Below are positions 1 through 64,000 of a stretch of DNA of 64,000 nucleotides, piece by piece. The first letter of the stretch is position 1; each line of letters begins with the position of its first letter. The stretch is from the NCBI GenBank assembly GCA_037176845.1, contig JAYKXP010000115.1, forward strand, positions 94,799 through 158,798, given 5' to 3'. The position numbers were made by a program, and so were the translations under genes. The notes beneath the pieces are model-generated. The model was not told where the DNA came from. It ran no database searches and worked only from the letters and a program-made list of their open reading frames with translations. This stretch comes from Paramarasmius palmivorus. Lineage: Eukaryota > Basidiomycota > Agaricomycetes > Agaricales > Marasmiaceae.

Positions 1-2957
1 CTATTCATGTACATATTTTCACATTAATCTATCCGTGAGGTCTAGAGAAGACCTCTGCCAAGTTAGAACGATCAAGGCAAATTCATCACATCCAGACCCG
101 ATGTAGTATACATTTTGGTCACTGCTACGCTATCTGTGACCAAATAAATACCTGGATGTGAGAGAAGTTGAAATAATCATGGCCCGATCTTCATATATGA
201 TCTTCACTTGATCTCCACCTAATGACCTGACGCGTTTTGCAACGCCCTGGCAGGTGATGCATAATGGGTAGAGTACTTAGAGTGTCCAATGTGTATGTTT
301 GCCCTATCTTCTCCATCTACATTCGCGGACCCACAGTATAGCTGGGCAAAAACTCATCCAGCGCTTCTCTATCTCTGCTGTCCAGGTGACCAGGAGTGCA
401 TTTGCAAACGTTATCGTTTGAGTTGTATTGATATTGCCCCATATGGTGTAACGCACTTGTCGCAAGTGTCAGCATTTCAATGGGTGAAGTTAGCAATTTT
501 ATTTTTCCTCTGGCGGACACACTACATGTCTAAAGCTTCGGAAGGAAACGGTCATTCACCTGAGGTAATTTAGCTGTTACAACCTTGTCATGTCGATTAA
601 GCCCGACTGCCAAACTGTCTTAAGAGGTACCCCCACGGCAACCAAGCAATCTTCAGCTGTAGTAGGATTAGAGAGTCAACACCGCTTGACAACAACTCTA
701 CAGAGCATGACACAGAAAACGATGTGGGAATGGGCCTCGAGTGCCAGCTTAAGCATTCAGGCAAAAGACTTCAAAGGTGGACATCTTCATTCAGCCAGCG
801 AGCCTTGCATGTACTTGACCTCCATCAGGAAAGTCAAAACGTAGTCAAAAGAGCTGTTACTTGTTGTCAGACAACTGGCGATTACAGGAGATCTGTGAAC
901 GTACCGAAACTGGACTATTGAATACCGCATTGTACATAGCTTTCACCACGTAAGAATCGTCTGGATCGTCGAAAACAGGTAGACATACTATATTGTAGCA
1001 TCCTGAGTAGCTTTTGAGCTCATGGCTGTTTTGCGTGCTATGCGAGATATCCGTGGGGGAGGCTTGAGCCATAAGAAATAAGGATGAGTTAAAAGGTCAT
1101 ACTTATAAAAAGAACAGCTCTGCAACTTGATTGCGAGAAATGCTTCACCGGTCATGATATTCCATCTTGATTCCATTGTAATCATATCTTGATGAAACGG
1201 ATGGGCATTAATGAATGTGTTGAATCTATTGCTACCTGCAACTAGATATGATTAGAACGGTCATTCACTTCTGGATTGGACACTCACTTTTCACATACAA
1301 CCTTCGATGCCGCTTCGATCTGATGTATCATACTACTTGAAAGATTGTTCTGAGTATATTCAATAGAAGATACCACTCCCCTGTTTCCACCTATTCAAAG
1401 AGAGTGTATCCAAGGAGAATGGATATGCGCAGTTGGACTGAAAGATGTGCGAGGTCATGCTCACTCACCAGTGGAACCAGTCCCACTCTTAACGAACCGT
1501 CTGCCAAGCTGCCTTTCCACAGGAGCTTGACAGATTGGATGACATTGAGGAGGCTCGAGAGCAAGGGTCGAGGATCCCATTTTTCGTTGCTCAATCCAAA
1601 CTACTAGGTCAGTCCATGCAGCAAAGGCTATGAAAACTATCAATTTCAAACCAAAAAATAAATTCATTGATATGCATACTGTAGGACCCGCTTAGCCACC
1701 CAATGTTCGGTCTGATTGGAACACCACTCAAAACTGCTCTGATCATCTTGAGAGTGTTTATATAACTTGAAAGAAATTGTCTTAAGGGAACCAAAAAAAT
1801 TATGGCTACGGAACATTCATTGACATTAATCAGTTCCGATGAGCTGGACAAGTTTGTGACCACAGCTTGTTCCGATACCACTACAATGCTTGACTTGAGT
1901 AGTGCATCCTGCCTATCCACCGCCCACCACAAACCATTCAACTTAGATTGTCCTCTATGGTTCCACCCTGAAGAAAGCCAGCCCAGACATTCTTCCTCTG
2001 CCATTGCTCAGCACATCAACCTTCAGAAATAGGAGGTTATTGGATCCGATCTATGAATACGAGTTTGGTGTGTTCAGTTCATCTCATCTTGTTGCACCTA
2101 TGACCACTGACTGCCTCTTTAACTGAAGTCCACCGAGAGTACAGACGCCCCTCAAAAAACTCATACATCGACCCTTAGAAAGCTTTTGACATTGTGCATT
2201 GCAGTACCTATCAGAGAATTGAGATATTAAATTCTTCGCTAAGTAAATGATAACAACTTACTGGTGATTTGCATTTGGATCATTGATAGGTGGTCATTTC
2301 TCCTCACCCACAATAATCGAAAGCCATTCAGAGACATACAATCCAGACATCTGTTTCACTACTTTGCTCCCGCATGTAACCGTCATCTTCTCACGAGTTG
2401 CTGATCTCGATTTTCTCATTTGTTCTACTTTCGGACACTTGGATTCGTAGCCAAAGTCCAGCAGCAAAGGCGTACCTGCACCCGGGCCTTGACAAAGGTG
2501 AGAAGAAACTAACCTTGCACTGCTGAGTTAGTTATTGATTCCATTCCAAGCGAAGAGATCAGAACTGGGGAGAGTATCCAAGCGAACGTAAGGGAGTAAG
2601 GATCAGGACACTCATCTGATACACTATAAGTAGCTGCGCTTGGAGGAATGTTGTCTTTGATCTTTTGAGCGAGGATTCGCCCTAGTGAAAAATCATCGGA
2701 ATATGCACACGTCGAAAGATAAGTAGCTCACTTTGGATCAGCCTTATATATAGCCATATCGCACAATGATTACATGGACTTTAGGTGGCTTTAGGATCGA
2801 AAGCAAAAGAGAAACTATCAGCTAGTAGTATATTTCAAAAGCATGAATGCACTTCTAAAGGTCGAAAGGAAGCTGTTCATGCTATTGAGGCGTCAGCGTT
2901 AGAAATATCAGATGTACAGAGAGCAGAAGCACGCACCAATTTCAATGGTTTGGGCCA
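1..2957. other. gene-free stretch, nothing recognised
   Basis: No open frame here has a recognisable family motif, and the longest frame (minus strand, 1609-2004, about 130 codons) resembles nothing I know. I see no LTR, tRNA or clear tandem repeat. The sequence is of ordinary complexity and fits intergenic or decayed DNA. A frame at 2785-3030 runs into the repeat at 2958 and is not supported as a gene. Confidence 0.5.
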
Positions 2958-3035
2958 CATCAGGAAAACCCCAAATCATGAATTGGGGCCAATTAGGCCA
3001 AACCCTGCTAACGCGTCTATGTGCATCTAAAATAA
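2958..3035 (+). repeat. candidate left terminal inverted repeat of Plavaka element
   Basis: Starting at CATCAGGAAAA this stretch matches the reverse complement of 23287-23364. The match is good over about 45 bases (CATCAGGAAAA, CCCAAATC, TGAATTGG) and decays inward. The pair is inverted and flanks the split Plavaka transposase and the DUF6532-like gene, as terminal inverted repeats would. I could not find a convincing target duplication outside it, so the element edge is uncertain. Confidence 0.4.
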
Positions 3036-3036
3036 T

Positions 3037-3516
3037 CTAATTTGACATGATTGATAGGAGTGAGCAGACAGGTGTATAATTGGTAGAACTTGGCACTCTA
3101 CTTGCCAACATTAGGACGGGGTTTACCCAATCCATGAAGTCATTTACAAAGAATGTTTGACATTCCTCAAGAACATTGCTGGATGTCCACTCTTGAGGTG
3201 CAGATGGCCCAAATTTTGGGATTAGATGAATGCTTTGCTTGATATCATCCACTGCAACGACACTTGCGAGACGCGCCCCTGAATTGTCCGTCCGAAAAGC
3301 ACGCAAAATACGATGCATGAGGTGATTAGCCTCAGGTCTGGGCTTGAATGGCGTGAACCATTCTACATATGCAAGATATTTTGCTGGTTGGACGTCGGGT
3401 GAAGGGAACCAGTGTTTCAGGGCAGACTGAGGAACTTGGAAGTGTGAATACACATCGCACTTGTCCTACCCGATAGTCTGGTACATAAATCATGACTTCA
3501 GTATTCAATTGCACAC
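3037..3516 (-). pseudogene. Plavaka transposase, C-terminal fragment
   Basis: The translated minus strand contains YVEWFTPF, RPEANHLMHR, SIHLIPKFG and CQTFFVNDFMDW. This pattern (a YVEWF block, a Cys/Ile-HLIPKFG block and a final FxVN block) is typical of the tail of Plavaka transposases in Agaricomycetes. The upstream part of the same gene resumes at 14787, on the far side of gypsy-1. The tail ends near 3037 with ordinary termination. It belongs to the same ancestral gene as 14787-17012 and 20262-20787. Confidence 0.75.
3512..3516. repeat. target site duplication CACAC of gypsy-1
   Basis: CACAC lies directly before the 5' LTR (3512-3516) and directly after the 3' LTR (14782-14786). A perfect 5-bp duplication is what a Ty3/gypsy integrase leaves, so both LTR edges are fixed to the base. 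Confidence 0.9.
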
Positions 3517-3953
3517 TGTTAGGATTTATCCCAACAAGAAACATCTCTTCGACAAACACCATATCATATCTACGTCGACCACCTCACCATTTAGCTATCC
3601 TTACATCAGGGCTGCACATACCGTACATCATTCCTTATCCGCTCCCCCATCCATCCCCGCAATCCCATGTGATCGTGTTAACTGTAATTATCCCGAAGGT
3701 TCTAGAAATCCTTCAGTTCCATATATTTACTTGCTCATTACTTGTTCAAAAGCCATTCTCGGTATTTTACAAGTGTACCTACATACACAACTATCTACGA
3801 AATACTGATATCTTCCTTCTCTCTCAATCTAACCTGAGTGATTAACTGCGTGAATTGACATCTGCTTAGTGGCTTTCTGAGTTCTACACAAATTGAACAT
3901 TACTCATCTAACCATCTTTAACCTCACGTACACAATTTAGGTCGATTCTAACA
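3517..3953 (+). repeat. 5' LTR of gypsy-1
   Basis: 437 bp, starts TGTTAGGATTTATCC and ends GATTCTAACA. It differs from the 3' LTR at three sites that I could find, all transitions: T for C in CTTAGYGG, A for G in CTCRCGTA, and T for C in GATYCTAACA. Two of the three are CpG sites in the 3' copy. The sequence after it (TGATACCGAGAAC) should hold the primer binding site, but I could not match it to a tRNA. Confidence 0.93.
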
Positions 3954-3980
3954 TGATACCGAGAACCCCACCGCCTCCAG

Positions 3981-6900
3981 ATGTCAACACGCATTATTCA
4001 TGACGACGACGACAGGTCGCCGACACCACCTCCAGCCCACCACACTTTCACTCCCCTAGGACAGTGGACTCCTCGTACTCCAGTAGCTCCCTCATCTATC
4101 GACCCTAATACAACAACTGGGGGACAGACTCTGGGAAGCACTCCAGGCACTCAAAATCTTGATCCTAATCTTCCAGAATTACACCGTTGAGTTGTGAACT
4201 CCTCTCGTCGAAGAATGGGCGGACCTATTTCTCCCGGACCACTACCGTCCCCGACTACTCGGGATATTCACAATCCATACACACCAAGTCGATTGCTATC
4301 GAATGAACTCGCGCGTGTAGAAATGGCACCCCGAACTCCTCGAATAGCTCAAGGTGTTTCATCTGTCCCTGCTCAAATACTTAGTAGCCGACAAGGACAA
4401 CGAAGGGTAACCATTAACTCACCAAGAAACATAGCCCCACTAACGCCATTCCACCATCATCAGTCTCAGGTTCCATGTCTATCTCCTTCGGCTCTACCAA
4501 TTCCACCAAGAGTAATTTCGCCTAGAACCCCTCCTAGACAAGCTGAAGCAGGACCTGGGCCAACGACACAAGAACATAGAAGTTTTGCTGAGAGAATACA
4601 GCGTCAGCGAGAAGAATATGAGGAAATATTCGGTAGTCCGTACCCAGAGCCTTCTATTAATAGCCCATTTCCTGATATAGGCCCAACCCGTACCCCACAA
4701 GAGGTTCTTGAGGATTTGGGAATGCGGTGTTATCGCTTTGCGCAAAGAATGGGAGTTCCAGACATAGAGCAAATGACAACTCGTGAGCATATTGAAGCAA
4801 TGAGGGAATTAATGCTCACCGAAGATATTGAGTTGCCAATTCAAGTCAGCGAATTCCTGTCGAATCCCAAGAATCGTTGGGAGTTGTCAAACCTATATGC
4901 CAGAAGTTTACAGCCTGATATCCGGGAAATGTTACCAGATATTCCTGATTCCCCAGCCAGCAATAGAAACACGTACCTGTTGACCCCGGCTCCAACATAT
5001 CACACCCATAATATTCTCCAAACATCCAGGAGTTCATTAGGGCATTCAACGCAACCCGAGAACCCCCAAAATACAGGGGAACATCATCGAGAAACACCGG
5101 GAGCCGGAGAATCTGATAGGCGACAGGTGGTGTTCATTGAAACTGAAAATGAAGAGACTAGCAGCGAGGATCTAGTCAAGAGCTCATCGTCTTCATACGG
5201 TGAACCAATAGAACCACGTTTTAATCCTGACAATATGGTCCCTAGAGGAATGGTACGCCACATCGATGACGCTTTAGATTCTGATGGTGAGCATGTAGTG
5301 TACTATGTCCCACGCCCTGTCAACCCCATCTTGCGATCTATGACCACTCGTTCTGAGGGAACTGCAGAAATTCATATAAGTTCGTATTCTGAGGAACAAG
5401 AAGGACAAGCAACGTACGTGGCGGGGTTAGAAAGCCAGACTTCTGCTCGAGCTCCTTCTTGCGCATCTTCTGAACCTCCTAGACCATCACCCCCAACCTT
5501 CATACCTTCTCCAACACCTAGTCAACTGTGGAGCCAAGACCCTAGCTCCAACGAAGAAGGAGCTGACCAGGGGCGCCAACTAGTGCCTTTGATCACGGTT
5601 CAGAGAGAGCCAAGATGAATGGCAAGGATAACTCAGCGACGACCACGAAGAATGGAAATGGGTAGGCGTCTATACACAATTTCGGATTCAGACCCAGACG
5701 TAACAATGCGATTCGAGGAGTTGTCATCGAGTCCTGAATCCACGAATCGAATATCCTCTGGTTCCGAAATTGAAGAATCACTGCATAGAGACCAGCCAAA
5801 TGGTATTGATAATTCTCACGAATCCACGGCTTCAGCAAGATCTGCAAGTTCGGTTACTTCTTCATCCTCGGGACCAGTTTTCATAGGGATGTACGTACCT
5901 GGATATGACCCAGAAGGTCGCACTCCCCCTTCCGTCACCAGTATTCACAATCCGCCCCCACCATATCAACCAAATCAACCCAATGATCGTCCTATTCGAC
6001 CTGGAGAACCCAGAAGAGAAGGCTACGCCTTCACCCCTCATCCAAATCGAAATGCTACAGCGGGTCCAAGTCGTGCTGGCGTCTACGTGCCGCCAGGAAG
6101 AAGTCAGCAAAGAGAAGAAGAAAATTGAAGGGATCATACTTACCAGGGAATCCCAGAAGAAAGAAGGAACGGAAATGGTGGAGAAGAGGAAGAGGAAAGA
6201 CCAGAATGGAGGCGTCGTGGTGGTCAAGAAGCAAGGAGTGCTAGTGAAGAGCCGCGGCACCAGAACGATTCGGACCGTGAGCCCGACCAATCAAATGTGG
6301 GCGCCTCTGCGTTTGTACCGCAACAACCACCTCCACCACCTCCACCACCGGCCAATCCACCATCTAACCGTTCTACGGCATCCTCCAATTCATCATCAAT
6401 CACAGGGAATCGATCTTCAGCTCAAGAAAGTGTTGATGGATCGGCAAGAAGCGAAGAATTTTTTCAACCTCTTATCTCAACACCGCCGGCCGCTATCCAT
6501 AACGCTAGGTCTTTTGAAGGAAATACAGCTGGACCATCGAGAGTTCTGTTTACACGGGGACCAAGAGTGGGATCAATAGGGTTTTCAGATTCAAGATCTC
6601 AGGAATCAGGAGGTACGAATAGGACCCAAGGGTACGACAATACGTTCATCTCCGGACCACCTAATCACTCATCTTCCAGCTCTAATGGGACTTCGGGATC
6701 AGGACAATACTCCGAACGCTATCCACATCTTTCCTATTACCAGCCGCCTCCATCCTCATCACCACCCTCAAGCCTTGGAACAAGACATTCCCGAACCAGT
6801 AATCAATTTATCATCCAACAAGGACCTCCTGGGCCTCCTGGACCTCCCGGACCAATGGGACCACCCGGACCTATGGGACCTCCGGGACCATCAGGAAATG

Positions 6901-7985
6901 GAGTACGACGTAACGAAGAAAACGAAGCAAGAAAGGAGGCAATTAATAGGGAATACAAGCTGGAAATCCGAAAACCAAACCCATTCGATGGGAATGACCG
7001 AACGCTATGGCGTACGTTTGTTAGCGATTGCACCCAAATGTTTTTGGCTAAGCCAACTATCTACAGCGATGACGCCTCGAAGATTCAATATGCATCATCA
7101 TGGTTAATGGGTCCGGCGCAGCGAACATTCGACAATTGGATGGAAATGGAAAGGGAAAGAGGTGAATGGATACCGGTAGTACATGAATGGAGTGTCTTTG
7201 TTATGGAAATGGGACGATTATTTGGGGTACACGACGAAGCATTGCACTCGCAAGCCAAGCTCACGAAAACAGTTCAGCAACCTGGTGAAGAATTCGCGGC
7301 ATTTAGGGTAAGATTCCAAGATGTAGCTTTACGAACAGGATACGACGATTTCGCACTATGATGGAACTTGCTGCAAAACACGCATCCAGCGCTACGGGCT
7401 AAACTCACAAATACCGGCGAACTCCCCAACACATATCAAGGTGTTGTTGAGCGTCTCATGAATATTGATGGGACACAGCAAGCATTCCGAGACGCTGGCC
7501 TCATGAATCCATTTGCAGCATCGACTTCGCAAATTACCAGCACCTCCACCACCACTACTACTCAGGCGAATAGCACAAATCCTAATATTGGCATACGATC
7601 CCGGAATCCATTTCGCAATCGTCTGACAGTTCAGACGACTGAAGTCAAAAATATTAAGACTCAGGAACAAGCTCAGGGGTCGCAAGCGGTAGTGGGTGAA
7701 GAATCGCCGCAAGTAATCCGTTTAACGAGAACCAAAAGGGAACATCGAATGGCAAACAGGTTGTGTCTAAAATGCGGGAAAGAGGGCCACTTCTTGAGGA
7801 ACTGACCAGCTCTAAAGGAGCAAACGGTATCTCTTCGAGCCGTCTTTACTGTTGATGATGATGGAACTACCAAGGAAGAATTTTATGATGATGAAGGTAA
7901 TATATTTTTGTTTGAAGAAATACCAGAGGAAGAAGAGTCGGGAAACGAGGAGGGGGACCTGAGCCTCGAGGAGAGGGAAGACTAG
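3981..7985 (+). pseudogene. gag: gypsy-1 gag, very long, five premature TGA stops
   Basis: One reading frame runs from ATG 3981 to TAG 7983, about 1,334 codons, interrupted by TGA at 4188, 5616, 6126, 7359 and 7803. Gag proteins package the RNA and form the particle. The N-terminal half is Pro/Ser-rich and probably disordered. At 6822-6893 there are eight Gly-X-Y triplets like collagen. A capsid-like block (KPNPFDGNDRTLWRTF to VRFQDVALRTGY) follows at about 6970-7350. A CCHC zinc knuckle (CLKCGKEGHFLRN) at about 7760-7802 loses its last cysteine to the TGA at 7803. Four stops fit Arg CGA to TGA; the fifth replaces Cys. The final TAG matches the gag stop of gypsy-2 and is taken as natural. The length is unusual, since most gypsy gags are 300-500 residues. 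Confidence 0.85.
6822..6893 (+). repeat. collagen-like Gly-X-Y tract inside gypsy-1 gag
   Basis: Eight 9-base units encode GPP, GPP, GPP, GPM, GPP, GPM, GPP and GPS in the gag frame. The codons vary (GGA/GGG, CCT/CCC/CCG/CCA), so the repeat is kept at protein level and is not a recent DNA slippage product. Confidence 0.85.
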
Positions 7986-10900
7986 GCCCTCCTGAACAAC
8001 ATGCAACGCTACGAGCTGCAATAACACCCTCACCTACGAAGCATCCAACAAAAAACCATACTAGTAACGACCATGACATTAATGATGATACCACAGCCAG
8101 AATTACCTCGAAAACTGAGGAAGCGTTTATTATTAATATGAATATCAACAATAAAATGGACAATGTGTGTAAAAGTAAAGCCCTGTTGGACACAGGTGCA
8201 TCAAGACTATTTATTGACTATCAAACTGCGAACAAACAGCCAAGTAAAATCAACTCTATTTCCCCCATCCGACTCACACTATTTGACGGAGAAGACTCCT
8301 CAGCAGGATTAATCACGCAGTCATTTACTACAGAGTACACCTTGGAGGATGGGACAACTCATTCAGAAGAATTTCTGATCACCAAGCTACATCCTTCAGT
8401 CAACGTGGTTTTGGGATTACCGTGGTTGCGCAAATACAACCCCCATATAGATTGGCGAAACCTTGAATTATCCTTCAACGAAAGTGCAACGTTACGAGGA
8501 AGTATTATTCGGAATCTTGAAGTCACAAACCATGAGGCTTACAAGGTAAAGATGGAGGAGGTAAAAGAGGATCAGAAGCAGCCTAATCCACCATTGCAAT
8601 TGCATGAACCACTAATACTAACATGCAAGGAATGGGAAGTGTATCAACAACAGAAAGAAGCACCAAGGGAAGAATTACGACGAAGGGTTACTATCGAAGT
8701 CGAAGAAGAACCATGTAATGGGTTCCCCACACTAGAACTCAATGATCCAGTACTAATTGCTGAAAATGAGTGGGAAGAATACCTAAAGGAGAAAAACATC
8801 AGTATGAGAGTAGCAATGGATATTACTACAAAGCGGAATTCCATTCACAAAGTTCCACCTCCTTGTCACTACTTTCCGCGACAATCACCACCCCGACCAA
8901 TACGTCGAAAACCAAGCATCCTTGGAACCACTAAACCAAGGACGATAACTTCACAGTCAGGTGCCAAGCCCCAAGGACCCCCAATCAGTCTCATTGGTGC
9001 GCAGGCTTTCATGACGCTGGTCAAACAGGGCTATGAAGTCTATCAGTTTCAGGCATGCCCAACAGAAATGGAAGACACACCTATTGTAACAACCACATCC
9101 CACCTTCGAGGCATCTACACCAAGAAAGTGGGGATCAACGGAAAACCTGAGCTCGGGGGTAAGCCCAGTCTCACACCGGATTATGTGACACCAACAGAAA
9201 AGAGACAGACCCCAGGATATATGACTCCCGAAGAACGAGCTAAGTTCGAAGAAATAGTACCACCAGAATATCATGAGTTCGCGTCTGTATTTGCAGATAG
9301 CGATGCTCGAAATATGCCCCCTCATAGACCGTATGACATGGCCATCGAAACAAAGAACAGTGAATACCCTCCGCCTGGTAAGATCTATAATATGTTGGAA
9401 GTCGAACTCAAAGCGTTGAAAGAGTTCATCGATGACATGCTTGGCAAGGGGTTTATACGTGCCTCTAATTCGCCAATTGGAGTGCCCGTGCTGTTTGCAA
9501 AGAAAAAAGATGGATCATTAAGACTTTGTGTAGATTTCCGAGCATTAAACAAACTCACCAAGCGTAACAATTACCCCATTCCTCTTATTGGCAATCTCAT
9601 CGACCAGTTGGGGAAAGCGGACATATACACCAAATTAGACTTGCGTGCAGGATATTATAACGTTTGAATAGCAGATGGAGAGGAGTGGAAAACGGCGTTC
9701 CGAACCAGATATGGCACCTATGAATTCCTTGTGATGCCAATGGGACTGACGAACGCGCCATCTGTGTTTCAGCGATTTATGAATGATATCTTTCACGATA
9801 TGATCGACATTTGTGTGATCATCTATCTTGATGACATTTTGATCTACTCAAAGGGAAAGAAGGAACACGTTAACCAGGTCAAGGAAGTCCTCAAGAGACT
9901 AGCGGAAAACGACTTACACCTAAAACCGAGCAAGTGCGAATTCCACACAGATTCGGTTGAATACCTTGGCGTGATAGTATCATCAAAGGGTGTAGAAATG
10001 GATCCAAAAAAGGTTCGGATCATTCAGGACTGGCCAGTTCCTATGAATGTCAAGGAGCTACAATCATTCTTAGGATTCGCAAACTTCTATCGACGATTTG
10101 TTGACAACTATTTGGGGATTGTGAAACCATTAACGGCACTGACCTCGAAAACCAAGATGTGGCGATGGACCGAACAATGCCAGAACGTGTTCGACTTGCT
10201 AAAAGAAGCATTTCAACAGGCCCCAATCCTGCAACATTTTAACCCTCACTTACCGATCGTCGTAGAATCTGATGCGTCGGACTATGCCATAGCCGCTATC
10301 ATCTCCCAACATCATCCCGACACCCACGAATTGCACCCTGTCGCGTTTTTCACCTGAAGTATGACGAGTGCCGAACTAAACTATGACATTTACGACAAAG
10401 AACTGTTAGCGATCGTTGAAGCCTTCAAACAGTGGCGAGCCTACCTTGAAGGATCCAAATATCCAGTTCAAGTTTTTACCGACCACAATAACCTCCAATA
10501 CTTTACAACAACCAAAAAACTCAGTCGCTGACAAGCTAGGTGGTCTGAGATGTTGTCAGGTTACGACTTCACAATTAATTACTGACCAGGACGTTTAGGA
10601 GCAAAACCCGATGCGCTAACACGAAGACCTGATGTCTACCCAAAGAAGGAGGACTTGAATAAGGCAAACAAAATGAATGAGCGAATTGTCATACCTGTGG
10701 AACGACTGTTTGCCGCTATTATGCTGAATGAGGAATTGGAACTAAATAGAATACGGGATGCTCCGAAGGATGGGTACTGGGAAGGGATTGAGAAGGAGAT
10801 TAGTATGGGGAAGGATAGTTATACGATAGAAAACGGTTTACTGTTGCGCGATGGACGAATTTATGTGCCTGATCACAAGGACTTGCGATACCGAATTATT

Positions 10901-12338
10901 CAAAACCATCATGATCATAAGCTCTGAGGACACCCAGGCATTCGACGAAACAACCCAGCTAATCAATAGATCATACTATTGGCCACGACTTCGAAGAGAC
11001 GTAATTCGTTATGTTCGAGGCTGTCAGATCTGTGCAAGAGCAAAATCAGTACGACAAAAGAAGTATGGACTGCTGAAACCGTTACCAATTGGAGAACGAC
11101 CCTGGAGTTCAATAGCCATGGACCATATCGTCGAACTGCCGGAATCTAATGGTTGTGATGCCATCCTCGTCGTAGTTTGTCGATTAACCAAACAAGCAAT
11201 CTTTGTTCTCTGTCGAACCACAGACAATGCAGTTGATTTATCAAAACACTTCATTCGAGAGGTCTTTTCAAAACATGGCTTACCCACGGACATAATCTCG
11301 GATCGAGGGACAACGTTCGCCTCGAAGTTCTGGACCACATTATGCCGAGCCCTAGACATTAAAGTCAAATTTTCGACAGCCTATCATCCTGAGACGGATG
11401 GCCAGACGGAACGAACAAACCAGACACTTGAGCAGTATCTGAGAATGTATGTTAATTATGATCAGAACAATTGGGTCGACTTGTTACCATTAGTGGAATT
11501 CACCTATAACAACACCCCTCACTCAACCACCAATGTCACACCGTTCTTCGCAAACAAGGGATATCATCCTCGCCTCACCATTTCATATGATGGGATCCAA
11601 AATCATGCGGCCAATGAAACCGCACAAGATCTCCACTCCCTACACGAATATCTGGAAGCTCAAATCAACTACGCCAATGAATTAGCAACAAAACAGGCTA
11701 ACAGACTACGACAAGATTCACCAGATGACTGGAGAGAGGGAACACGAGTTTGGCTCAGCACGAAGAACATCAAAACGAAAAGACCTGCGAAGAAGTTGGA
11801 TTCTAAGCGCATTGGTCCATTCGAAATAACGAAGCGCGTATCCACTCACACATTTAGGTTAAAATTACCATTGTCTATGAAAGCTCTCCACAATGTATTC
11901 CATGTCAATCTCCTCTCCTGAGTCTACCCCGAAGAATTTCCCCAGCGCCAACCAGTACAACCACCACCAATAGAACTTGAAGAAGGGACAGAACACTTTG
12001 TAGAACAGATCCTGGATTCGAAGCTGGAAAGACGAAGGCTGAAATTCTTAGTACGATGGGAAGGGTACGATCCTCACGAAGACACCTGGGAGCTGCTTCA
12101 TCATCTTGCAGGGTCCACCCAGGCAATCCGCGCATATCAACGGACCCACCCCAATAAACCAGCAGCTACGGAAGAGGAGTTGTTAGCACTGGAAACTGGT
12201 CGTAAAAGGACCCACCCAATAAAGAACCAAAGTAAATCATTCTCACAGCTGCCCAAGCCTATTCCCCAAAACCACCCTAGTCCCATAAACACACATTCCA
12301 AGACTCAAGTTCGTCGGTCGCAACGGTTACGAAAATAA
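7985..12338 (+). pseudogene. pol: gypsy-1 pol: protease, RT, RNase H, integrase, chromodomain
   Basis: Pol lies in the -1 frame relative to gag and is open from before the gag stop, so it was probably made by -1 frameshifting. In order: aspartic protease (LLDTGASRLF, about 8185), reverse transcriptase (LCVDFRALNKL at 9526; YLDDILIYS at 9822), RNase H (about 10230-10610), integrase zinc finger (HHDHK to CQICARAKS), integrase core (MDHIVELP, IISDRGTTF, YHPETDGQTER), and chromodomain (FLVRWEGYDPHEDTWE, about 12045). The chromodomain normally steers integration to marked chromatin. TGA stops fall at 9665, 10355, 10529, 10583, 10925 and 11919. A one-base insertion near 10942 shifts the frame before the integrase. 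Gypsy-2 has Arg at four of these six stops. The last stop is TAA at 12336. Confidence 0.92.
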
Positions 12339-12425
12339 CGGGGAAGCAGTCGTATTGAGCCGGCTTCAATATATAAAATTACAAATATCGGAAGAAACTC
12401 TATCGGCTGGCCACATTCCTCAGTA

Positions 12426-12699
12426 CTGGGGTATTTCGATTGATTCGGATGGTCACAGGTCACAAGGGTCAAAATTTCCGAAATTTTTCGGACGGTCACA
12501 GGCCGCGGAGGGTCTGTCCGAATTGCGTCGGAATGTGACCTCCGAAAAGCGCCCAATTTTCGTCCAAATTTGGCAGGTTCTGGGCGCCAAATCCGAAAAA
12601 TTTCGGCGGTCACAGACCGCCAGCGCCCCATCCGAACCTCGAAATCCGGATGGTGAGGTCACAGGTCACAGGCCGTCCGAATCAATCGAAATACCCCAG
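12426..12699. mobile_element. 274-bp TA-flanked inverted-repeat element (MITE) inside gypsy-1
   Basis: CTGGGGTATTTCGATTGATT at 12426 recurs inverted and ends at 12699; the perfect terminal repeat is 24 bp. TA flanks both ends (12424-12425 and 12700-12701), as a Tc1/mariner-type duplication would. The interior is also partly palindromic (CCGAAATTTTTCGG against CCGAAAAATTTCGG). It codes for nothing. It sits between the pol stop and the end of the antisense gene, so it either inserted after gypsy-1 formed or travels with this family. Confidence 0.75.
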
Positions 12700-12779
12700 T
12701 ATTTATCATTCAACATTGAAAACCACTTCATCACTTACTCTAATTGTGTCACCCAGTCATTCCTTCAACAACAGCTCCT

Positions 12780-13963
12780 TTATTCCATATCCATGGCCGC
12801 ATTAACAATGTGAAACGCCGTATATTCCCTGTACAGTGTAGTGAGTTATTGGGATCATGACCGCCGTATACAAACATACCCTTGAATGTCGATTTGGGAC
12901 TTGATGGTCGAAATATCATCGCGATCGGAGCCCAACACCGTTAATAAACGATGTTCTAAGTCTGGTGTAAAAGAAAACATGGCCCAACTCAACATGGTGA
13001 TACGGTTGATACTGGTCTGAATCCCCTCGATTTGACATATGACGGATTGAATGGTACGGACTAGCTGAATTTTCGTGGCCGACCTAAATTTGCGTAAAGA
13101 TTCGGCGAGGACAAAATGAACATGACCCAGATTGAATCGAATGGTAGGAGTAGCCCTAGCCATGTTGCCATGACCTGCACGCAGCAGAAGTTCGCCAAGT
13201 TCAACTTCTTGGTCGTGCGCCTGCCGAGTTAAACTGCTGATCTCCACTACTCCAGGTGTTAAATCAACAGATTTGGGAAGAATGGGGGTAGGAACGCACA
13301 TCTCATAGACTCGTTTTCTACCAACAACCGAACGTTATCACTCGCTACCTCCCTCCAACGCCCATTTATTTGATCCAAGGTCTGGCGAAGCCCAGCCGAC
13401 TCCGACTTTGACACCTCGATCTCCGAATGAATTTGGTTCACATAACTAAGGAAGAAAATATCAGCAGGTACATGCTAAGGATTAGGATGGAACACATTTA
13501 CCGGATTTGCTGTTGGGCCGTGTCCTCGAGCTCAGTAACACGGCTGAGGAAGAAAAAAAGGAGTCAGCACAGCCCCATCACAGTGCCATGACAATGAGTG
13601 ATGACTCATATATTCATACTTGTTCAGAGACGCAATCGTTTCCTCCTTCCCTTTCAACTGCTCCTTCAACTCCCGAATCTGCTTCTCAAGCATCGATATT
13701 TTGGCTTTATCGCGGAGGCTCTCCGCGGTCCATCCGAAGTCAGCAACCCTTGCATCACGTTCCTCGTCTTTCGATATCCTAATCGCGTCAATATTCAGGA
13801 ATCGGAACACTTCAGGAGAATACGCCCATGCTTACTCGGGTAACCCAGAAGAACCAGTCTGAGTAGCTGGGTAAGCTATTATCGTTTCTTTAGCACTCTT
13901 CAATCCAATAATGGAAGCCTTAGCTTTTACAGCAGCAGTCACGGAGGCACGCCGAGGAGACAT
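12780..13963 (-). CDS. antisense spliced coiled-coil gene carried by gypsy-1
   Basis: On the strand opposite to gag-pol, ATG at 13963 opens a six-exon model ending in TAA at 12780 (291 codons): 13963-13836, 13778-13620, 13543-13502, 13445-13302, 13233-12880, 12828-12780. Every junction is phase 2. All introns are GT-AG except the fourth, whose donor reads AT (13301), so this copy may be mutated. Exons 2-4 predict a coiled coil (MLEKQIRELKEQLKGKEET). Exon 5 holds GNMARATP and LTVLGSDRDDIST, which pair with GNMARISP and VATLGSSRLDIP in the gypsy-2 gene at the same place. No known family recognised. The final exon is the least certain part. Confidence 0.6.
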
Positions 13964-14331
13964 AGTTGGAATATCGAGTATACTAAGAGATGTAGAAGTC
14001 GAGAGAAGCACTAGAAGACTATAGCAATCCTATTCCTCCCAAAATCCCCTTTATATCGCCACCACCATCACAAACACTGTACTACCTCCTCGGAACACCT
14101 TTCACACCGCTAACATGACCACTACCATCAGCAACCACACTCGTTCACCCATCTCCTTCACGAAATCACCACGAGGCCATTACGGGTCTACATATTTATC
14201 GTAGAAACATCCAATACTCTCTCACCTCTTGACATCCAACACTCAAACATGAGGCTGCAATGACCCTACGACGGACACGGACTAGGTTGCGGAAGGATCC
14301 AGGACACCCTAGCCTTCGAAGGCTCAGGCCT

Positions 14332-14344
14332 AAGGAGGGGGAAA
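14332..14344 (+). other. polypurine tract of gypsy-1
   Basis: AAGGAGGGGGAAA lies directly upstream of the 3' LTR, where plus-strand DNA synthesis is primed during reverse transcription. Confidence 0.85.
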
Positions 14345-14781
14345 TGTTAGGATTTATCCCAACAAGAAACATCTCTTCGACAAACACCATATCATATCTA
14401 CGTCGACCACCTCACCATTTAGCTATCCTTACATCAGGGCTGCACATACCGTACATCATTCCTTATCCGCTCCCCCATCCATCCCCGCAATCCCATGTGA
14501 TCGTGTTAACTGTAATTATCCCGAAGGTTCTAGAAATCCTTCAGTTCCATATATTTACTTGCTCATTACTTGTTCAAAAGCCATTCTCGGTATTTTACAA
14601 GTGTACCTACATACACAACTATCTACGAAATACTGATATCTTCCTTCTCTCTCAATCTAACCTGAGTGATTAACTGCGTGAATTGACATCTGCTTAGCGG
14701 CTTTCTGAGTTCTACACAAATTGAACATTACTCATCTAACCATCTTTAACCTCGCGTACACAATTTAGGTCGATCCTAACA
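14345..14781 (+). repeat. 3' LTR of gypsy-1
   Basis: 437 bp, the same length as the 5' LTR, starting TGTTAGGATT and ending GATCCTAACA. It keeps the C/G state at the three sites where the copies differ. Followed directly by CACAC. Confidence 0.93.
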
Positions 14782-14786
14782 CACAC

Positions 14787-17012
14787 CTGAAAAGATAAGC
14801 AAAACACCCACCTTTCACACTGTCATGGATGCCATCCATAGTTCTCATCTGTATCAACGCAACATCAAACCTTCCGGGTATAACATGCCCATACTTGTCC
14901 CTCTTCTCTGGCTCCGCATGAATTGAATCGACAATGTATTTGGGAGCTCGAGTGATGCTATATGGATCACACTCGGTGAACTTGATGCGATGAAATACAT
15001 TTACCTTGTAGAAAGGTACATATGCTAGTACGCCCCTGGTGGCATTCTGAAGGGCAGCTGTATTCAAGCGAGTTCCGGGACTACGGGCTTGGGCAATATA
15101 CTCTCCAAGAGTATAGAGAAAGTCCTTGGCACCATATTCCTCTACTAGCTGCGAGAATGTGACACCATTCCTGGAAGCATGGCGTGCCATTTTGAGTTCC
15201 CTGTGAGGGACAAGAACTGGCGGATGTTTCATGGTGGAGGATGAAATTGTTGAGAAAGTGGGTGCAGCGCCGGTGGACAGCCGGCGGCGAATGAAACGAT
15301 CATGGCCCATGATCTGCTCTTTATGTTCGAGCCAAACTGTCATTTGTGAGTACTCATCTTTGTGATTGGTCGCAGAGTAAGCATCTTTGGTCGTGTCAAT
15401 ATGGAGTCGTTTGGTATACTCGGTGCTGTAGTTGTCGGTAGTGCCATAGCGTTCAATAAACATGTGATAGTGGCTACATGCATGAAGTTTGGGCAGATTG
15501 AAGTTATTGCTTATACCGAGGTCGACGAATATCTGTTTGTTGTCATGGAAGCAGCGAAGGGCATTCTCAAGGCTGCCTAACATCTCTGTGGAGTGAACTG
15601 GGTATTGAGCCAGATATAGGAAGTCAAGCATTGCACGAACAGCTCGGATGAGTCACTGAGAGGACTGCCCATTAGGAAGAGGTATATCAATGATAATGCC
15701 AAGTATGAACTGGCATATTTGAGCATGTTCGGTGCCAGTGATACGGGATAGGTGAGATATACCACCAAGGAAAAGGTGTATTTGATGATTTGGTGGAAGA
15801 CGGCGACATCGAGCGTCAATCTCCTGTGGACCAAACAGCTGTTTAAGCCATGAGATGACGTGTTTGACGACACCTTGCAACAATTGATGCAAGATATCTG
15901 GGGTGATGGAAAGGAAGATATTTGTGTGCTGGAGGTTGCGCCAGAAGATATTCTGGATGGGTTTGAGCCCGACCGTGTGGCAGGACTCATAAAATGTACT
16001 GTATCCTTGGTCAACAGACTTTAGTGCACTGAGGACGGAAGGAAGATCGTGAGGTACGCATCCAGCATCAAGATCACCCAATGTGTCCTTCGCAATAACC
16101 CCAACGGGGCATTCATTATTCTTCAAAGCGGAGACCAATAGCTGCTTGGGGTAGTCGCCGACAAATGCACCATAAACAGGATGTCCACAATGTACAGTGC
16201 CATTGCCGCTCACAAGATTGATGCCCTTATTAGAGGCAGAGACCGCACAAAGGACATGCATGTGTGAAATAGGTTGGCGAGGACACAACAACGGCTAGCT
16301 TTAACCTTGATATGGGAGAGCTTTGTGGTGGGGAGATAGGCTATGAGGATCTGCCCTTGGCGCGAAGGCTTGCAACATATAGATTTCGGAAGATTTCCAA
16401 TTGTAAGGTAGATGGATTATGCTTGTTTATTCCGAAACAGTGTTACTTGGGTTTTATCTGATGAAATGATTATTGGTACTACTGTTGCTCCTGGATGCTG
16501 CCATTCAAACTCAACCTGAGGACATCCAATGGTCATGAGCAAGTTAGCTTAGCAAAGAAGAACACGACGTACCTGAGTATCCCACCACCAATTTCCGGTA
16601 TGCATATCGTGATATAGCCAAACATTTTTGGTACTGTCCTTGTAGTGTCTCTCTGGTGCGAAGACCAGGTATGGTGTGAACTCTGGGTCAGCCCAAAGAG
16701 CTCGTATACATTCAAGGAATAATTCGGTTGAGTTCGATTGCTGATGAGTAGGAGAGACCAAGAGCTGCTGAGAGCTGAATTGAGCATGTGAGCGCAATGA
16801 CCTTGACATGGGAATCTGATTAACGTACTTACCCCCTCAATCTGCAACAATTCAGTGACCGCTGTTGAACCCGGACCTTGGCCCACCGTGCAACCTCCCA
16901 GTCCATCCTCGATACGAACAGAGCATATGGATTGTCGCTCGAGCCCACAATTACCTGTGAGTATCGTTGATCTGTGTTTCGTTTGTGCTGATGAACGGGT
17001 GCACCTGCTAGT
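14787..17012 (-). pseudogene. Plavaka transposase, core region
   Basis: Minus-strand exons carry blocks typical of Plavaka transposases: RMDWEVARWAK (about 16900), ECIRALWADPEFTPYLVFAP and YHDMHTGNWWWDTQ (about 16700-16570), then a long frame 16291-14787 with HLLQGVVKHVISWL-like, LDFLYLAQYPVHS, FNLPKLHACSHY and ERYGTTDNYSTEYTKRLHID blocks. The protein would cut and join the transposon ends. Two lesions are visible: a TGA at 15653 where the frame otherwise continues, and a loss of a few bases near 16875 that breaks the frame between WARWAK and GPGSTAV. Copia-A cuts off its N-terminal exon and gypsy-1 its tail. Introns are present, so exact exon borders were not fixed. Confidence 0.85.
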
Positions 17013-17377
17013 TGTTGGAATTCTAAATATAGATATCACTAGACAAGTTATTTTCCACTTTATTCCGCCTATGCCACAATTACTAAGAAAGCAGATATAC
17101 ATAGAACAGTAGCTTTGACCCACTTGTACCACCATTTACTGACAGTTACTGACACTGACTGTGCAGTTATTTCTAGTTCACTTAGTATCTATTATCGTAC
17201 CTTTAGGATTATATTTCATCCTCACTCATGTATAAAAGCTAGACAGAAAACCCTACAATAACATAGACTTGGTTTTAATCATCTTGTGTTCTCTCAACTC
17301 CTCTGGTCATCAGCTATCGTTTATATCGCGCTTTCTGCGCTATCACTGCTAACAGAGTTCAATCTAAAACTCTGACA
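17013..17377 (+). repeat. 5' LTR of copia-A
   Basis: 365 bp, TGTTGGAATTC...AACTCTGACA. Its 3' end contains the inverted motif CAGAGTT and AACTCTG around an 8-base loop. A TATA-like TATAAAA at 17231-17237 probably sets transcription start. Confidence 0.93.
17231..17237 (+). promoter_or_regulatory. TATA-like box in copia-A 5' LTR
   Basis: TATAAAA, about 147 bp before the LTR end. The same box appears at 20115 in the 3' LTR and at 51450 and 55472 in copia-B, so it is kept between diverged copies. Confidence 0.55.
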
Positions 17378-17390
17378 GGTTATGGGCCCC
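17378..17390 (+). other. primer binding site of copia-A (half-tRNA type)
   Basis: GGTTATGGGCCCC follows the LTR without a gap. It complements the anticodon stem-loop of initiator tRNA-Met (CAU anticodon), the mode known for Drosophila copia and yeast Ty5, where a cleaved half tRNA primes synthesis. The identical site follows the copia-B LTR at 51588. Confidence 0.75.
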
Positions 17391-17560
17391 GGTCTATAAA
17401 CCTTAGCCGAACCAGAGTAATACCGATTTCATATTGGTATAGTGGCGAGTTTGGGACGCCGTAATATCCCCAAGGAACAAGAACCAAGATTGTATATCGA
17501 TTGGCGAGCAGGGACGCCGGAATATCCCCTACCCAAAGCAAAGGACTATTGGACTAGTGT

Positions 17561-19870
17561 ATGTCCGATAGAGGTAGCCGTTATCAATCCAGAAGCGGTA
17601 CCCCAGTATCAGGAACGTTCAACCCAGAACAAATATTACGAGGATCTAGGAACCCTAGCAGGAATCCTAGCAGGACACCTACACCAGTAGGAAGTAGAAC
17701 AGGCAGTCCATTGGGACAGCGACAGATTATTCCCACCAGCGGGAACATCAGCTTCACAGGAAGAAACTGTTGAAGAAGAGATCAAACTTGCTGAAGAGTT
17801 TGATCAGGAAACCGAACTTGCTGAAGAGTTCAAACAAGGATTAGGATTTGGTGAAGAATCCGATAAAGAAGAACAGGACCTAGAAAAGGAACAAGAGCAG
17901 GATAAAGAAGACTCAGAACAGGAATCAGAAGCTGATACTGATAAACCTGTATCTGACGAAGACAAAGGAACACCTGACGAAGAGAAGGACGATCAACCAG
18001 AATTGCCCAGCATAGGTCCCAAACCCAAACCGAGAACACCATCTCCCAAGAGACCACCAAAGGAAGAATCATTTGATTCAGACGAAGAAGAAGACAACAT
18101 GTCTAAAGCAGTCAAAGCATTTAACGACTGTACCAAGTTAAAGGACGATGGTTCAAATTGGGGCATGTGGGCAATGCGTGTAGAACTCGCAGCAAAGTCG
18201 ATAGGGTATGGGAAATACCTGACTACTGCAGAAAAAGGAGACGCAGATGCCAACCTCATGAACGCAATTGTTGGAAAATTGCCGGACACCATACTTCAAA
18301 GATATCGAAATGCGGAAACATCACAAGCATTATGGACAGGATTAAAGAAGGATTACGACACAAAGAATCCTTTGACAGAAGCACACCTGGAACGCAAGCT
18401 ATACAATCTATCTTGCAACGACGTTGGCAAAGTCAATGAACATATTGACGAACTCCTCAATATCCGAAACGAACTCACATCACGAAACATCACTATTTCG
18501 GATGATCAGTTCAAGAATGCATTAATTGCATCAGTTCCCCAATCATTGAATTCAACAATCACAGCTGTCATGACTGTATACAGTGAATCAAACAAGGATT
18601 TAACTGTTGACAAGCTGATTGCTGCTATTCGAGCTCAAGCAAATGGACAAGCAATGCGCCGAGGAAAAGTCAGGAAAGAGGAAGCCAATTATTCCCGAGA
18701 TCATTCCAATAATAGAGGCCGAGGATTTAATAGCCGAGGAAGAGGCCGGAGATTTAATGATCGTCAGGGTGGAGATAGAGATCACAAAGAGATCACATGT
18801 TTCAGATGCCAAGGAAAAGGGCATATTGCCGCAGGATGTCGTTCAAAGCCAAAATCCAGGAAATCAGATGATGAATCTGAGGATAAAGAGAAGTCCAAGC
18901 AAGCTAAAGATAGCCAATCATGGCGAAAAGGAAAAGAGAAGGCCAGCAGTACCAAGGAAAGTGCTGTTAAAGCATGTAGAAAAGAAATATGGGAAGAAGG
19001 CACATGGTTAGCCAGGGAAATAAGGGCAGTAGAAGAATTTGTGCCATCCAATGAATGGAATTTGAAGAAGAAGCCAAATCCGCGTCGACAGAGACAAACT
19101 GGAGCATATCCCAAGGAAAGGAAGAAACAGCATACATGGCCGTGGAAATGCACACCACAATGGCCACAATGGTCGATTTACAGACACCGATTGATAGCAA
19201 AGCGATCATATACAGAGAAAATCAAATGGATTCTCAACAACGCCATCAAGAAGGCTATACAGGACAACAGAAGAATCAACTACAGACAGCTACAGAGACC
19301 AAAGACCATGAAATTCATGGAGGACAGACATTCAAGGAGCACAATTGTTGCCAAATATGTCACCAATTTATCCAGCACATACTTATGGGGGAGAAATTGC
19401 ATCCAGAATGGCTGATGAAAGTCATAGGACAGAAGGATGAAACAAAGGAAATTACCCCAAGGGATGGAGAAATGGAACAGGAAAATGGAACAGACCAGAC
19501 ATTGGCACACAAGGAGAACAAGACAGATCCAGAAAGTCTTGAACCATTGCAGATATCACTCGTCGAGGGGGAGCACAAAAACTCGATCAACGACATTTCA
19601 GAACAAGTCGCCGAGATGAATCTCAATGCAGGAAACAGGTCACCAAAGGAAAAACAAGTTGGACCAAATAAACTTGTAAACGTCAATCCAACAGGAGAAT
19701 ATTCAGGAACGGTCAAAGAAGCGGAAGTGGAACCACCATATCACCAATACTACCACCGACAGAAGATTAAACACCGAGATCAACAGAACACAAAACATCG
19801 CCACCGGATCACACATAGGAATCACCGAACAGAACACGCGAACAAAGAATTAGAGTCAAACCCCGGATAA
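17561..19870 (+). pseudogene. gag: copia-A gag-like gene, frame-broken
   Basis: ATG 17561 starts the same N terminus as in copia-B (MSDRGSRYQSRSGTPVSG). About 360 bp present in copia-B are missing near 17728, which puts the start out of frame with the rest. The main frame (17730 to about 19060) has an acidic stretch, a capsid-like region of about 200 residues, and a CCHC knuckle CFRCQGKGHIAAGC at about 18799. A second shift near 19060 moves to the frame ending at 19870, which keeps a CQICHQF motif and the LVEGEHK tail also seen in copia-B. The protease block of copia-B is absent. The protein would bind RNA and form particles; enzymes must act in trans. Confidence 0.85.
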
Positions 19871-19883
19871 TTCCATCATCCAA

Positions 19884-19897
19884 GGTTTGAGGGGGAG
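19884..19897 (+). other. polypurine tract of copia-A
   Basis: GGTTTGAGGGGGAG directly before the 3' LTR; the identical tract precedes the copia-B 3' LTR at 55281. Confidence 0.8.
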
Positions 19898-20261
19898 TGT
19901 TGGAATTCTAAATATAGATGTCACTAGACAAGTCATTTTCACTTTATTCCGCCTATGCCACAATTACTAAGAAAGCAGATATACATAGAACAGTAGCTTT
20001 AACCCGCTTGTACCACCATTTACTGACAGTTACTGACACTGACTGTGCAGTTATTTCTAGTTCACTTAGTATCTATTATCGTACCTTTAGGATTATATTT
20101 CATCCTCACTCATGTATAAAAGCTAGACAGAAAACCCTACAATAACATAGACTTGGTTTTAATCATCTTGTGTTCTCTCAACTCCTCTGGTCATCAGCTA
20201 TCGTTTATATCGCGCTTTCTGCGCTATCACTGCTAACAGAGTTCAATCTAAAACTCTGACA
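19898..20261 (+). repeat. 3' LTR of copia-A
   Basis: 364 bp, nearly identical to the 5' LTR (transitions at GATRTC, GTYATT and in TTTRACCCRCTT, one base shorter in the C run). Followed directly by the duplicated CTAGT. Confidence 0.93.
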
Positions 20262-20787
20262 CTAGTATCTAAGGGAACTTCTCTACGACAATCTGTTCCC
20301 TTAGTCGTTCCTCAAAAGCCTGTCTGGAAGTGAAGGCATCTATCTCAGCTTCCGAGTCCAGCTCATCCACGTGGTACGGAACAGAAATCGGAGCAACTGG
20401 TGATGGTTCGTTCTCCGTAGTGGCCAATTCTTCATCTTCACCATCCCCTAAACCCAACTCTACCACTCCCTCTTCAATTCTACCAACATTGTCCTCAACC
20501 ATCCCGAAATCATCTGTATCATAATCATCACCGAAGTAATCTCCCTCGAATTTGGGTATTCCATCTTCGTCATCCGAGTCGCTCGAGAATTCCGGTATTT
20601 CACCTTCGTCGGTACTCATTCCATCTTCGTCATCCAAGTCACTCGAGTCAGAGTCAAGAGCCTCTGGAATGTATGATTGGAGTTGGTCATAGAGCTGTCG
20701 ACATGTGAGGTTTGGGCTATATTGGAGGTGCAGTTTGTATCCAGTGTAGGATGGTAGACGCGCGTTGCAAGCTGTACAGGTGAACAT
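20262..20787 (-). pseudogene. Plavaka transposase, N-terminal exon with zinc finger
   Basis: ATG at 20787 (MFTCTACNARL) opens a frame with a finger-like Cys/His pattern (CTAC...H...C, residues about 4-30) followed by a long acidic stretch rich in Asp, Glu and Ser, as at the start of Plavaka proteins. The frame ends at 20269, just before the copia-A insertion. The finger probably recognises the transposon ends. The TAG at 20269 may be intronic in the ancestral gene, because the next block lies beyond copia-A. Confidence 0.65.
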
Positions 20788-21006
20788 GGGTCAATGGAAT
20801 ACTGTAGTCGGCGATGTGGAACATGGCGACGGCTGCAGGTCCGGAGTTAGCGCAGAATGTTGTGGAATGTCGTGGAATGTTACTGAACGGCATCATTGGC
20901 ATAACCACGCTCCCTTCTTTCCTCAGCAACCACATTCCAGGCCTTATTTAACTTCTCGATATTCTACACTTCCCATTAACTACACCTTTCCTGCTGATAA
21001 TTTCTA

Positions 21007-23089
21007 ATGCCACCCAAATCAAATGTCAAGAGCTCCGCAAGGACAACGAAAGCCAAGGAGACTCACCGTCGTAACATTGAAAGACAGCGACAAGAGGAAC
21101 TGCAACGGGAGGAAGAGGTCAGGCAAAGTAGGGCCCAAGGAGGACACTTGGCAAAGAGAAAAGCTCCTGAAGGTGTGTATTCTCAAAAGTCTGTCATTTT
21201 CCTGTCGCTTACTGTGACATGTCTTGGCCACGAGCCACAGCCGCGAGAGTCATGGCACCAGTCATCAACTGATCCTCAGCATATCCCTGGGAAGTTCCGG
21301 TGGGGACGAGAAGCTCAACGAACAGTATGATATCCCTTAGTGTCCCATCAAACTCTGAACCATCAAAACAGGACGCTTTCCCTTCGGCTCAAGAGGATTT
21401 AGCCACAAATCTGGTACGTATATCTCGCCTCTATTGTTGCTCACAATTGCTAATTGGTTACTTGGCAAGACCAATACTGTACCTTCTATTCATGCACAAG
21501 GAACAGACAATATAATCGTGTAACTTGTCAACTCATTCTCTACTAGGTACCGCAACCTGCTCCCAGAATCACCAAGCCAACATGGAAGAGGAAACCAAAT
21601 GGCTTGCACCAGCAAGCGTTTGAGAACGAGGTAATTGGTTGCAATTTTACACATCTACAGAGGGCAATACTGATACACGTTCATCTTTATAGGCTCTGGT
21701 CTTGCTAGGGCATCCACATAACCCTAACAAGGATGCCGTCGACAAGGAATCAGGTATCAACAGATCTTGCCAAGTATCACATGCCAGAGTGAGTACCCTG
21801 TCAAGGTCATAACTCGTTTGTGCTCATTCTTCCCACATAGTCGTCTGAAATACATGTTTCCCTTGACAACAAGAGACCCAACAAGGTCACGCCTGGAACT
21901 GGAGGCCCAAATAGCAAGGGAATCACTGTTGTACAACAACCACCTGTGGAATGGGAGCCTCCTGCGCACCTGGTTCCTCACCCAGAAGGAGGCCGTTATA
22001 TAAGGATCAACAATCAGAATACCCGGGTCAGGTCAGTGATTCAGCGTGCTATGGATATTTCTGATCCCGAGATAGTTTTCTTGAACGCATATCCTGATCA
22101 CCGTGACATGATTGTGTCTACGCGTAACGCCCTGGTTCAAGCCGTACGTGAATACAAGAAACAATACCCAAGTGAAGGCTACGACAAGATCAAGAAAAGG
22201 ATTCAACATGATCGTGATTTCATGGAGAGAATGGGCGGCGTGGTATGGTTTGCTTGCCTATGATCCACATCCCTATGTACTGATCTGCTTGCAGGTCATT
22301 AATCGTTTCTCTAACACTCGCAGTCATGTCAAGAAGATTGCAGACACTTATGTCCTTGGATATGATCTTGGTAATCAGGGCAACAGTACAGACATCCGAG
22401 CTCAAGTAAAGACACTTCTGGATGCCGACAGCTACTGTTATCCTGGAACCTGGGAAGTTCTCCCTAACTATGTGAGTACAGATTATTCTCTTAGATCACC
22501 TTCCTCGCGGAACGTTGGACTTCTACAGCAATACAAGAGGCACATGGATAGACACAAGCCGTATTTGGTGCAGCCCATCATTGCTACCATGCGCCACCTA
22601 TGCTCCGGATACAAAGCCGACCAACACCTGGACCAATTCGGTTCAAGTATGGAGACTTTACCTCAAGAAAAGGAGGTACCGCCAGGCCTGGTTGCTCTTG
22701 CAGCTACCGCAGTAAGTCCATATACAGCATGCATGCCGTTTACTCAACCTTTTACTTTAGATCTTTGCCTCCCTTTGTGACTGGCAAACTGGTACCCTAC
22801 AGCATGTAGTCTTCAACTCCGGAAATTACCATACCACTTTCAATGGCCACATGCAATATCTTGAAGGAGTCTGCGACAACTACCTGGGACAGTATCATTG
22901 AATGATGCACAAACTGTACTGTATGGTCTTGTAAGTGGCAACTAAATCATGTTAAAGGCGTTTATTGCTCACAGCCATCCTCCGATAGCATCAATTCAGC
23001 TCCTGAGTCAACTCGTGACTTTACCAATACCATGTCAGTGGAGGACGCGGGAGATCCGGGGTTTTATGCCTCAGACTAGTATAGTTTAG
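21007..23089 (+). pseudogene. DUF6532-like gene, multi-exon, one in-frame TGA
   Basis: ATG 21007 begins a basic, Arg/Lys/Glu-rich N terminus. Several short introns follow (donors at 21172, 21633 and 22471, for example). The recognisable part starts near 22027: SDPEIVFLNAYPDHRDMI, VREYKKQYPSEGYDKI, then LVALAATA, FASLCDWQTGTLQ and a final YHTTFNGHMQYLE block. This order resembles the DUF6532 domain common in Agaricomycetes, of unknown function. A TGA at 22899 interrupts QYH-MMHKLYC where Arg is likely. The end is placed at TAG 23087 after a probable last intron from 22929. It lies divergent to the Plavaka transposase and inside the candidate inverted repeats, so it may be cargo of that element. 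Confidence 0.6.
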
Positions 23090-23286
23090 ACTGGTAGAAA
23101 GTGTTTGCTATTAACAATGAAATCTTGGTACCTACACTGACCCCAATTGACTGTCAATTAATGTGTCGAATGGTGCCCAAATGCATGTAAATGAAGACTA
23201 TTTTTGGGCTAACTGACCGGCATTGACAGCAATTGACGGAGGGGGACTTCGAATTAGGTCTGTTTGGCGCTAAAACATCTAATCCT

Positions 23287-23364
23287 CTAAAGCATCTATT
23301 TATGACCCATTAGACCTCATTGAGCCTATTTTGCGCCAATTCACGATTTGGGTTTTTCCTGATG
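23287..23364 (-). repeat. candidate right terminal inverted repeat of Plavaka element
   Basis: Reverse complement of the 2958-3035 repeat, ending in TTTTTCCTGATG. It shares the AAATCGTGAATTGG-like core and diverges inward. See the left repeat for limits. Confidence 0.4.
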
Positions 23365-24118
23365 CAGCTCATTCGTTTGCCATCTAGGACTTCCATGATT
23401 AATGGCACACATGAGAGAAGGCGTCTCGAGATCACCTGCAAAAAAGCATTGAGGCTAGCATACTGAACACCTGGCACAACAGTACACACCTTCTCGCGTT
23501 ATATCACCTATCATAACATGGTTGAAGTCCAACATCCAGGTGCCTAATTACCTGCTCAGGATTCTGTGTAAACTTGGATAGCTGAAAAAACACGTGGCTG
23601 GTTGAAACATGATCATGATCGTGAATGCAGGGTCAAACATAGAGTACGATAAAACTCAGATATTGAGTCTTTCTGCGTCCTGCATGTAATCAAGGCTTGA
23701 CACCAGTGCCAAACTGCCGCAGTTCCGGATGCATATCTTGCTAGTTAGGCCATATTTCTAGTACGCTGAGGTAAAGTTTGGGTTTCTTTTCATGGTCAAA
23801 CGATGTCCCAGAGAGTAGAAAGTCGTGCCTGCGGAGTGACAAATGCACCAGCCTAAGGTTTGAAGAAAAACTCATGGGGAACGCACCTCTGTTAATCCCA
23901 CAACACATGCCTCAATCATTTTCTGAGGTCTTCTATATCATCCAAATGCTTTGAATCACCCCTGAGTCAGCTCAGACTTTGAATTTTGACATTGCCAGTT
24001 TGGCATCCCATCGATATTTCTACACAAATAAGTGCCCGATTATCTTCTTTCACGATTGAGTCGATACTCCGCCTCATATCTCAGCCAAACTGAAGAATAT
24101 CAATCCAAATTTTATTTC
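23365..24118. other. spacer, nothing recognised
   Basis: About 750 bp between the candidate Plavaka end and the DUF6589-like gene. No frame with a known motif and no repeat seen. The promoter of the downstream gene would lie here. Confidence 0.4.
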
Positions 24119-27100
24119 ATGGATGGTATTGGCACGAGAGACTCTGAAACCACACCAAATCCCCAGCACAACCAGTCCGACGGTCAGTTCCCTTCACATA
24201 ACATTCAACATCGAGAAAGGCATCCAGATTTTTTTTCTACAACACCGACACGTCCGAATGGCATGCTCGAGAGCTCAGGTCTCTATACTATAAGTCCTTA
24301 CTCCCATGTCCAAGTCCCGTCCTATCCCATTCCACAAAGCCCCATTCCGACGCATTCTGGTCCTCAAGTTGGATTGCCTGCAGGTAGTAGGCCCAGTAAG
24401 CTTCCTTTCCTCCAGTTTTCTGTCCAAATGAGGATGCTGATTTGAGGTTTCAATCAGCTTTTCAATATCCTCTGGGATATGCACCTCACCAGACTGGACA
24501 TGCACTGGCTCCTGGTCTTCAGACTGTGCTGTATTACTTTGCATACCCACCTGCGTTGAATACTGCTTCACCTCAGTTATTGTCATTGATACCTGAAATT
24601 GATTTCTCCAAGCTCTCTGCTGAGGAAGTCCAAGAGGTCAATGAATTTCTTGCAAAAACGGCAGCATTGGAAGCGGAGTTCTTGCAGGGGCTCTTTTGGG
24701 GTGTAGTTCCAATCCCAAAATGTATAGGAAGCCGCAAGAAGCGCACACGGTTTCAATGGCCCTCGGAATTTGACGATGATGACCAGCTTTTGGCTTTCCT
24801 CCATTGCATGCAGCAGTGTGGATATGAGACGATTGCTCATCTCAAGGGTACCCTGGTCACAAAACAACACTCAAAGCACCTGTCTGTCAATCAAGCCTTG
24901 GCTAATTTTATGTGAGGTGATGGATTAGATGAACGAGAGCATCCAGAAGCTCTCATAGATTCTATTTTCAATCATCCGAAGGCCCGCACACGCAACGAAC
25001 ATGTGATCCCGCTGTTCGAAGGCCCACTTACACTTCCTCCATATTCGGCCATCTAACAATGCATTGCCAAGTACCAATGTATTTCAAGATCATGTACAAC
25101 CCACCACTCAACAAAGGCTATCCAATTGGGCATTGCAGCGCACTCTCCAGTGCATCAATGAAGAGGCAAACAGGTTAACCTCTGTTGGCTATTTTATTCG
25201 TGCACCTAAAGCCCAAGTCAACTGGAATTTGCTCACCCAATTTGATCTGGGCAAGGCACAGCAGTACATGATAGAGACAGCACCGGCACTCTTCTCTGTA
25301 CTCACAACTGTTGCACTATCTGATGAAGCTAAGCGGTGTTGTATTCAGAACCCTGGACCTACTATAGCCACTGCCAGCAGTCCAGACGAAAATCATGAAG
25401 ATATCAATGCCTTTATCAATTCATCTGGTCAATCTACAACAACCAATGTCCCATCTGAATCGACAGTACCACATCCATTGGGCACGCGATGGAATCCATG
25501 GCTGGTATGTATCATAAAATATGTCTATTACGCCGATAGTGCCGCTCATTCAATTGACAGGGTGTTACCGTAGTTATGCTCATACTTATCCACTTTCGCT
25601 ATCAATGGGCAATCATCTTCCCCACTCTAATCGGCATGTTTCTCTTCACTTGTAATGCAAACCGCGATGTTTTTGCATTGCTTGGGCGTATAGGACTATC
25701 CATTTCCTATTCTGCCACCCAAACAGTCCTTGAAACACTCGCCAACGATTCCAGCAATCGCCTAAAAGCATTCAGTGCAATTCTAGAGCACGGGGAACCA
25801 ACATTTCAGCTTCTCTTTGACAATGTCAATAAGATGAAGCAAGTGTGGCAACTCAAGCTTGGAAAGAGTGAAGAGGTGAAGAGTGGTACAGCCACCACTT
25901 TGGTACGCCTTGAGGATGTTCCACCTGGTGTTTTAAACTTTCGGATGCTGCAATCTCACATGAGGAAGCCCGAAAATAACCGGAATACCATCACTGTTCA
26001 GACATTGCAATCAGATATTGCATGGGACCACATCGAGAATGTTGGGGTAGCAACAATCCTTCGAGTCTGGATTAAGCATGTTCCTTCCCTCCAGAAATTT
26101 CACTCCCCAGTCGAATCACTTTTCCGGGACAAGTACACTCAACGTCGCCTATGTCTTTGCAAGTCCGAAGTACATACAATGCGGACATCAGACATTGATG
26201 AAGCACAAGTCACCGGTGTCAAGGATGTTTTATTACACCTGATCAAGCAGCTTGCAATCTTGCCGATTTGGCTGATTTCCCGGATCGTGTTTATTGCTGG
26301 AGATCAACTGACGATTGATCGGATCTGCAAAATAAAGCTGTATTCAGCAAAGGTAAATGGGTTGGAGAACTTTGCATGGGCGCAACCAGTTATACAGCTT
26401 TGGCACCTAAAATGGAACTGGCAGAAGGCAATTTTCAAGCTTCTCTGGTTGCAAGATTCAGCTATGGGGCTAGGAAATGATACCAAGAAGGTGCTAGGGC
26501 GCTCAAAATTTAATCCCGAGAAGTGTGATTTCTATCCTGCACATCACATCCTCGAAGATCGGTTTGATGCCCTTGTACTTCATGCGTTGAGGTAAGTATA
26601 TTTGTTCTTGGTCTATTCTTACCTCTGATATCATTTGATTACAGCCTTCTGTGCAAGGAGAAGACTAAAACAACAATCCGTACTCAAACCCCACTCATCG
26701 AAGCCTTAAACGGATATTTCTCCAAGGGTGGCAGCTCTCTTGAAAAGGTCACCTTTGAAGAGCTCGAGGGGCTTGCGAAAATAGTTTATCGGCGATACAT
26801 GTGCAGTGCAGCATATGACGACACATGTTATGCTTATCGCCCAGGCGATATTTACGGGACGGGCAATACTTCATCAACAGCCACCGCCACATCAGCTACA
26901 GAAGACTCTGCCCCTGCGGCGAGTCTGTCAACAAGTCGCAAGGGTAAAAAGGCCAGCGAGCAACGGCATATCATGAGCGGTGACTCCTGTCTTGCCAACA
27001 ACATCATGTTTTTGCGGGTGACGTTCTGGTATCTGGAATTGTGTGCAGGAATAGCCGAAGGGGATATCGGGCGAGTGCTGGAAATAATTAAGGTATGCTC

Positions 27101-27802
27101 ACTGATTGATTAGGTCTTAGAATATCAGCTAAGGATATTATAAAGCTTCTGAGGTTCTCGTTCTGGGGTGCAGGAAGCACAAACTATGACAACGAACTTT
27201 TTGAGATGGCATGCACATTTCTTCATGAATTTCCGAAGGATCTCGTTGATGCCATCCTTGATAATTGGCTTGTCAACACCACAGGATGACCAGGACATTG
27301 GTTCGAACTCGACCTCTTGCAGGAACATTTCAATTTTTGGATCAAACGGCTCTTCAATTCAAAGAGCATGGATTTTGACTCAAAATACTTGTCCGAAATG
27401 GTTAGCCTCAACATTGGGGGGTTCCAGAGTGTCAGGGACGCAATACCCAAAATGTTTGGTATCAAGCGGAGTGGCAGCGAGCACAAGGCTATAAAGAAGC
27501 TCGAAGACATAAATTGTCTCGGACGCCACTTTCGGACACATAATATCCTTACATTCCAACCTCTCCGTACATCCCAGCCACCGTTGGTTGAGGAAGAATT
27601 CAGTGCCGGAAACAATTACCTTTTGAAAGGTGGTCTGCGAACAGTCTTGGAACGCACAATGTCAGGGGGCGAAGTCCTTGATATCAGCAACGGTAATGAG
27701 TCCGACGTCGAAGTAGAAAATGCAGATACACCATCAAACCCGATCACCATGACAGATGGACGGATCGAGACCAGCGAATTCATATGCAATAATTCTGATT
27801 AA
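24119..27802 (+). pseudogene. DUF6589-like gene, multi-exon, broken
   Basis: ATG 24119 (MDGIGTRDSE) starts a gene with introns at about 24384-24457, 25505-25560, 26592-26644 and 27093-27145, all GT-AG. Blocks include GLSISYSATQTVLETLA, FIAGDQLTIDRICK, VIQLWHLKWNW and, near the end, FWGAGSTNYDNEL with NTTG-PGHWFELDLLQEH. The GDQLT motif and the late LLQEHFNFW block recall DUF6589 proteins of Agaricomycetes, whose function is unknown. Lesions: TGA at 24913 (FM-GDG), TGA at 27297 (where Arg fits) and an indel between about 24916 and 25064. Its stop lies 52 bp from the stop of the RecQ-like gene on the other strand. Confidence 0.7.
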
Positions 27803-27854
27803 ATTATGTTTACATGAAGAGTACTTATGTACGTAGAAGTAGAATTACCACTGA

Positions 27855-30097
27855 TTATAAGTAATTTTCCTTAACTTTATTTACGCGCGTTCGCCTCTTC
27901 TTGGGCGGTGAGCCATGAGCAACGTCATCAGCCCGGAGAGAAGTTGCAGGTCGCTTTCTCGAGCTACGCCTCAAGGAATCATTTGTCGAAGATGAATGCG
28001 GCTCAGATACTCGCTGTGAGGGTTCTGCAGTAGGTTGTGTATTGGCCTTGATAGTCGAATCACGTAGTTTTCGAGATGACGGAGGTTGCGATGGGGGGTC
28101 CGAAGCAGAGCTTGAGCTCGGAATCGTCAATTTGACACGAGGTGCGTGGGTCTCCGTCTTCACTGGTACTGATCCCGACTGTCTAACATTAGACCCTGAA
28201 TCAGACTTGTCCTTCTCCTCGTAGAAGTCTGCCATATACTCCTTCATCACCTGATTGAGATAACCAAAGAGCTTTTCTCCACATTCATCCCAAAATTCCC
28301 AGTCCCGCATCACTTCCCGCAAGCGTTCAAGGGTTGAACAGACATGCGCCCTCTCAACAACTTGTTCGAGAATATATGGCGGGAGAAAGTATGTACAGCT
28401 TAGCCCAATTCGGGACCCCCTAATTTGGGCCCATGTTCGGAAGCTCCAAAGCTTGAGTAGCGCAGTAAGCGAGGCCTTGAGCTTGGTGTCCAGTGGTTTG
28501 AACATTCGATCCGATTGGACTCTCGGAGTACGAGACTGATCCAGATCTTTGAAGTGTCCAGCCCATGTGTTCACCATGTCGAGATCTTCATGGTGATCAA
28601 TCTCCCGCGCATGATAAGAGCAATTCGGATGCTCGAAATCACAGGTATATGGTAAACCTGGGCTGAAGAAAGACATGTCGGCAGCACGGGTACACATTTC
28701 GGCAGTTGGATTATACCACTGAAGGGTGGCCGAGGGAAGATGCTCGCGTCGACGAGCATCTTCCTTTGCTTGAGCAGCCGAGGTACTGGTAACTGGAGCA
28801 TCTGGGATTTTCACCCACGGAGGCGCATAGGTATACGCAACAGATGGCAGATCGTCACGTCCAGCTCTTCCGACCCGTTGCTTCTCTTTTTGGGGAGATG
28901 CAAGTGGTGGAAGGTCGAGGATGAGGATTCGGTGGACGCGTGCATCAAAACCATAGGTCAATGTGTCTGTAACTATTCCAATGCGCAAATGACGGCCATC
29001 AAGAAAGTCTGCTTCGAACTCCGTACGGTAGTCATCAGGCATCAGGGAGTTGTATAGTTTATTGACCTTCAACCGGTTTGGGAAGGTGGCGGGGAGAAGA
29101 CGGTCGAGGAATATCATGACGGCGTATCCGACCTTGATGGTGGGTGCGTAGATGATGGTTTGCTTGATGTCATGGGGTGAATTGACAGTGAATGGGATAA
29201 GGAATGACAGATCGAGGAATGTATTTCCGGAATACGCATGTTGGAAGAATCGTGGAACATATTTAATGTTTGGGCGGTCGAGATTGTACCGTGCATTGAC
29301 ATAGTCACCGCAAAAGCCATAGACCTTGGCCAAGCTTTCGGACTGAGAAGGAGTTGCAGAGCCGGTGACGGCGGCCCAAACTGTGCGAGAGGGAAGGGTA
29401 TGCCTCATGGCAGAAAGCGCACGGTATGGTCCACCAAAAGGACCTTCTTTTTCTTCTGCTAAATCGGCCTCATCAATGAGCATCCACCGGATAAGTGTCT
29501 TGAACTTGGGCTCGTCCAAGAGCTTCTTCATCCGGGTTCCAAAAAGCATCTGTGGTGTCATGACTGCAAGTCGGACATCTTCTCCTGTAGCTAGCTCGAC
29601 GAATAGATCACGGCGTGGGCTCTCGAGCGCTGCATTGCGAACAGTGTCCTCCGTGAGAGCCAATGCGCGGATGCCGTATTTACGTGCACTCGCGGTCTAT
29701 TCAATTACAGTATGAATCAATCGGACGCGTTTATATGACGAAAAGCTGCGTTACTCACCTGCTGCTTGACCAGCTGCTTGGTCGGAACAACAAGAATTCC
29801 CACAGCCTTCTCTTTACGAGCCTTTGCAGCTATCAGAGGTGACATCAAGACGAGTGTTTTCCCCTGGCCTGTCGCAATCACGAGAAGAAGATCTCTTCCA
29901 TCAATCAGATCTTTTGCGTGCTTCAATTGGAATGGACGAAGTGATGAGATGCCAGCCTCTTTACAGAGAAGCTCTTGAAGCCATGGTGTCGAACCAATTC
30001 GTGCCCTGGCAGTGTCGGAATAGGTTGTGGATATAAGCGGAATAGAAGGAGTGACATGCGAATTTGACGTGGGATTAGACAAAGATAATGTTGTCAT
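27855..30097 (-). CDS. RecQ-like ATP-dependent DNA helicase, intact, two exons
   Basis: ATG 30097; exon 1 30097-29759, a 62-nt GT-AG intron, exon 2 29696-27855, giving 726 residues with no interruption. Helicase motifs in order: LRPFQ (about 53-57), Walker A IATGQGKT (74-81), Walker B DEAD (188-191), motif III GSAT (about 225-228), and motif VI QRVGRAGRD (386-394). A Cys/His-containing stretch (CTRAAD, CDFEHPNCSYH) follows, in the place of a RecQ zinc-binding segment. The tail is Ser/Pro-rich and ends in basic residues (PPKKRRTRVNK), a likely nuclear signal. It would unwind DNA 3' to 5'. Such helicases are multiplied in Agaricomycetes. It is the only full enzyme gene here without a stop, unlike its broken neighbours. 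Confidence 0.88.
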
Positions 30098-33052
30098 TGA
30101 TTATTGTGCATCCAGGAATAAATAACCGGGAATAAATAGAACGATTGGAGGGCAGGGACACTAAGGAGTCGACATAGGATGAAGGAGGAAGGTATGATAA
30201 AGGTCATTTTCAAACCCCATCATACGGCCAAGCCTACGGTAACTCGGGTATCCATGTATCCGGTCGATCTGTTTGGTGAGAACAAATAAAGATTTCCTCT
30301 TCACCGTCAGCGACGATAACAAAATTCATACTTTCCAGCCCTCCATCCCTCTATTATACCGACAACCCTATTTTATGTGCTATGAAAATGCCGCACTGAA
30401 AAATCCTTGGCTATTGGATGGTTAGAACGGTCGGATTAGCGGATATGCTTTCTCAGGTTCATACAGGTACGTCTTCCAAATCTCATTTTTTTCTCCCCAA
30501 AGAAAGGCGAAACTAACCTTGAACATATAGATGATTTCCACTCTACTATCGAACAAACTATTCCTTGAGACCATCCTCGTGGATGCTCGACACTAGCTGT
30601 GCTCCTCAGAGCTCGAAGCTCAAATTCCAACCACAACGACTCAGGGCCTATTATGACCCGCCTAACATACAAAACACGCTCATAGCGGCCGCAAGCTCAC
30701 TTTAAAGGATTTGGGTGGATAGTATGTGAGGTTAGGACGACTAGAAAATGTTTATCAGCATTAAACGAGCGACGAGTCAAGCATGCTAGCTAAAGGTATG
30801 CTACCTCTTTTCTTCGGCTTACCTGCTCTAACCTCAGCAATATCTTCAGGAAACAACTCCCAGCCCGTCCTTCCAGCAGAAAAGCACGTCACTACACCCC
30901 GATCGCTATCTACTCTTCGACGACGCATAGTCGGACCTTTGCCTACATTACCTCTAGCCAACCCATATTACCACTCAAGAGCGACGCCCCAGTACACGGA
31001 AGCTACATTGGAACCTCCATAGCTCAGTTCTATGGCTGGAACTGATACCTAGTGTTACGCGGTCGCTGGTGGCATCTTATGAAAGGCCCTGGCTTCTCCC
31101 ACGACTCAGCCTATATCCCTTTTGCTGCAAGACTCGTACACGATACCGGCTCCGGATGGACGAGGGCGATATGGCACGTCAACTTTTTCTGCCACGGAAC
31201 TCTTCTCGGGAAGGATCGACCTTTCGGCGTATGGTATGGACAACATGGGAAGTGCGATCATCTGAAACGATTGGTGTGTACTCTTGATCATTGTTGCGTC
31301 ACTTCTAGCTCACTTGTTGATGAATCATACGCAGTTCCAACGAAATGGACCTAAATCTCACTGTGGCGCTACTACATGCAACCGCACCCAACTAAGCTAT
31401 CGCCGTACGGGTACCTTTGGAAACACGGAGACGTCGATCGACCAGGTGCACGTGTTGACTGTTGCTCCCTCTCTTTCTGTGAGCTTGGGACCTATGTGAT
31501 AGGTCTTTGGTGTAATACTGAAGGTTATGGTTCACACAGTGCGTTACTACATTTACTCGGTAGTGAATCATGAATTTCTGACTTTCTCTTGACATAGCCA
31601 ATGCTTTGTCTTTGATCCCCAGTGCAGTCCACTCGTTACATCTACCAACTATCAGGAGCGCATTGATCTTCTCTTCAGCCTTAGCGAAAGAAACGTGTTC
31701 TGTCATTCTTCAAGCCACATAACGTCGACAGAAGACCAGATCCCCGGATCCCGGCTACACTCGAACATCATCCCCCTAACTCCGAAACCACTGAAAGATT
31801 TTTGTCATCACATGGCTCAACTCTGGATATCTGTTTAGCACGCTTGATATTGGTGCGCTTAGCCGTCGACCCACTGGAGGAGTTGCAGAGACAGTGTTGA
31901 GGTTGACACTCGATAGTCACCCATCCTTGGCTCTCAATGTATGTGCTGTCATTCTCTCTATTGGTATTGTACTTATTGCCCTTCAGGACATCCAGTATTA
32001 GCGTCGGCGGATGCCATGTAACGGAGAAGTTGGTATTGCTTGTTATTGTTATCAAATCGCTGTTGAATAAGTATTCGAATTTCAAGGCGCTCAAATACCA
32101 ATGTTTGGTCATTGAGAACATGCTTCACTTACGTGCGCTCCAGTCTTGGATTAGCTTCTAAGGTCATTGCTTGCAGTTTGCATACCGATGTCGAGTCACT
32201 CATGGCTGAGCATTCACAGAACATGTTGTTGAGAAGGTTTCACGCATATTCTTTTGAAACGACAAGGCTGAAATATATTTGTGAACAATGTTATACAGGC
32301 AGTGCGGATAACCAAAGAACATCCCCTGCGTGAAACGTCTGCGAAAGTCACCTTAGCGCTGCGGTTTAATCACTGAAACATACTATGTACCTTTGCTTGA
32401 TCTACACCTGTGTTGAGACGGAAATTAAGAGGAGTTCATGTGTCAACCTCATGTTTGGTCTTCTGATAGCACTGAGGTGTATGGCAAACACAAGGTGATA
32501 TGGCGGAAAGGTAAGATTCAATTCAATTCATGTACCTGAAACAGTAAAGGACTTGTTAGAACATTCCAGTACAACACGAGAGTATGGATATACTAGTCAC
32601 TGTGGTGATTTATGTACTAATTATAGATGTGATCTGTGGCATTCAGTGTCTTATAACTCATCATGATCAATGTAATGTGTCGTTTCCTGCTTGCTGTTTC
32701 CCCCCACTGTATATTCAAACAAGCCATTACAAATTGAATCTATGATGCCTGGTATGTCTGGTATTGCCAAAGTGATTATATCAACCAACTGACTTGTTGA
32801 TAGGTACAGGTAGCACTGAGTGTTACTTATTTAACAGAGCTTGCACTAGCAACAGTCTTAAACGATGTGTTGAAGGAGAAAACAAAGCTGAGACAAAGAG
32901 AGCAAATTTAGTGAAACGTGGTAAATCAGTGTCAATCAAAATTGGATTTTAGATAACTGAAATTAGTTTTAGCAAGGCTGTCTCAAGACAACCACTTTAT
33001 CATTGATGGAGGCATATTCTCTTCACTCTCACACACCTCCACTGCACTAGCA
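30098..33052. other. long spacer, nothing recognised
   Basis: About 2.9 kb with only short frames. A frame at 30783-31022 begins with a hydrophobic leader-like stretch (LPLFFGLPALTSAIS) but ends without a recognisable partner. No LTR, tandem repeat or transposon motif found. The part next to 33053 is AT-rich. Confidence 0.45.
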
Positions 33053-35088
33053 ATGGCAGAGGTACCATGTGTAGAGACACTTGACCCATCTCCAAGGATT
33101 GCACAGCTCCCAATTTTTCAGAAAATGCGCTGGATAAAGAGCGAAATGCCATATCTAGCATTTGTACCTCAGTACAACCCATTTCAACTACCACTCCTTT
33201 CTTCACTGGATGTCACCCAAACCACTCTACCCATTTATCAAGATTCTGAAGGGCATTTCATTTTAAGTCCTGAGCTCCGTAGTGAGTGGGACTATCATGA
33301 GAAAAACCACAGACACCTGATAAGAGCTGCCATGCTTTTACTACACTTTCCACTATCAACTGGTTTCCGGCTTTGGTCGGTTCCCCGTCAGTATGGTTAT
33401 CAAAGGAGCCACTATACCCATTCATTATGTGCTCGCCAAGTAATGGCATCCCGTGATGCCTTCATTCCACTCCTTGCAGCAATTCTGTTTGTCCTTCATT
33501 GGGTTGAGATAAAACAGGCCACTATCTCTCCACCATTTTTATGGCAGAAACGCATTGAGGAGGAATTTACTGGTGACCCTACATGGCTTAAAAATTGGTT
33601 GCATCAGTTTTTCCGTCCCCTGGATTCATCTACAAACACTTTTGTTGGTGGTTTCATAGATGCAAGGGCAGTTTGTCAGGAACATATGGACTCTTATGTT
33701 CACGTTTACCAATCTGCATCAGCTCCTGTCTTTATCTACTGGGGAATGCTTGGTGAATACTTAAATATGTCCCTTCCATCAACATTGCGACATATTTCAC
33801 CTGATCCAGTGATGCAGAAGGAGATCATTACACAATGGAAGATGGAAGAGAATTCTACACAAGATAATGGTGTAGCCAACCAGTTAACCCAAATTCAACC
33901 TTTGGGGCCGCAGACAAACAAGGACATATCAACTGATCACACTCCTTCATTAAGGATCAACCTTCCCTCATACAACCTGCTTGATTTTGCTGCCTCCCGC
34001 TATGGGTTTAGCAGGTCATATACTGGGTCACCTTATAATGCTACTTTTCCATGGAAGAAAACTAGTGCAATCATGGGGTTTTCTCAGACAAGACTTACTG
34101 AGAGTGATCAAAAGTGGGTTTCTGGATTGATAGTAGAGATCCTTAAAACCAAGGTGTCCTACACATCTCCGTGCTTTGATCTTCTCAAACTCTCACAACA
34201 CCCATGGCAGACATGGTCTGTTCATGTGCATCAAAGTAGATATGGAGATTCAGATATACTATATCTTCTATCCCATCACTTGGGAGATTCTCCATATTTG
34301 CTTGCTACTACTGACACAATTAGTGTTGTGCAAGTTCTACGACAAGGCTTAAATGACTTGACAGAAATAACCCAGTTGTGGTACAAGCAAGGAATATCAT
34401 TTTGGACACTATCAACTAGTTCAGCAGAAACACAATGTCTTTGTCAACCTGGGTTATCAAGTAGACTTGGATATTATCCAATGTCATACTTCTTTACATA
34501 TCAAGACTATAGTGTCTATTTACAGGAGCTTCAGCTCTTTTCAGAAAGAAGTGGAGCAAGAGCTGGAGTTATGTATGGTGGCATTGTTTCAAGACTGCTG
34601 AGGCCATTCATAATGGAGGAGGCAGTAATCTCTGGCCCTTCTGAAGATCGGTCCATTGTGAAGGATATTGGTCAGAGTGGAGAAGAGTTTTGGGATGATG
34701 TTATATCTGATGATGATATTGACCTTATATGTGGAGTTTACTTTGTTGATGTTGGTGAGTACATACAGCTAAGCTTTTATTGAACTACTAATTGTTAGCA
34801 GACAGAAACAATAGAAATTCAAGTCAACTTGCTCGTAAATCCTGGTGGCCCCAACCTCAGGCTTGGAGCACATCTGGGCTTAACACTGGCTACTGGAGTA
34901 TGGCTGCTGAGAGATGGTTTCAAAACCATGAAGCTAAAATCAAGGAAGGCACTGCACAGCCATATACTAATGCTGAGTGGAAAAAGCAGCTAAAGTTTAC
35001 AAAAGAAGCATTGGATATAAACAAAAAAGTCCATTTCATTTGTCAGGGTTTTCTGCAGCATATACTAGGACTCACAGCTTCTGTGTAA
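33053..35088 (+). CDS. uncharacterised Agaricomycete protein, intact, two exons
   Basis: ATG 33053; exon 1 to 34754, a 47-nt GT-AG intron (34755-34801), exon 2 34802-35088: 662 residues without interruption. Visible blocks are PYLAFVPQYNPFQLPLLSSL near the start, RLWSVPRQYGYQRSHY and MASRDAFIPLLAAILFVLHW (hydrophobic) at about 115-165, PVFIYWGM in the middle, and SWWPQPQAW with YWSMAAERWFQ at the end. From memory, this layout matches a large lineage-specific family of unknown function in mushroom genomes; I cannot verify that here. The coding DNA is visibly more AT-rich than the neighbouring genes. No catalytic motif seen. Confidence 0.8.
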
Positions 35089-35130
35089 TGTTAGGTACTA
35101 GTATAGAATGATAACTTTGATAGATAATAC

Positions 35131-35164
35131 TGTCAGAGTTTTAGATTGAACTCTGTTAGCAGTG
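35131..35164 (-). repeat. fragment identical to the 3' end of the copia LTR, inverted
   Basis: Bases 35131-35162 are the exact reverse complement of the last 32 bases of the copia-A LTR; identity stops at about 35164. Either it is a broken copia LTR on the minus strand, or the start of an unrelated LTR sharing this end. It lies 660 bp upstream of the gypsy gag at 35793. Confidence 0.7.
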
Positions 35165-35792
35165 TGTTACATCCGTACAACTTCGGATGACTTCTCATCC
35201 GAATCAGCACCTATCCCATCCTCTCATCCGACCTCATGCGCTTTGTACGTTGTACTCGGCTCAACATCTTCATCTCCGTTTCATCTCACTATCATATTCC
35301 ACGTTGCTATTAATATCCGTTTCTTGCATGTGCCTTCTTGACACATATACCTTATGGTCTACACATAATACCCACACGCCCGTGTATATCCTTAGTATAT
35401 AATCTAGATGTATTTACCGAGTAACTCAAGTAGAAAATTAATGTTGTTCTCTGCTACTCTCATCTCTATCATCCTCTTGCTCTACAGCTGAGACACTTGG
35501 TCTCTGCCATCTCTATATCTCACTCTCTGTACGAGGCATCTCCCTCGTGCACTCTCATCCTCCATAGTGCAGCAGTGCTGTTGCCGATAGCTTCAGCAAC
35601 AACTCTCCTCGCACGGTCTTCTCCTCGTATGACATTCCGTCCGTCGTCAGCCGTGCTCTCTTGTTCTCTTCTTGCATAGTCCTAACAGTATTTTCTACTT
35701 CAAACTGTTGCTCTATGTCCCATACCGACTTCAACTATTGTCCACACGTTGACTTCAAATATTACAATGAAATCCCTGTTACTACCCTCACC

Positions 35793-36869
35793 ATGAAACC
35801 CACATCCCACAAGTCAACCTCACCTGACGGCTGAGCTAATCGCCGAGCTCAAGGCATCCCTGCTCCAATCGGAAAGGTCACGCGAGCTGCACGCAAAGCT
35901 AATACCTTTGTAACGCAGGGTGACCTCATTATCGACTCACTCTGTAACAAGTTGCCTGAGGAGCCTCAGACTGATGCAGATCTCCAATGCATCCTCAAGG
36001 AAGGCTCCATTACAGCCCACCTCCTACAATCTACTTCACGCCGCAAGCGACAATCGTACTTGTCGGCCGACTCTGTTAACCATTATTCCCTATCCTCTAA
36101 TCCTCCTGCTCCCTTAGTCTCTCCTCGGGACAAGCCTCACACTAAGTCCAAACTCAAGGATTCTGATACTTTCAACAGTAGTAACCTGAAACAACTTAAA
36201 CCCTGGTGTGGTTCCCTCACTCTCCATTTCAAAGACCAGCCGGATATCTTCTGCGACTCTCCCGCCAAAATCCAGTTCGCACTTTCCTTCCTCTGTGGCA
36301 ATGCTGCCAAGTGGTTTCAGCACGACATCCTCGGACATTGCCTAGGCAATCAGCCACTCTGGATGGGCAGCTGGTCTGTGTTCCTAGAGGAACTCATTGA
36401 CAACTTTGGTCCTCAGAACATACCAGAGGAGTGCGAGGAGAATCTCTGCACCCTCAAGATGGGCGAATTTGACCGCATCGGTACCTACAACCTGAAGTTC
36501 CAGGATACCATCTCCGAACTCAACTGGGGTGAAAATGCATACACCTTCCAGTACTACTGTGGTCTTCCCGACTGACTCAAGGACAATGTTACCAGAGCCA
36601 GTAGGCCCAATACATTTGTTGCACTCCACGCCCTTGCTCGTACTATGGATAACCATCACTGGGCTTGCCTGGGCGAGAAGGGATGAGTGAATGGGACTGC
36701 CCAGACTTCTGGTTCAAATTCTGGTACCAGTTTGGATTCCGGTAAAGGCAAGAGCTCGTCTTCAGGTGATGGCTCTGGCACCTCCTCTGGCTCTTCCTCA
36801 TCCAAACCTTCCAGATCATCTTCTTCCTCTTCTTCCTCTTCCTCATCCAAGTCCGGGTCCGGCATGTAA
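35793..36869 (+). pseudogene. gag: gypsy-3 gag remnant
   Basis: From ATG 35793 one frame runs to TAA 36867 (358 codons) with TGA at 35832, 36573 and 36684, all fitting Arg. The centre (KPWCGSLTLHFKDQPDIF, AKIQFALSFLCGNAAKWF, LEELIDNFGPQN, YYCGLPD-LKDN) is a Ty3/gypsy capsid-type gag. The tail is a Ser/Gly/Lys-rich tract encoded by TCT/TCC runs. No zinc knuckle and no pol follow, so the element is cut off after gag. A possible LTR end (CCTAACA at 35681) lies upstream, but a second copy was not found. Confidence 0.75.
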
Positions 36870-37119
36870 CTTTTTTGTAAAAGTAGGTGGCAGTTATCAC
36901 AACGACTTTTGCAATTATCTGTGATAAAGACTTTAGCAAAGGTGGGTGATAAATAGTCAACTTTTGCTAAAGTGGACGCTTCCAATTGTTTAAAGTAGCT
37001 TTCACAAAAGGTTTTACAAAAGTGATTCCAACAGAATGACATTAGCAAATGGGATACAAGAGATGTAACTTTTACAAATGTATAGATGTATCTTTAGATA
37101 AAAGAACATGACAGACGCA
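36870..37119. other. AT-rich spacer with repeated TTTTGYAAAAGT-like words
   Basis: Words such as ACTTTTTTGTAAAAGT, ACTTTTGCTAAAGT and AACTTTTACAAATGT recur in both orientations. This could be the remains of a small inverted-repeat element, but no clean ends could be drawn. Confidence 0.3.
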
Positions 37120-38010
37120 TTAAATACCATCGTCCCCTTCCATTACCATAAGCCTATCACTGAGAGTGATATCTAGTTCCTCTTCCTCACTCTCATCCTC
37201 ACCCTTGTCCTCGTCCTTGTCCTCATCTTCATCCTGCTTGTTGCCTAGGTTCTCCTGAGGTTCATCTTCATCACCGCTGTCATCCGTGGGGCTTTCTTCA
37301 GCACTGCTGCTATCATTGTCATCATCATTGATACCACTGTCAGTATAGTCGCTGTCGGTAGAGTCGGTATCACTCTCGTCATTGTCATCGGCATCACTGA
37401 GAGTGTCACGCTTCCTCTTTGATGACGATGCTGCATTCTTGGATGAGGAAGCATGTGCAGCAACAGTTGATGTTGTGGGGATAAGGGGTATGTAGGGTCT
37501 TGCTGCCTTTGCTTTTGTCTTGTTCCATTTCACAGTAAACCGTTGCGCGATCCTTTGCTTGATGGCCGCCCGTTGGTGGGCATAGGCTGAGCGGCCTTCA
37601 GAATGGGCAGGAGTAAATCCTGGTATATCTGCCCGCTCTTTCCACCACTTTTCTTCCCATACCAGCGATGCCAGACAATGCTGCATTTCTTCTTGAAGAA
37701 GGAGTACTTTATGCCATCGACAAACACGAGCATACACCTTACAATACTCAACCCGAAGTCCTGAAATGTATTGTTAGTAGAGTAGATGCTTGGGATAGAA
37801 CAACTGACCATCTTGCAAAGCTTGAGCTGTAGATAGACCACTAAGACATCCTGCAGCTTCCCAGATCCAAGAAATCAATTGAGTACTCTCTCCGGTGCCT
37901 GGTAGAGGTATAGCACCAGATTGCTTCCGACGCTTGGCTGTTGCCCGTGCATGTTTAGCTGCTTTCTTCTTCTTCTGTGCCTTATCGAGATCGTCCATAC
38001 AATGAATATC
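37120..38010 (-). pseudogene. KDZ transposase, C-terminal fragment (KDZ-1)
   Basis: Two exons joined by a GT-AG intron (about 37760-37805) read LPGTGESTQLISWIWEAAG, then GLRVEYCKVYARVCRWHKVL and LLQEEM, followed by a long acidic Asp/Glu/Ser tail. The SWIW...RVEW.K.RAR.RW.EE...LLQEEM pattern is the C-terminal region of KDZ transposases. Everything upstream is missing: at 38010 the LINE A-tail abuts the frame, so the LINE landed in or beside this gene. It is a different copy from KDZ-2, because both carry their own version of this tail. Confidence 0.75.
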
Positions 38011-38022
38011 TTTTTTTTTTTT
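38011..38022 (-). other. poly(A) tail of the LINE
   Basis: Twelve T on the plus strand mark the 3' end of the inserted LINE copy next to the KDZ-1 frame. Confidence 0.65.
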
Positions 38023-39905
38023 GGTGGTACGTGTCAGTGGGCGTTGACACAACACAGACAACTGTATGTAAACTAGCCTCTGAGTTGTTTTCATAGGTTG
38101 ATTAGGGTACATTTATCATGTCTTCCCATTTTGCGAAAAAGAAACAACTACCCCAAGGAAATGCACTCATCCCATCTAGGATATTGCACACGGCAACTAC
38201 CATGGTGTGGGGATTTGAGCTTGAATACTTTATCCGTCATCTCACTGGCGGAGTATTTGTTCTAAGGGCTCGACACCCACTAAAACCCCGGGCATCTTCA
38301 ACCAATCCATGGTCCCATTCAGACATTGGATCACTTTCTCCCATGTTTTCTTAATGGTGAGAACTGCAGCAGGTCGTTGTTTATGAGATTTGCGGTTTGC
38401 GAGGAGTTGGTCCTGACAGAGGTGGCAGTTGACAATGGCCTTCAGGTGGTTATAAACTTCTTGGTGCATAGGTGGGGTTTCTCGTTCTTCAATGACGTAT
38501 TCGCACCGGATTTTCCATATTAGATGTGCGTATTCAGAGGTCAGGATCCAAAAAAGGTGTTCAGCTTCAGGTTTAGGGTTCCCTTTGTCATCTTTGATCT
38601 CAACGACACCACTTGCCAATGCCAGACCAATTGACATTTCTGGCTATGCTCTGTACTCTTTGGGCCATATGGTTGCAGCGGTGTCCCAGATGAGCTGTCT
38701 CCAGGGGTGAGTGCAGTGGATGAGAATATGTTCCATAGATTCTTCGGTTTGACATTTTTTGCAGTCGACTCGGTCTTTGCAACCTGGAATATGTTTCCAG
38801 AACTTGCCTGTTCTGTGAGCGCCATGCAAGGCCAAGTATGTAAAGTTTCGTGCTCATTTTGACAGCGATCAGTCTTTGATGGCTTTCCAGATGCGTCTCT
38901 TCGATGGTGTTTTGAGGAGGTAGCGTTTGAGGTTGCTTTGGATCTTGGTTATCGTGGATGCTGTTCTCTTTCGGTCAGGGGCCTTTCCTTTTTCCCTAAT
39001 AGCCTTATAGGCAAGAGATTGAGTTAGTGAGGACAGTTTGATTCCTGGGTTATGGGTGCTGGGGGTGAGGAGTATAGGGAGATGTGCTGGAGTGGTTGAT
39101 GAGAGACCATGTCTTGCCAGCTGGTTGGCAGCATCGTAGGCAGTCTTGTTATCAGCTCTGGATGCCTTCTGAAGGACAGTAGGTGCGGTTCATTTCCGCA
39201 GGTTGGACAAGAGGGCTCAGAGGATCTTTGCGTCTTTGACCCAACAAATCCTTTGTTGTCCCAGGTACGCAGGTCTTTCTTCATTCTAGCTAGTGTTATA
39301 TCACTGAGAGTGTAGATGATTAGGGGCGTGGACTTTGGGGCAGTACAGATTGCGTGTAATACGGCAGCAGCTTCTGCTGAGGGGAGTGTTTGTCATATGT
39401 CTTTTGGAAGGCGGAGTGATAGGTTCCACGGATCGTCAGGGCCGAACCAGACACCAGCCCCCGCAATTGCTTCCTCAGTGTGGGGGTCTTTGCATGTTCC
39501 TGCGCAGTATATTGAGGTAGGTTGTGTTTCATTGGTCTGTGTACGTGTAGGGCTTACAGTGATGGTGTTGGTAGTGATATCCAGTTTAGTAAGGACTCAG
39601 TACCCTTCAGCGATGTTTTCAACCTCAAAGAATGGGTCTATGAGGAGGTTATCTTCTTCTAGGGGGAAATTTGGTGGTGGGATAGGTGCGTGATTTGGGG
39701 TTAAGGGGTTCCATTTACGTTTCAGCTGTTGGAGGCAATTACTGGCCATGACGCAGCATCGGTATGGGTTCCTACATCCATTCTGATCCCTATCATACAT
39801 GCAGGCGGTGCACTCGCAGGCAGAGGAGTAGAGGTGATCTTTGATGTCCAGTCTAGCTGCCATTTGGGCACCTTCACCTATGCACCCATGAGCGCTAGAT
39901 TAATC
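38011..39905 (-). mobile_element. 5'-truncated LINE: RNase H and C-terminal region, with A-tail
   Basis: Read on the minus strand: a Cys-rich block (CECTACMYDRDQNGCRNPYRC) at about 39820, an RNase H-like domain (YCAGTCKDP, AGAGVWFGPDDPWN) at about 39500, a zinc-knuckle-like block (GCKDRVDCKKCQTEESMEHI) with HCTHPWRQLIWD at about 38780, and SEYAHLIWKIRCEYVI at about 38550. This order is the end of fungal non-LTR elements. It finishes in 12 A (12 T on the plus strand, 38011-38022). The reverse transcriptase is absent, as expected from 5' truncation. Stops include TGA at 39597 and 39393, and the frame shifts more than once. RNase H has Ala where the first catalytic Asp is expected. Confidence 0.7.
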
Positions 39906-39907
39906 TA

Positions 39908-42900
39908 TTAAAGTCCAAAGATTGTCACCCCTTTCTGCCACATGCTGGAGAATTTCTGTCCCAGAGAGGTATAAACATCGGCTTGACAAAGAGCGTATGC
40001 ATCTTTGGCCTCATTGCCGGTGACTGCATGCCCTTGCCAGACAGATGCTGTCCAATTGAATGCTTCGAGGACTCAACACATCTCTTCAATAAGAAGAAAC
40101 GATTCCTCTTTCCATCAGTTAAGTCGAGCATATGTCTTGGCCCATTCAATGCAAGGGCCTGGTCAAATATGTGAGAGAGGCAGGACACCAGAGACAAGTG
40201 GGAACGTACTGTTGTGCAAGACATCATCAGAGGCATATCCGCCCCCATCTCCTGCTACCCATATCCATGATACTACCCGCTTGCCTTCACCTGTTTGCTT
40301 GACAATCTTGTCACGCTTCTGCTGCCATCGCTTCAAGGCTTCAGCAGGTGTCTCGTCTTCATCTGTCCCTTGCTCAAAGTCATCGTCGATACTGAGATCA
40401 CGATCCCCAAGCTGATCCCCAGACCCCGTAACCACCTCAGCTCGTTCTGCTGTTGTCTGCATGGTTCGCGTCTTCCTTGAATTACCTACTGCCCCATCCT
40501 CAGGATCCTCCATGCACCGTATATCTGATCGTTTGAGCTCTCTCCAGCTCAAAGTCGTGCCTGTCCGCAAAGACAATACACGAAGCGCAGACCATGCATC
40601 CAGGTACCTCTGAGAGTGAAGCCGGATCTTTGACTCGTTGAGATTGAGAAGCGTATTGGAGCGTCGTAGCTTTTCCTGGTGTCGAGCATGTAGACCTTTG
40701 TATGTCCGTAAGCGCCATTTGATGAGAAGCTGGTTTCTCATTTTGTCGAGGCTTTCGGAACACTGTGCATTTCGGAGCCAGGCTTCTATGACTGATAGAT
40801 CTGGGCCTGGACATGACTTCACTTGGGCTTCGGAGAGCTGAGAGGGGAGATAGAGCGGTACGTTTTCGGGCTGGACAGGATTTTCGGTGGCAGAGACTTG
40901 GAGTGAGGAGATGATGGGCATGAATCAGTTCTGCTTCCTCTCGAAGGCACCAAGAAGCCGTCGGAGCTTGACCCATTTATCGAGAAGGTTAGCTGCTTGC
41001 CTTGATGTTGGACGCGAAAGCTTCACTCGTGCGTCTTCTCGGAGTTGCCGTCTATTGAAGTGGTGAGAACACAAGCAAATACTTGAGCTAACCACATACT
41101 GCCGTTCCTCCATCTCAAGAGCTAGAAGAATGAATTCCCCAGGTCCGCTTGGAGCCAGGTCTTGATCGGGACTTCCAGACATCTTGAGTCTGCTTTCATA
41201 CTCTCTTGCAAGCTCCTCCCGTACCGTCTGTATGGTGATAGTGGATGTGGGTGGTGCATACGGATTCAGTTTGGAACTGTCTGCTTCAAAATCCTCGACC
41301 ATCTTTTTCCAGACAGGCACTTGTGAAGCCTGGTTTCGGTTAAGGATGTCGAAAGCATGCTGTTGCTTAGCCAGCCAGGTTTTGGTGAGTTTCCATCTCC
41401 TCGTTAACAGTGAACCTAGTATGAGTTTAGTGTGAGCATAAAACGAAAAGGCAGAACACAAACCAAGGCCTAGAATCTTCCTCCAATTCCAATTTGCCCA
41501 ATGATCGTCTAAGGTGTCATGCCTGGAGCCCGGTCCCATTTCTGTCATACTTGTAGCTATCGGACCTTGTCCTGCCCAGTTTCTCTCGATGCCCTCTCCG
41601 TCGGTCCTACCAACTCCTGGTGTCAAATTTAGGGAGTATGCAAGCTGGCAGGATAGCTTGTGTCCGTAAATGTGGAGTTTGGGTATCACAAAGAGGAAGC
41701 AATGGATTGCTGCAGGCCGGACATGAAGCGGTAAGGCACCAATACGGTCGATGAACTTGCGGCAGTACTGACAACAGATATCGTAAGACAAGCAGATCTT
41801 GAGCTTGTGACTATGATATCGGAGGAGCGAGGCTACAACCCAGTCGACGTTGCAGTACCTGTAAATTCATTAGAATGAAATACAGTGAAAGATAACTATG
41901 TACCTTTCGCCTTTTTGTAAGTCTCCGACGCCGTTTGGCTGTATCATTTTATGCCGAGCACAGCAGCCAAGCGCAACGCCAGATGAAGCATAATTGCCCC
42001 TTGCATTTCTTGAATTTGCGTGATCCAGAGCGGCCAGCCCTGAGCAGCTAGACATCTATTGCAGAGCCTGTGAGTATGCATGTCTTTGGTCAGAAGTTTA
42101 CAAACCTCACCTCAGCCTCGCTAGTTCTGTCCTTGAGATACGAACAATACGGTTCGTCCTCGACCATGTATGCCCATCCTGTCCCCAAACCTGGATCATA
42201 GTCTTCGCTTGACACAAGCTTTCATTTCAGACAAAAGCAGGCGTCAACAGCCAGGAACATCGTATAAAGAAACCTATCCTGAAATAAATGAAAGACACTT
42301 GGGAAAGTTGTGTTACTTACTTCTTGTCCTCGCTAACGTCTTCCCAGGTCACCGGCAAATTGACACCAACTTGGGGACATGCTGGACATAAGAGAGCTAA
42401 CTCTCCAGCTTGTGTCTTGGACACATCAATTTTTTTATTATTACCCTTTCCTCCTCGCTTCAGCATCTTGAGGTGGCGGTACTGCCTTGCTGTCCTTTGG
42501 AAAGAACGGTAACGATTCTATGGTGTTGACATTACACATTGCAAAAGAACGATTAACAGAATCACATACCTTGAACTGAAACCTCCCGCAATCGTCTGTA
42601 AGTTTTTCCAGCGCTCGATAATAGTCATACGCGGATATCTTCCCGAGAAGTGTCATAGCGTGGAAGTTCTCCAGAAGTCTGAAGGTGAAGCAGGTTTGTG
42701 GTGCAGAATGTGTCGCTGGATACCACTCATATCTGAGTAACTGCTGGCGTGGGTGAGATTGATCTAGGGATCTGTAACAGCTGCAGTAGTTGACAGCAAC
42801 ACGGTGAAACCCATTCATATGAATAACAGTGAAATTGGCCGCGCAGGCCGCGGACCTTGGCACTGTGAACCATCGATATGGCCAAGCTGGATGCTAAGCC

Positions 42901-43618
42901 CAAGGGTGTGCAAAGAAGCTCGTCTAAAGAACTTGCCATTCCACATCTAGACAACCAAGATTAGCCATTGCAAAGGAAACGAGTAGCAAAGAGAAAAATG
43001 TACCTCAATAACGTCCAGGGGCTTTCTCCTGTGTTGCTCGACGATACACTGCCGGCAAACCAGCTGCATTGAGCAACAATCCCGACATCGGTATAGCGGA
43101 GCACGACCAGCTTGGTTGCATGAAAGACAGAGCTCTCGGGAGTTGTCGCCGCGACCCTCTCTTGACATGAACACCTCCAAGTACTCATTTCGATAAGGCA
43201 TCCATTCTTTCATCACAGTATCCTAGAATTCAAGTAAGCATGGGTCATTACATATAGAATGGTGAATCACCTTTTTCACTTTTTGTTTTTCTTTCTCTTT
43301 GCCCTTTGTCGTGCTTACACCCTGCGGTTGCTCCGCTAATAGATCTGCCGAGAAAGAGGCAAAGGCATCAAAGCCGTCTGAGGAGATAGGTTTAGACGAC
43401 GACGACACGACAGGAGTATTAGTCTTCTTGACCGGAGAATCAATAGGCAAGCTGACAGGCTCGACAACAACTCGACGACGATCATTTGAAAAACTAGAAA
43501 TGAATGCCGTAGGTTTTGAATGTTTGGTGTCATGGTCGGAGTCATCAGAGTTGTCGAAGTCTTGTGGGGTAAATGTGCGTATAGGAGACGATCATTGGCT
43601 GCGTTTACGACCGCCCAT
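39908..43618 (-). pseudogene. KDZ transposase with CxC2-type cysteine cluster (KDZ-2), near full length
   Basis: ATG 43618 to TAA 39908 with several GT-AG introns. In order: an acidic N terminus; a CxC2-like cysteine cluster (CLSCNQAGRAPLYRC, CCSMQLVCRQC) at about 43130-43030; a CxC2 continuation (FTVIHMNGFHRVAVNYC, LLRYEWYPAT, CFTFRLLENFHAMTLLGK); then the KDZ domain (GVGDLQKGERY at about 41925, SYDICCQYCRKF at 41790, PKLHIYGHKLSC, GRTDGEGIERNWAG, MGPGSRHDTLDDH) with acidic residues suited to a DDE-type active site; and the tail (EWAKTYARL). Four premature stops, at 43592, 40925, 40115 and 40073, are all TGA and all fit Arg. No other stop or frameshift was noticed, so this copy has decayed only by that route. 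Confidence 0.85.
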
Positions 43619-44749
43619 GGTTCAAGAGCTGGAGCTGCTGCATGCTTTTCTTTAAAAGCAGAACACCTGCTCTATGTCTAGACCAAAAATCAGCCCCAAC
43701 TTTCCAGATAAAGGGCTGCGAACACACCTGAGCATCAATTCTAGCGAGTATCGACCAGAAATCCAACAACGTGCTGCTTTCGGATGGAAATCGGTGAGGG
43801 AATATCGGAGAGAGTGAACATCGACAAGACAGAGTAGGTGACTCGGGAGACTCGGTAATGCGTCACAAACAACCTAAGTATAAGTGGTGGGCTCTGCGAA
43901 TTTGGGTCACTAATAGAACTATAGGACACAGCAGAAGCCCAGTAAAAGACCACAAATACAAAGATTCAGTAGATGCTGGTTATGAACAGCAGCACACTAG
44001 TGGTGACTAGTTGTGCAAGTGTGGTTTGACGTGATCAGAGTTGCCGTACTTAGAATAGTACACAAACTATAGATCTGAGAGTGATGATACGCTCTTCGTT
44101 ACTTCAAAAGCAATCGAGATACACCTTATATTAGGGGCGACTAAAGGTTACGAATGCTTATAATAGGGTAGGAAACAGTCCCAAGTGCTATAGGTAGCAA
44201 TCTCGAGTTCAACCAATACTGCCTCAAGTGTACTGATTCTGATAGAATCAAATCAACGAACTGTGCGTAAGCAGGAATCCAACTGACTCTCCAAATGGTC
44301 AATCTGGGCCTCTCTATGTCACTGAAGCTTATAAAAGCTAGTCCGAGGTCTAATCTCTACACAGAAACGCAATGCAACCAATGCTTAGAGCTACAGATCA
44401 CAAGCCAAATACTTGATCTCTCTGCCAATACAACTCAAGCTCTTGTATACAGTAAGGTCTCAACTAGACTTTCAATCTAGGGCCTGTCCTGAGGAAGTGG
44501 AAGTGAATGCAAAGGTCGTCAATAGATCAACCAGGTCTGATCAGAGGTTGACTCGTAACAAGCATGAAACACCACTGGATCAACTTATATAAGAGGTCCA
44601 ATCGAAATGCACATGTGCCAGCAGATCAACTATCAGATCAAAGAGGTCTATTCGAGCGACAGCCACATACAACCTAATGATATGGGCTAACAGTACACTC
44701 TCTCTTTGTCTTCTCTGCCCTTCTACCTACAAACTGCAAGCCTATATAT
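43619..44749. other. spacer, nothing recognised
   Basis: About 1.1 kb between KDZ-2 and the gypsy-2 LTR. Only short frames without motifs. The 5' flank and promoter of KDZ-2 would lie at its left side. Confidence 0.4.
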
Positions 44750-45308
44750 TGTTAGGAATCGTTCACGCGAGCGATTACTATGTCAAAGTTGGAGTCAAAG
44801 GGCTTGCCAAGCGACGAGCTAAATGGCGAGTTAATGGATTAGTAAATGTTAAGAAAGGTTGTAGAGAAGCAGTTAGTGTTCGAGCTGTTCACGCGGGAGA
44901 AGCGGCGAAGCTGAAAGATAGATAGATTTCGATGTAAAAGATACACAAAACCTGCTATGAGCAGGTAGATATGAGACGAAAGCTTTATATACCGTCTAGG
45001 ATCTTCGGTAGCGTAAAAGAAGCGCACAAAGGTGAATGCAAATGACTAGGTATGAGTAAAAATGACTATGAGTAGATGAAGAGTTGTCAGTATAGTCCGG
45101 AAACGATCATATGATATGCATCGTGATATACGCGTGTTGATGGGGACTGTCAGTAAATATAGGTATGATTGATGCAAGAACAATGAGGTCGCACATGAGG
45201 CTGTTAGTTTGATGAGCCGACGTCAATCCTATGAGTGTACAGTAATGTCCGACAAAGGGCCGAGTGGGGATGAAATGAAGGGGGCGAAAGATTGTACGAT
45301 TCCTAACA
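44750..45308 (-). repeat. 3' LTR of gypsy-2
   Basis: 559 bp, bounded by the 13-bp inverted ends TGTTAGGAATCGT and ACGATTCCTAACA. It shares only the outermost bases with the gypsy-1 LTR. No second copy is in the window because the other end of the element is lost. The minus strand reads a G-rich polypurine tract (GGGGGGGTAC) immediately before it. Confidence 0.85.
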
Positions 45309-45318
45309 GTACCCCCCC
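45309..45318 (-). other. polypurine tract of gypsy-2
   Basis: Plus strand GTACCCCCCC, read as GGGGGGGTAC on the element strand directly upstream of the LTR. Confidence 0.65.
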
Positions 45319-45588
45319 GTTCAGACCCGAGTCTGCAAGGGTCATTTGAGTGCGATAGGAGTAGGAGAAATGTGGGACCAGCGACATGAGGATGAATAAG
45401 TAAGTTGGTTGTCGAGTTCGTATTGAAATATTCATGTGGATAATCCGGAGAGATCAGAACGTGCTTCAGGGTGGAGGATTATGAAGTCTGGGCAAGGGAT
45501 TGGTGAGGAGTGACATTGGGAAGACGGCGTAGGATGTCGACGGTTTAAATAGACTGATATCGAAGAGTACAGACATACCGTAACAGCC

Positions 45589-46882
45589 ATGGCCTCTTTT
45601 GCTATCGACTACACTCGTGCTTCGTCCTTTGAGTCCAGCTTGTACGATCCAGCCGGGGACAAAGACAACGTTGCCGTGATCGAGATATCGGACTCCGAGG
45701 AATCATTACTCGACAACCTTGATGGAAACCATTCTTCAGCCATGGTACTCGCTCCTCTTGTGAGCGTTTCTGATGAGGGGTGAGTATTTTGGAGTTGGTC
45801 GAAGGGCATAACTGATATACCTAATCCTATCACAGCGTCTTGCTCAATGGTCCTTTAGTGTCCTCGGTCTTCCACGATACTCTTCGGCGGGTCCAAGTCC
45901 AGGAGGCAGCGATTATTAGTCGGGATGAAGAATTGAAAGAGAAAAATCAGTGGGTGACGATGACGGTGAGATACAGGATGCGTGTGCTGACATAATATGT
46001 CTTCCCTTCTGTTGTCAGCGTCATTGACCAGCTTCAAGCCCGACTATTAGCACTTGAACATGAAAAGGTAATGGCCAAGGAGGAATGGGAAAGGAAATTT
46101 GAATTCCAGAACAGGTGTGTGTCACATTTCGTGAGCTTCTAGGTGATACTGATTCCAAGTTGCAGGGTGATTATCTCCTTGGATCGCAACATTGAAAAGG
46201 CACTTGAAGCCAAGGACGAATGGGAACTGTCTTGCAAGGAGGCTGAACATCGAATTTCTTTTCAAGAGTCGGAAAATGCACGTCTCCGGGAGAATTTGAC
46301 CAAATTGGAGGCACAATTTCATCGTGCCGACTCGTATATTTGCACACTCGAGGATAAAGTCTGCACTATCCAGGCTAGCAAGAAGGATCTCTCGGAAAAC
46401 CTTCTTATGGCTCGTCGTGGGAACATGGCTCGCATTTCTCCAGCCTTGTTCAAAGCTCTTTCCCTATTGATGAAGACTTTATGGAAACCCACGACTTCTC
46501 CCTTCATGCCCAGTCAAGACCTTCTGATTCGCGCCTTAGGAGAAGGACTCCAACAGGTCGAACAACTGTTTTTCTTCATCATCCGGGCGAACATGATAAG
46601 TCGGATGATAACCGGTGATTTCGACGAGGGGGATTTGGTGGCCACACTGGGCTCTTCTCGATTGGACATTCCTCGAGTAGAGATGCACCTCGGTCCTACT
46701 GGGTAAGTTCAGTATATTCTTCTGTTTTGGTTCTTTGGCTTGACCCGACGATTTCTAGACAATTCACCTATCCTCCTGGAGCAACGCTTCCGCCTACCGC
46801 TCCTCGTGTTGACGCTAACATTCCTCGTGGGTCGAAACGTCCTCGAATTGAAATGGAAGGGGATATGAACGAAAGGGATTAA
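45589..46882 (+). CDS. antisense spliced coiled-coil gene carried by gypsy-2, intact
   Basis: ATG 45589 to TAA 46880. Exons 45589-45779, 45836-45949, 46019-46114, 46166-46702 and 46759-46882 sum to 354 codons (353 residues). All four introns are GT-AG, about 50-70 nt, and all are phase 2. The N terminus is acidic (VIEISDSEESLLDNLDG). Exons 2-4 predict a long coiled coil (ERKFEFQNR, KALEAKDEWELSCKEAEHR, SENARLRENLTKLEAQFHR). The C-terminal block has GNMARISPALFKAL, QQVEQLFFFIIRAN and VATLGSSRLDIPRVEM, followed by a basic RGSKRPRIEM that could be a nuclear signal. The gene lies between pol and the 3' LTR, opposite to the element, like the gypsy-1 gene at 12780. No known family recognised; function unknown. 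Confidence 0.75.
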
Positions 46883-46988
46883 GGGTCGTATGGTGAGTGT
46901 TGAATTGTTATTGAAGGAAAGCTGACTAAAAGACTGTGGAGTAGAGAATGTGTATTATGTTCTATGCTCAATATGAATATATGTTGTC

Positions 46989-49900
46989 CTATGCATTTTG
47001 CAATCGTTGCGATCACCGAACATTGGGGAAAGAAGGGAGTGACTTAGGCTGGGATTTGCCCCTTGTCCTAGGAGTGTTAGTACGCTGCAATGCAGCGAGT
47101 TCATCGTCAGTTGCTCCTGGTTTACTAGGATGCAACTTTTGATATTCTCTTACTGCGTCCAGGGCCCCAGCAACGTTGCATAGTGGTACCCAGGTGTCTT
47201 CATGTGGTTCGTACCCTTCCCATCATACAAGATATTTGAGTTGTCCTCTTATCTTTCTTGAGTCTAGGATCTTTTCGACTACGTATTCATCTTCACCTTC
47301 AATTTCGATGGGAGGCGGGGGCGGTTGATGATGATCAGGAGGATAATATTTGGACAAGAGGTTCACATGAAACACGTTATGGAGTGCCTTCATGGATGCT
47401 GGCAGCTTAAGGCGAAACACATGGGTTGATACGCGGGAGTCGATTTCAAAGGGACCTATTCATTTGTAGTCTAACTTCTTGCTAGTTCGGCGTGTTTTGA
47501 TGTTCTTCGTATTCAGCCAGACTTTCGTTCCCTTGACCCACATATCTGGTGAGTCTTTCCGCGTTTGGTTCGCATACAATTCTGATGTTTGGTTGGCCAG
47601 ATCTATTTGTTCTTTCAAATGTTCATGCAGGGATTGAAGGTCAGCGGCGACCAGATGAGCGGCATGATTCGTGACTCCTTTGAGAGAGATGGTTAGGCGG
47701 GGGTGGTATCCTTTATTGGCGAAGAAAGGGGATACATGGGTGGCATTGTGGGTGCTATTGTTGTAAGTGAATTCAGCGAGGGGTAGTAAATGATACCAAT
47801 CATCTTGGTCGTAATTGATGAACATTCAAAGGTACTGTTCTAACGTTTGGTTTGTTCTTTCCGTCTGACCGTCTGATTCAGGATGATAAGCCGTTGAGAA
47901 ATTGGTTTTGATATCCAGGGCTTGACACAAATTCCACCAGAAACTGGAAACGAATGTAGTGCCACGGTCGGAAATGATGTTCGTAGGTAAGCCGTGTTTA
48001 GCAAAGACATGGGTAACGAAGTGACATGATAGTTCCACTGCTGAATCCGTTGTTTTGCAAGGAACAAAGATGGCTTGCTTGGTTAATCGACACACTACGA
48101 CCATAATCGCATCACAACCATTAGACTCAGGGAGTTCAATGATATGGTCCACAGATAACGAACTCCAAGGTCTGTCGCCGATGGGTAATGGTTTCAGTAA
48201 ACCAAACTTACGCTGTCTAGCGGACTTAGCCCTAGCGCATCCATGGCAAGATCGCACATAATTGGTCACATCTCGTCTCATTCGAGGCCAGAAGTACATT
48301 CGGTGCAATAGTTGAGTTGTTTTTCTTATTCCTGGGTGGCCGCGTAACTTATGGTCATGATGGCTTCGAATGAGGCGTTGACGCAGATCCTGGTGATCTG
48401 GCACGTAGATCAATCCATCTCGGAGAAGTAATCCATTTTCAATTTGGAATGGACCATCTGGGTCTCTGGTGAGTTCCTCTTGTGCATGCATCCAATAATC
48501 ATCTTTGGTGGCTTTCTTGACTTGGTTTACCTCGAGATCTTCGTTGAGGACTAGTGCTGCTAAGAGCTGTTCTGGGCGAATCAAAACCTTTTCATTATGC
48601 TGGTTTACGGAGGCCTGATCGGATTTCTTTGGATAGACATCGGGTCGACGAGTAAGTGAGTCCGGTTTTTCTCCCAAACGTCCTGGATGATAATTTATAT
48701 TGAAGTCATAGGAGGATAACAACTCCGACCATCGAGCTTGGCGACGACTGAGTTTCTTAGTCGTCATAAAGTATTGCAAGTTGTGGTGATCTGAGTAGAC
48801 TTGGATGGGATATTTGGAACCTTCAAGGTACGCACGCCATTGTTTGAATGATTCCACAATGGCTAATAGCTCTTTATCGTAGATATCGTAATTGAGCTCG
48901 GCTGGATTCATACTACGAGCGAAAAATGCGACGGGATGAAGAATTCCAGTAGCAGGATCGGGCTGGGAGATAATAGCGGCAATTGCATAGTCCGACGCAT
49001 CTGATTCTAGGACAATGGGCTGCTCGGGATTGAAGTGTTTCAAAATTGGTGCGTTTGTGAATGCTTCTTTGAGCAGTTCAAAGACTGACTGGCAATCAGG
49101 TCCCCAATTCCATGTTCGTTTCTTCGAGGTTAATGCTGTGAGGGGCTTGACGATTCCTGAGTAGTTGTCTATAAAGCGTCGATAGAAGTTGGCGAATCCA
49201 AGAAAACCTTGCAATTCCTTGATGTTTGTAGGCACCGGCCATTGTTGGATAACATTCACCTTGCGCAGATCCATTTTGACACCTTCAGAAGATACGATCA
49301 CACCTAGATATTCCACCGAGCTTGTATGAAATTCGCATTTCTCGGGTTTGAGGCGTAAGTTGTTGTGTTCTAGTCGTCGTAATACTTCGGCTACATTTTT
49401 GACATGCTCTTCTCTATTGGCGGAGAAGATTAATATATCGTCGAGATAAACAACCACACATACATCAACCATGTCATGAAATATGTCATTCATGAAGCGT
49501 TGAAAGACGGACGGTGCATTGGTTAGACCCATGGGCATGACCAGGAACTCGTAGGTGCCATATCGAGTCCTAAACACAGTTTTCCATTCTTCTCCTGGGG
49601 CTATTCGCACATTGTAGTATCCTGATCGTAAATCAAGTTTGGTGAAGATTGAAGAGCATCCTAGTTGGTCGATAAGATTCCCAATGAGCGGGATTGGGTA
49701 ATTGTTACGCTTGGTTAGTCTGTTGAGAGCCCTAAAGTCGACGCATAGTTGAAGGCTTCCATCTTTCTTTTTCGCAAAAAGCACCGGTGCGCCGATTGGG
49801 GAATTAGATGCACGAATAAAGCCTTTCCCTAGCATATCATCGATAAATTCCTTAAGGGCCTTGAGTTCCACTCCTGACATGTTGTATACTTTACCGGCAG

Positions 49901-51187
49901 GTGGATACTCACCATTTTGGGTCTCAATTTTCATGTCGTACGGGCGATGAGGTGGCATTCTACTGGCTTCCTTAGCTGAGAAGACTTTGATGAAGCAATG
50001 GTATTCCTTGGGGACTATGTGCTCGAACTTTGCGCGTTCCTCCGAAGTCATCTCACCTTTAATGTCTTCGTTGGTGCCTTCAACTGTGGCTCAAATAGCT
50101 TCACAGTCGGCTTTCTCATCATCGTTTTTGCCATCCTGAGACTCTGAAGGAAGCATTCACAAAGAATAAATTTCATGACCTTGTTTGATAAGGGACATGA
50201 ATGGCACTGCTCCAATGAGACTGATTGGTGGTCCTTCAGTTGATGGACAGAAAGTGCCCTTTTCTTGAGTCTCAGGTCCTCGTTCTTTGAATGTCGTTAT
50301 TGGGGTGTTAAGAGGTGAATTGTTTGAAGGAAAAGGGGAAGGAGAACTGATAGGCGTCGTTGGACTGATGAATGTGTCATTAGTCGTAGGAAAGGGTTTT
50401 GAATTAAAATACTCATCGAGTTCATCTTGGTGCAGGAGTAAAGGGTCTTCATCCTCTAGTGTGCTGGGGATGTGGGAATATAATGTTTGCGGCTCCTCCT
50501 CCTCTTCGATAGTGGCTTTCATTTGTGGGATTGTTTTTCCTTGATTCATGGCTTGTTCTTGTAGATAGGTGATCATCTCGTCCACTCGTAACATCAATGG
50601 TTCATTCAGTTCTAAGGGTCGATTTGGCCGTTCATCCATTTCCGGTTCCAGTTCCTCTTCGATTGTTGGGGGTCGGGATTTGAGGTTGAGATTGCAAATG
50701 ATGGTCCCCGCGAGATGTTCATGATGATCTAGGGAAAGACGAAGACGAGACCAGTGGATGGCCGGATTGTATTTTTGAAGCCATGGTAAACCTAGAACGA
50801 TGTTGACCGAGGGGTGTAGCTTCGTGATGAGCATCAGTTCTGGATCCAAGGTACGGTTTCCAACTTGAAGGGTTCCCTTGTATCCTTGGGTAATGAGTCC
50901 TGAAGATGTTTCTTTGCCGTCGAATAGAGTAAGCCGGATAGGGTTGTTGAGATTGACGATGTTTTGAGGATCCTGATTGGCGGTATAGTCGTTGATAAAT
51001 ATTCTTGATGCACCTGAATCAAGCAGGGCGTTTTCGGTAGTATTGGTTTCGGAAAGAGTGGTTGAAATGATAAATGCATCTTCTGTTCGCGAGGTTAAAT
51101 AGGCCGTATCATAGGTGGTTTCGTCGAGATTGTGAGAGGAAAAATTGGCGCATAGTTGAGCTGAAGGTGTTGGTGATGATGCAGGGC
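46989..51187 (-). pseudogene. pol: gypsy-2 pol: protease, RT, RNase H, integrase, chromodomain
   Basis: Minus strand, in the -1 frame to gag. Protease LLDSGASRIFIND (about 51020), RT core (LCVDFRALNRLTKRNN, VVYLDDILIFS), RNase H (ESDASDYAIAAI, YSDHHNLQYF), integrase finger (HHDHKLRGHPG, CHGCARAKS), core (VDHIIELP, IISDRGTTFVS, AYHPESDGQTER) and chromodomain (WEGYEPHEDTW). Six in-frame TGA: 50157, 50091, 47826, 47460, 47223 and 47013. At four of these gypsy-1 has Arg in the same place. The frame from 50051 to 47826 is uninterrupted for 741 codons. The end is TAG at 46989. The frame continues upstream past the gag stop, so the start is not fixed. Confidence 0.92.
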
Positions 51188-51272
51188 TCAGACTTCCCCC
51201 TCCTCTAGGGTCGGAGCCCCCTGCTTGTTTCCCAAATCTTCTTCGTCGTTGATATCTTCAAGGCCAAATATG
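51188..51272 (-). pseudogene. gag: gypsy-2 gag, last part
   Basis: The C-terminal end of gag, rich in Glu and Asp (GLEDINDEEDLG, LEEGEV), stopping at TGA 51188. The stop is in the same position as the gag TAG of gypsy-1 at 7983 (EGEV-stop against ERED-stop), so it is taken as natural. The preceding gag residues lie across copia-B at 55611-55733. Confidence 0.75.
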
Positions 51273-51587
51273 TGTTGGAAATATAGAACGTTTATATTTA
51301 CATATGCATGCCACATCTTAGAATATCTCTTTGCCCCATCGTATTGTTTCACTTAACCCACTTACTTACAGGAAGCCACACAAAGCCACAGTTATTTCTA
51401 TCGCGTCTATACTTGTACTATTAGGTTTATCTTTCATCCCCTACTCATGTATAAAACCTAGACAGAAAACCCTACAATAATTATCAGTTCATCTTGTGTT
51501 CTCTAAAGGCCTCTGGTCATCTGCTATCGTTTATTCGCGCTTACCTGCGCTATCGCGGCTGACAGAGTTCAATCTAAAACTCTGACA
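51273..51587 (+). repeat. 5' LTR of copia-B
   Basis: 315 bp, TGTTGGAAATATAG...AACTCTGACA, TATA-like box at 51450. Its last 28 bases equal those of copia-A except for single changes, while the first half has diverged. Confidence 0.92.
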
Positions 51588-51600
51588 GGTTATGGGCCCC
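51588..51600 (+). other. primer binding site of copia-B
   Basis: GGTTATGGGCCCC, identical to copia-A; complementary to the anticodon arm of initiator tRNA-Met (half-tRNA priming). Confidence 0.75.
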
Positions 51601-51771
51601 GGTCTATAAACCTTAGCCGAACCAGAGTAATACCAATTTCATATTGGTATAGTGGCGAGTTTGGGACGCCGTAATATCCCCAAGGAACAAAGAACCAAGA
51701 TCATACATCGAGTGGCGAGCAGGGACGCCGGAATATCCCCTACCCAAAGCAAAGGACTATTGGACTAGTGT

Positions 51772-54700
51772 ATGTCCGATAGAGGTAGCCGTTATCAATC
51801 CAGAAGCGGTACCCCAGTATCAGGAACGTTCGATCCAGAACAAATATTACGAGGATCTAGGAACCCCAGCAGGAATCCTAGCAGGCAACCTACACCAGTA
51901 GGCAGTAGAACAGGCAGTCCATCAGGACAGCAACAGAGCATATCATCACATCCATCGAGGAATCCATCACGTATACCTTCTAGGAGACAGAGTCCAGTTG
52001 GAGGATTGCACACGCCACCAGTATCTTCCGCACAACCCACACTTCGAACAGATTTAATCTGTGTTCATTGGCCACATCAGTTCAACGTCGACGAACTACG
52101 AGATTGTTATTTAAATCTCAACAAACGGAAGTGGGAACTTTGCGAAGAACAACCGTGTTCAAACAGAAGAAATTGAGTCAGGACTCCAAAGGAAGCATTA
52201 TTAGTTGGAAATTTTAGGGATTGTGACGATCACAACGAAGAAGTAGTTCGAGGAAACGTCCTACGAACAACAGTACCAGAACCACAACCATTGGTATTCC
52301 CACCAGCGGGAACATCAGCTTCACAGGAAGAAACTGTTGAAGAAGAGATCGAACTTGGTGAAGAGTTCGAACAAGGATTAGGATTCGGTGAAGAATCTGA
52401 TAAAGAAGAACAGGACCTAGAAAAGGAGCAAGAGCAGGACAAAGAAGACTCAGAACAGGAATCAGAAGCTGATACTGATAAACCTGTATCTGACGAAGAC
52501 AAAGGAATACCTGCCGACGAAGAGAAGGATGATAAACCAGAATCACCCAGCATAGGTCCCAAACCCAAACCGAGAACACCATCTCCAAAGAGACCACCAC
52601 CAAAGGAAGAATCTATTGATTCAGACGAAGAAGAAGACAATATGTCTAAAGTGATTAAGGCATTCGATAAAGTGCTGGAACTCAAGCATGATGGATCTAA
52701 TTGGTCCATGTGGTCAACAAGGGTAGAAAGAGCTATCAGGTCAATCGGTTACAAGAAGTACTTGACCGATGAACTGGAAACGGACAATGACAAGGAGGCA
52801 GATGCAGACGCAGATCTGTTAAATGCCATTATAGGAAGACTCCCGGATACGATATTCAGGAGATACAAGCCAACGGAATTATCTCATAAACTATGGGAAG
52901 GATTAAAGAAGGACTACGACACAAAGAATCCTTTTACGGAAGCACATTTGGAACGAAAACTCTACACCGCAACCTGTACCGACATTTCCAAGGTCAACAA
53001 ACACATTGATGATCTACTCGAGATCAGAAATGAATTGGAAGGATTGAAGATCAAAGTTTTGGATGATCAATTCAAGAATGCCCTCATAGCTTCAGTGCCA
53101 AATTCACTGACTGCAACAATCACTGCACTTGTTACTGTTTGTAAACAGAACGAGGAGACATTGACAGTTGATGTACTCATCACTGCAATCCGAGCAGAAG
53201 CTAGTGGACAGACATTACGAAAACATCCAGAACGGGAAAAAGTCCATTATTCCCGAGATCATTCCAATAATAGAGGCCGAGGATTTAATAGCCGAGGAAA
53301 AGGCCGGAGACAATTTAATGATCGTCAGGGCGGAGATAACAGAGATCGGAAGGAAATCACATGCTTCAGATGTCAAGGAAAAGGGCATATCGCCGCAGGA
53401 TGTCGTTCAAAGCCGAAATCCAGGAAATCGGACGATGATTCCGAGGACAAAGAGAAGTCCAAGCCAGCTAAAGATAGCCAATCATGGAGAAAAGGCAAAG
53501 AGAAGGCAAGCAGTACCAAGGAAAGTGCTGTTAAAGCCATGGAAGAAGAAATATGGGAAGAAGGCACATGGTTAGCCAGGGAAATCCGAGCAGTGGAACA
53601 GTATAATCCACCGAAGGAATGGTTTTACGATGAAGAATTCGGAAACACCAAGGAAACTGAAGAGAAATCCGAGGAAACAGCATACATGGCCGTGGAAATG
53701 CACACCACGACGGCCACAATGGTCGATTTACAGACCCCGATTGATACCAAAGCGATCATATGCAGAGAAAATCGAATGGATCCTCAACAAGACGAAGCAG
53801 AACAGTTCCAAGACTGCCAGCAAAACTCCTATAAAAGCAAAGAGGAATATCGAGAACCAGCACCACCAGTACTCATCCCATCTACCGCTGTCAAAGCAAC
53901 CTCATCTCTAAACTCATCCTCATCTCTTAACATCGACATGTACAACAACAAGAACAGCTGGAAAGGCTACTACGAAAGCGAAAGCTGGCCATGCCCCCCA
54001 GTCGTCAACCGAACCTTCAAAGACGAACTTGTTAATGACTATTTCGTCAGATATCAGACCTATGACCCCAATTGTGAAGCCGGTACTTGCCACACACCCA
54101 AGACAGGTGATCGCACCGTCATTGGAGTAGTCCAGATCATCAGCGACTTCCTGGACGAAGGATTCGAGCACGTCACCATCGATCATAGGGTATGCTGATT
54201 GTGCTACAACAGTGCCAATCATACCTTTATGGGGGAGAAGGTCATTAGCAGGTGGTTGATTGAAGAGCCAGGCAAGAAGGAACACGTAGACGTGGCCGCC
54301 GCCTATAATGATATTTGGGCACAGGCAAAGGAAGAGAGGGATAGTGCACAGATGGCTACGGAGAAGTTCGAGGAGGAGGAAGGAGTAGTCAAATTCGTGT
54401 TCGACAGCGCCGCATCCTCACACATGACTCCTTACCGAAACGGTATCACCGAGCGCCAGGCCATCACTCACCGACCCATTGGAACACCTGAAGGAACCAC
54501 ATTCGCCGTCGAGAAGGGCAATTGCACTGTGTACACCACCAACAATTTCCAGTGGCACACGATCGTACTCGCCGACTGTCTACTCGTCCCCAAATTCAGA
54601 CACACGTTGGTATCTATCAGTAAACTCGCCGAGGACGGTTACGAAGTCATTTTCAGTGGCGACAACATCAGGATTCACAAAGGTTGGGAATGCATTTTGG

Positions 54701-54924
54701 ATATACTGAAGAAGGATGGTATCTATGCAGTGGAGGCTATAGAACACAAGCCAGGAGACCCTTTCCCAAGCCTAGTCAAAGCCAATTCACCGGAAATGCC
54801 AGCACTCATATCACTTCCTACCACACCAGAACCGGATCAGATCCCACTCGTCGAGGGGGAGCAAAAATCCAAATTTGAAGCTGATATCGCAACATCACCC
54901 AAAGAATCGACGAGATGGATCTAG
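51772..54924 (+). pseudogene. copia-B gag plus protease-like domain, two premature TGA
   Basis: One frame from ATG 51772 to TAG 54922, with TGA at 52174 and 54196. In order: a Ser/Arg/Pro-rich N terminus with repeated SRNPSR; an acidic stretch; a capsid-like region (WSMWSTRVERAIRSIGY, TIFRRYKPTELSHKLWEGL, LERKLYTATCTDISK); a CCHC knuckle CFRCQGKGHIAAGC (about 53360); a CxxC motif interrupted by the second TGA; and a protease-like block FDSAASSHMTPYRNG at about 54405 followed by LADCLLVPKFRHTLVSISKL. Ty1/copia proteases normally read DSG here; this copy has DSA, which may abolish cleavage. Directly after KDGIYAVEA the sequence goes to a tail ending PLVEGEQKSK, without integrase or RT. Confidence 0.85.
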
Positions 54925-55250
54925 ATGGAAAAGGTTTAGGCACCATCAATCGGAAAATCAACGAGATCATTACGAAGATTGATGGGATGCAGATCGACAA
55001 TGGAGATACATCGGCTAGAGGTGGACATAGAAGAGTCAGATTCCAGGAGGCTATTCGAACTGGAAAGAAGGACATTATCGCAGGACAATCATCAGGCACC
55101 AGGACAGTAAAGAAACCGTGGGTATCCAATCACACCAACAACGACAACACTCGCAACTACAGGAACATCAAGAAGAATCGCAATGAGTCCAGACTCCGCC
55201 GGGTCAAACATCGAAACCTCCGCGGAGAATATTTCAACAATCTGGATTAG
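54915..55250 (+). CDS. short basic C-terminal frame of copia-B
   Basis: An ATG frame of 111 codons (MDLDGKGLGTINRKINE) overlaps the end of the gag-protease frame in another phase and ends in a very basic tract (NIKKNRNESRLRRVKHR). Copia-A has a similar basic His/Arg-rich end fused in frame to its gag-like tail. In copia-B it is probably the same tail separated by a frameshift, and not an independent gene. Confidence 0.4.
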   Translation: MDLDGKGLGTINRKINEIITKIDGMQIDNGDTSARGGHRRVRFQEAIRTGKKDIIAGQSSGTRTVKKPWVSNHTNNDNTRNYRNIKKNRNESRLRRVKHRNLRGEYFNNLD

Positions 55251-55280
55251 AGTCAAACCTCAGACCATTCCATAATCCAA

Positions 55281-55294
55281 GGTTTGAGGGGGAG
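55281..55294 (+). other. polypurine tract of copia-B
   Basis: GGTTTGAGGGGGAG directly before the 3' LTR, identical to copia-A. Confidence 0.8.
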
Positions 55295-55610
55295 TGTTGG
55301 AAATATAGAACGTTTATATTTACATATGCATGCCACATCTTAGAATATCTCTTGACCCGCTCATATTGTTTCGCTTAACCCACTTACTTACAGAAAGCCA
55401 CACAAAGCCACAGTTATTTCTATCGCGTCTATACTTGTACTATTAGGTTTATCTTTCATCCACTACTCATGTATAAAACCTAGACAGAAAACCTTACAAT
55501 AAAATATCAGTTCATCTTGTGTTCTCTCAAACCCTCTGGTCATCTGCTATCGTTTATTCGCGCTTACCTGCGCTATCGCTGCTAACAGAGTTCAATCTAA
55601 AACTCTGACA
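55295..55610 (+). repeat. 3' LTR of copia-B
   Basis: 316 bp, starts TGTTGGAAATATAG and ends AACTCTGACA; followed directly by the ATATG duplication. Substitutions against the 5' copy are spread along it (for example CTTGACCCGCTCA against CTTTGCCCCATCG). Confidence 0.92.
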
Positions 55611-55733
55611 ATATGTCACCGTTGCCATCCATGGCGAGAAGGTGATCTTCTTGATCTTCGTCTTCTTCAATGGCCAATGCGGTGCGCAGGGTAGTCGTTT
55701 CTTGGGGATTGGATTGAGTATTCGGGCACTTCA
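55611..55733 (-). pseudogene. gag: gypsy-2 gag fragment upstream of the copia-B insertion
   Basis: The minus strand reads LKCPNTQSNPQETTTLRTALA and an acidic continuation, joined through the ATATG site to the gag end at 51272. LKCPN is the end of the zinc knuckle. Homology stops at 55733, in front of this cysteine, where the sequence changes abruptly. This is the truncation point of gypsy-2. Confidence 0.7.
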
Positions 55734-56480
55734 GTCACCCCCCATACAGGACCTATTAGGATAAACTCTCAAGGTGAGCAGTTTGGTCTTTAAGGTGGGT
55801 TCATTGATTGTGGTTACCTTGGTAGGTACTTACCTGCAATTCAAGATGTTGGTAAGGTTTTTTCCTGGCTTTATGTGATATTAAGTCCTGGGCAGCTGCC
55901 TCTCAGATATAAGAGTCCCTAGGCTGTTGCTTGGTTTTTGTTGGTAGATACCCCAATTTAGTGACGTGACAGGGGTGTCAGGGGTCCTCCTTCTTTGGAA
56001 TGGACCATAAATTGGGTATTTATCTACTGATGTTGCTCTTTCTCATGCCACTTATGCTTTTAACAACATCTCAGTATTGTGCAACCAATAAAAGGGTCAA
56101 TGCTTGGACAGAATTCCCATTTATCTCTTTAAAAGAGATGATTTTAGGTGGCCCATATGCTCAAGCTTCTGTGAGGCAGTCTACAGTAGTAATATTACAA
56201 TGCTCTGCCCAGTACATCTTGTATGATTCAGTAATCATGCTTAGAACTCACAGTTATTATATATGTTTTTATGTAGAGAGTAACAACAGGACATAGAACT
56301 GAACACGGGTATAGAATGGATGACTGGGGTAAATAGTATACAACTATTAAGACATATCATAACATAAACCATACTACTACAACTTCCGCCAATTTGAACA
56401 TTATGCCTGCTGTCCACTGTCAGAGGTAGCTGCCTAGCGTACTGAAAGGTAACTGCCTAATGGCATAGCAACAGTGCCTG
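55734..56480. other. AT-rich spacer, nothing recognised
   Basis: About 750 bp beyond the gypsy-2 break. A plus-strand frame at 56000-56296 starts with a hydrophobic stretch (LLMLLFLMPLMLL) but has no other support. No repeat edges were found at the break point. Confidence 0.4.
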
Positions 56481-56740
56481 GTAGCTACCTGTGATAGGGC
56501 AGCTACCTCTAATGTATACATCTGGTGGGTAGCTACCTGAGTGAGATATATCTGGTGGGTAGCTACCTGTGCCAGATATAATAGTTGGGCAGCCACCTGT
56601 GCTAGATATCATAGTTGGGCAGCTACCTATGCCATACATATTCCTTGGGCAGCTACCTATAACAGTTATATTTACTGGGTAGCTACCTCCGACACATAAA
56701 ATCAATCGGGCAGCTACCAGTGGCATATATTACTTCATGG
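56481..56740. repeat. 30-bp minisatellite with AGCTACCT core
   Basis: The core AGCTACCT (once AGCCACCT) recurs at 56501, 56531, 56561, 56591, 56621, 56651 and 56681, exactly 30 bp apart, with a degenerate copy at 56712 and partial copies before 56500. The unit is about GGGYAGCTACCTRTGYYAGA plus ten variable bases. Because 30 is a multiple of three, the minus strand keeps an open frame (56726-56457) of ten-residue repeats such as GSYPPDISHS and GSCPTMISST. There is no sign that it is translated. Confidence 0.85.
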
Positions 56741-57022
56741 GCAATCACCAACTTATGGTCCAACAATCACAGGATGGTTTATTGAGTGTATCTTGCTAGT
56801 TCTAAACACAAAATTTGAACCTACATAGGCACACAAGAGCATAATTGACATTTGATTCCAAATTAAGGGTGAATACTGATGAACAACCCCGATTATTTCT
56901 TGTTTCAAAGCATGTTTGAGATAAAAGCACGTTTGAGATAAAATCACATTGAGATTGATTATTTAATTTGGATCACAAACATGTCTCTAATAGTTCACAT
57001 AAAGAATATATATACCGAGGAG

Positions 57023-60000
57023 CTACCTAAGCTTTGATGAGCTGGTACCTGCACCTTCTGCCTCCAAACGCTGACGTTTTACTGGCCGCTTCCTTGAAGA
57101 ATCAAAGTAGTCAGTTGGCCCCTTATAACCAGGGGCGCCAATATAGGCACGCTCAGGTACAGGTCTCTTAGACCCGGCACCTGACTGCTGAGAGGAAGCC
57201 TGAGACGGTGGTTGAGTGCTGGAAGGACCCACCAGAACCTGCCGCAGGGCTGAAGAAGGTTTAATGACCTTCGTTGGCGCAACAGAGAGGCCCTTTACTG
57301 GCTGTATGGTTTGGGGGAGTATAAGCGACGCAGGTGGAACCGTTGGTTGATGGGAACGAGAAGGGATTGGGACAGCTTGTGTCAGTGTACGAGGAATCGT
57401 AGGCCTTGGTTTCTCGGGTTGAGGAGTGGCATGACGAACAGACACTGCCTTTGCTGGAACGTTGGAGGGGCGATTCTGAGCAGGCTTTCCATGACCTTTA
57501 CTGTGTGCAGTGACGTGTTTCGAGAGATCAATTTTAGGGAATAGCCGGCGTAGTTGAACTGAGGGGTGTTCGTCAAATGTGATCGGCGGGGGCGTAGGAG
57601 TACGTTGATCCTCCATAGGATCGTGAAATTGAAGCAGAACATCTGGTGGCTTTAAATGTGTTAACAACTTGTCGTTCAAATGAAGAGGATACTTACATCA
57701 GGTACAGCTTCCTCGTCACTAGCCTCATTGAGTAGATTGAAATGTGCCTTCCACAACTCATAGGCCTCACTTTCAGGGTGTAGAAGGTCGTCCAACATAG
57801 CATAGGCATCCCCGATGTGCCTATCCCCAGTACAAATGGCTTCATGAAGCGCAACCAGGGCTTCATGTGCTGATGCTAATGTAGGTGAGTAATGAGAATA
57901 AAACAACACAAAAAACATACCAGGAGTGTGTCCATCGTTATCTGTGATATCATTGTTCCCAACTAGAGGCTCTGAGTCTGACTCAACAGCATCATACTCA
58001 TTGAGGTTTTCTTCAACTGAAGGCAGTGATGCGGAACGCGACTTCGAAATCTACATCGTGTCAGCATGAGTGTTAATGCGATTGATAAGAGCAACATACC
58101 TTGAGGAAATGGCCAACCCAGGCACGATAAGCAGCAGTGCCGGGACGCAAATATGATCCAAGCAGCTCATAGCATGTGCTCTCATCGTAATCGGGGTCCT
58201 CATCCAAGGAGGATGCTGCTTGAAAAAGTGCATCTTCAATGTCTGTGTAACGCAGTCAATCCACAGCGTGATGTTGCATAAGAAGGGACCAACCTTGTAA
58301 TGGAACAGTTGGGTCAAGTCGGGGGTCTTCGTCGACATTGGGAACCGAAAGCTCACGGTTTGCTGTCCAATAAGATAAGCAACCAAAAGGAATGAGAGTA
58401 AAATCACTTACGTGGTGAATTCAGTACAAGCTGCTTCTGTTTGCCTACATGCACTTTGCGTTGAGGTAGTGCATCTTACAGAGGGACAACCACACGTACC
58501 TTTTCCTTTCGGAACACATGTGGCACTGTTATCATCATTGAAAACATCCCCTGACAATGATGAAGCTGGCTTTGCCGCAGCTTTTGCCTTCGGTTTAGCA
58601 GGGTCTGAGCAAAAGGTTAGGAACCACCACAATAGAAACGGTAGGCGTACATACTCGCAATATCGTTAGCGACTTGGGGAGCGTCGTTGGTGTCTTTCTT
58701 TGATTGTTTACGTCCACCTGCAGAGAAGAAATAAGAGAGGAACTTAGTGGACAAAGAAGAGTACTTACGTCCAGAGCGTTTGACCTTTTTAGGCTTCCCA
58801 GCATCTTCGGGATCTTCATCGTCTGAGTGGACCTCTTTACCAGTCACCCAGCTTTCGGAGTCGCGGGCATAGACGTAATCGGTACCGTCAACCATGCGAA
58901 CAATTGCTATGTTCTCTTGGTCCTCATGGGACATGTTCTTCTCCTCTGCAAGTAATCGTGAAGTCAAGTGTATGAAAGATAGCAACATAGAAGGCATACC
59001 ATCTGTCCACCGCTCGAAGTAAACACATTTTGGGGTTCTTTGCTGTTCAGCAGAGATCTTTCCATCGAGTAACTCCCTGATCCATTGTTCCTTGTCCGGG
59101 AGGAACTCGTCGTAATCGCCCTTGCGGCACTCCTTGGGACCCCCTGGAAGGCCAGGGAAAGGAACGTTGATAGGCCAATTGCAAAGGCGAAGTTGGAGAC
59201 TGGCTGCATTCCGCAAAAAGTTGTTCCAGGAGCATTCTTTTCCAGTCAACATTTCTGGATTGCGTAGATGAGACAAAACCCTATGAAGAGAAGATAAGGA
59301 CTCACTAATTTCAGCATGTGCTATACGTCCCATTATACGACGGCCTCGGTCGCGCTCACATACATGGGGGGTATGTCACGCCCACGCTTCGCCATCTCGA
59401 CCATCCTATGGTCCTGTTAGGATAGCATTTCAACTGGAAAGAAAAGACACACCTGAACATAGCCTCGAAGTTGAAAGTTTGCGCTTGGATATCAACACGA
59501 TGCTTGGCATGAACCTCGTGGAAATCGGGGGAGTTCCCCCAAATTGAGCTGGCAGACATGCCATTGGCGTCACGGCGAGTATCAATGAGGTACCCAAATA
59601 TGTGAACGCCATTATTAATGAGGGCATTATAGGCCTGGAATGAAAGGCGTCAGCGAAAAAGGATGGAACAAAGTTGCAACCTACCAGGGCAAGAAAGGGC
59701 TTGAGGATTTTGTGGGCCTGCGCCCGGAATGAACCACTCACTTTGGACTCATTGAGGATGTGGTCGATGAGCTTGCCATACCACTCAGCGTACCATACCA
59801 TTTCGTGAACGTCTGCCTCGGGCAAGGGTTGATCAGGGTGTGAAACAAACGTGCCAGGTTGGCCTTCAGCAACCTCATTGATGAAGGGCAGTTCAATGTC
59901 ATCAGGAAGGCAATTATTCCTCCAGCAGACGTAGTTATAGGCCTCCGACATTTGGTGTCGGTATAGCGCTGCTGGTACTAGTGTCAAAGATATAAGTCAT

Positions 60001-61167
60001 ACAGGTCACTGTGAACACATCTTGAACTCACCGTCATCAGGTTTCGGATGAAAATGGCTGTAAAACGCCTGGAAGGCATTGTACCGGTTGACCCCGCGCG
60101 GTGCGATTTGGATACCAGCTTTGAGGTAGTCTAGGCATCGCTGAACTGCAAGGTTGTTGGTGGAGGCGATCTTCTTCACCTCCATGAGATACTGCTCATG
60201 CACAGCATCTAACTGCGACTTGACATCCTTGGGGAGAGGCCCACGTGTTTTGAGCGACGGAGGAATGTCGGGATCATCGTCATCAATAACCGGATAAAGG
60301 TCACCATCGTCACAAGATGCAGAGGGAAAAGGTGTAGATTCAATGGCGCCGGCGCCGGCCAAGGACTGAGAAGTTTCGTGGGCAACCGTGGCGAGCTTCT
60401 TCTTCTGCTTCCAGCGCGTCTTGGTTGGAGACGTAGTCGCCAGAGCTGGAGTTGAAGCGGGGATTGCTGAAGCTTTGCGTTTGGCAGGACGAGGTTCCTC
60501 CTGGTCGTCCTCTTCAGAGTCTGATTGGATCCCCTTGCGGCGCCGTTGGCGGTGAAGTTCTTGACGAGTGGCCTCGTAATCTGACCCAGACTCATCGTCT
60601 AAGAGTGGGTTGACAGGACTGGTAGCAGGTGCATGAAGTGCAGGTGGCGAGGGCAGAGGAGAGGGAACATTGGGTGTGGGTGTTGTCCCAGGAGCCGGTG
60701 GAGGTGTTTGAGAAGGGATGGACACCTCACGAATAGGACTCAGGGTGGAATCGATAGGAATCTCTACATGTGATAGCACAAGTTTGCGCGGACGCGACGC
60801 TGTACAACAATTTTTTTTAATAAACAACACAAAGCGAAGTGGGACAACTGTACTTACTTGACGCTGATTCCATCAATGGAACCACAGGCTCCAGATCATT
60901 GTGGATTGAGGTCTCCTATATCGTACATTAGTATCTGAGTACAAACACCCAGAGGTAGCTACCTGGTCCGGTGGGGGATCTGATTGGGGACGCGGCTTCT
61001 ATGAATCGGTTCAGGAATGAACGTTACGGAGACGACAAAATTCTGACCTTTCTACGGCGAGTTGCGGGCTTGTTCTTGTTAGGCGTTGAGGTGGACAACG
61101 TCAATAGTGCACCCTGGTGGGTGCTCCGAGTGCGCATTTTGCTATTGCGCGTGTTGGGCTTGGGCAT
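57023..61167 (-). CDS. large multi-exon protein of unknown function, apparently intact
   Basis: ATG 61167 (MPKPNTRNSK) to TAG 57023. I can link about 17 exons by GT-AG introns of roughly 40-70 nt without meeting a stop; the protein would be about 1,100 residues. The N-terminal third is Pro/Ser-rich and acidic with basic patches (PPALHAPATS, RRRKGIQSDSEEDD), ending in a conserved-looking block (GVNRYNAFQAFYSHFHPKP). The middle looks folded (YNYVCWRNNCLPDDIELPF, VWYAEWYGKLIDHIL, NNGVHIFGYLIDTRRDANG, WIRELLDGKISAEQQ). The C-terminal 210 residues are Pro/Ser/Lys-rich and end with a nuclear-signal-like KRPVKRQRLE. Family not recognised. Some small exons are uncertain. The gene structure suggests a host or cargo gene under constraint. 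Confidence 0.7.
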
Positions 61168-61306
61168 GGTGGGACGCAAATTCCGAGGTAGCAACCTGTA
61201 GCTTTATGACTTCCAGGTTATGATCTATTTTTTCTCATGAGCTCTACGAAAACTCAAATTCGGAAAATCTTTATCACATTTTAACAAGTAACTATCTCTA
61301 CCATCT

Positions 61307-62103
61307 CTACTGCTGAGAAGACCATCGTTTAAGGAAAGGCCGCTTAGCCGTCAGGTCCAACAAGAGGTGCAAGCGAAGGAACATAAGGAAAAATTCCATA
61401 TGGCTCCTCTTATCGCCAGGCGCATTAGGGGCATGGGGATCGAATCTAGAATATGTGTCAGCCTATGATACCATTAAAACTACATTGCATACTCAGGATC
61501 AGCCATCAACTCAAGTGAGGGCATCAAACGATGTCGTACGACAATATTGCTGAACAGGAGCCATGGCGATAGATCTTCATCTGGGCCGGGTACAGGCAGC
61601 TCACGTTGGGGATCTAAGGTAGACAGTCAGATAGATCGAAGGAGTTCAAAACCGCAAAAGGACTTACTTTCTTTCTGAACTTCGGCGCGCCTAGCAAGAG
61701 CAATTAACGTACTTTCCATGAGACATGGCGTGCCAGGTTCGATAAGAGTTGCCAGTTTACTAAGACACCTTAGCCAAAAATCATAAGAGGCATGCGAAAG
61801 AACGTACGGTTGAGCAGACAGGAACTGCATGACTCCAACAAGACCGTCAGCCATAGCGAGTGCATGGACTGGACGCCATCCAGGATGAACTTCAGTAAGA
61901 TCCTTTTCCGTAGGCGTGGGCTCTGGTCCAAATATTGCGTCGATATCAAAATTATCGGACATACTGGCCTCCATAATAGCCGTTGCAGTCCGAAAGCAGT
62001 CCTATGTCGCATGTGAGAGAAATCTTCAACATAGTAACTGAATACTCACCTCAGGCGTTGGCCTCGTCGGCTTTTTGGACTTCTGCTTACCCTTGGAGGA
62101 CAT
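61307..62103 (-). CDS. small four-exon protein of unknown function, intact
   Basis: ATG 62103; exons 62103-62050, 62001-61668, 61613-61493 and 61445-61307, all joined by GT-AG introns (about 47-55 nt) with consistent phases, total 216 codons (215 residues) ending in TAG 61307. It begins basic (MSSKGKQKSKKPTRPTPE), then SDNFDIDAIFGPEPTPTEKD, HPGWRPVHALAMADGLVGV, and a helical-looking C terminus (HMEFFLMFLRLHLLLDL). No known motif. It stands 140 bp upstream of the large gene on the same strand. Confidence 0.75.
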
Positions 62104-62378
62104 GGTGAGATCAAGGAAGAAGGTTGAGGGCAACTCTGAGGGTACATATTAGTATCTAGCTCTTGTAACCACAAGATGACGGTTGGTGGAAAGATGATCA
62201 ACCGACACCCCGGGCCTTCGAGCAGGAATTTCTCGGAGAACACTGCAAGCGGCACATGATACTGAAACACGTGGGTAATCTAATATTTGATCTAGGTAGA
62301 TACAGCGAATGCAAATTCAAAACAATCAGCGCACGATAGCATCGGACAAGCAATTACTAGTAACATAACGAAAGGATT

Positions 62379-63060
62379 TCAAACATCTGGAGCCTAAGAA
62401 CAAGTAAGATCAAATGTTCAAATGACTTGATACAAGCTTACAGGTGGTAACGCGTCCCCTTCAAGATACGCCTCATTGAGTTCCCCAAAGAACCTGGTCC
62501 ACTCCCAACGTGCTGGTGTGTCGGGGAGAGTCACTTCATTGACGACATTCATGGCATGATCCATCCCAATGCCGGATCCAGCCAAAATTCGTTTCGAAGC
62601 TGAAGTAAACGAGTGCGATGGGGCGGTTCCGATTCACCCGGTTGTGTGGAAATGAGGGCCATATCGTCCAGGCAAGACTTGGCGTGCTTAGGGGTTGCAC
62701 CATGCCACGAAGGCTCGAAAGGATCGGGGACATTAGAAGTTTTCACAAAGGGTGGGGGCGTGTCTTCCTTTTGCTCCTCTGGGTCTGAATCAACATATGG
62801 CACACCAGGAACGTGGGTCAGCCTTTTCCCTTGCACAAAGTCCGTCCGAATCGGCTTTAACAACGAAAACGCAGCCTTGGATTCCTCTCTGGTCTCCTTG
62901 ACACGAATCATGTACCATGGACGCACGGTAATGGTTTCATCGTGCAGTAACACCTCAGCGTGGCCAGCGTGCAAGGGTATTCACTTCCGTGTGTCAAACA
63001 CTAAGCGTCCAAATTCTCTGGTGCTTGTCATCCCCGACGAAAGCATATGCCGCCAACACG
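62379..63060 (-). pseudogene. broken gene of unknown function
   Basis: Minus-strand frame GRLVFDTRK, then TGA at 62981, then IPLHAGHAEVLLHDETITV, RPWYMIRVKETREE and PGVPYVDSDPEEQKED. After a possible very short intron it continues through GSGIGMDHAMNVVNEV and PARWEWTRFFGELNEAYLEG to TGA 62379. The stop at 62981 fits Arg CGA to TGA. The upstream start was not found; frames reach to about 63284 in a different phase. Family not recognised. Confidence 0.45.
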
Positions 63061-64000
63061 GCGGCCAAAACACCCGGCGTACGTTGCCTTTGTACGGACA
63101 TACAGAAAGTCCCCGTTTCGGCGAGGGTCGAATTCTCCACCATGGTGGGGATGTATGGCTTCGAAGGACACGCCGGTAATCGGGTGGGCACTACCCCGGT
63201 AGTCCGAACCACGCTAGCCCAGCATAATTTTGGGTAAGACACACTTCGGCGGAGACGAGCGGTAGGTCTGGATAGACCATACATACTGCATCCGTCTCCC
63301 AGATGTTAACACCGTCACGCGATGATATCAACCAAAGAACCGCCTTCCCTAGATAGGCCGAAGAGCCACGCGGACGTTCGGTTATATCTTCCTACCACTG
63401 GAGTTGGGGGGTGGACTGGAGAGCGTGCGAATTCGTACCCTAATGGCAGCGGTGGATCCCAAAACTGTCCCCACGTGCCTCTGCAGCCACGCGATGGCAT
63501 CTCGGTGTACTCTTGCTCCCATCGACAGAGCTTCTGTCTCACTGATCACCCTCGAATGGTGAGATATCACATTGGGCACGTGCCTATCCGGGCAGTCGAC
63601 GGTTAGAGCAGTAGTGGAAATTACCGGGACTTTCGGATAGGAGAGTGAGAACTGAGGATTGTGTACCCTTTGTGGTGAGGCGCCCCATATGTACATTGGG
63701 GTAGTCGGGGTGCCGGATGGGTAGCCGTTAGAAAAAAGTACTGGTTAGCTAAAGTGCTAGTGTAAGCCTTTTGTTGGTGTCTTCAGGACCTCAATCCTTT
63801 ACTCTGCATGTACGAATAGGCATTAACCGTAGTCATAAAGGTTCTCGTACGAAATAGCACACCTGTTTGTATCACCACGAATAAGTGCGGAAAGGTCCAC
63901 TGGGAGTAGGAATCGTCCCTGAAAACATCAATGATGCCGCCCCAGGTTTGTTACGTATCTGGTCACCCGACGAGATTAATGGAAAACCCGGTTGATCCTT
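63061..64000. other. end of window, nothing firmly recognised
   Basis: Short overlapping frames on both strands (for example minus 63696-63382 with RHVPNVISHHSRVISETEA) but no convincing start, intron pattern or motif. It may hold the 5' part of the broken gene to its left. Confidence 0.35.

Follow-up and report, generated by a model that had tools for sequence, protein, structure and literature searches.

The window, a 64,000-nucleotide stretch of Paramarasmius palmivorus DNA, holds two gypsy elements that each carry a multi-exon gene on the strand opposite to gag-pol, between pol and the 3′ LTR. In gypsy-2, a minus-strand element, this gene (group A, 353 aa; 45589..46882, plus strand) runs from an ATG at 45589 to a stop ending at 46882, with five predicted exons (45589-45779, 45836-45949, 46019-46114, 46166-46702, and 46759-46882) and four GT-AG introns, all in phase 2 (45780-45835, 45950-46018, 46115-46165, and 46703-46758). 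The ends of these introns coincide with the four junctions proposed in a preliminary description of the locus (45779/45836, 45949/46019, 46114/46166, and 46702/46759). In gypsy-1, a plus-strand element, the corresponding gene (group B, 296 aa; 12780..13963, minus strand) runs from an ATG at 13963 to a stop ending at 12780, with six predicted exons (13963-13836, 13778-13620, 13543-13502, 13445-13300, 13246-12880, and 12828-12780) and five introns (13835-13779, 13619-13544, 13501-13446, 13299-13247, and 12879-12829). For each slot, one single spliced reading yields the NCBI protein letter for letter at 100% identity (VNI00_010690 for gypsy-2 and VNI00_016033 for gypsy-1), in agreement with the earlier claim that both elements harbor such a gene at this position.

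The gypsy-1 element is delimited by plus-strand LTRs at 3517..3953 and 14345..14781 (99.3% identity) and by the target site duplication CACAC (3512-3516 and 14782-14786). The integrase part of its pol (10830..11921, plus strand; PF00665, PF17921, PF24626) is divided by a TGA at 11919-11921 from the chromodomain at the end of pol (12000..12143, plus strand; PF00385, E 6.5e-12). On the minus strand, gypsy-2 displays the reverse transcriptase, RNase H, and integrase start of pol (47826..50090; Pfam profiles), an interrupted chromodomain (47085..47303; tblastn 56%), and a 3′ LTR (44750..45308), to which the LTRs of two relatives, C117 and C255, align at 44750-45065 and 44750-45019, respectively; no partner for this LTR was found within the window. 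The partial, interrupted chromodomain of gypsy-2 scores 19.8 bits with Pfam, below the cut-off of 25.1, and in its intact relative on contig 117 (C117) the chromodomain match spans 73 residues. The carriers belong to a chromodomain Ty3/gypsy (chromovirus) family: Pfam recovers the integrase and chromodomain in gypsy-1 and the reverse transcriptase and RNase H in gypsy-2, and tblastn finds chromodomain matches at all seven carrier loci in the genome. Neither window copy retains an unbroken pol; both antisense genes are unbroken.

The seven best integrase matches in the P. palmivorus genome (70-100% identity) are exactly the seven loci with the antisense gene; elements at 50% identity (C298, C380, C49, C143, and others) were left out of the slot survey. 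At 7/7 carrier loci the gene is antisense, 3′ of the integrase, and in the slot between pol and the 3′ LTR, so that the homologues at an equivalent position that the preliminary description called for are present throughout. One locus, C44, was rejected as a separate insertion because it shares its flank with gypsy-2 (99.28% over 8013 bp); as a duplicate of gypsy-2, it leaves six insertions. In each of the four elements for which both LTRs were found, the antisense gene lies inside the LTR pair, the two LTRs are nearly identical (99.3, 100, 99.8, and 99.5%), and exact 5-bp target site duplications are present; the antisense gene thus moves with the element.

Comparison of the antisense genes across seven pairs yielded a pN (0.17-0.33) far lower than the pS (0.67-0.78) in every pair, with divergence greatest at third codon positions in all seven (three rows with the C11 element, in the wrong frame, were left out of the pol comparison). 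In the five pairs with computable dS, dN/dS is 0.09-0.16, far below the value near 1 that had been named as evidence against the gene; by these measures, it is under purifying selection. Profile-profile comparison with hhalign places the window genes in two homologous groups, A (gypsy-2) and B (gypsy-1), at 97.6% (E 4.2e-12), and the C-terminal block alone gives 97.1% (E 6.6e-11), a score reached by 0/100 shuffles. In a sister group of elements, the same slot is occupied by another antisense gene, group C, whose hhalign scores against A and B (13.8 and 14.0) were reached in 22 and 18 shuffles out of 100, respectively, and which is apparently unrelated to them. The NCBI models may be ab initio predictions and are not independent evidence for expression, yet it is hardly credible that the antisense frames arose by chance or through faulty annotation, given the low pN relative to pS, the homology of groups A and B, and the identical introns and phases across carriers whose proteins share 53-69% identity. 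The pN/pS ratios and third-position divergence refute chance open frames as far as sequence allows, and the slot, strand, and predicted spliced frame of the gene are consistent throughout. The view in the preliminary description of an old, coding, intron-bearing antisense gene in a fixed slot of a chromodomain family is therefore supported.

Its statement that all introns are in phase 2 holds for eight of the nine in the two window models, the exception being the gypsy-1 intron 13299-13247 (phase 1). The phases are 2,2,2,2 in all four group A genes and 2,2,2,1,2 in both group B genes; four introns correspond between the groups in order and phase, and the third and last of these interrupt an identical residue, R and G, respectively. 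Retrotransposons normally lose sense-strand introns, and we infer that the four matching introns were kept through the split of the two element groups because splicing can remove them from the antisense transcript alone. The four elements with target site duplications and near-identical LTRs agree with the earlier suggestion that introns on this strand would outlast retrotransposition. As for the proposed shared motifs, GNMAR is present in 6/6 distinct antisense proteins, but an S/T-P two residues past it in only 3/6 (the P alone in 5/6) and LGS.R.DI in 5/6, with the looser LG..R.DI in 6/6.

We examined two pairs of elements along their 3′ ends. Between C117 and C255, identity is 100% on the R/U5 side of the LTR and 99% at the 3′ end of pol versus 68% in U3 and 69% in the antisense gene; between gypsy-1 and a further carrier, C54, the respective values are 99%, 69%, 54%, and 61%. 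In both pairs, then, R/U5 is almost unchanged, and next to it U3 and the antisense gene have diverged together as a single block. As U3 adjoins the antisense gene, the two could travel in one recombination block with no functional link between them; in the E4/E5 pair, pol itself is mosaic. A TATA-like word, a candidate promoter, precedes the antisense ATG: in gypsy-2 this is TTTAAATA (45544..45551, plus strand), 45 nt upstream, with equivalents at 46 and 45 nt in C117 and C255, and in gypsy-1 it lies at 14050..14055 (minus strand), 92 nt upstream, with one at the equivalent place, 90 nt before the ATG, in C54. In 6/6 cases such a word lies no more than 120 nt from the ATG, each with an 8-13% chance in shuffled sequence, the words having been chosen after inspecting the sequences.

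All four group A proteins have KRPR near the C-terminus and a SIM-like word, V/I-I-E-I/L-S-D, near the N-terminus; both patterns were picked after viewing the sequences, and the latter has a 2-4% chance of occurring in shuffled sequence. The group B antisense proteins have neither, and so neither can be a mechanism common to both groups. Among the Pfam matches shown for the six proteins (E ≤ 1; the best 25 of 52 for P0005 and the best 25 of 31 for P0006), there are coiled-coil matches only, under the cut-offs, with no DNA-binding domain above the cut-off and no TRP28 (PF04195). The only bZIP match is PF07716 in P0001 (E 0.74; 10.4 bits against a cut-off of 22.3), and PF24161.2, listed by the database source for P0005, is absent among its best 25 of 52 matches. 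In the predicted structures (mean pLDDT 64.5 and 63.6), a long helix is modelled with confidence and the C-terminus only weakly; of the 93 PDB matches that Foldseek returned at E ≤ 10, none reached E ≤ 0.001, and thus no function could be assigned from the fold. One alternative is that the protein acts not on transcription but as an accessory of the integrase, e.g., as a tether between SUMO-rich chromatin and the pre-integration complex. Such a role would suit the two group A motifs, the SIM-like word and KRPR, as well as the occurrence of the gene, in this genome, only next to a chromodomain pol; however, group B retains the C-terminal domain with neither motif, pol already contains a chromodomain, and the gene diverges together with U3 rather than with the integrase end of pol, which makes this role unlikely.

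The preliminary description had also raised the capture of a host gene, which would then be carried as a passenger. Host genes typically contain spliceosomal introns, which would be kept in an antisense capture, but no host paralogue emerged: outside the carriers, the genome gave weak single matches to the antisense proteins (C29, C22, C48, C66, C35, and C90; E 0.024-1.58), the best at E 0.024 and 25% identity. Moreover, selection acts on the gene inside the element across groups, and protein searches returned matches from P. palmivorus only, with no Botrytis protein. The alignment-based search missed P0006 although this protein belonged to the query alignment, so that the lack of matches beyond P. 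palmivorus carries little weight; on balance, such a capture is very unlikely.

Backward genes of this type are already known in plants and one other fungal family; of the elements concerned, maize Grande is, to our knowledge, not of the chromodomain kind. The fungal case is Boty of Botrytis cinerea, described in the available text as carrying the antisense gene brtn (Zhao et al., 2011), which is also named for Sclerotinia sclerotiorum in the accessible part of a 2020 review (PMC7264820). The Boty gag-pol has a CHROMO domain, and hence the preliminary claim that such a gene was undescribed in a fungal chromovirus does not stand; brtn, in an ascomycete host, resembles the P. palmivorus gene by description. 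In the passages available from the same review (PMC7264820), gene23 of Grande (Tat lineage) lies in antisense orientation in the interval from pol to the 3′ LTR, has a promoter upstream of the gene, and encodes a nuclear protein; it shares slot and strand with our gene by description, those passages giving no introns for this plant gene. PvRetro13 ORF2 of Phaseolus, likewise a plant gene, is described there as occupying this slot in antisense and encoding an SMC (coiled-coil) domain (PMC7264820). Retand, from a non-chromovirus lineage of flowering plants, has a TRP28 domain in its antisense ORFs, which every cluster carries in a long stretch separating pol from the 3′ LTR, as far as the excerpted account goes (PMC11963269); the word 'intron' is absent from the text of that paper. 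The Pfam matches shown for the P. palmivorus proteins include no TRP28. HTLV-1 HBZ and APH-2/3/4, in the available portion of their source, are spliced genes on the antisense strand that precede the 3′ LTR and are transcribed from TATA-less starts within it; HBZ has a coiled-coil (bZIP) part and represses LTR transcription (PMC3391691). The P. palmivorus proteins show no bZIP match above the cut-off among those listed, and we draw an analogy only, claiming no homology. The 2020 review, in its accessible part, suggests that such transcripts may act as dsRNA (PMC7264820). Antisense transcription might limit copy number through dsRNA, or the protein might oppose host RNA silencing. The low copy number (six insertions) would agree with silencing control, but an RNA-only role needs neither purifying selection on a protein nor intact predicted splicing, and we consider this unlikely.

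In our preferred reading, to which we assign a probability of about 0.5, the antisense gene of the six insertions is maintained by purifying selection, with a predicted promoter of its own, four or five introns predicted to be spliced, and a coiled-coil product that likely regulates the LTR promoter of its own element. Transcription would start at the TATA-like word between the LTR and the ATG, and the introns would be removed only from the antisense RNA, so that a new copy would inherit them unaltered from the sense genomic RNA. The protein of group A would enter the nucleus via KRPR and may bind SUMO-modified chromatin proteins via the SIM-like word. The antisense protein would dimerize through its long helix and tune sense transcription from U3, like HBZ or probably gene23, with gene and U3 inherited together as a 3′ cassette. 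More tentatively, it is possible that U3 and the intron-rich gene form a matched, swappable cassette in which the promoter is accompanied by a dedicated trans-regulator that reads it, the slot having been filled at least twice by apparently unrelated antisense coiled-coil genes (A/B and C), and that the elements swap control modules while sharing pol.

Three features look new: the conserved multi-intron structure, the way in which the gene and the U3 side of the LTR diverge as a block, and the presence in the sister group of another antisense gene, apparently unrelated, that fills the same slot. The element pairs with a common pol and a different U3 and gene make it directly testable whether the antisense protein reads its own U3, and the introns are a ready marker: a spliced antisense read or a spliced copy would directly reveal transcription or retro-copying. 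With the P. palmivorus family, the short list of plant and fungal antisense accessory genes gains a member from a basidiomycete for which selection has been measured.

The two gene models that the preliminary description placed on the strand opposite gag-pol, between pol and the 3′ LTR of the chromodomain Ty3/gypsy elements gypsy-1 and gypsy-2, coincide with NCBI's annotation of the Paramarasmius palmivorus assembly (68.3 Mb, 393 contigs; the window lies on contig 115). The gypsy-2 model, which runs from an ATG at 45589 through four introns to a stop at 46882, equals VNI00_010690 across 353 residues and is one of two open readings obtained with varied acceptors, the other not being NCBI's; the gypsy-1 model (minus strand; ATG 13963, five introns, stop 12780) equals VNI00_016033 across 296 residues and is the longest among 133 enumerated. 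Since the NCBI models are possibly ab initio predictions, we do not count them as evidence of expression.

The antisense gene is part of the element. It lies inside the LTR pair in all four elements with both LTRs, namely gypsy-1 (437-bp LTRs at 3517–3953 and 14345–14781, 99.3% identical, flanked at either end by a CACAC target duplication) and three elements named after other contigs of the assembly, C117 (LTRs 100% identical; duplication GGTGA), C255 (99.8%; GACTT), and C54 (99.5%; TACTA). The latter three are young copies, as their pol frames are also uninterrupted (1418, 1415, and 1472 codons, respectively); pol and the antisense gene are convergent, with 108, 122, and 164 bp from stop to stop. 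For gypsy-2 a single LTR was found, and its pol is broken at 51273 by a Copia-like element (51272–55610; LTR pair 51272–51587/55294–55610, 95%), with 117 bp more of pol at 55610–55726; a second Copia-like element lies at 17052–20235 (LTR pair 17052–17351/19936–20235, 99%). A locus at a contig end (C44:2–8000) matches window 41534–49516 at 99.28%; we rejected it as a new insertion because the non-element flank is common to both, making it a duplicate of gypsy-2 within a repeat that is a haplotig or segmental duplicate. On C11, the gene adjoins the integrase close to the contig start, where no LTR pair was recovered; the N terminus is missing from the annotated protein, and C11:2043 offers an ATG in the same frame. 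Within gypsy-1, a MITE-like 274-bp insertion (12426–12699; terminal inverted repeats CTGGGGTATTTCGATTGATTCGG, TA at each side) separates pol from the antisense gene, and a proline-rich 475-codon open frame without a Pfam match (4191–5618) lies between the 5′ LTR and gag.

The antisense proteins fall into group A (gypsy-2, C117, C255, and C11; 53–69% identity to the gypsy-2 protein) and group B (gypsy-1 and C54; 61% identity), with 24–27% identity between groups. Profile comparison indicates that both carry one homologous gene (97.6%, E 4.2e-12): the C-terminal block without the coiled coil still matches (97.1%, E 6.6e-11), none of 100 column shuffles reached that score, and the reversed control of this comparison gave no match. 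That all introns are phase 2, as initially proposed, held for group A (2,2,2,2 in 4/4 elements) but not for gypsy-1, whose fourth intron is phase 1 (2,2,2,1,2 in both group B elements). The third intron splits an arginine (EFQN-R-V in A; QQQI-R-Y or NQQI-R-Y in B) and the last a glycine in both groups, whereas the first two agree only in order and phase; the simplest reading is an ancestral gene with at least four predicted introns. AlphaFold models of one protein per group agree: the head is disordered, a single long helix spans residues 70–217 in A and 61–181 in B, and three further helices are modelled with low confidence. All four group A proteins, extended C11 included, have a SIM-like N-terminal word (VIEISDSE, IIELSDSE, or VIEISDTE) and, close to the C terminus, a KRPR that is a candidate NLS; neither occurs in the two group B proteins.

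Comparison of gene pairs by Nei–Gojobori proportions gave pN 0.179 and pS 0.669 for gypsy-2/C117, 0.219 and 0.736 for gypsy-2/C255, 0.303 and 0.720 for gypsy-2/C11, 0.171 and 0.695 for C117/C255, 0.302 and 0.747 for C117/C11, 0.326 and 0.753 for C255/C11, and 0.227 and 0.776 for gypsy-1/C54. The proposed dN/dS comparison yielded 0.09–0.16 in five pairs, dS being saturated in the other two. Differences at codon positions 1, 2, and 3 were 0.22–0.39, 0.13–0.27, and 0.49–0.61, and introns were 42–71% identical over aligned bases. Judged from sequence, this is a real, selected accessory gene with predicted splicing.

Homologues at the same position, anticipated for related elements, were recovered within this genome: single-protein searches placed the gene at seven loci, which are the top seven (70–100% identity) of 101 genomic matches to the C54 integrase-chromodomain query. 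Outside these loci, the best genomic match to the antisense proteins had only E 0.024 at 25% identity. As a negative control, the C60/C87 family (integrase 41% identical) has no room for the gene, since the sequence shared by two copies ends about 430–470 bp past pol, LTR included. In-frame stops among the integrase copies are mostly TGA, the pattern expected if CGA codons had undergone C-to-T change.

A second antisense gene (group C) was detected in the same slot of a sister group of elements, at C153:22250–24600 (integrase 55%), as a frame chain with a coiled-coil-like stretch and, by our reading of the frames, one predicted phase-2 intron. Its last exon occurs at five loci (C153, C158, C185, and two on C120 that may be copies of each other), always antisense and 3′ of the integrase, and in 5/6 integrase matches of 54–59% spanning >200 residues, C175 lacking it; on C120 the exon is in tandem at 132502, 133060, and 133378. 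The C153/C185 pair has pS 0.815 and pN 0.201 over 158 codons, the C185 copy containing an in-frame stop. Profile comparison of the C153 gene with groups A and B found no homology; either the slot would have been filled twice, or the antisense gene would have diverged past recognition.

In C117/C255, the R/U5 side of the LTR (100%, 189/189) and the pol 3′ end (99%, 972/986) are nearly invariant, whereas identity falls to 68% on the U3 side, 78% between LTR and ATG, and 69% within the antisense gene; pol itself alternates between stretches of about 98% and of 72–88%. In gypsy-1/C54, the R/U5 side is 99% identical (189/190), against 54% in U3, 61% in the gene, and 69% at the pol 3′ end. In both pairs, U3 and the antisense gene behave as a single block. 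This contrast is absent in gypsy-2/C117 and gypsy-2/C255 (R/U5 72%, pol end 74%, U3 60 and 65%, gene 69 and 63%). By analogy with retroviral reverse transcription, the mosaic edges could have arisen through template switching between co-packaged RNAs, with strand transfer at R. The likeliest mechanism, to which we assign a probability of roughly 0.5, is that the antisense protein would regulate the element's own U3.

An antisense gene, brtn, is carried by the Botrytis cinerea retrotransposon Boty, whose gag-pol has a CHROMO domain according to PMC4227169. The word 'antisense' is absent from the text of the fungal element surveys PMC3248453 and PMC2864245, and none of the literature searched, comprising papers accessible without subscription, described an LTR retrotransposon whose antisense gene has multiple introns. 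Antisense accessory genes are a known kind, on which the multi-intron case predicted here would be a new variation.
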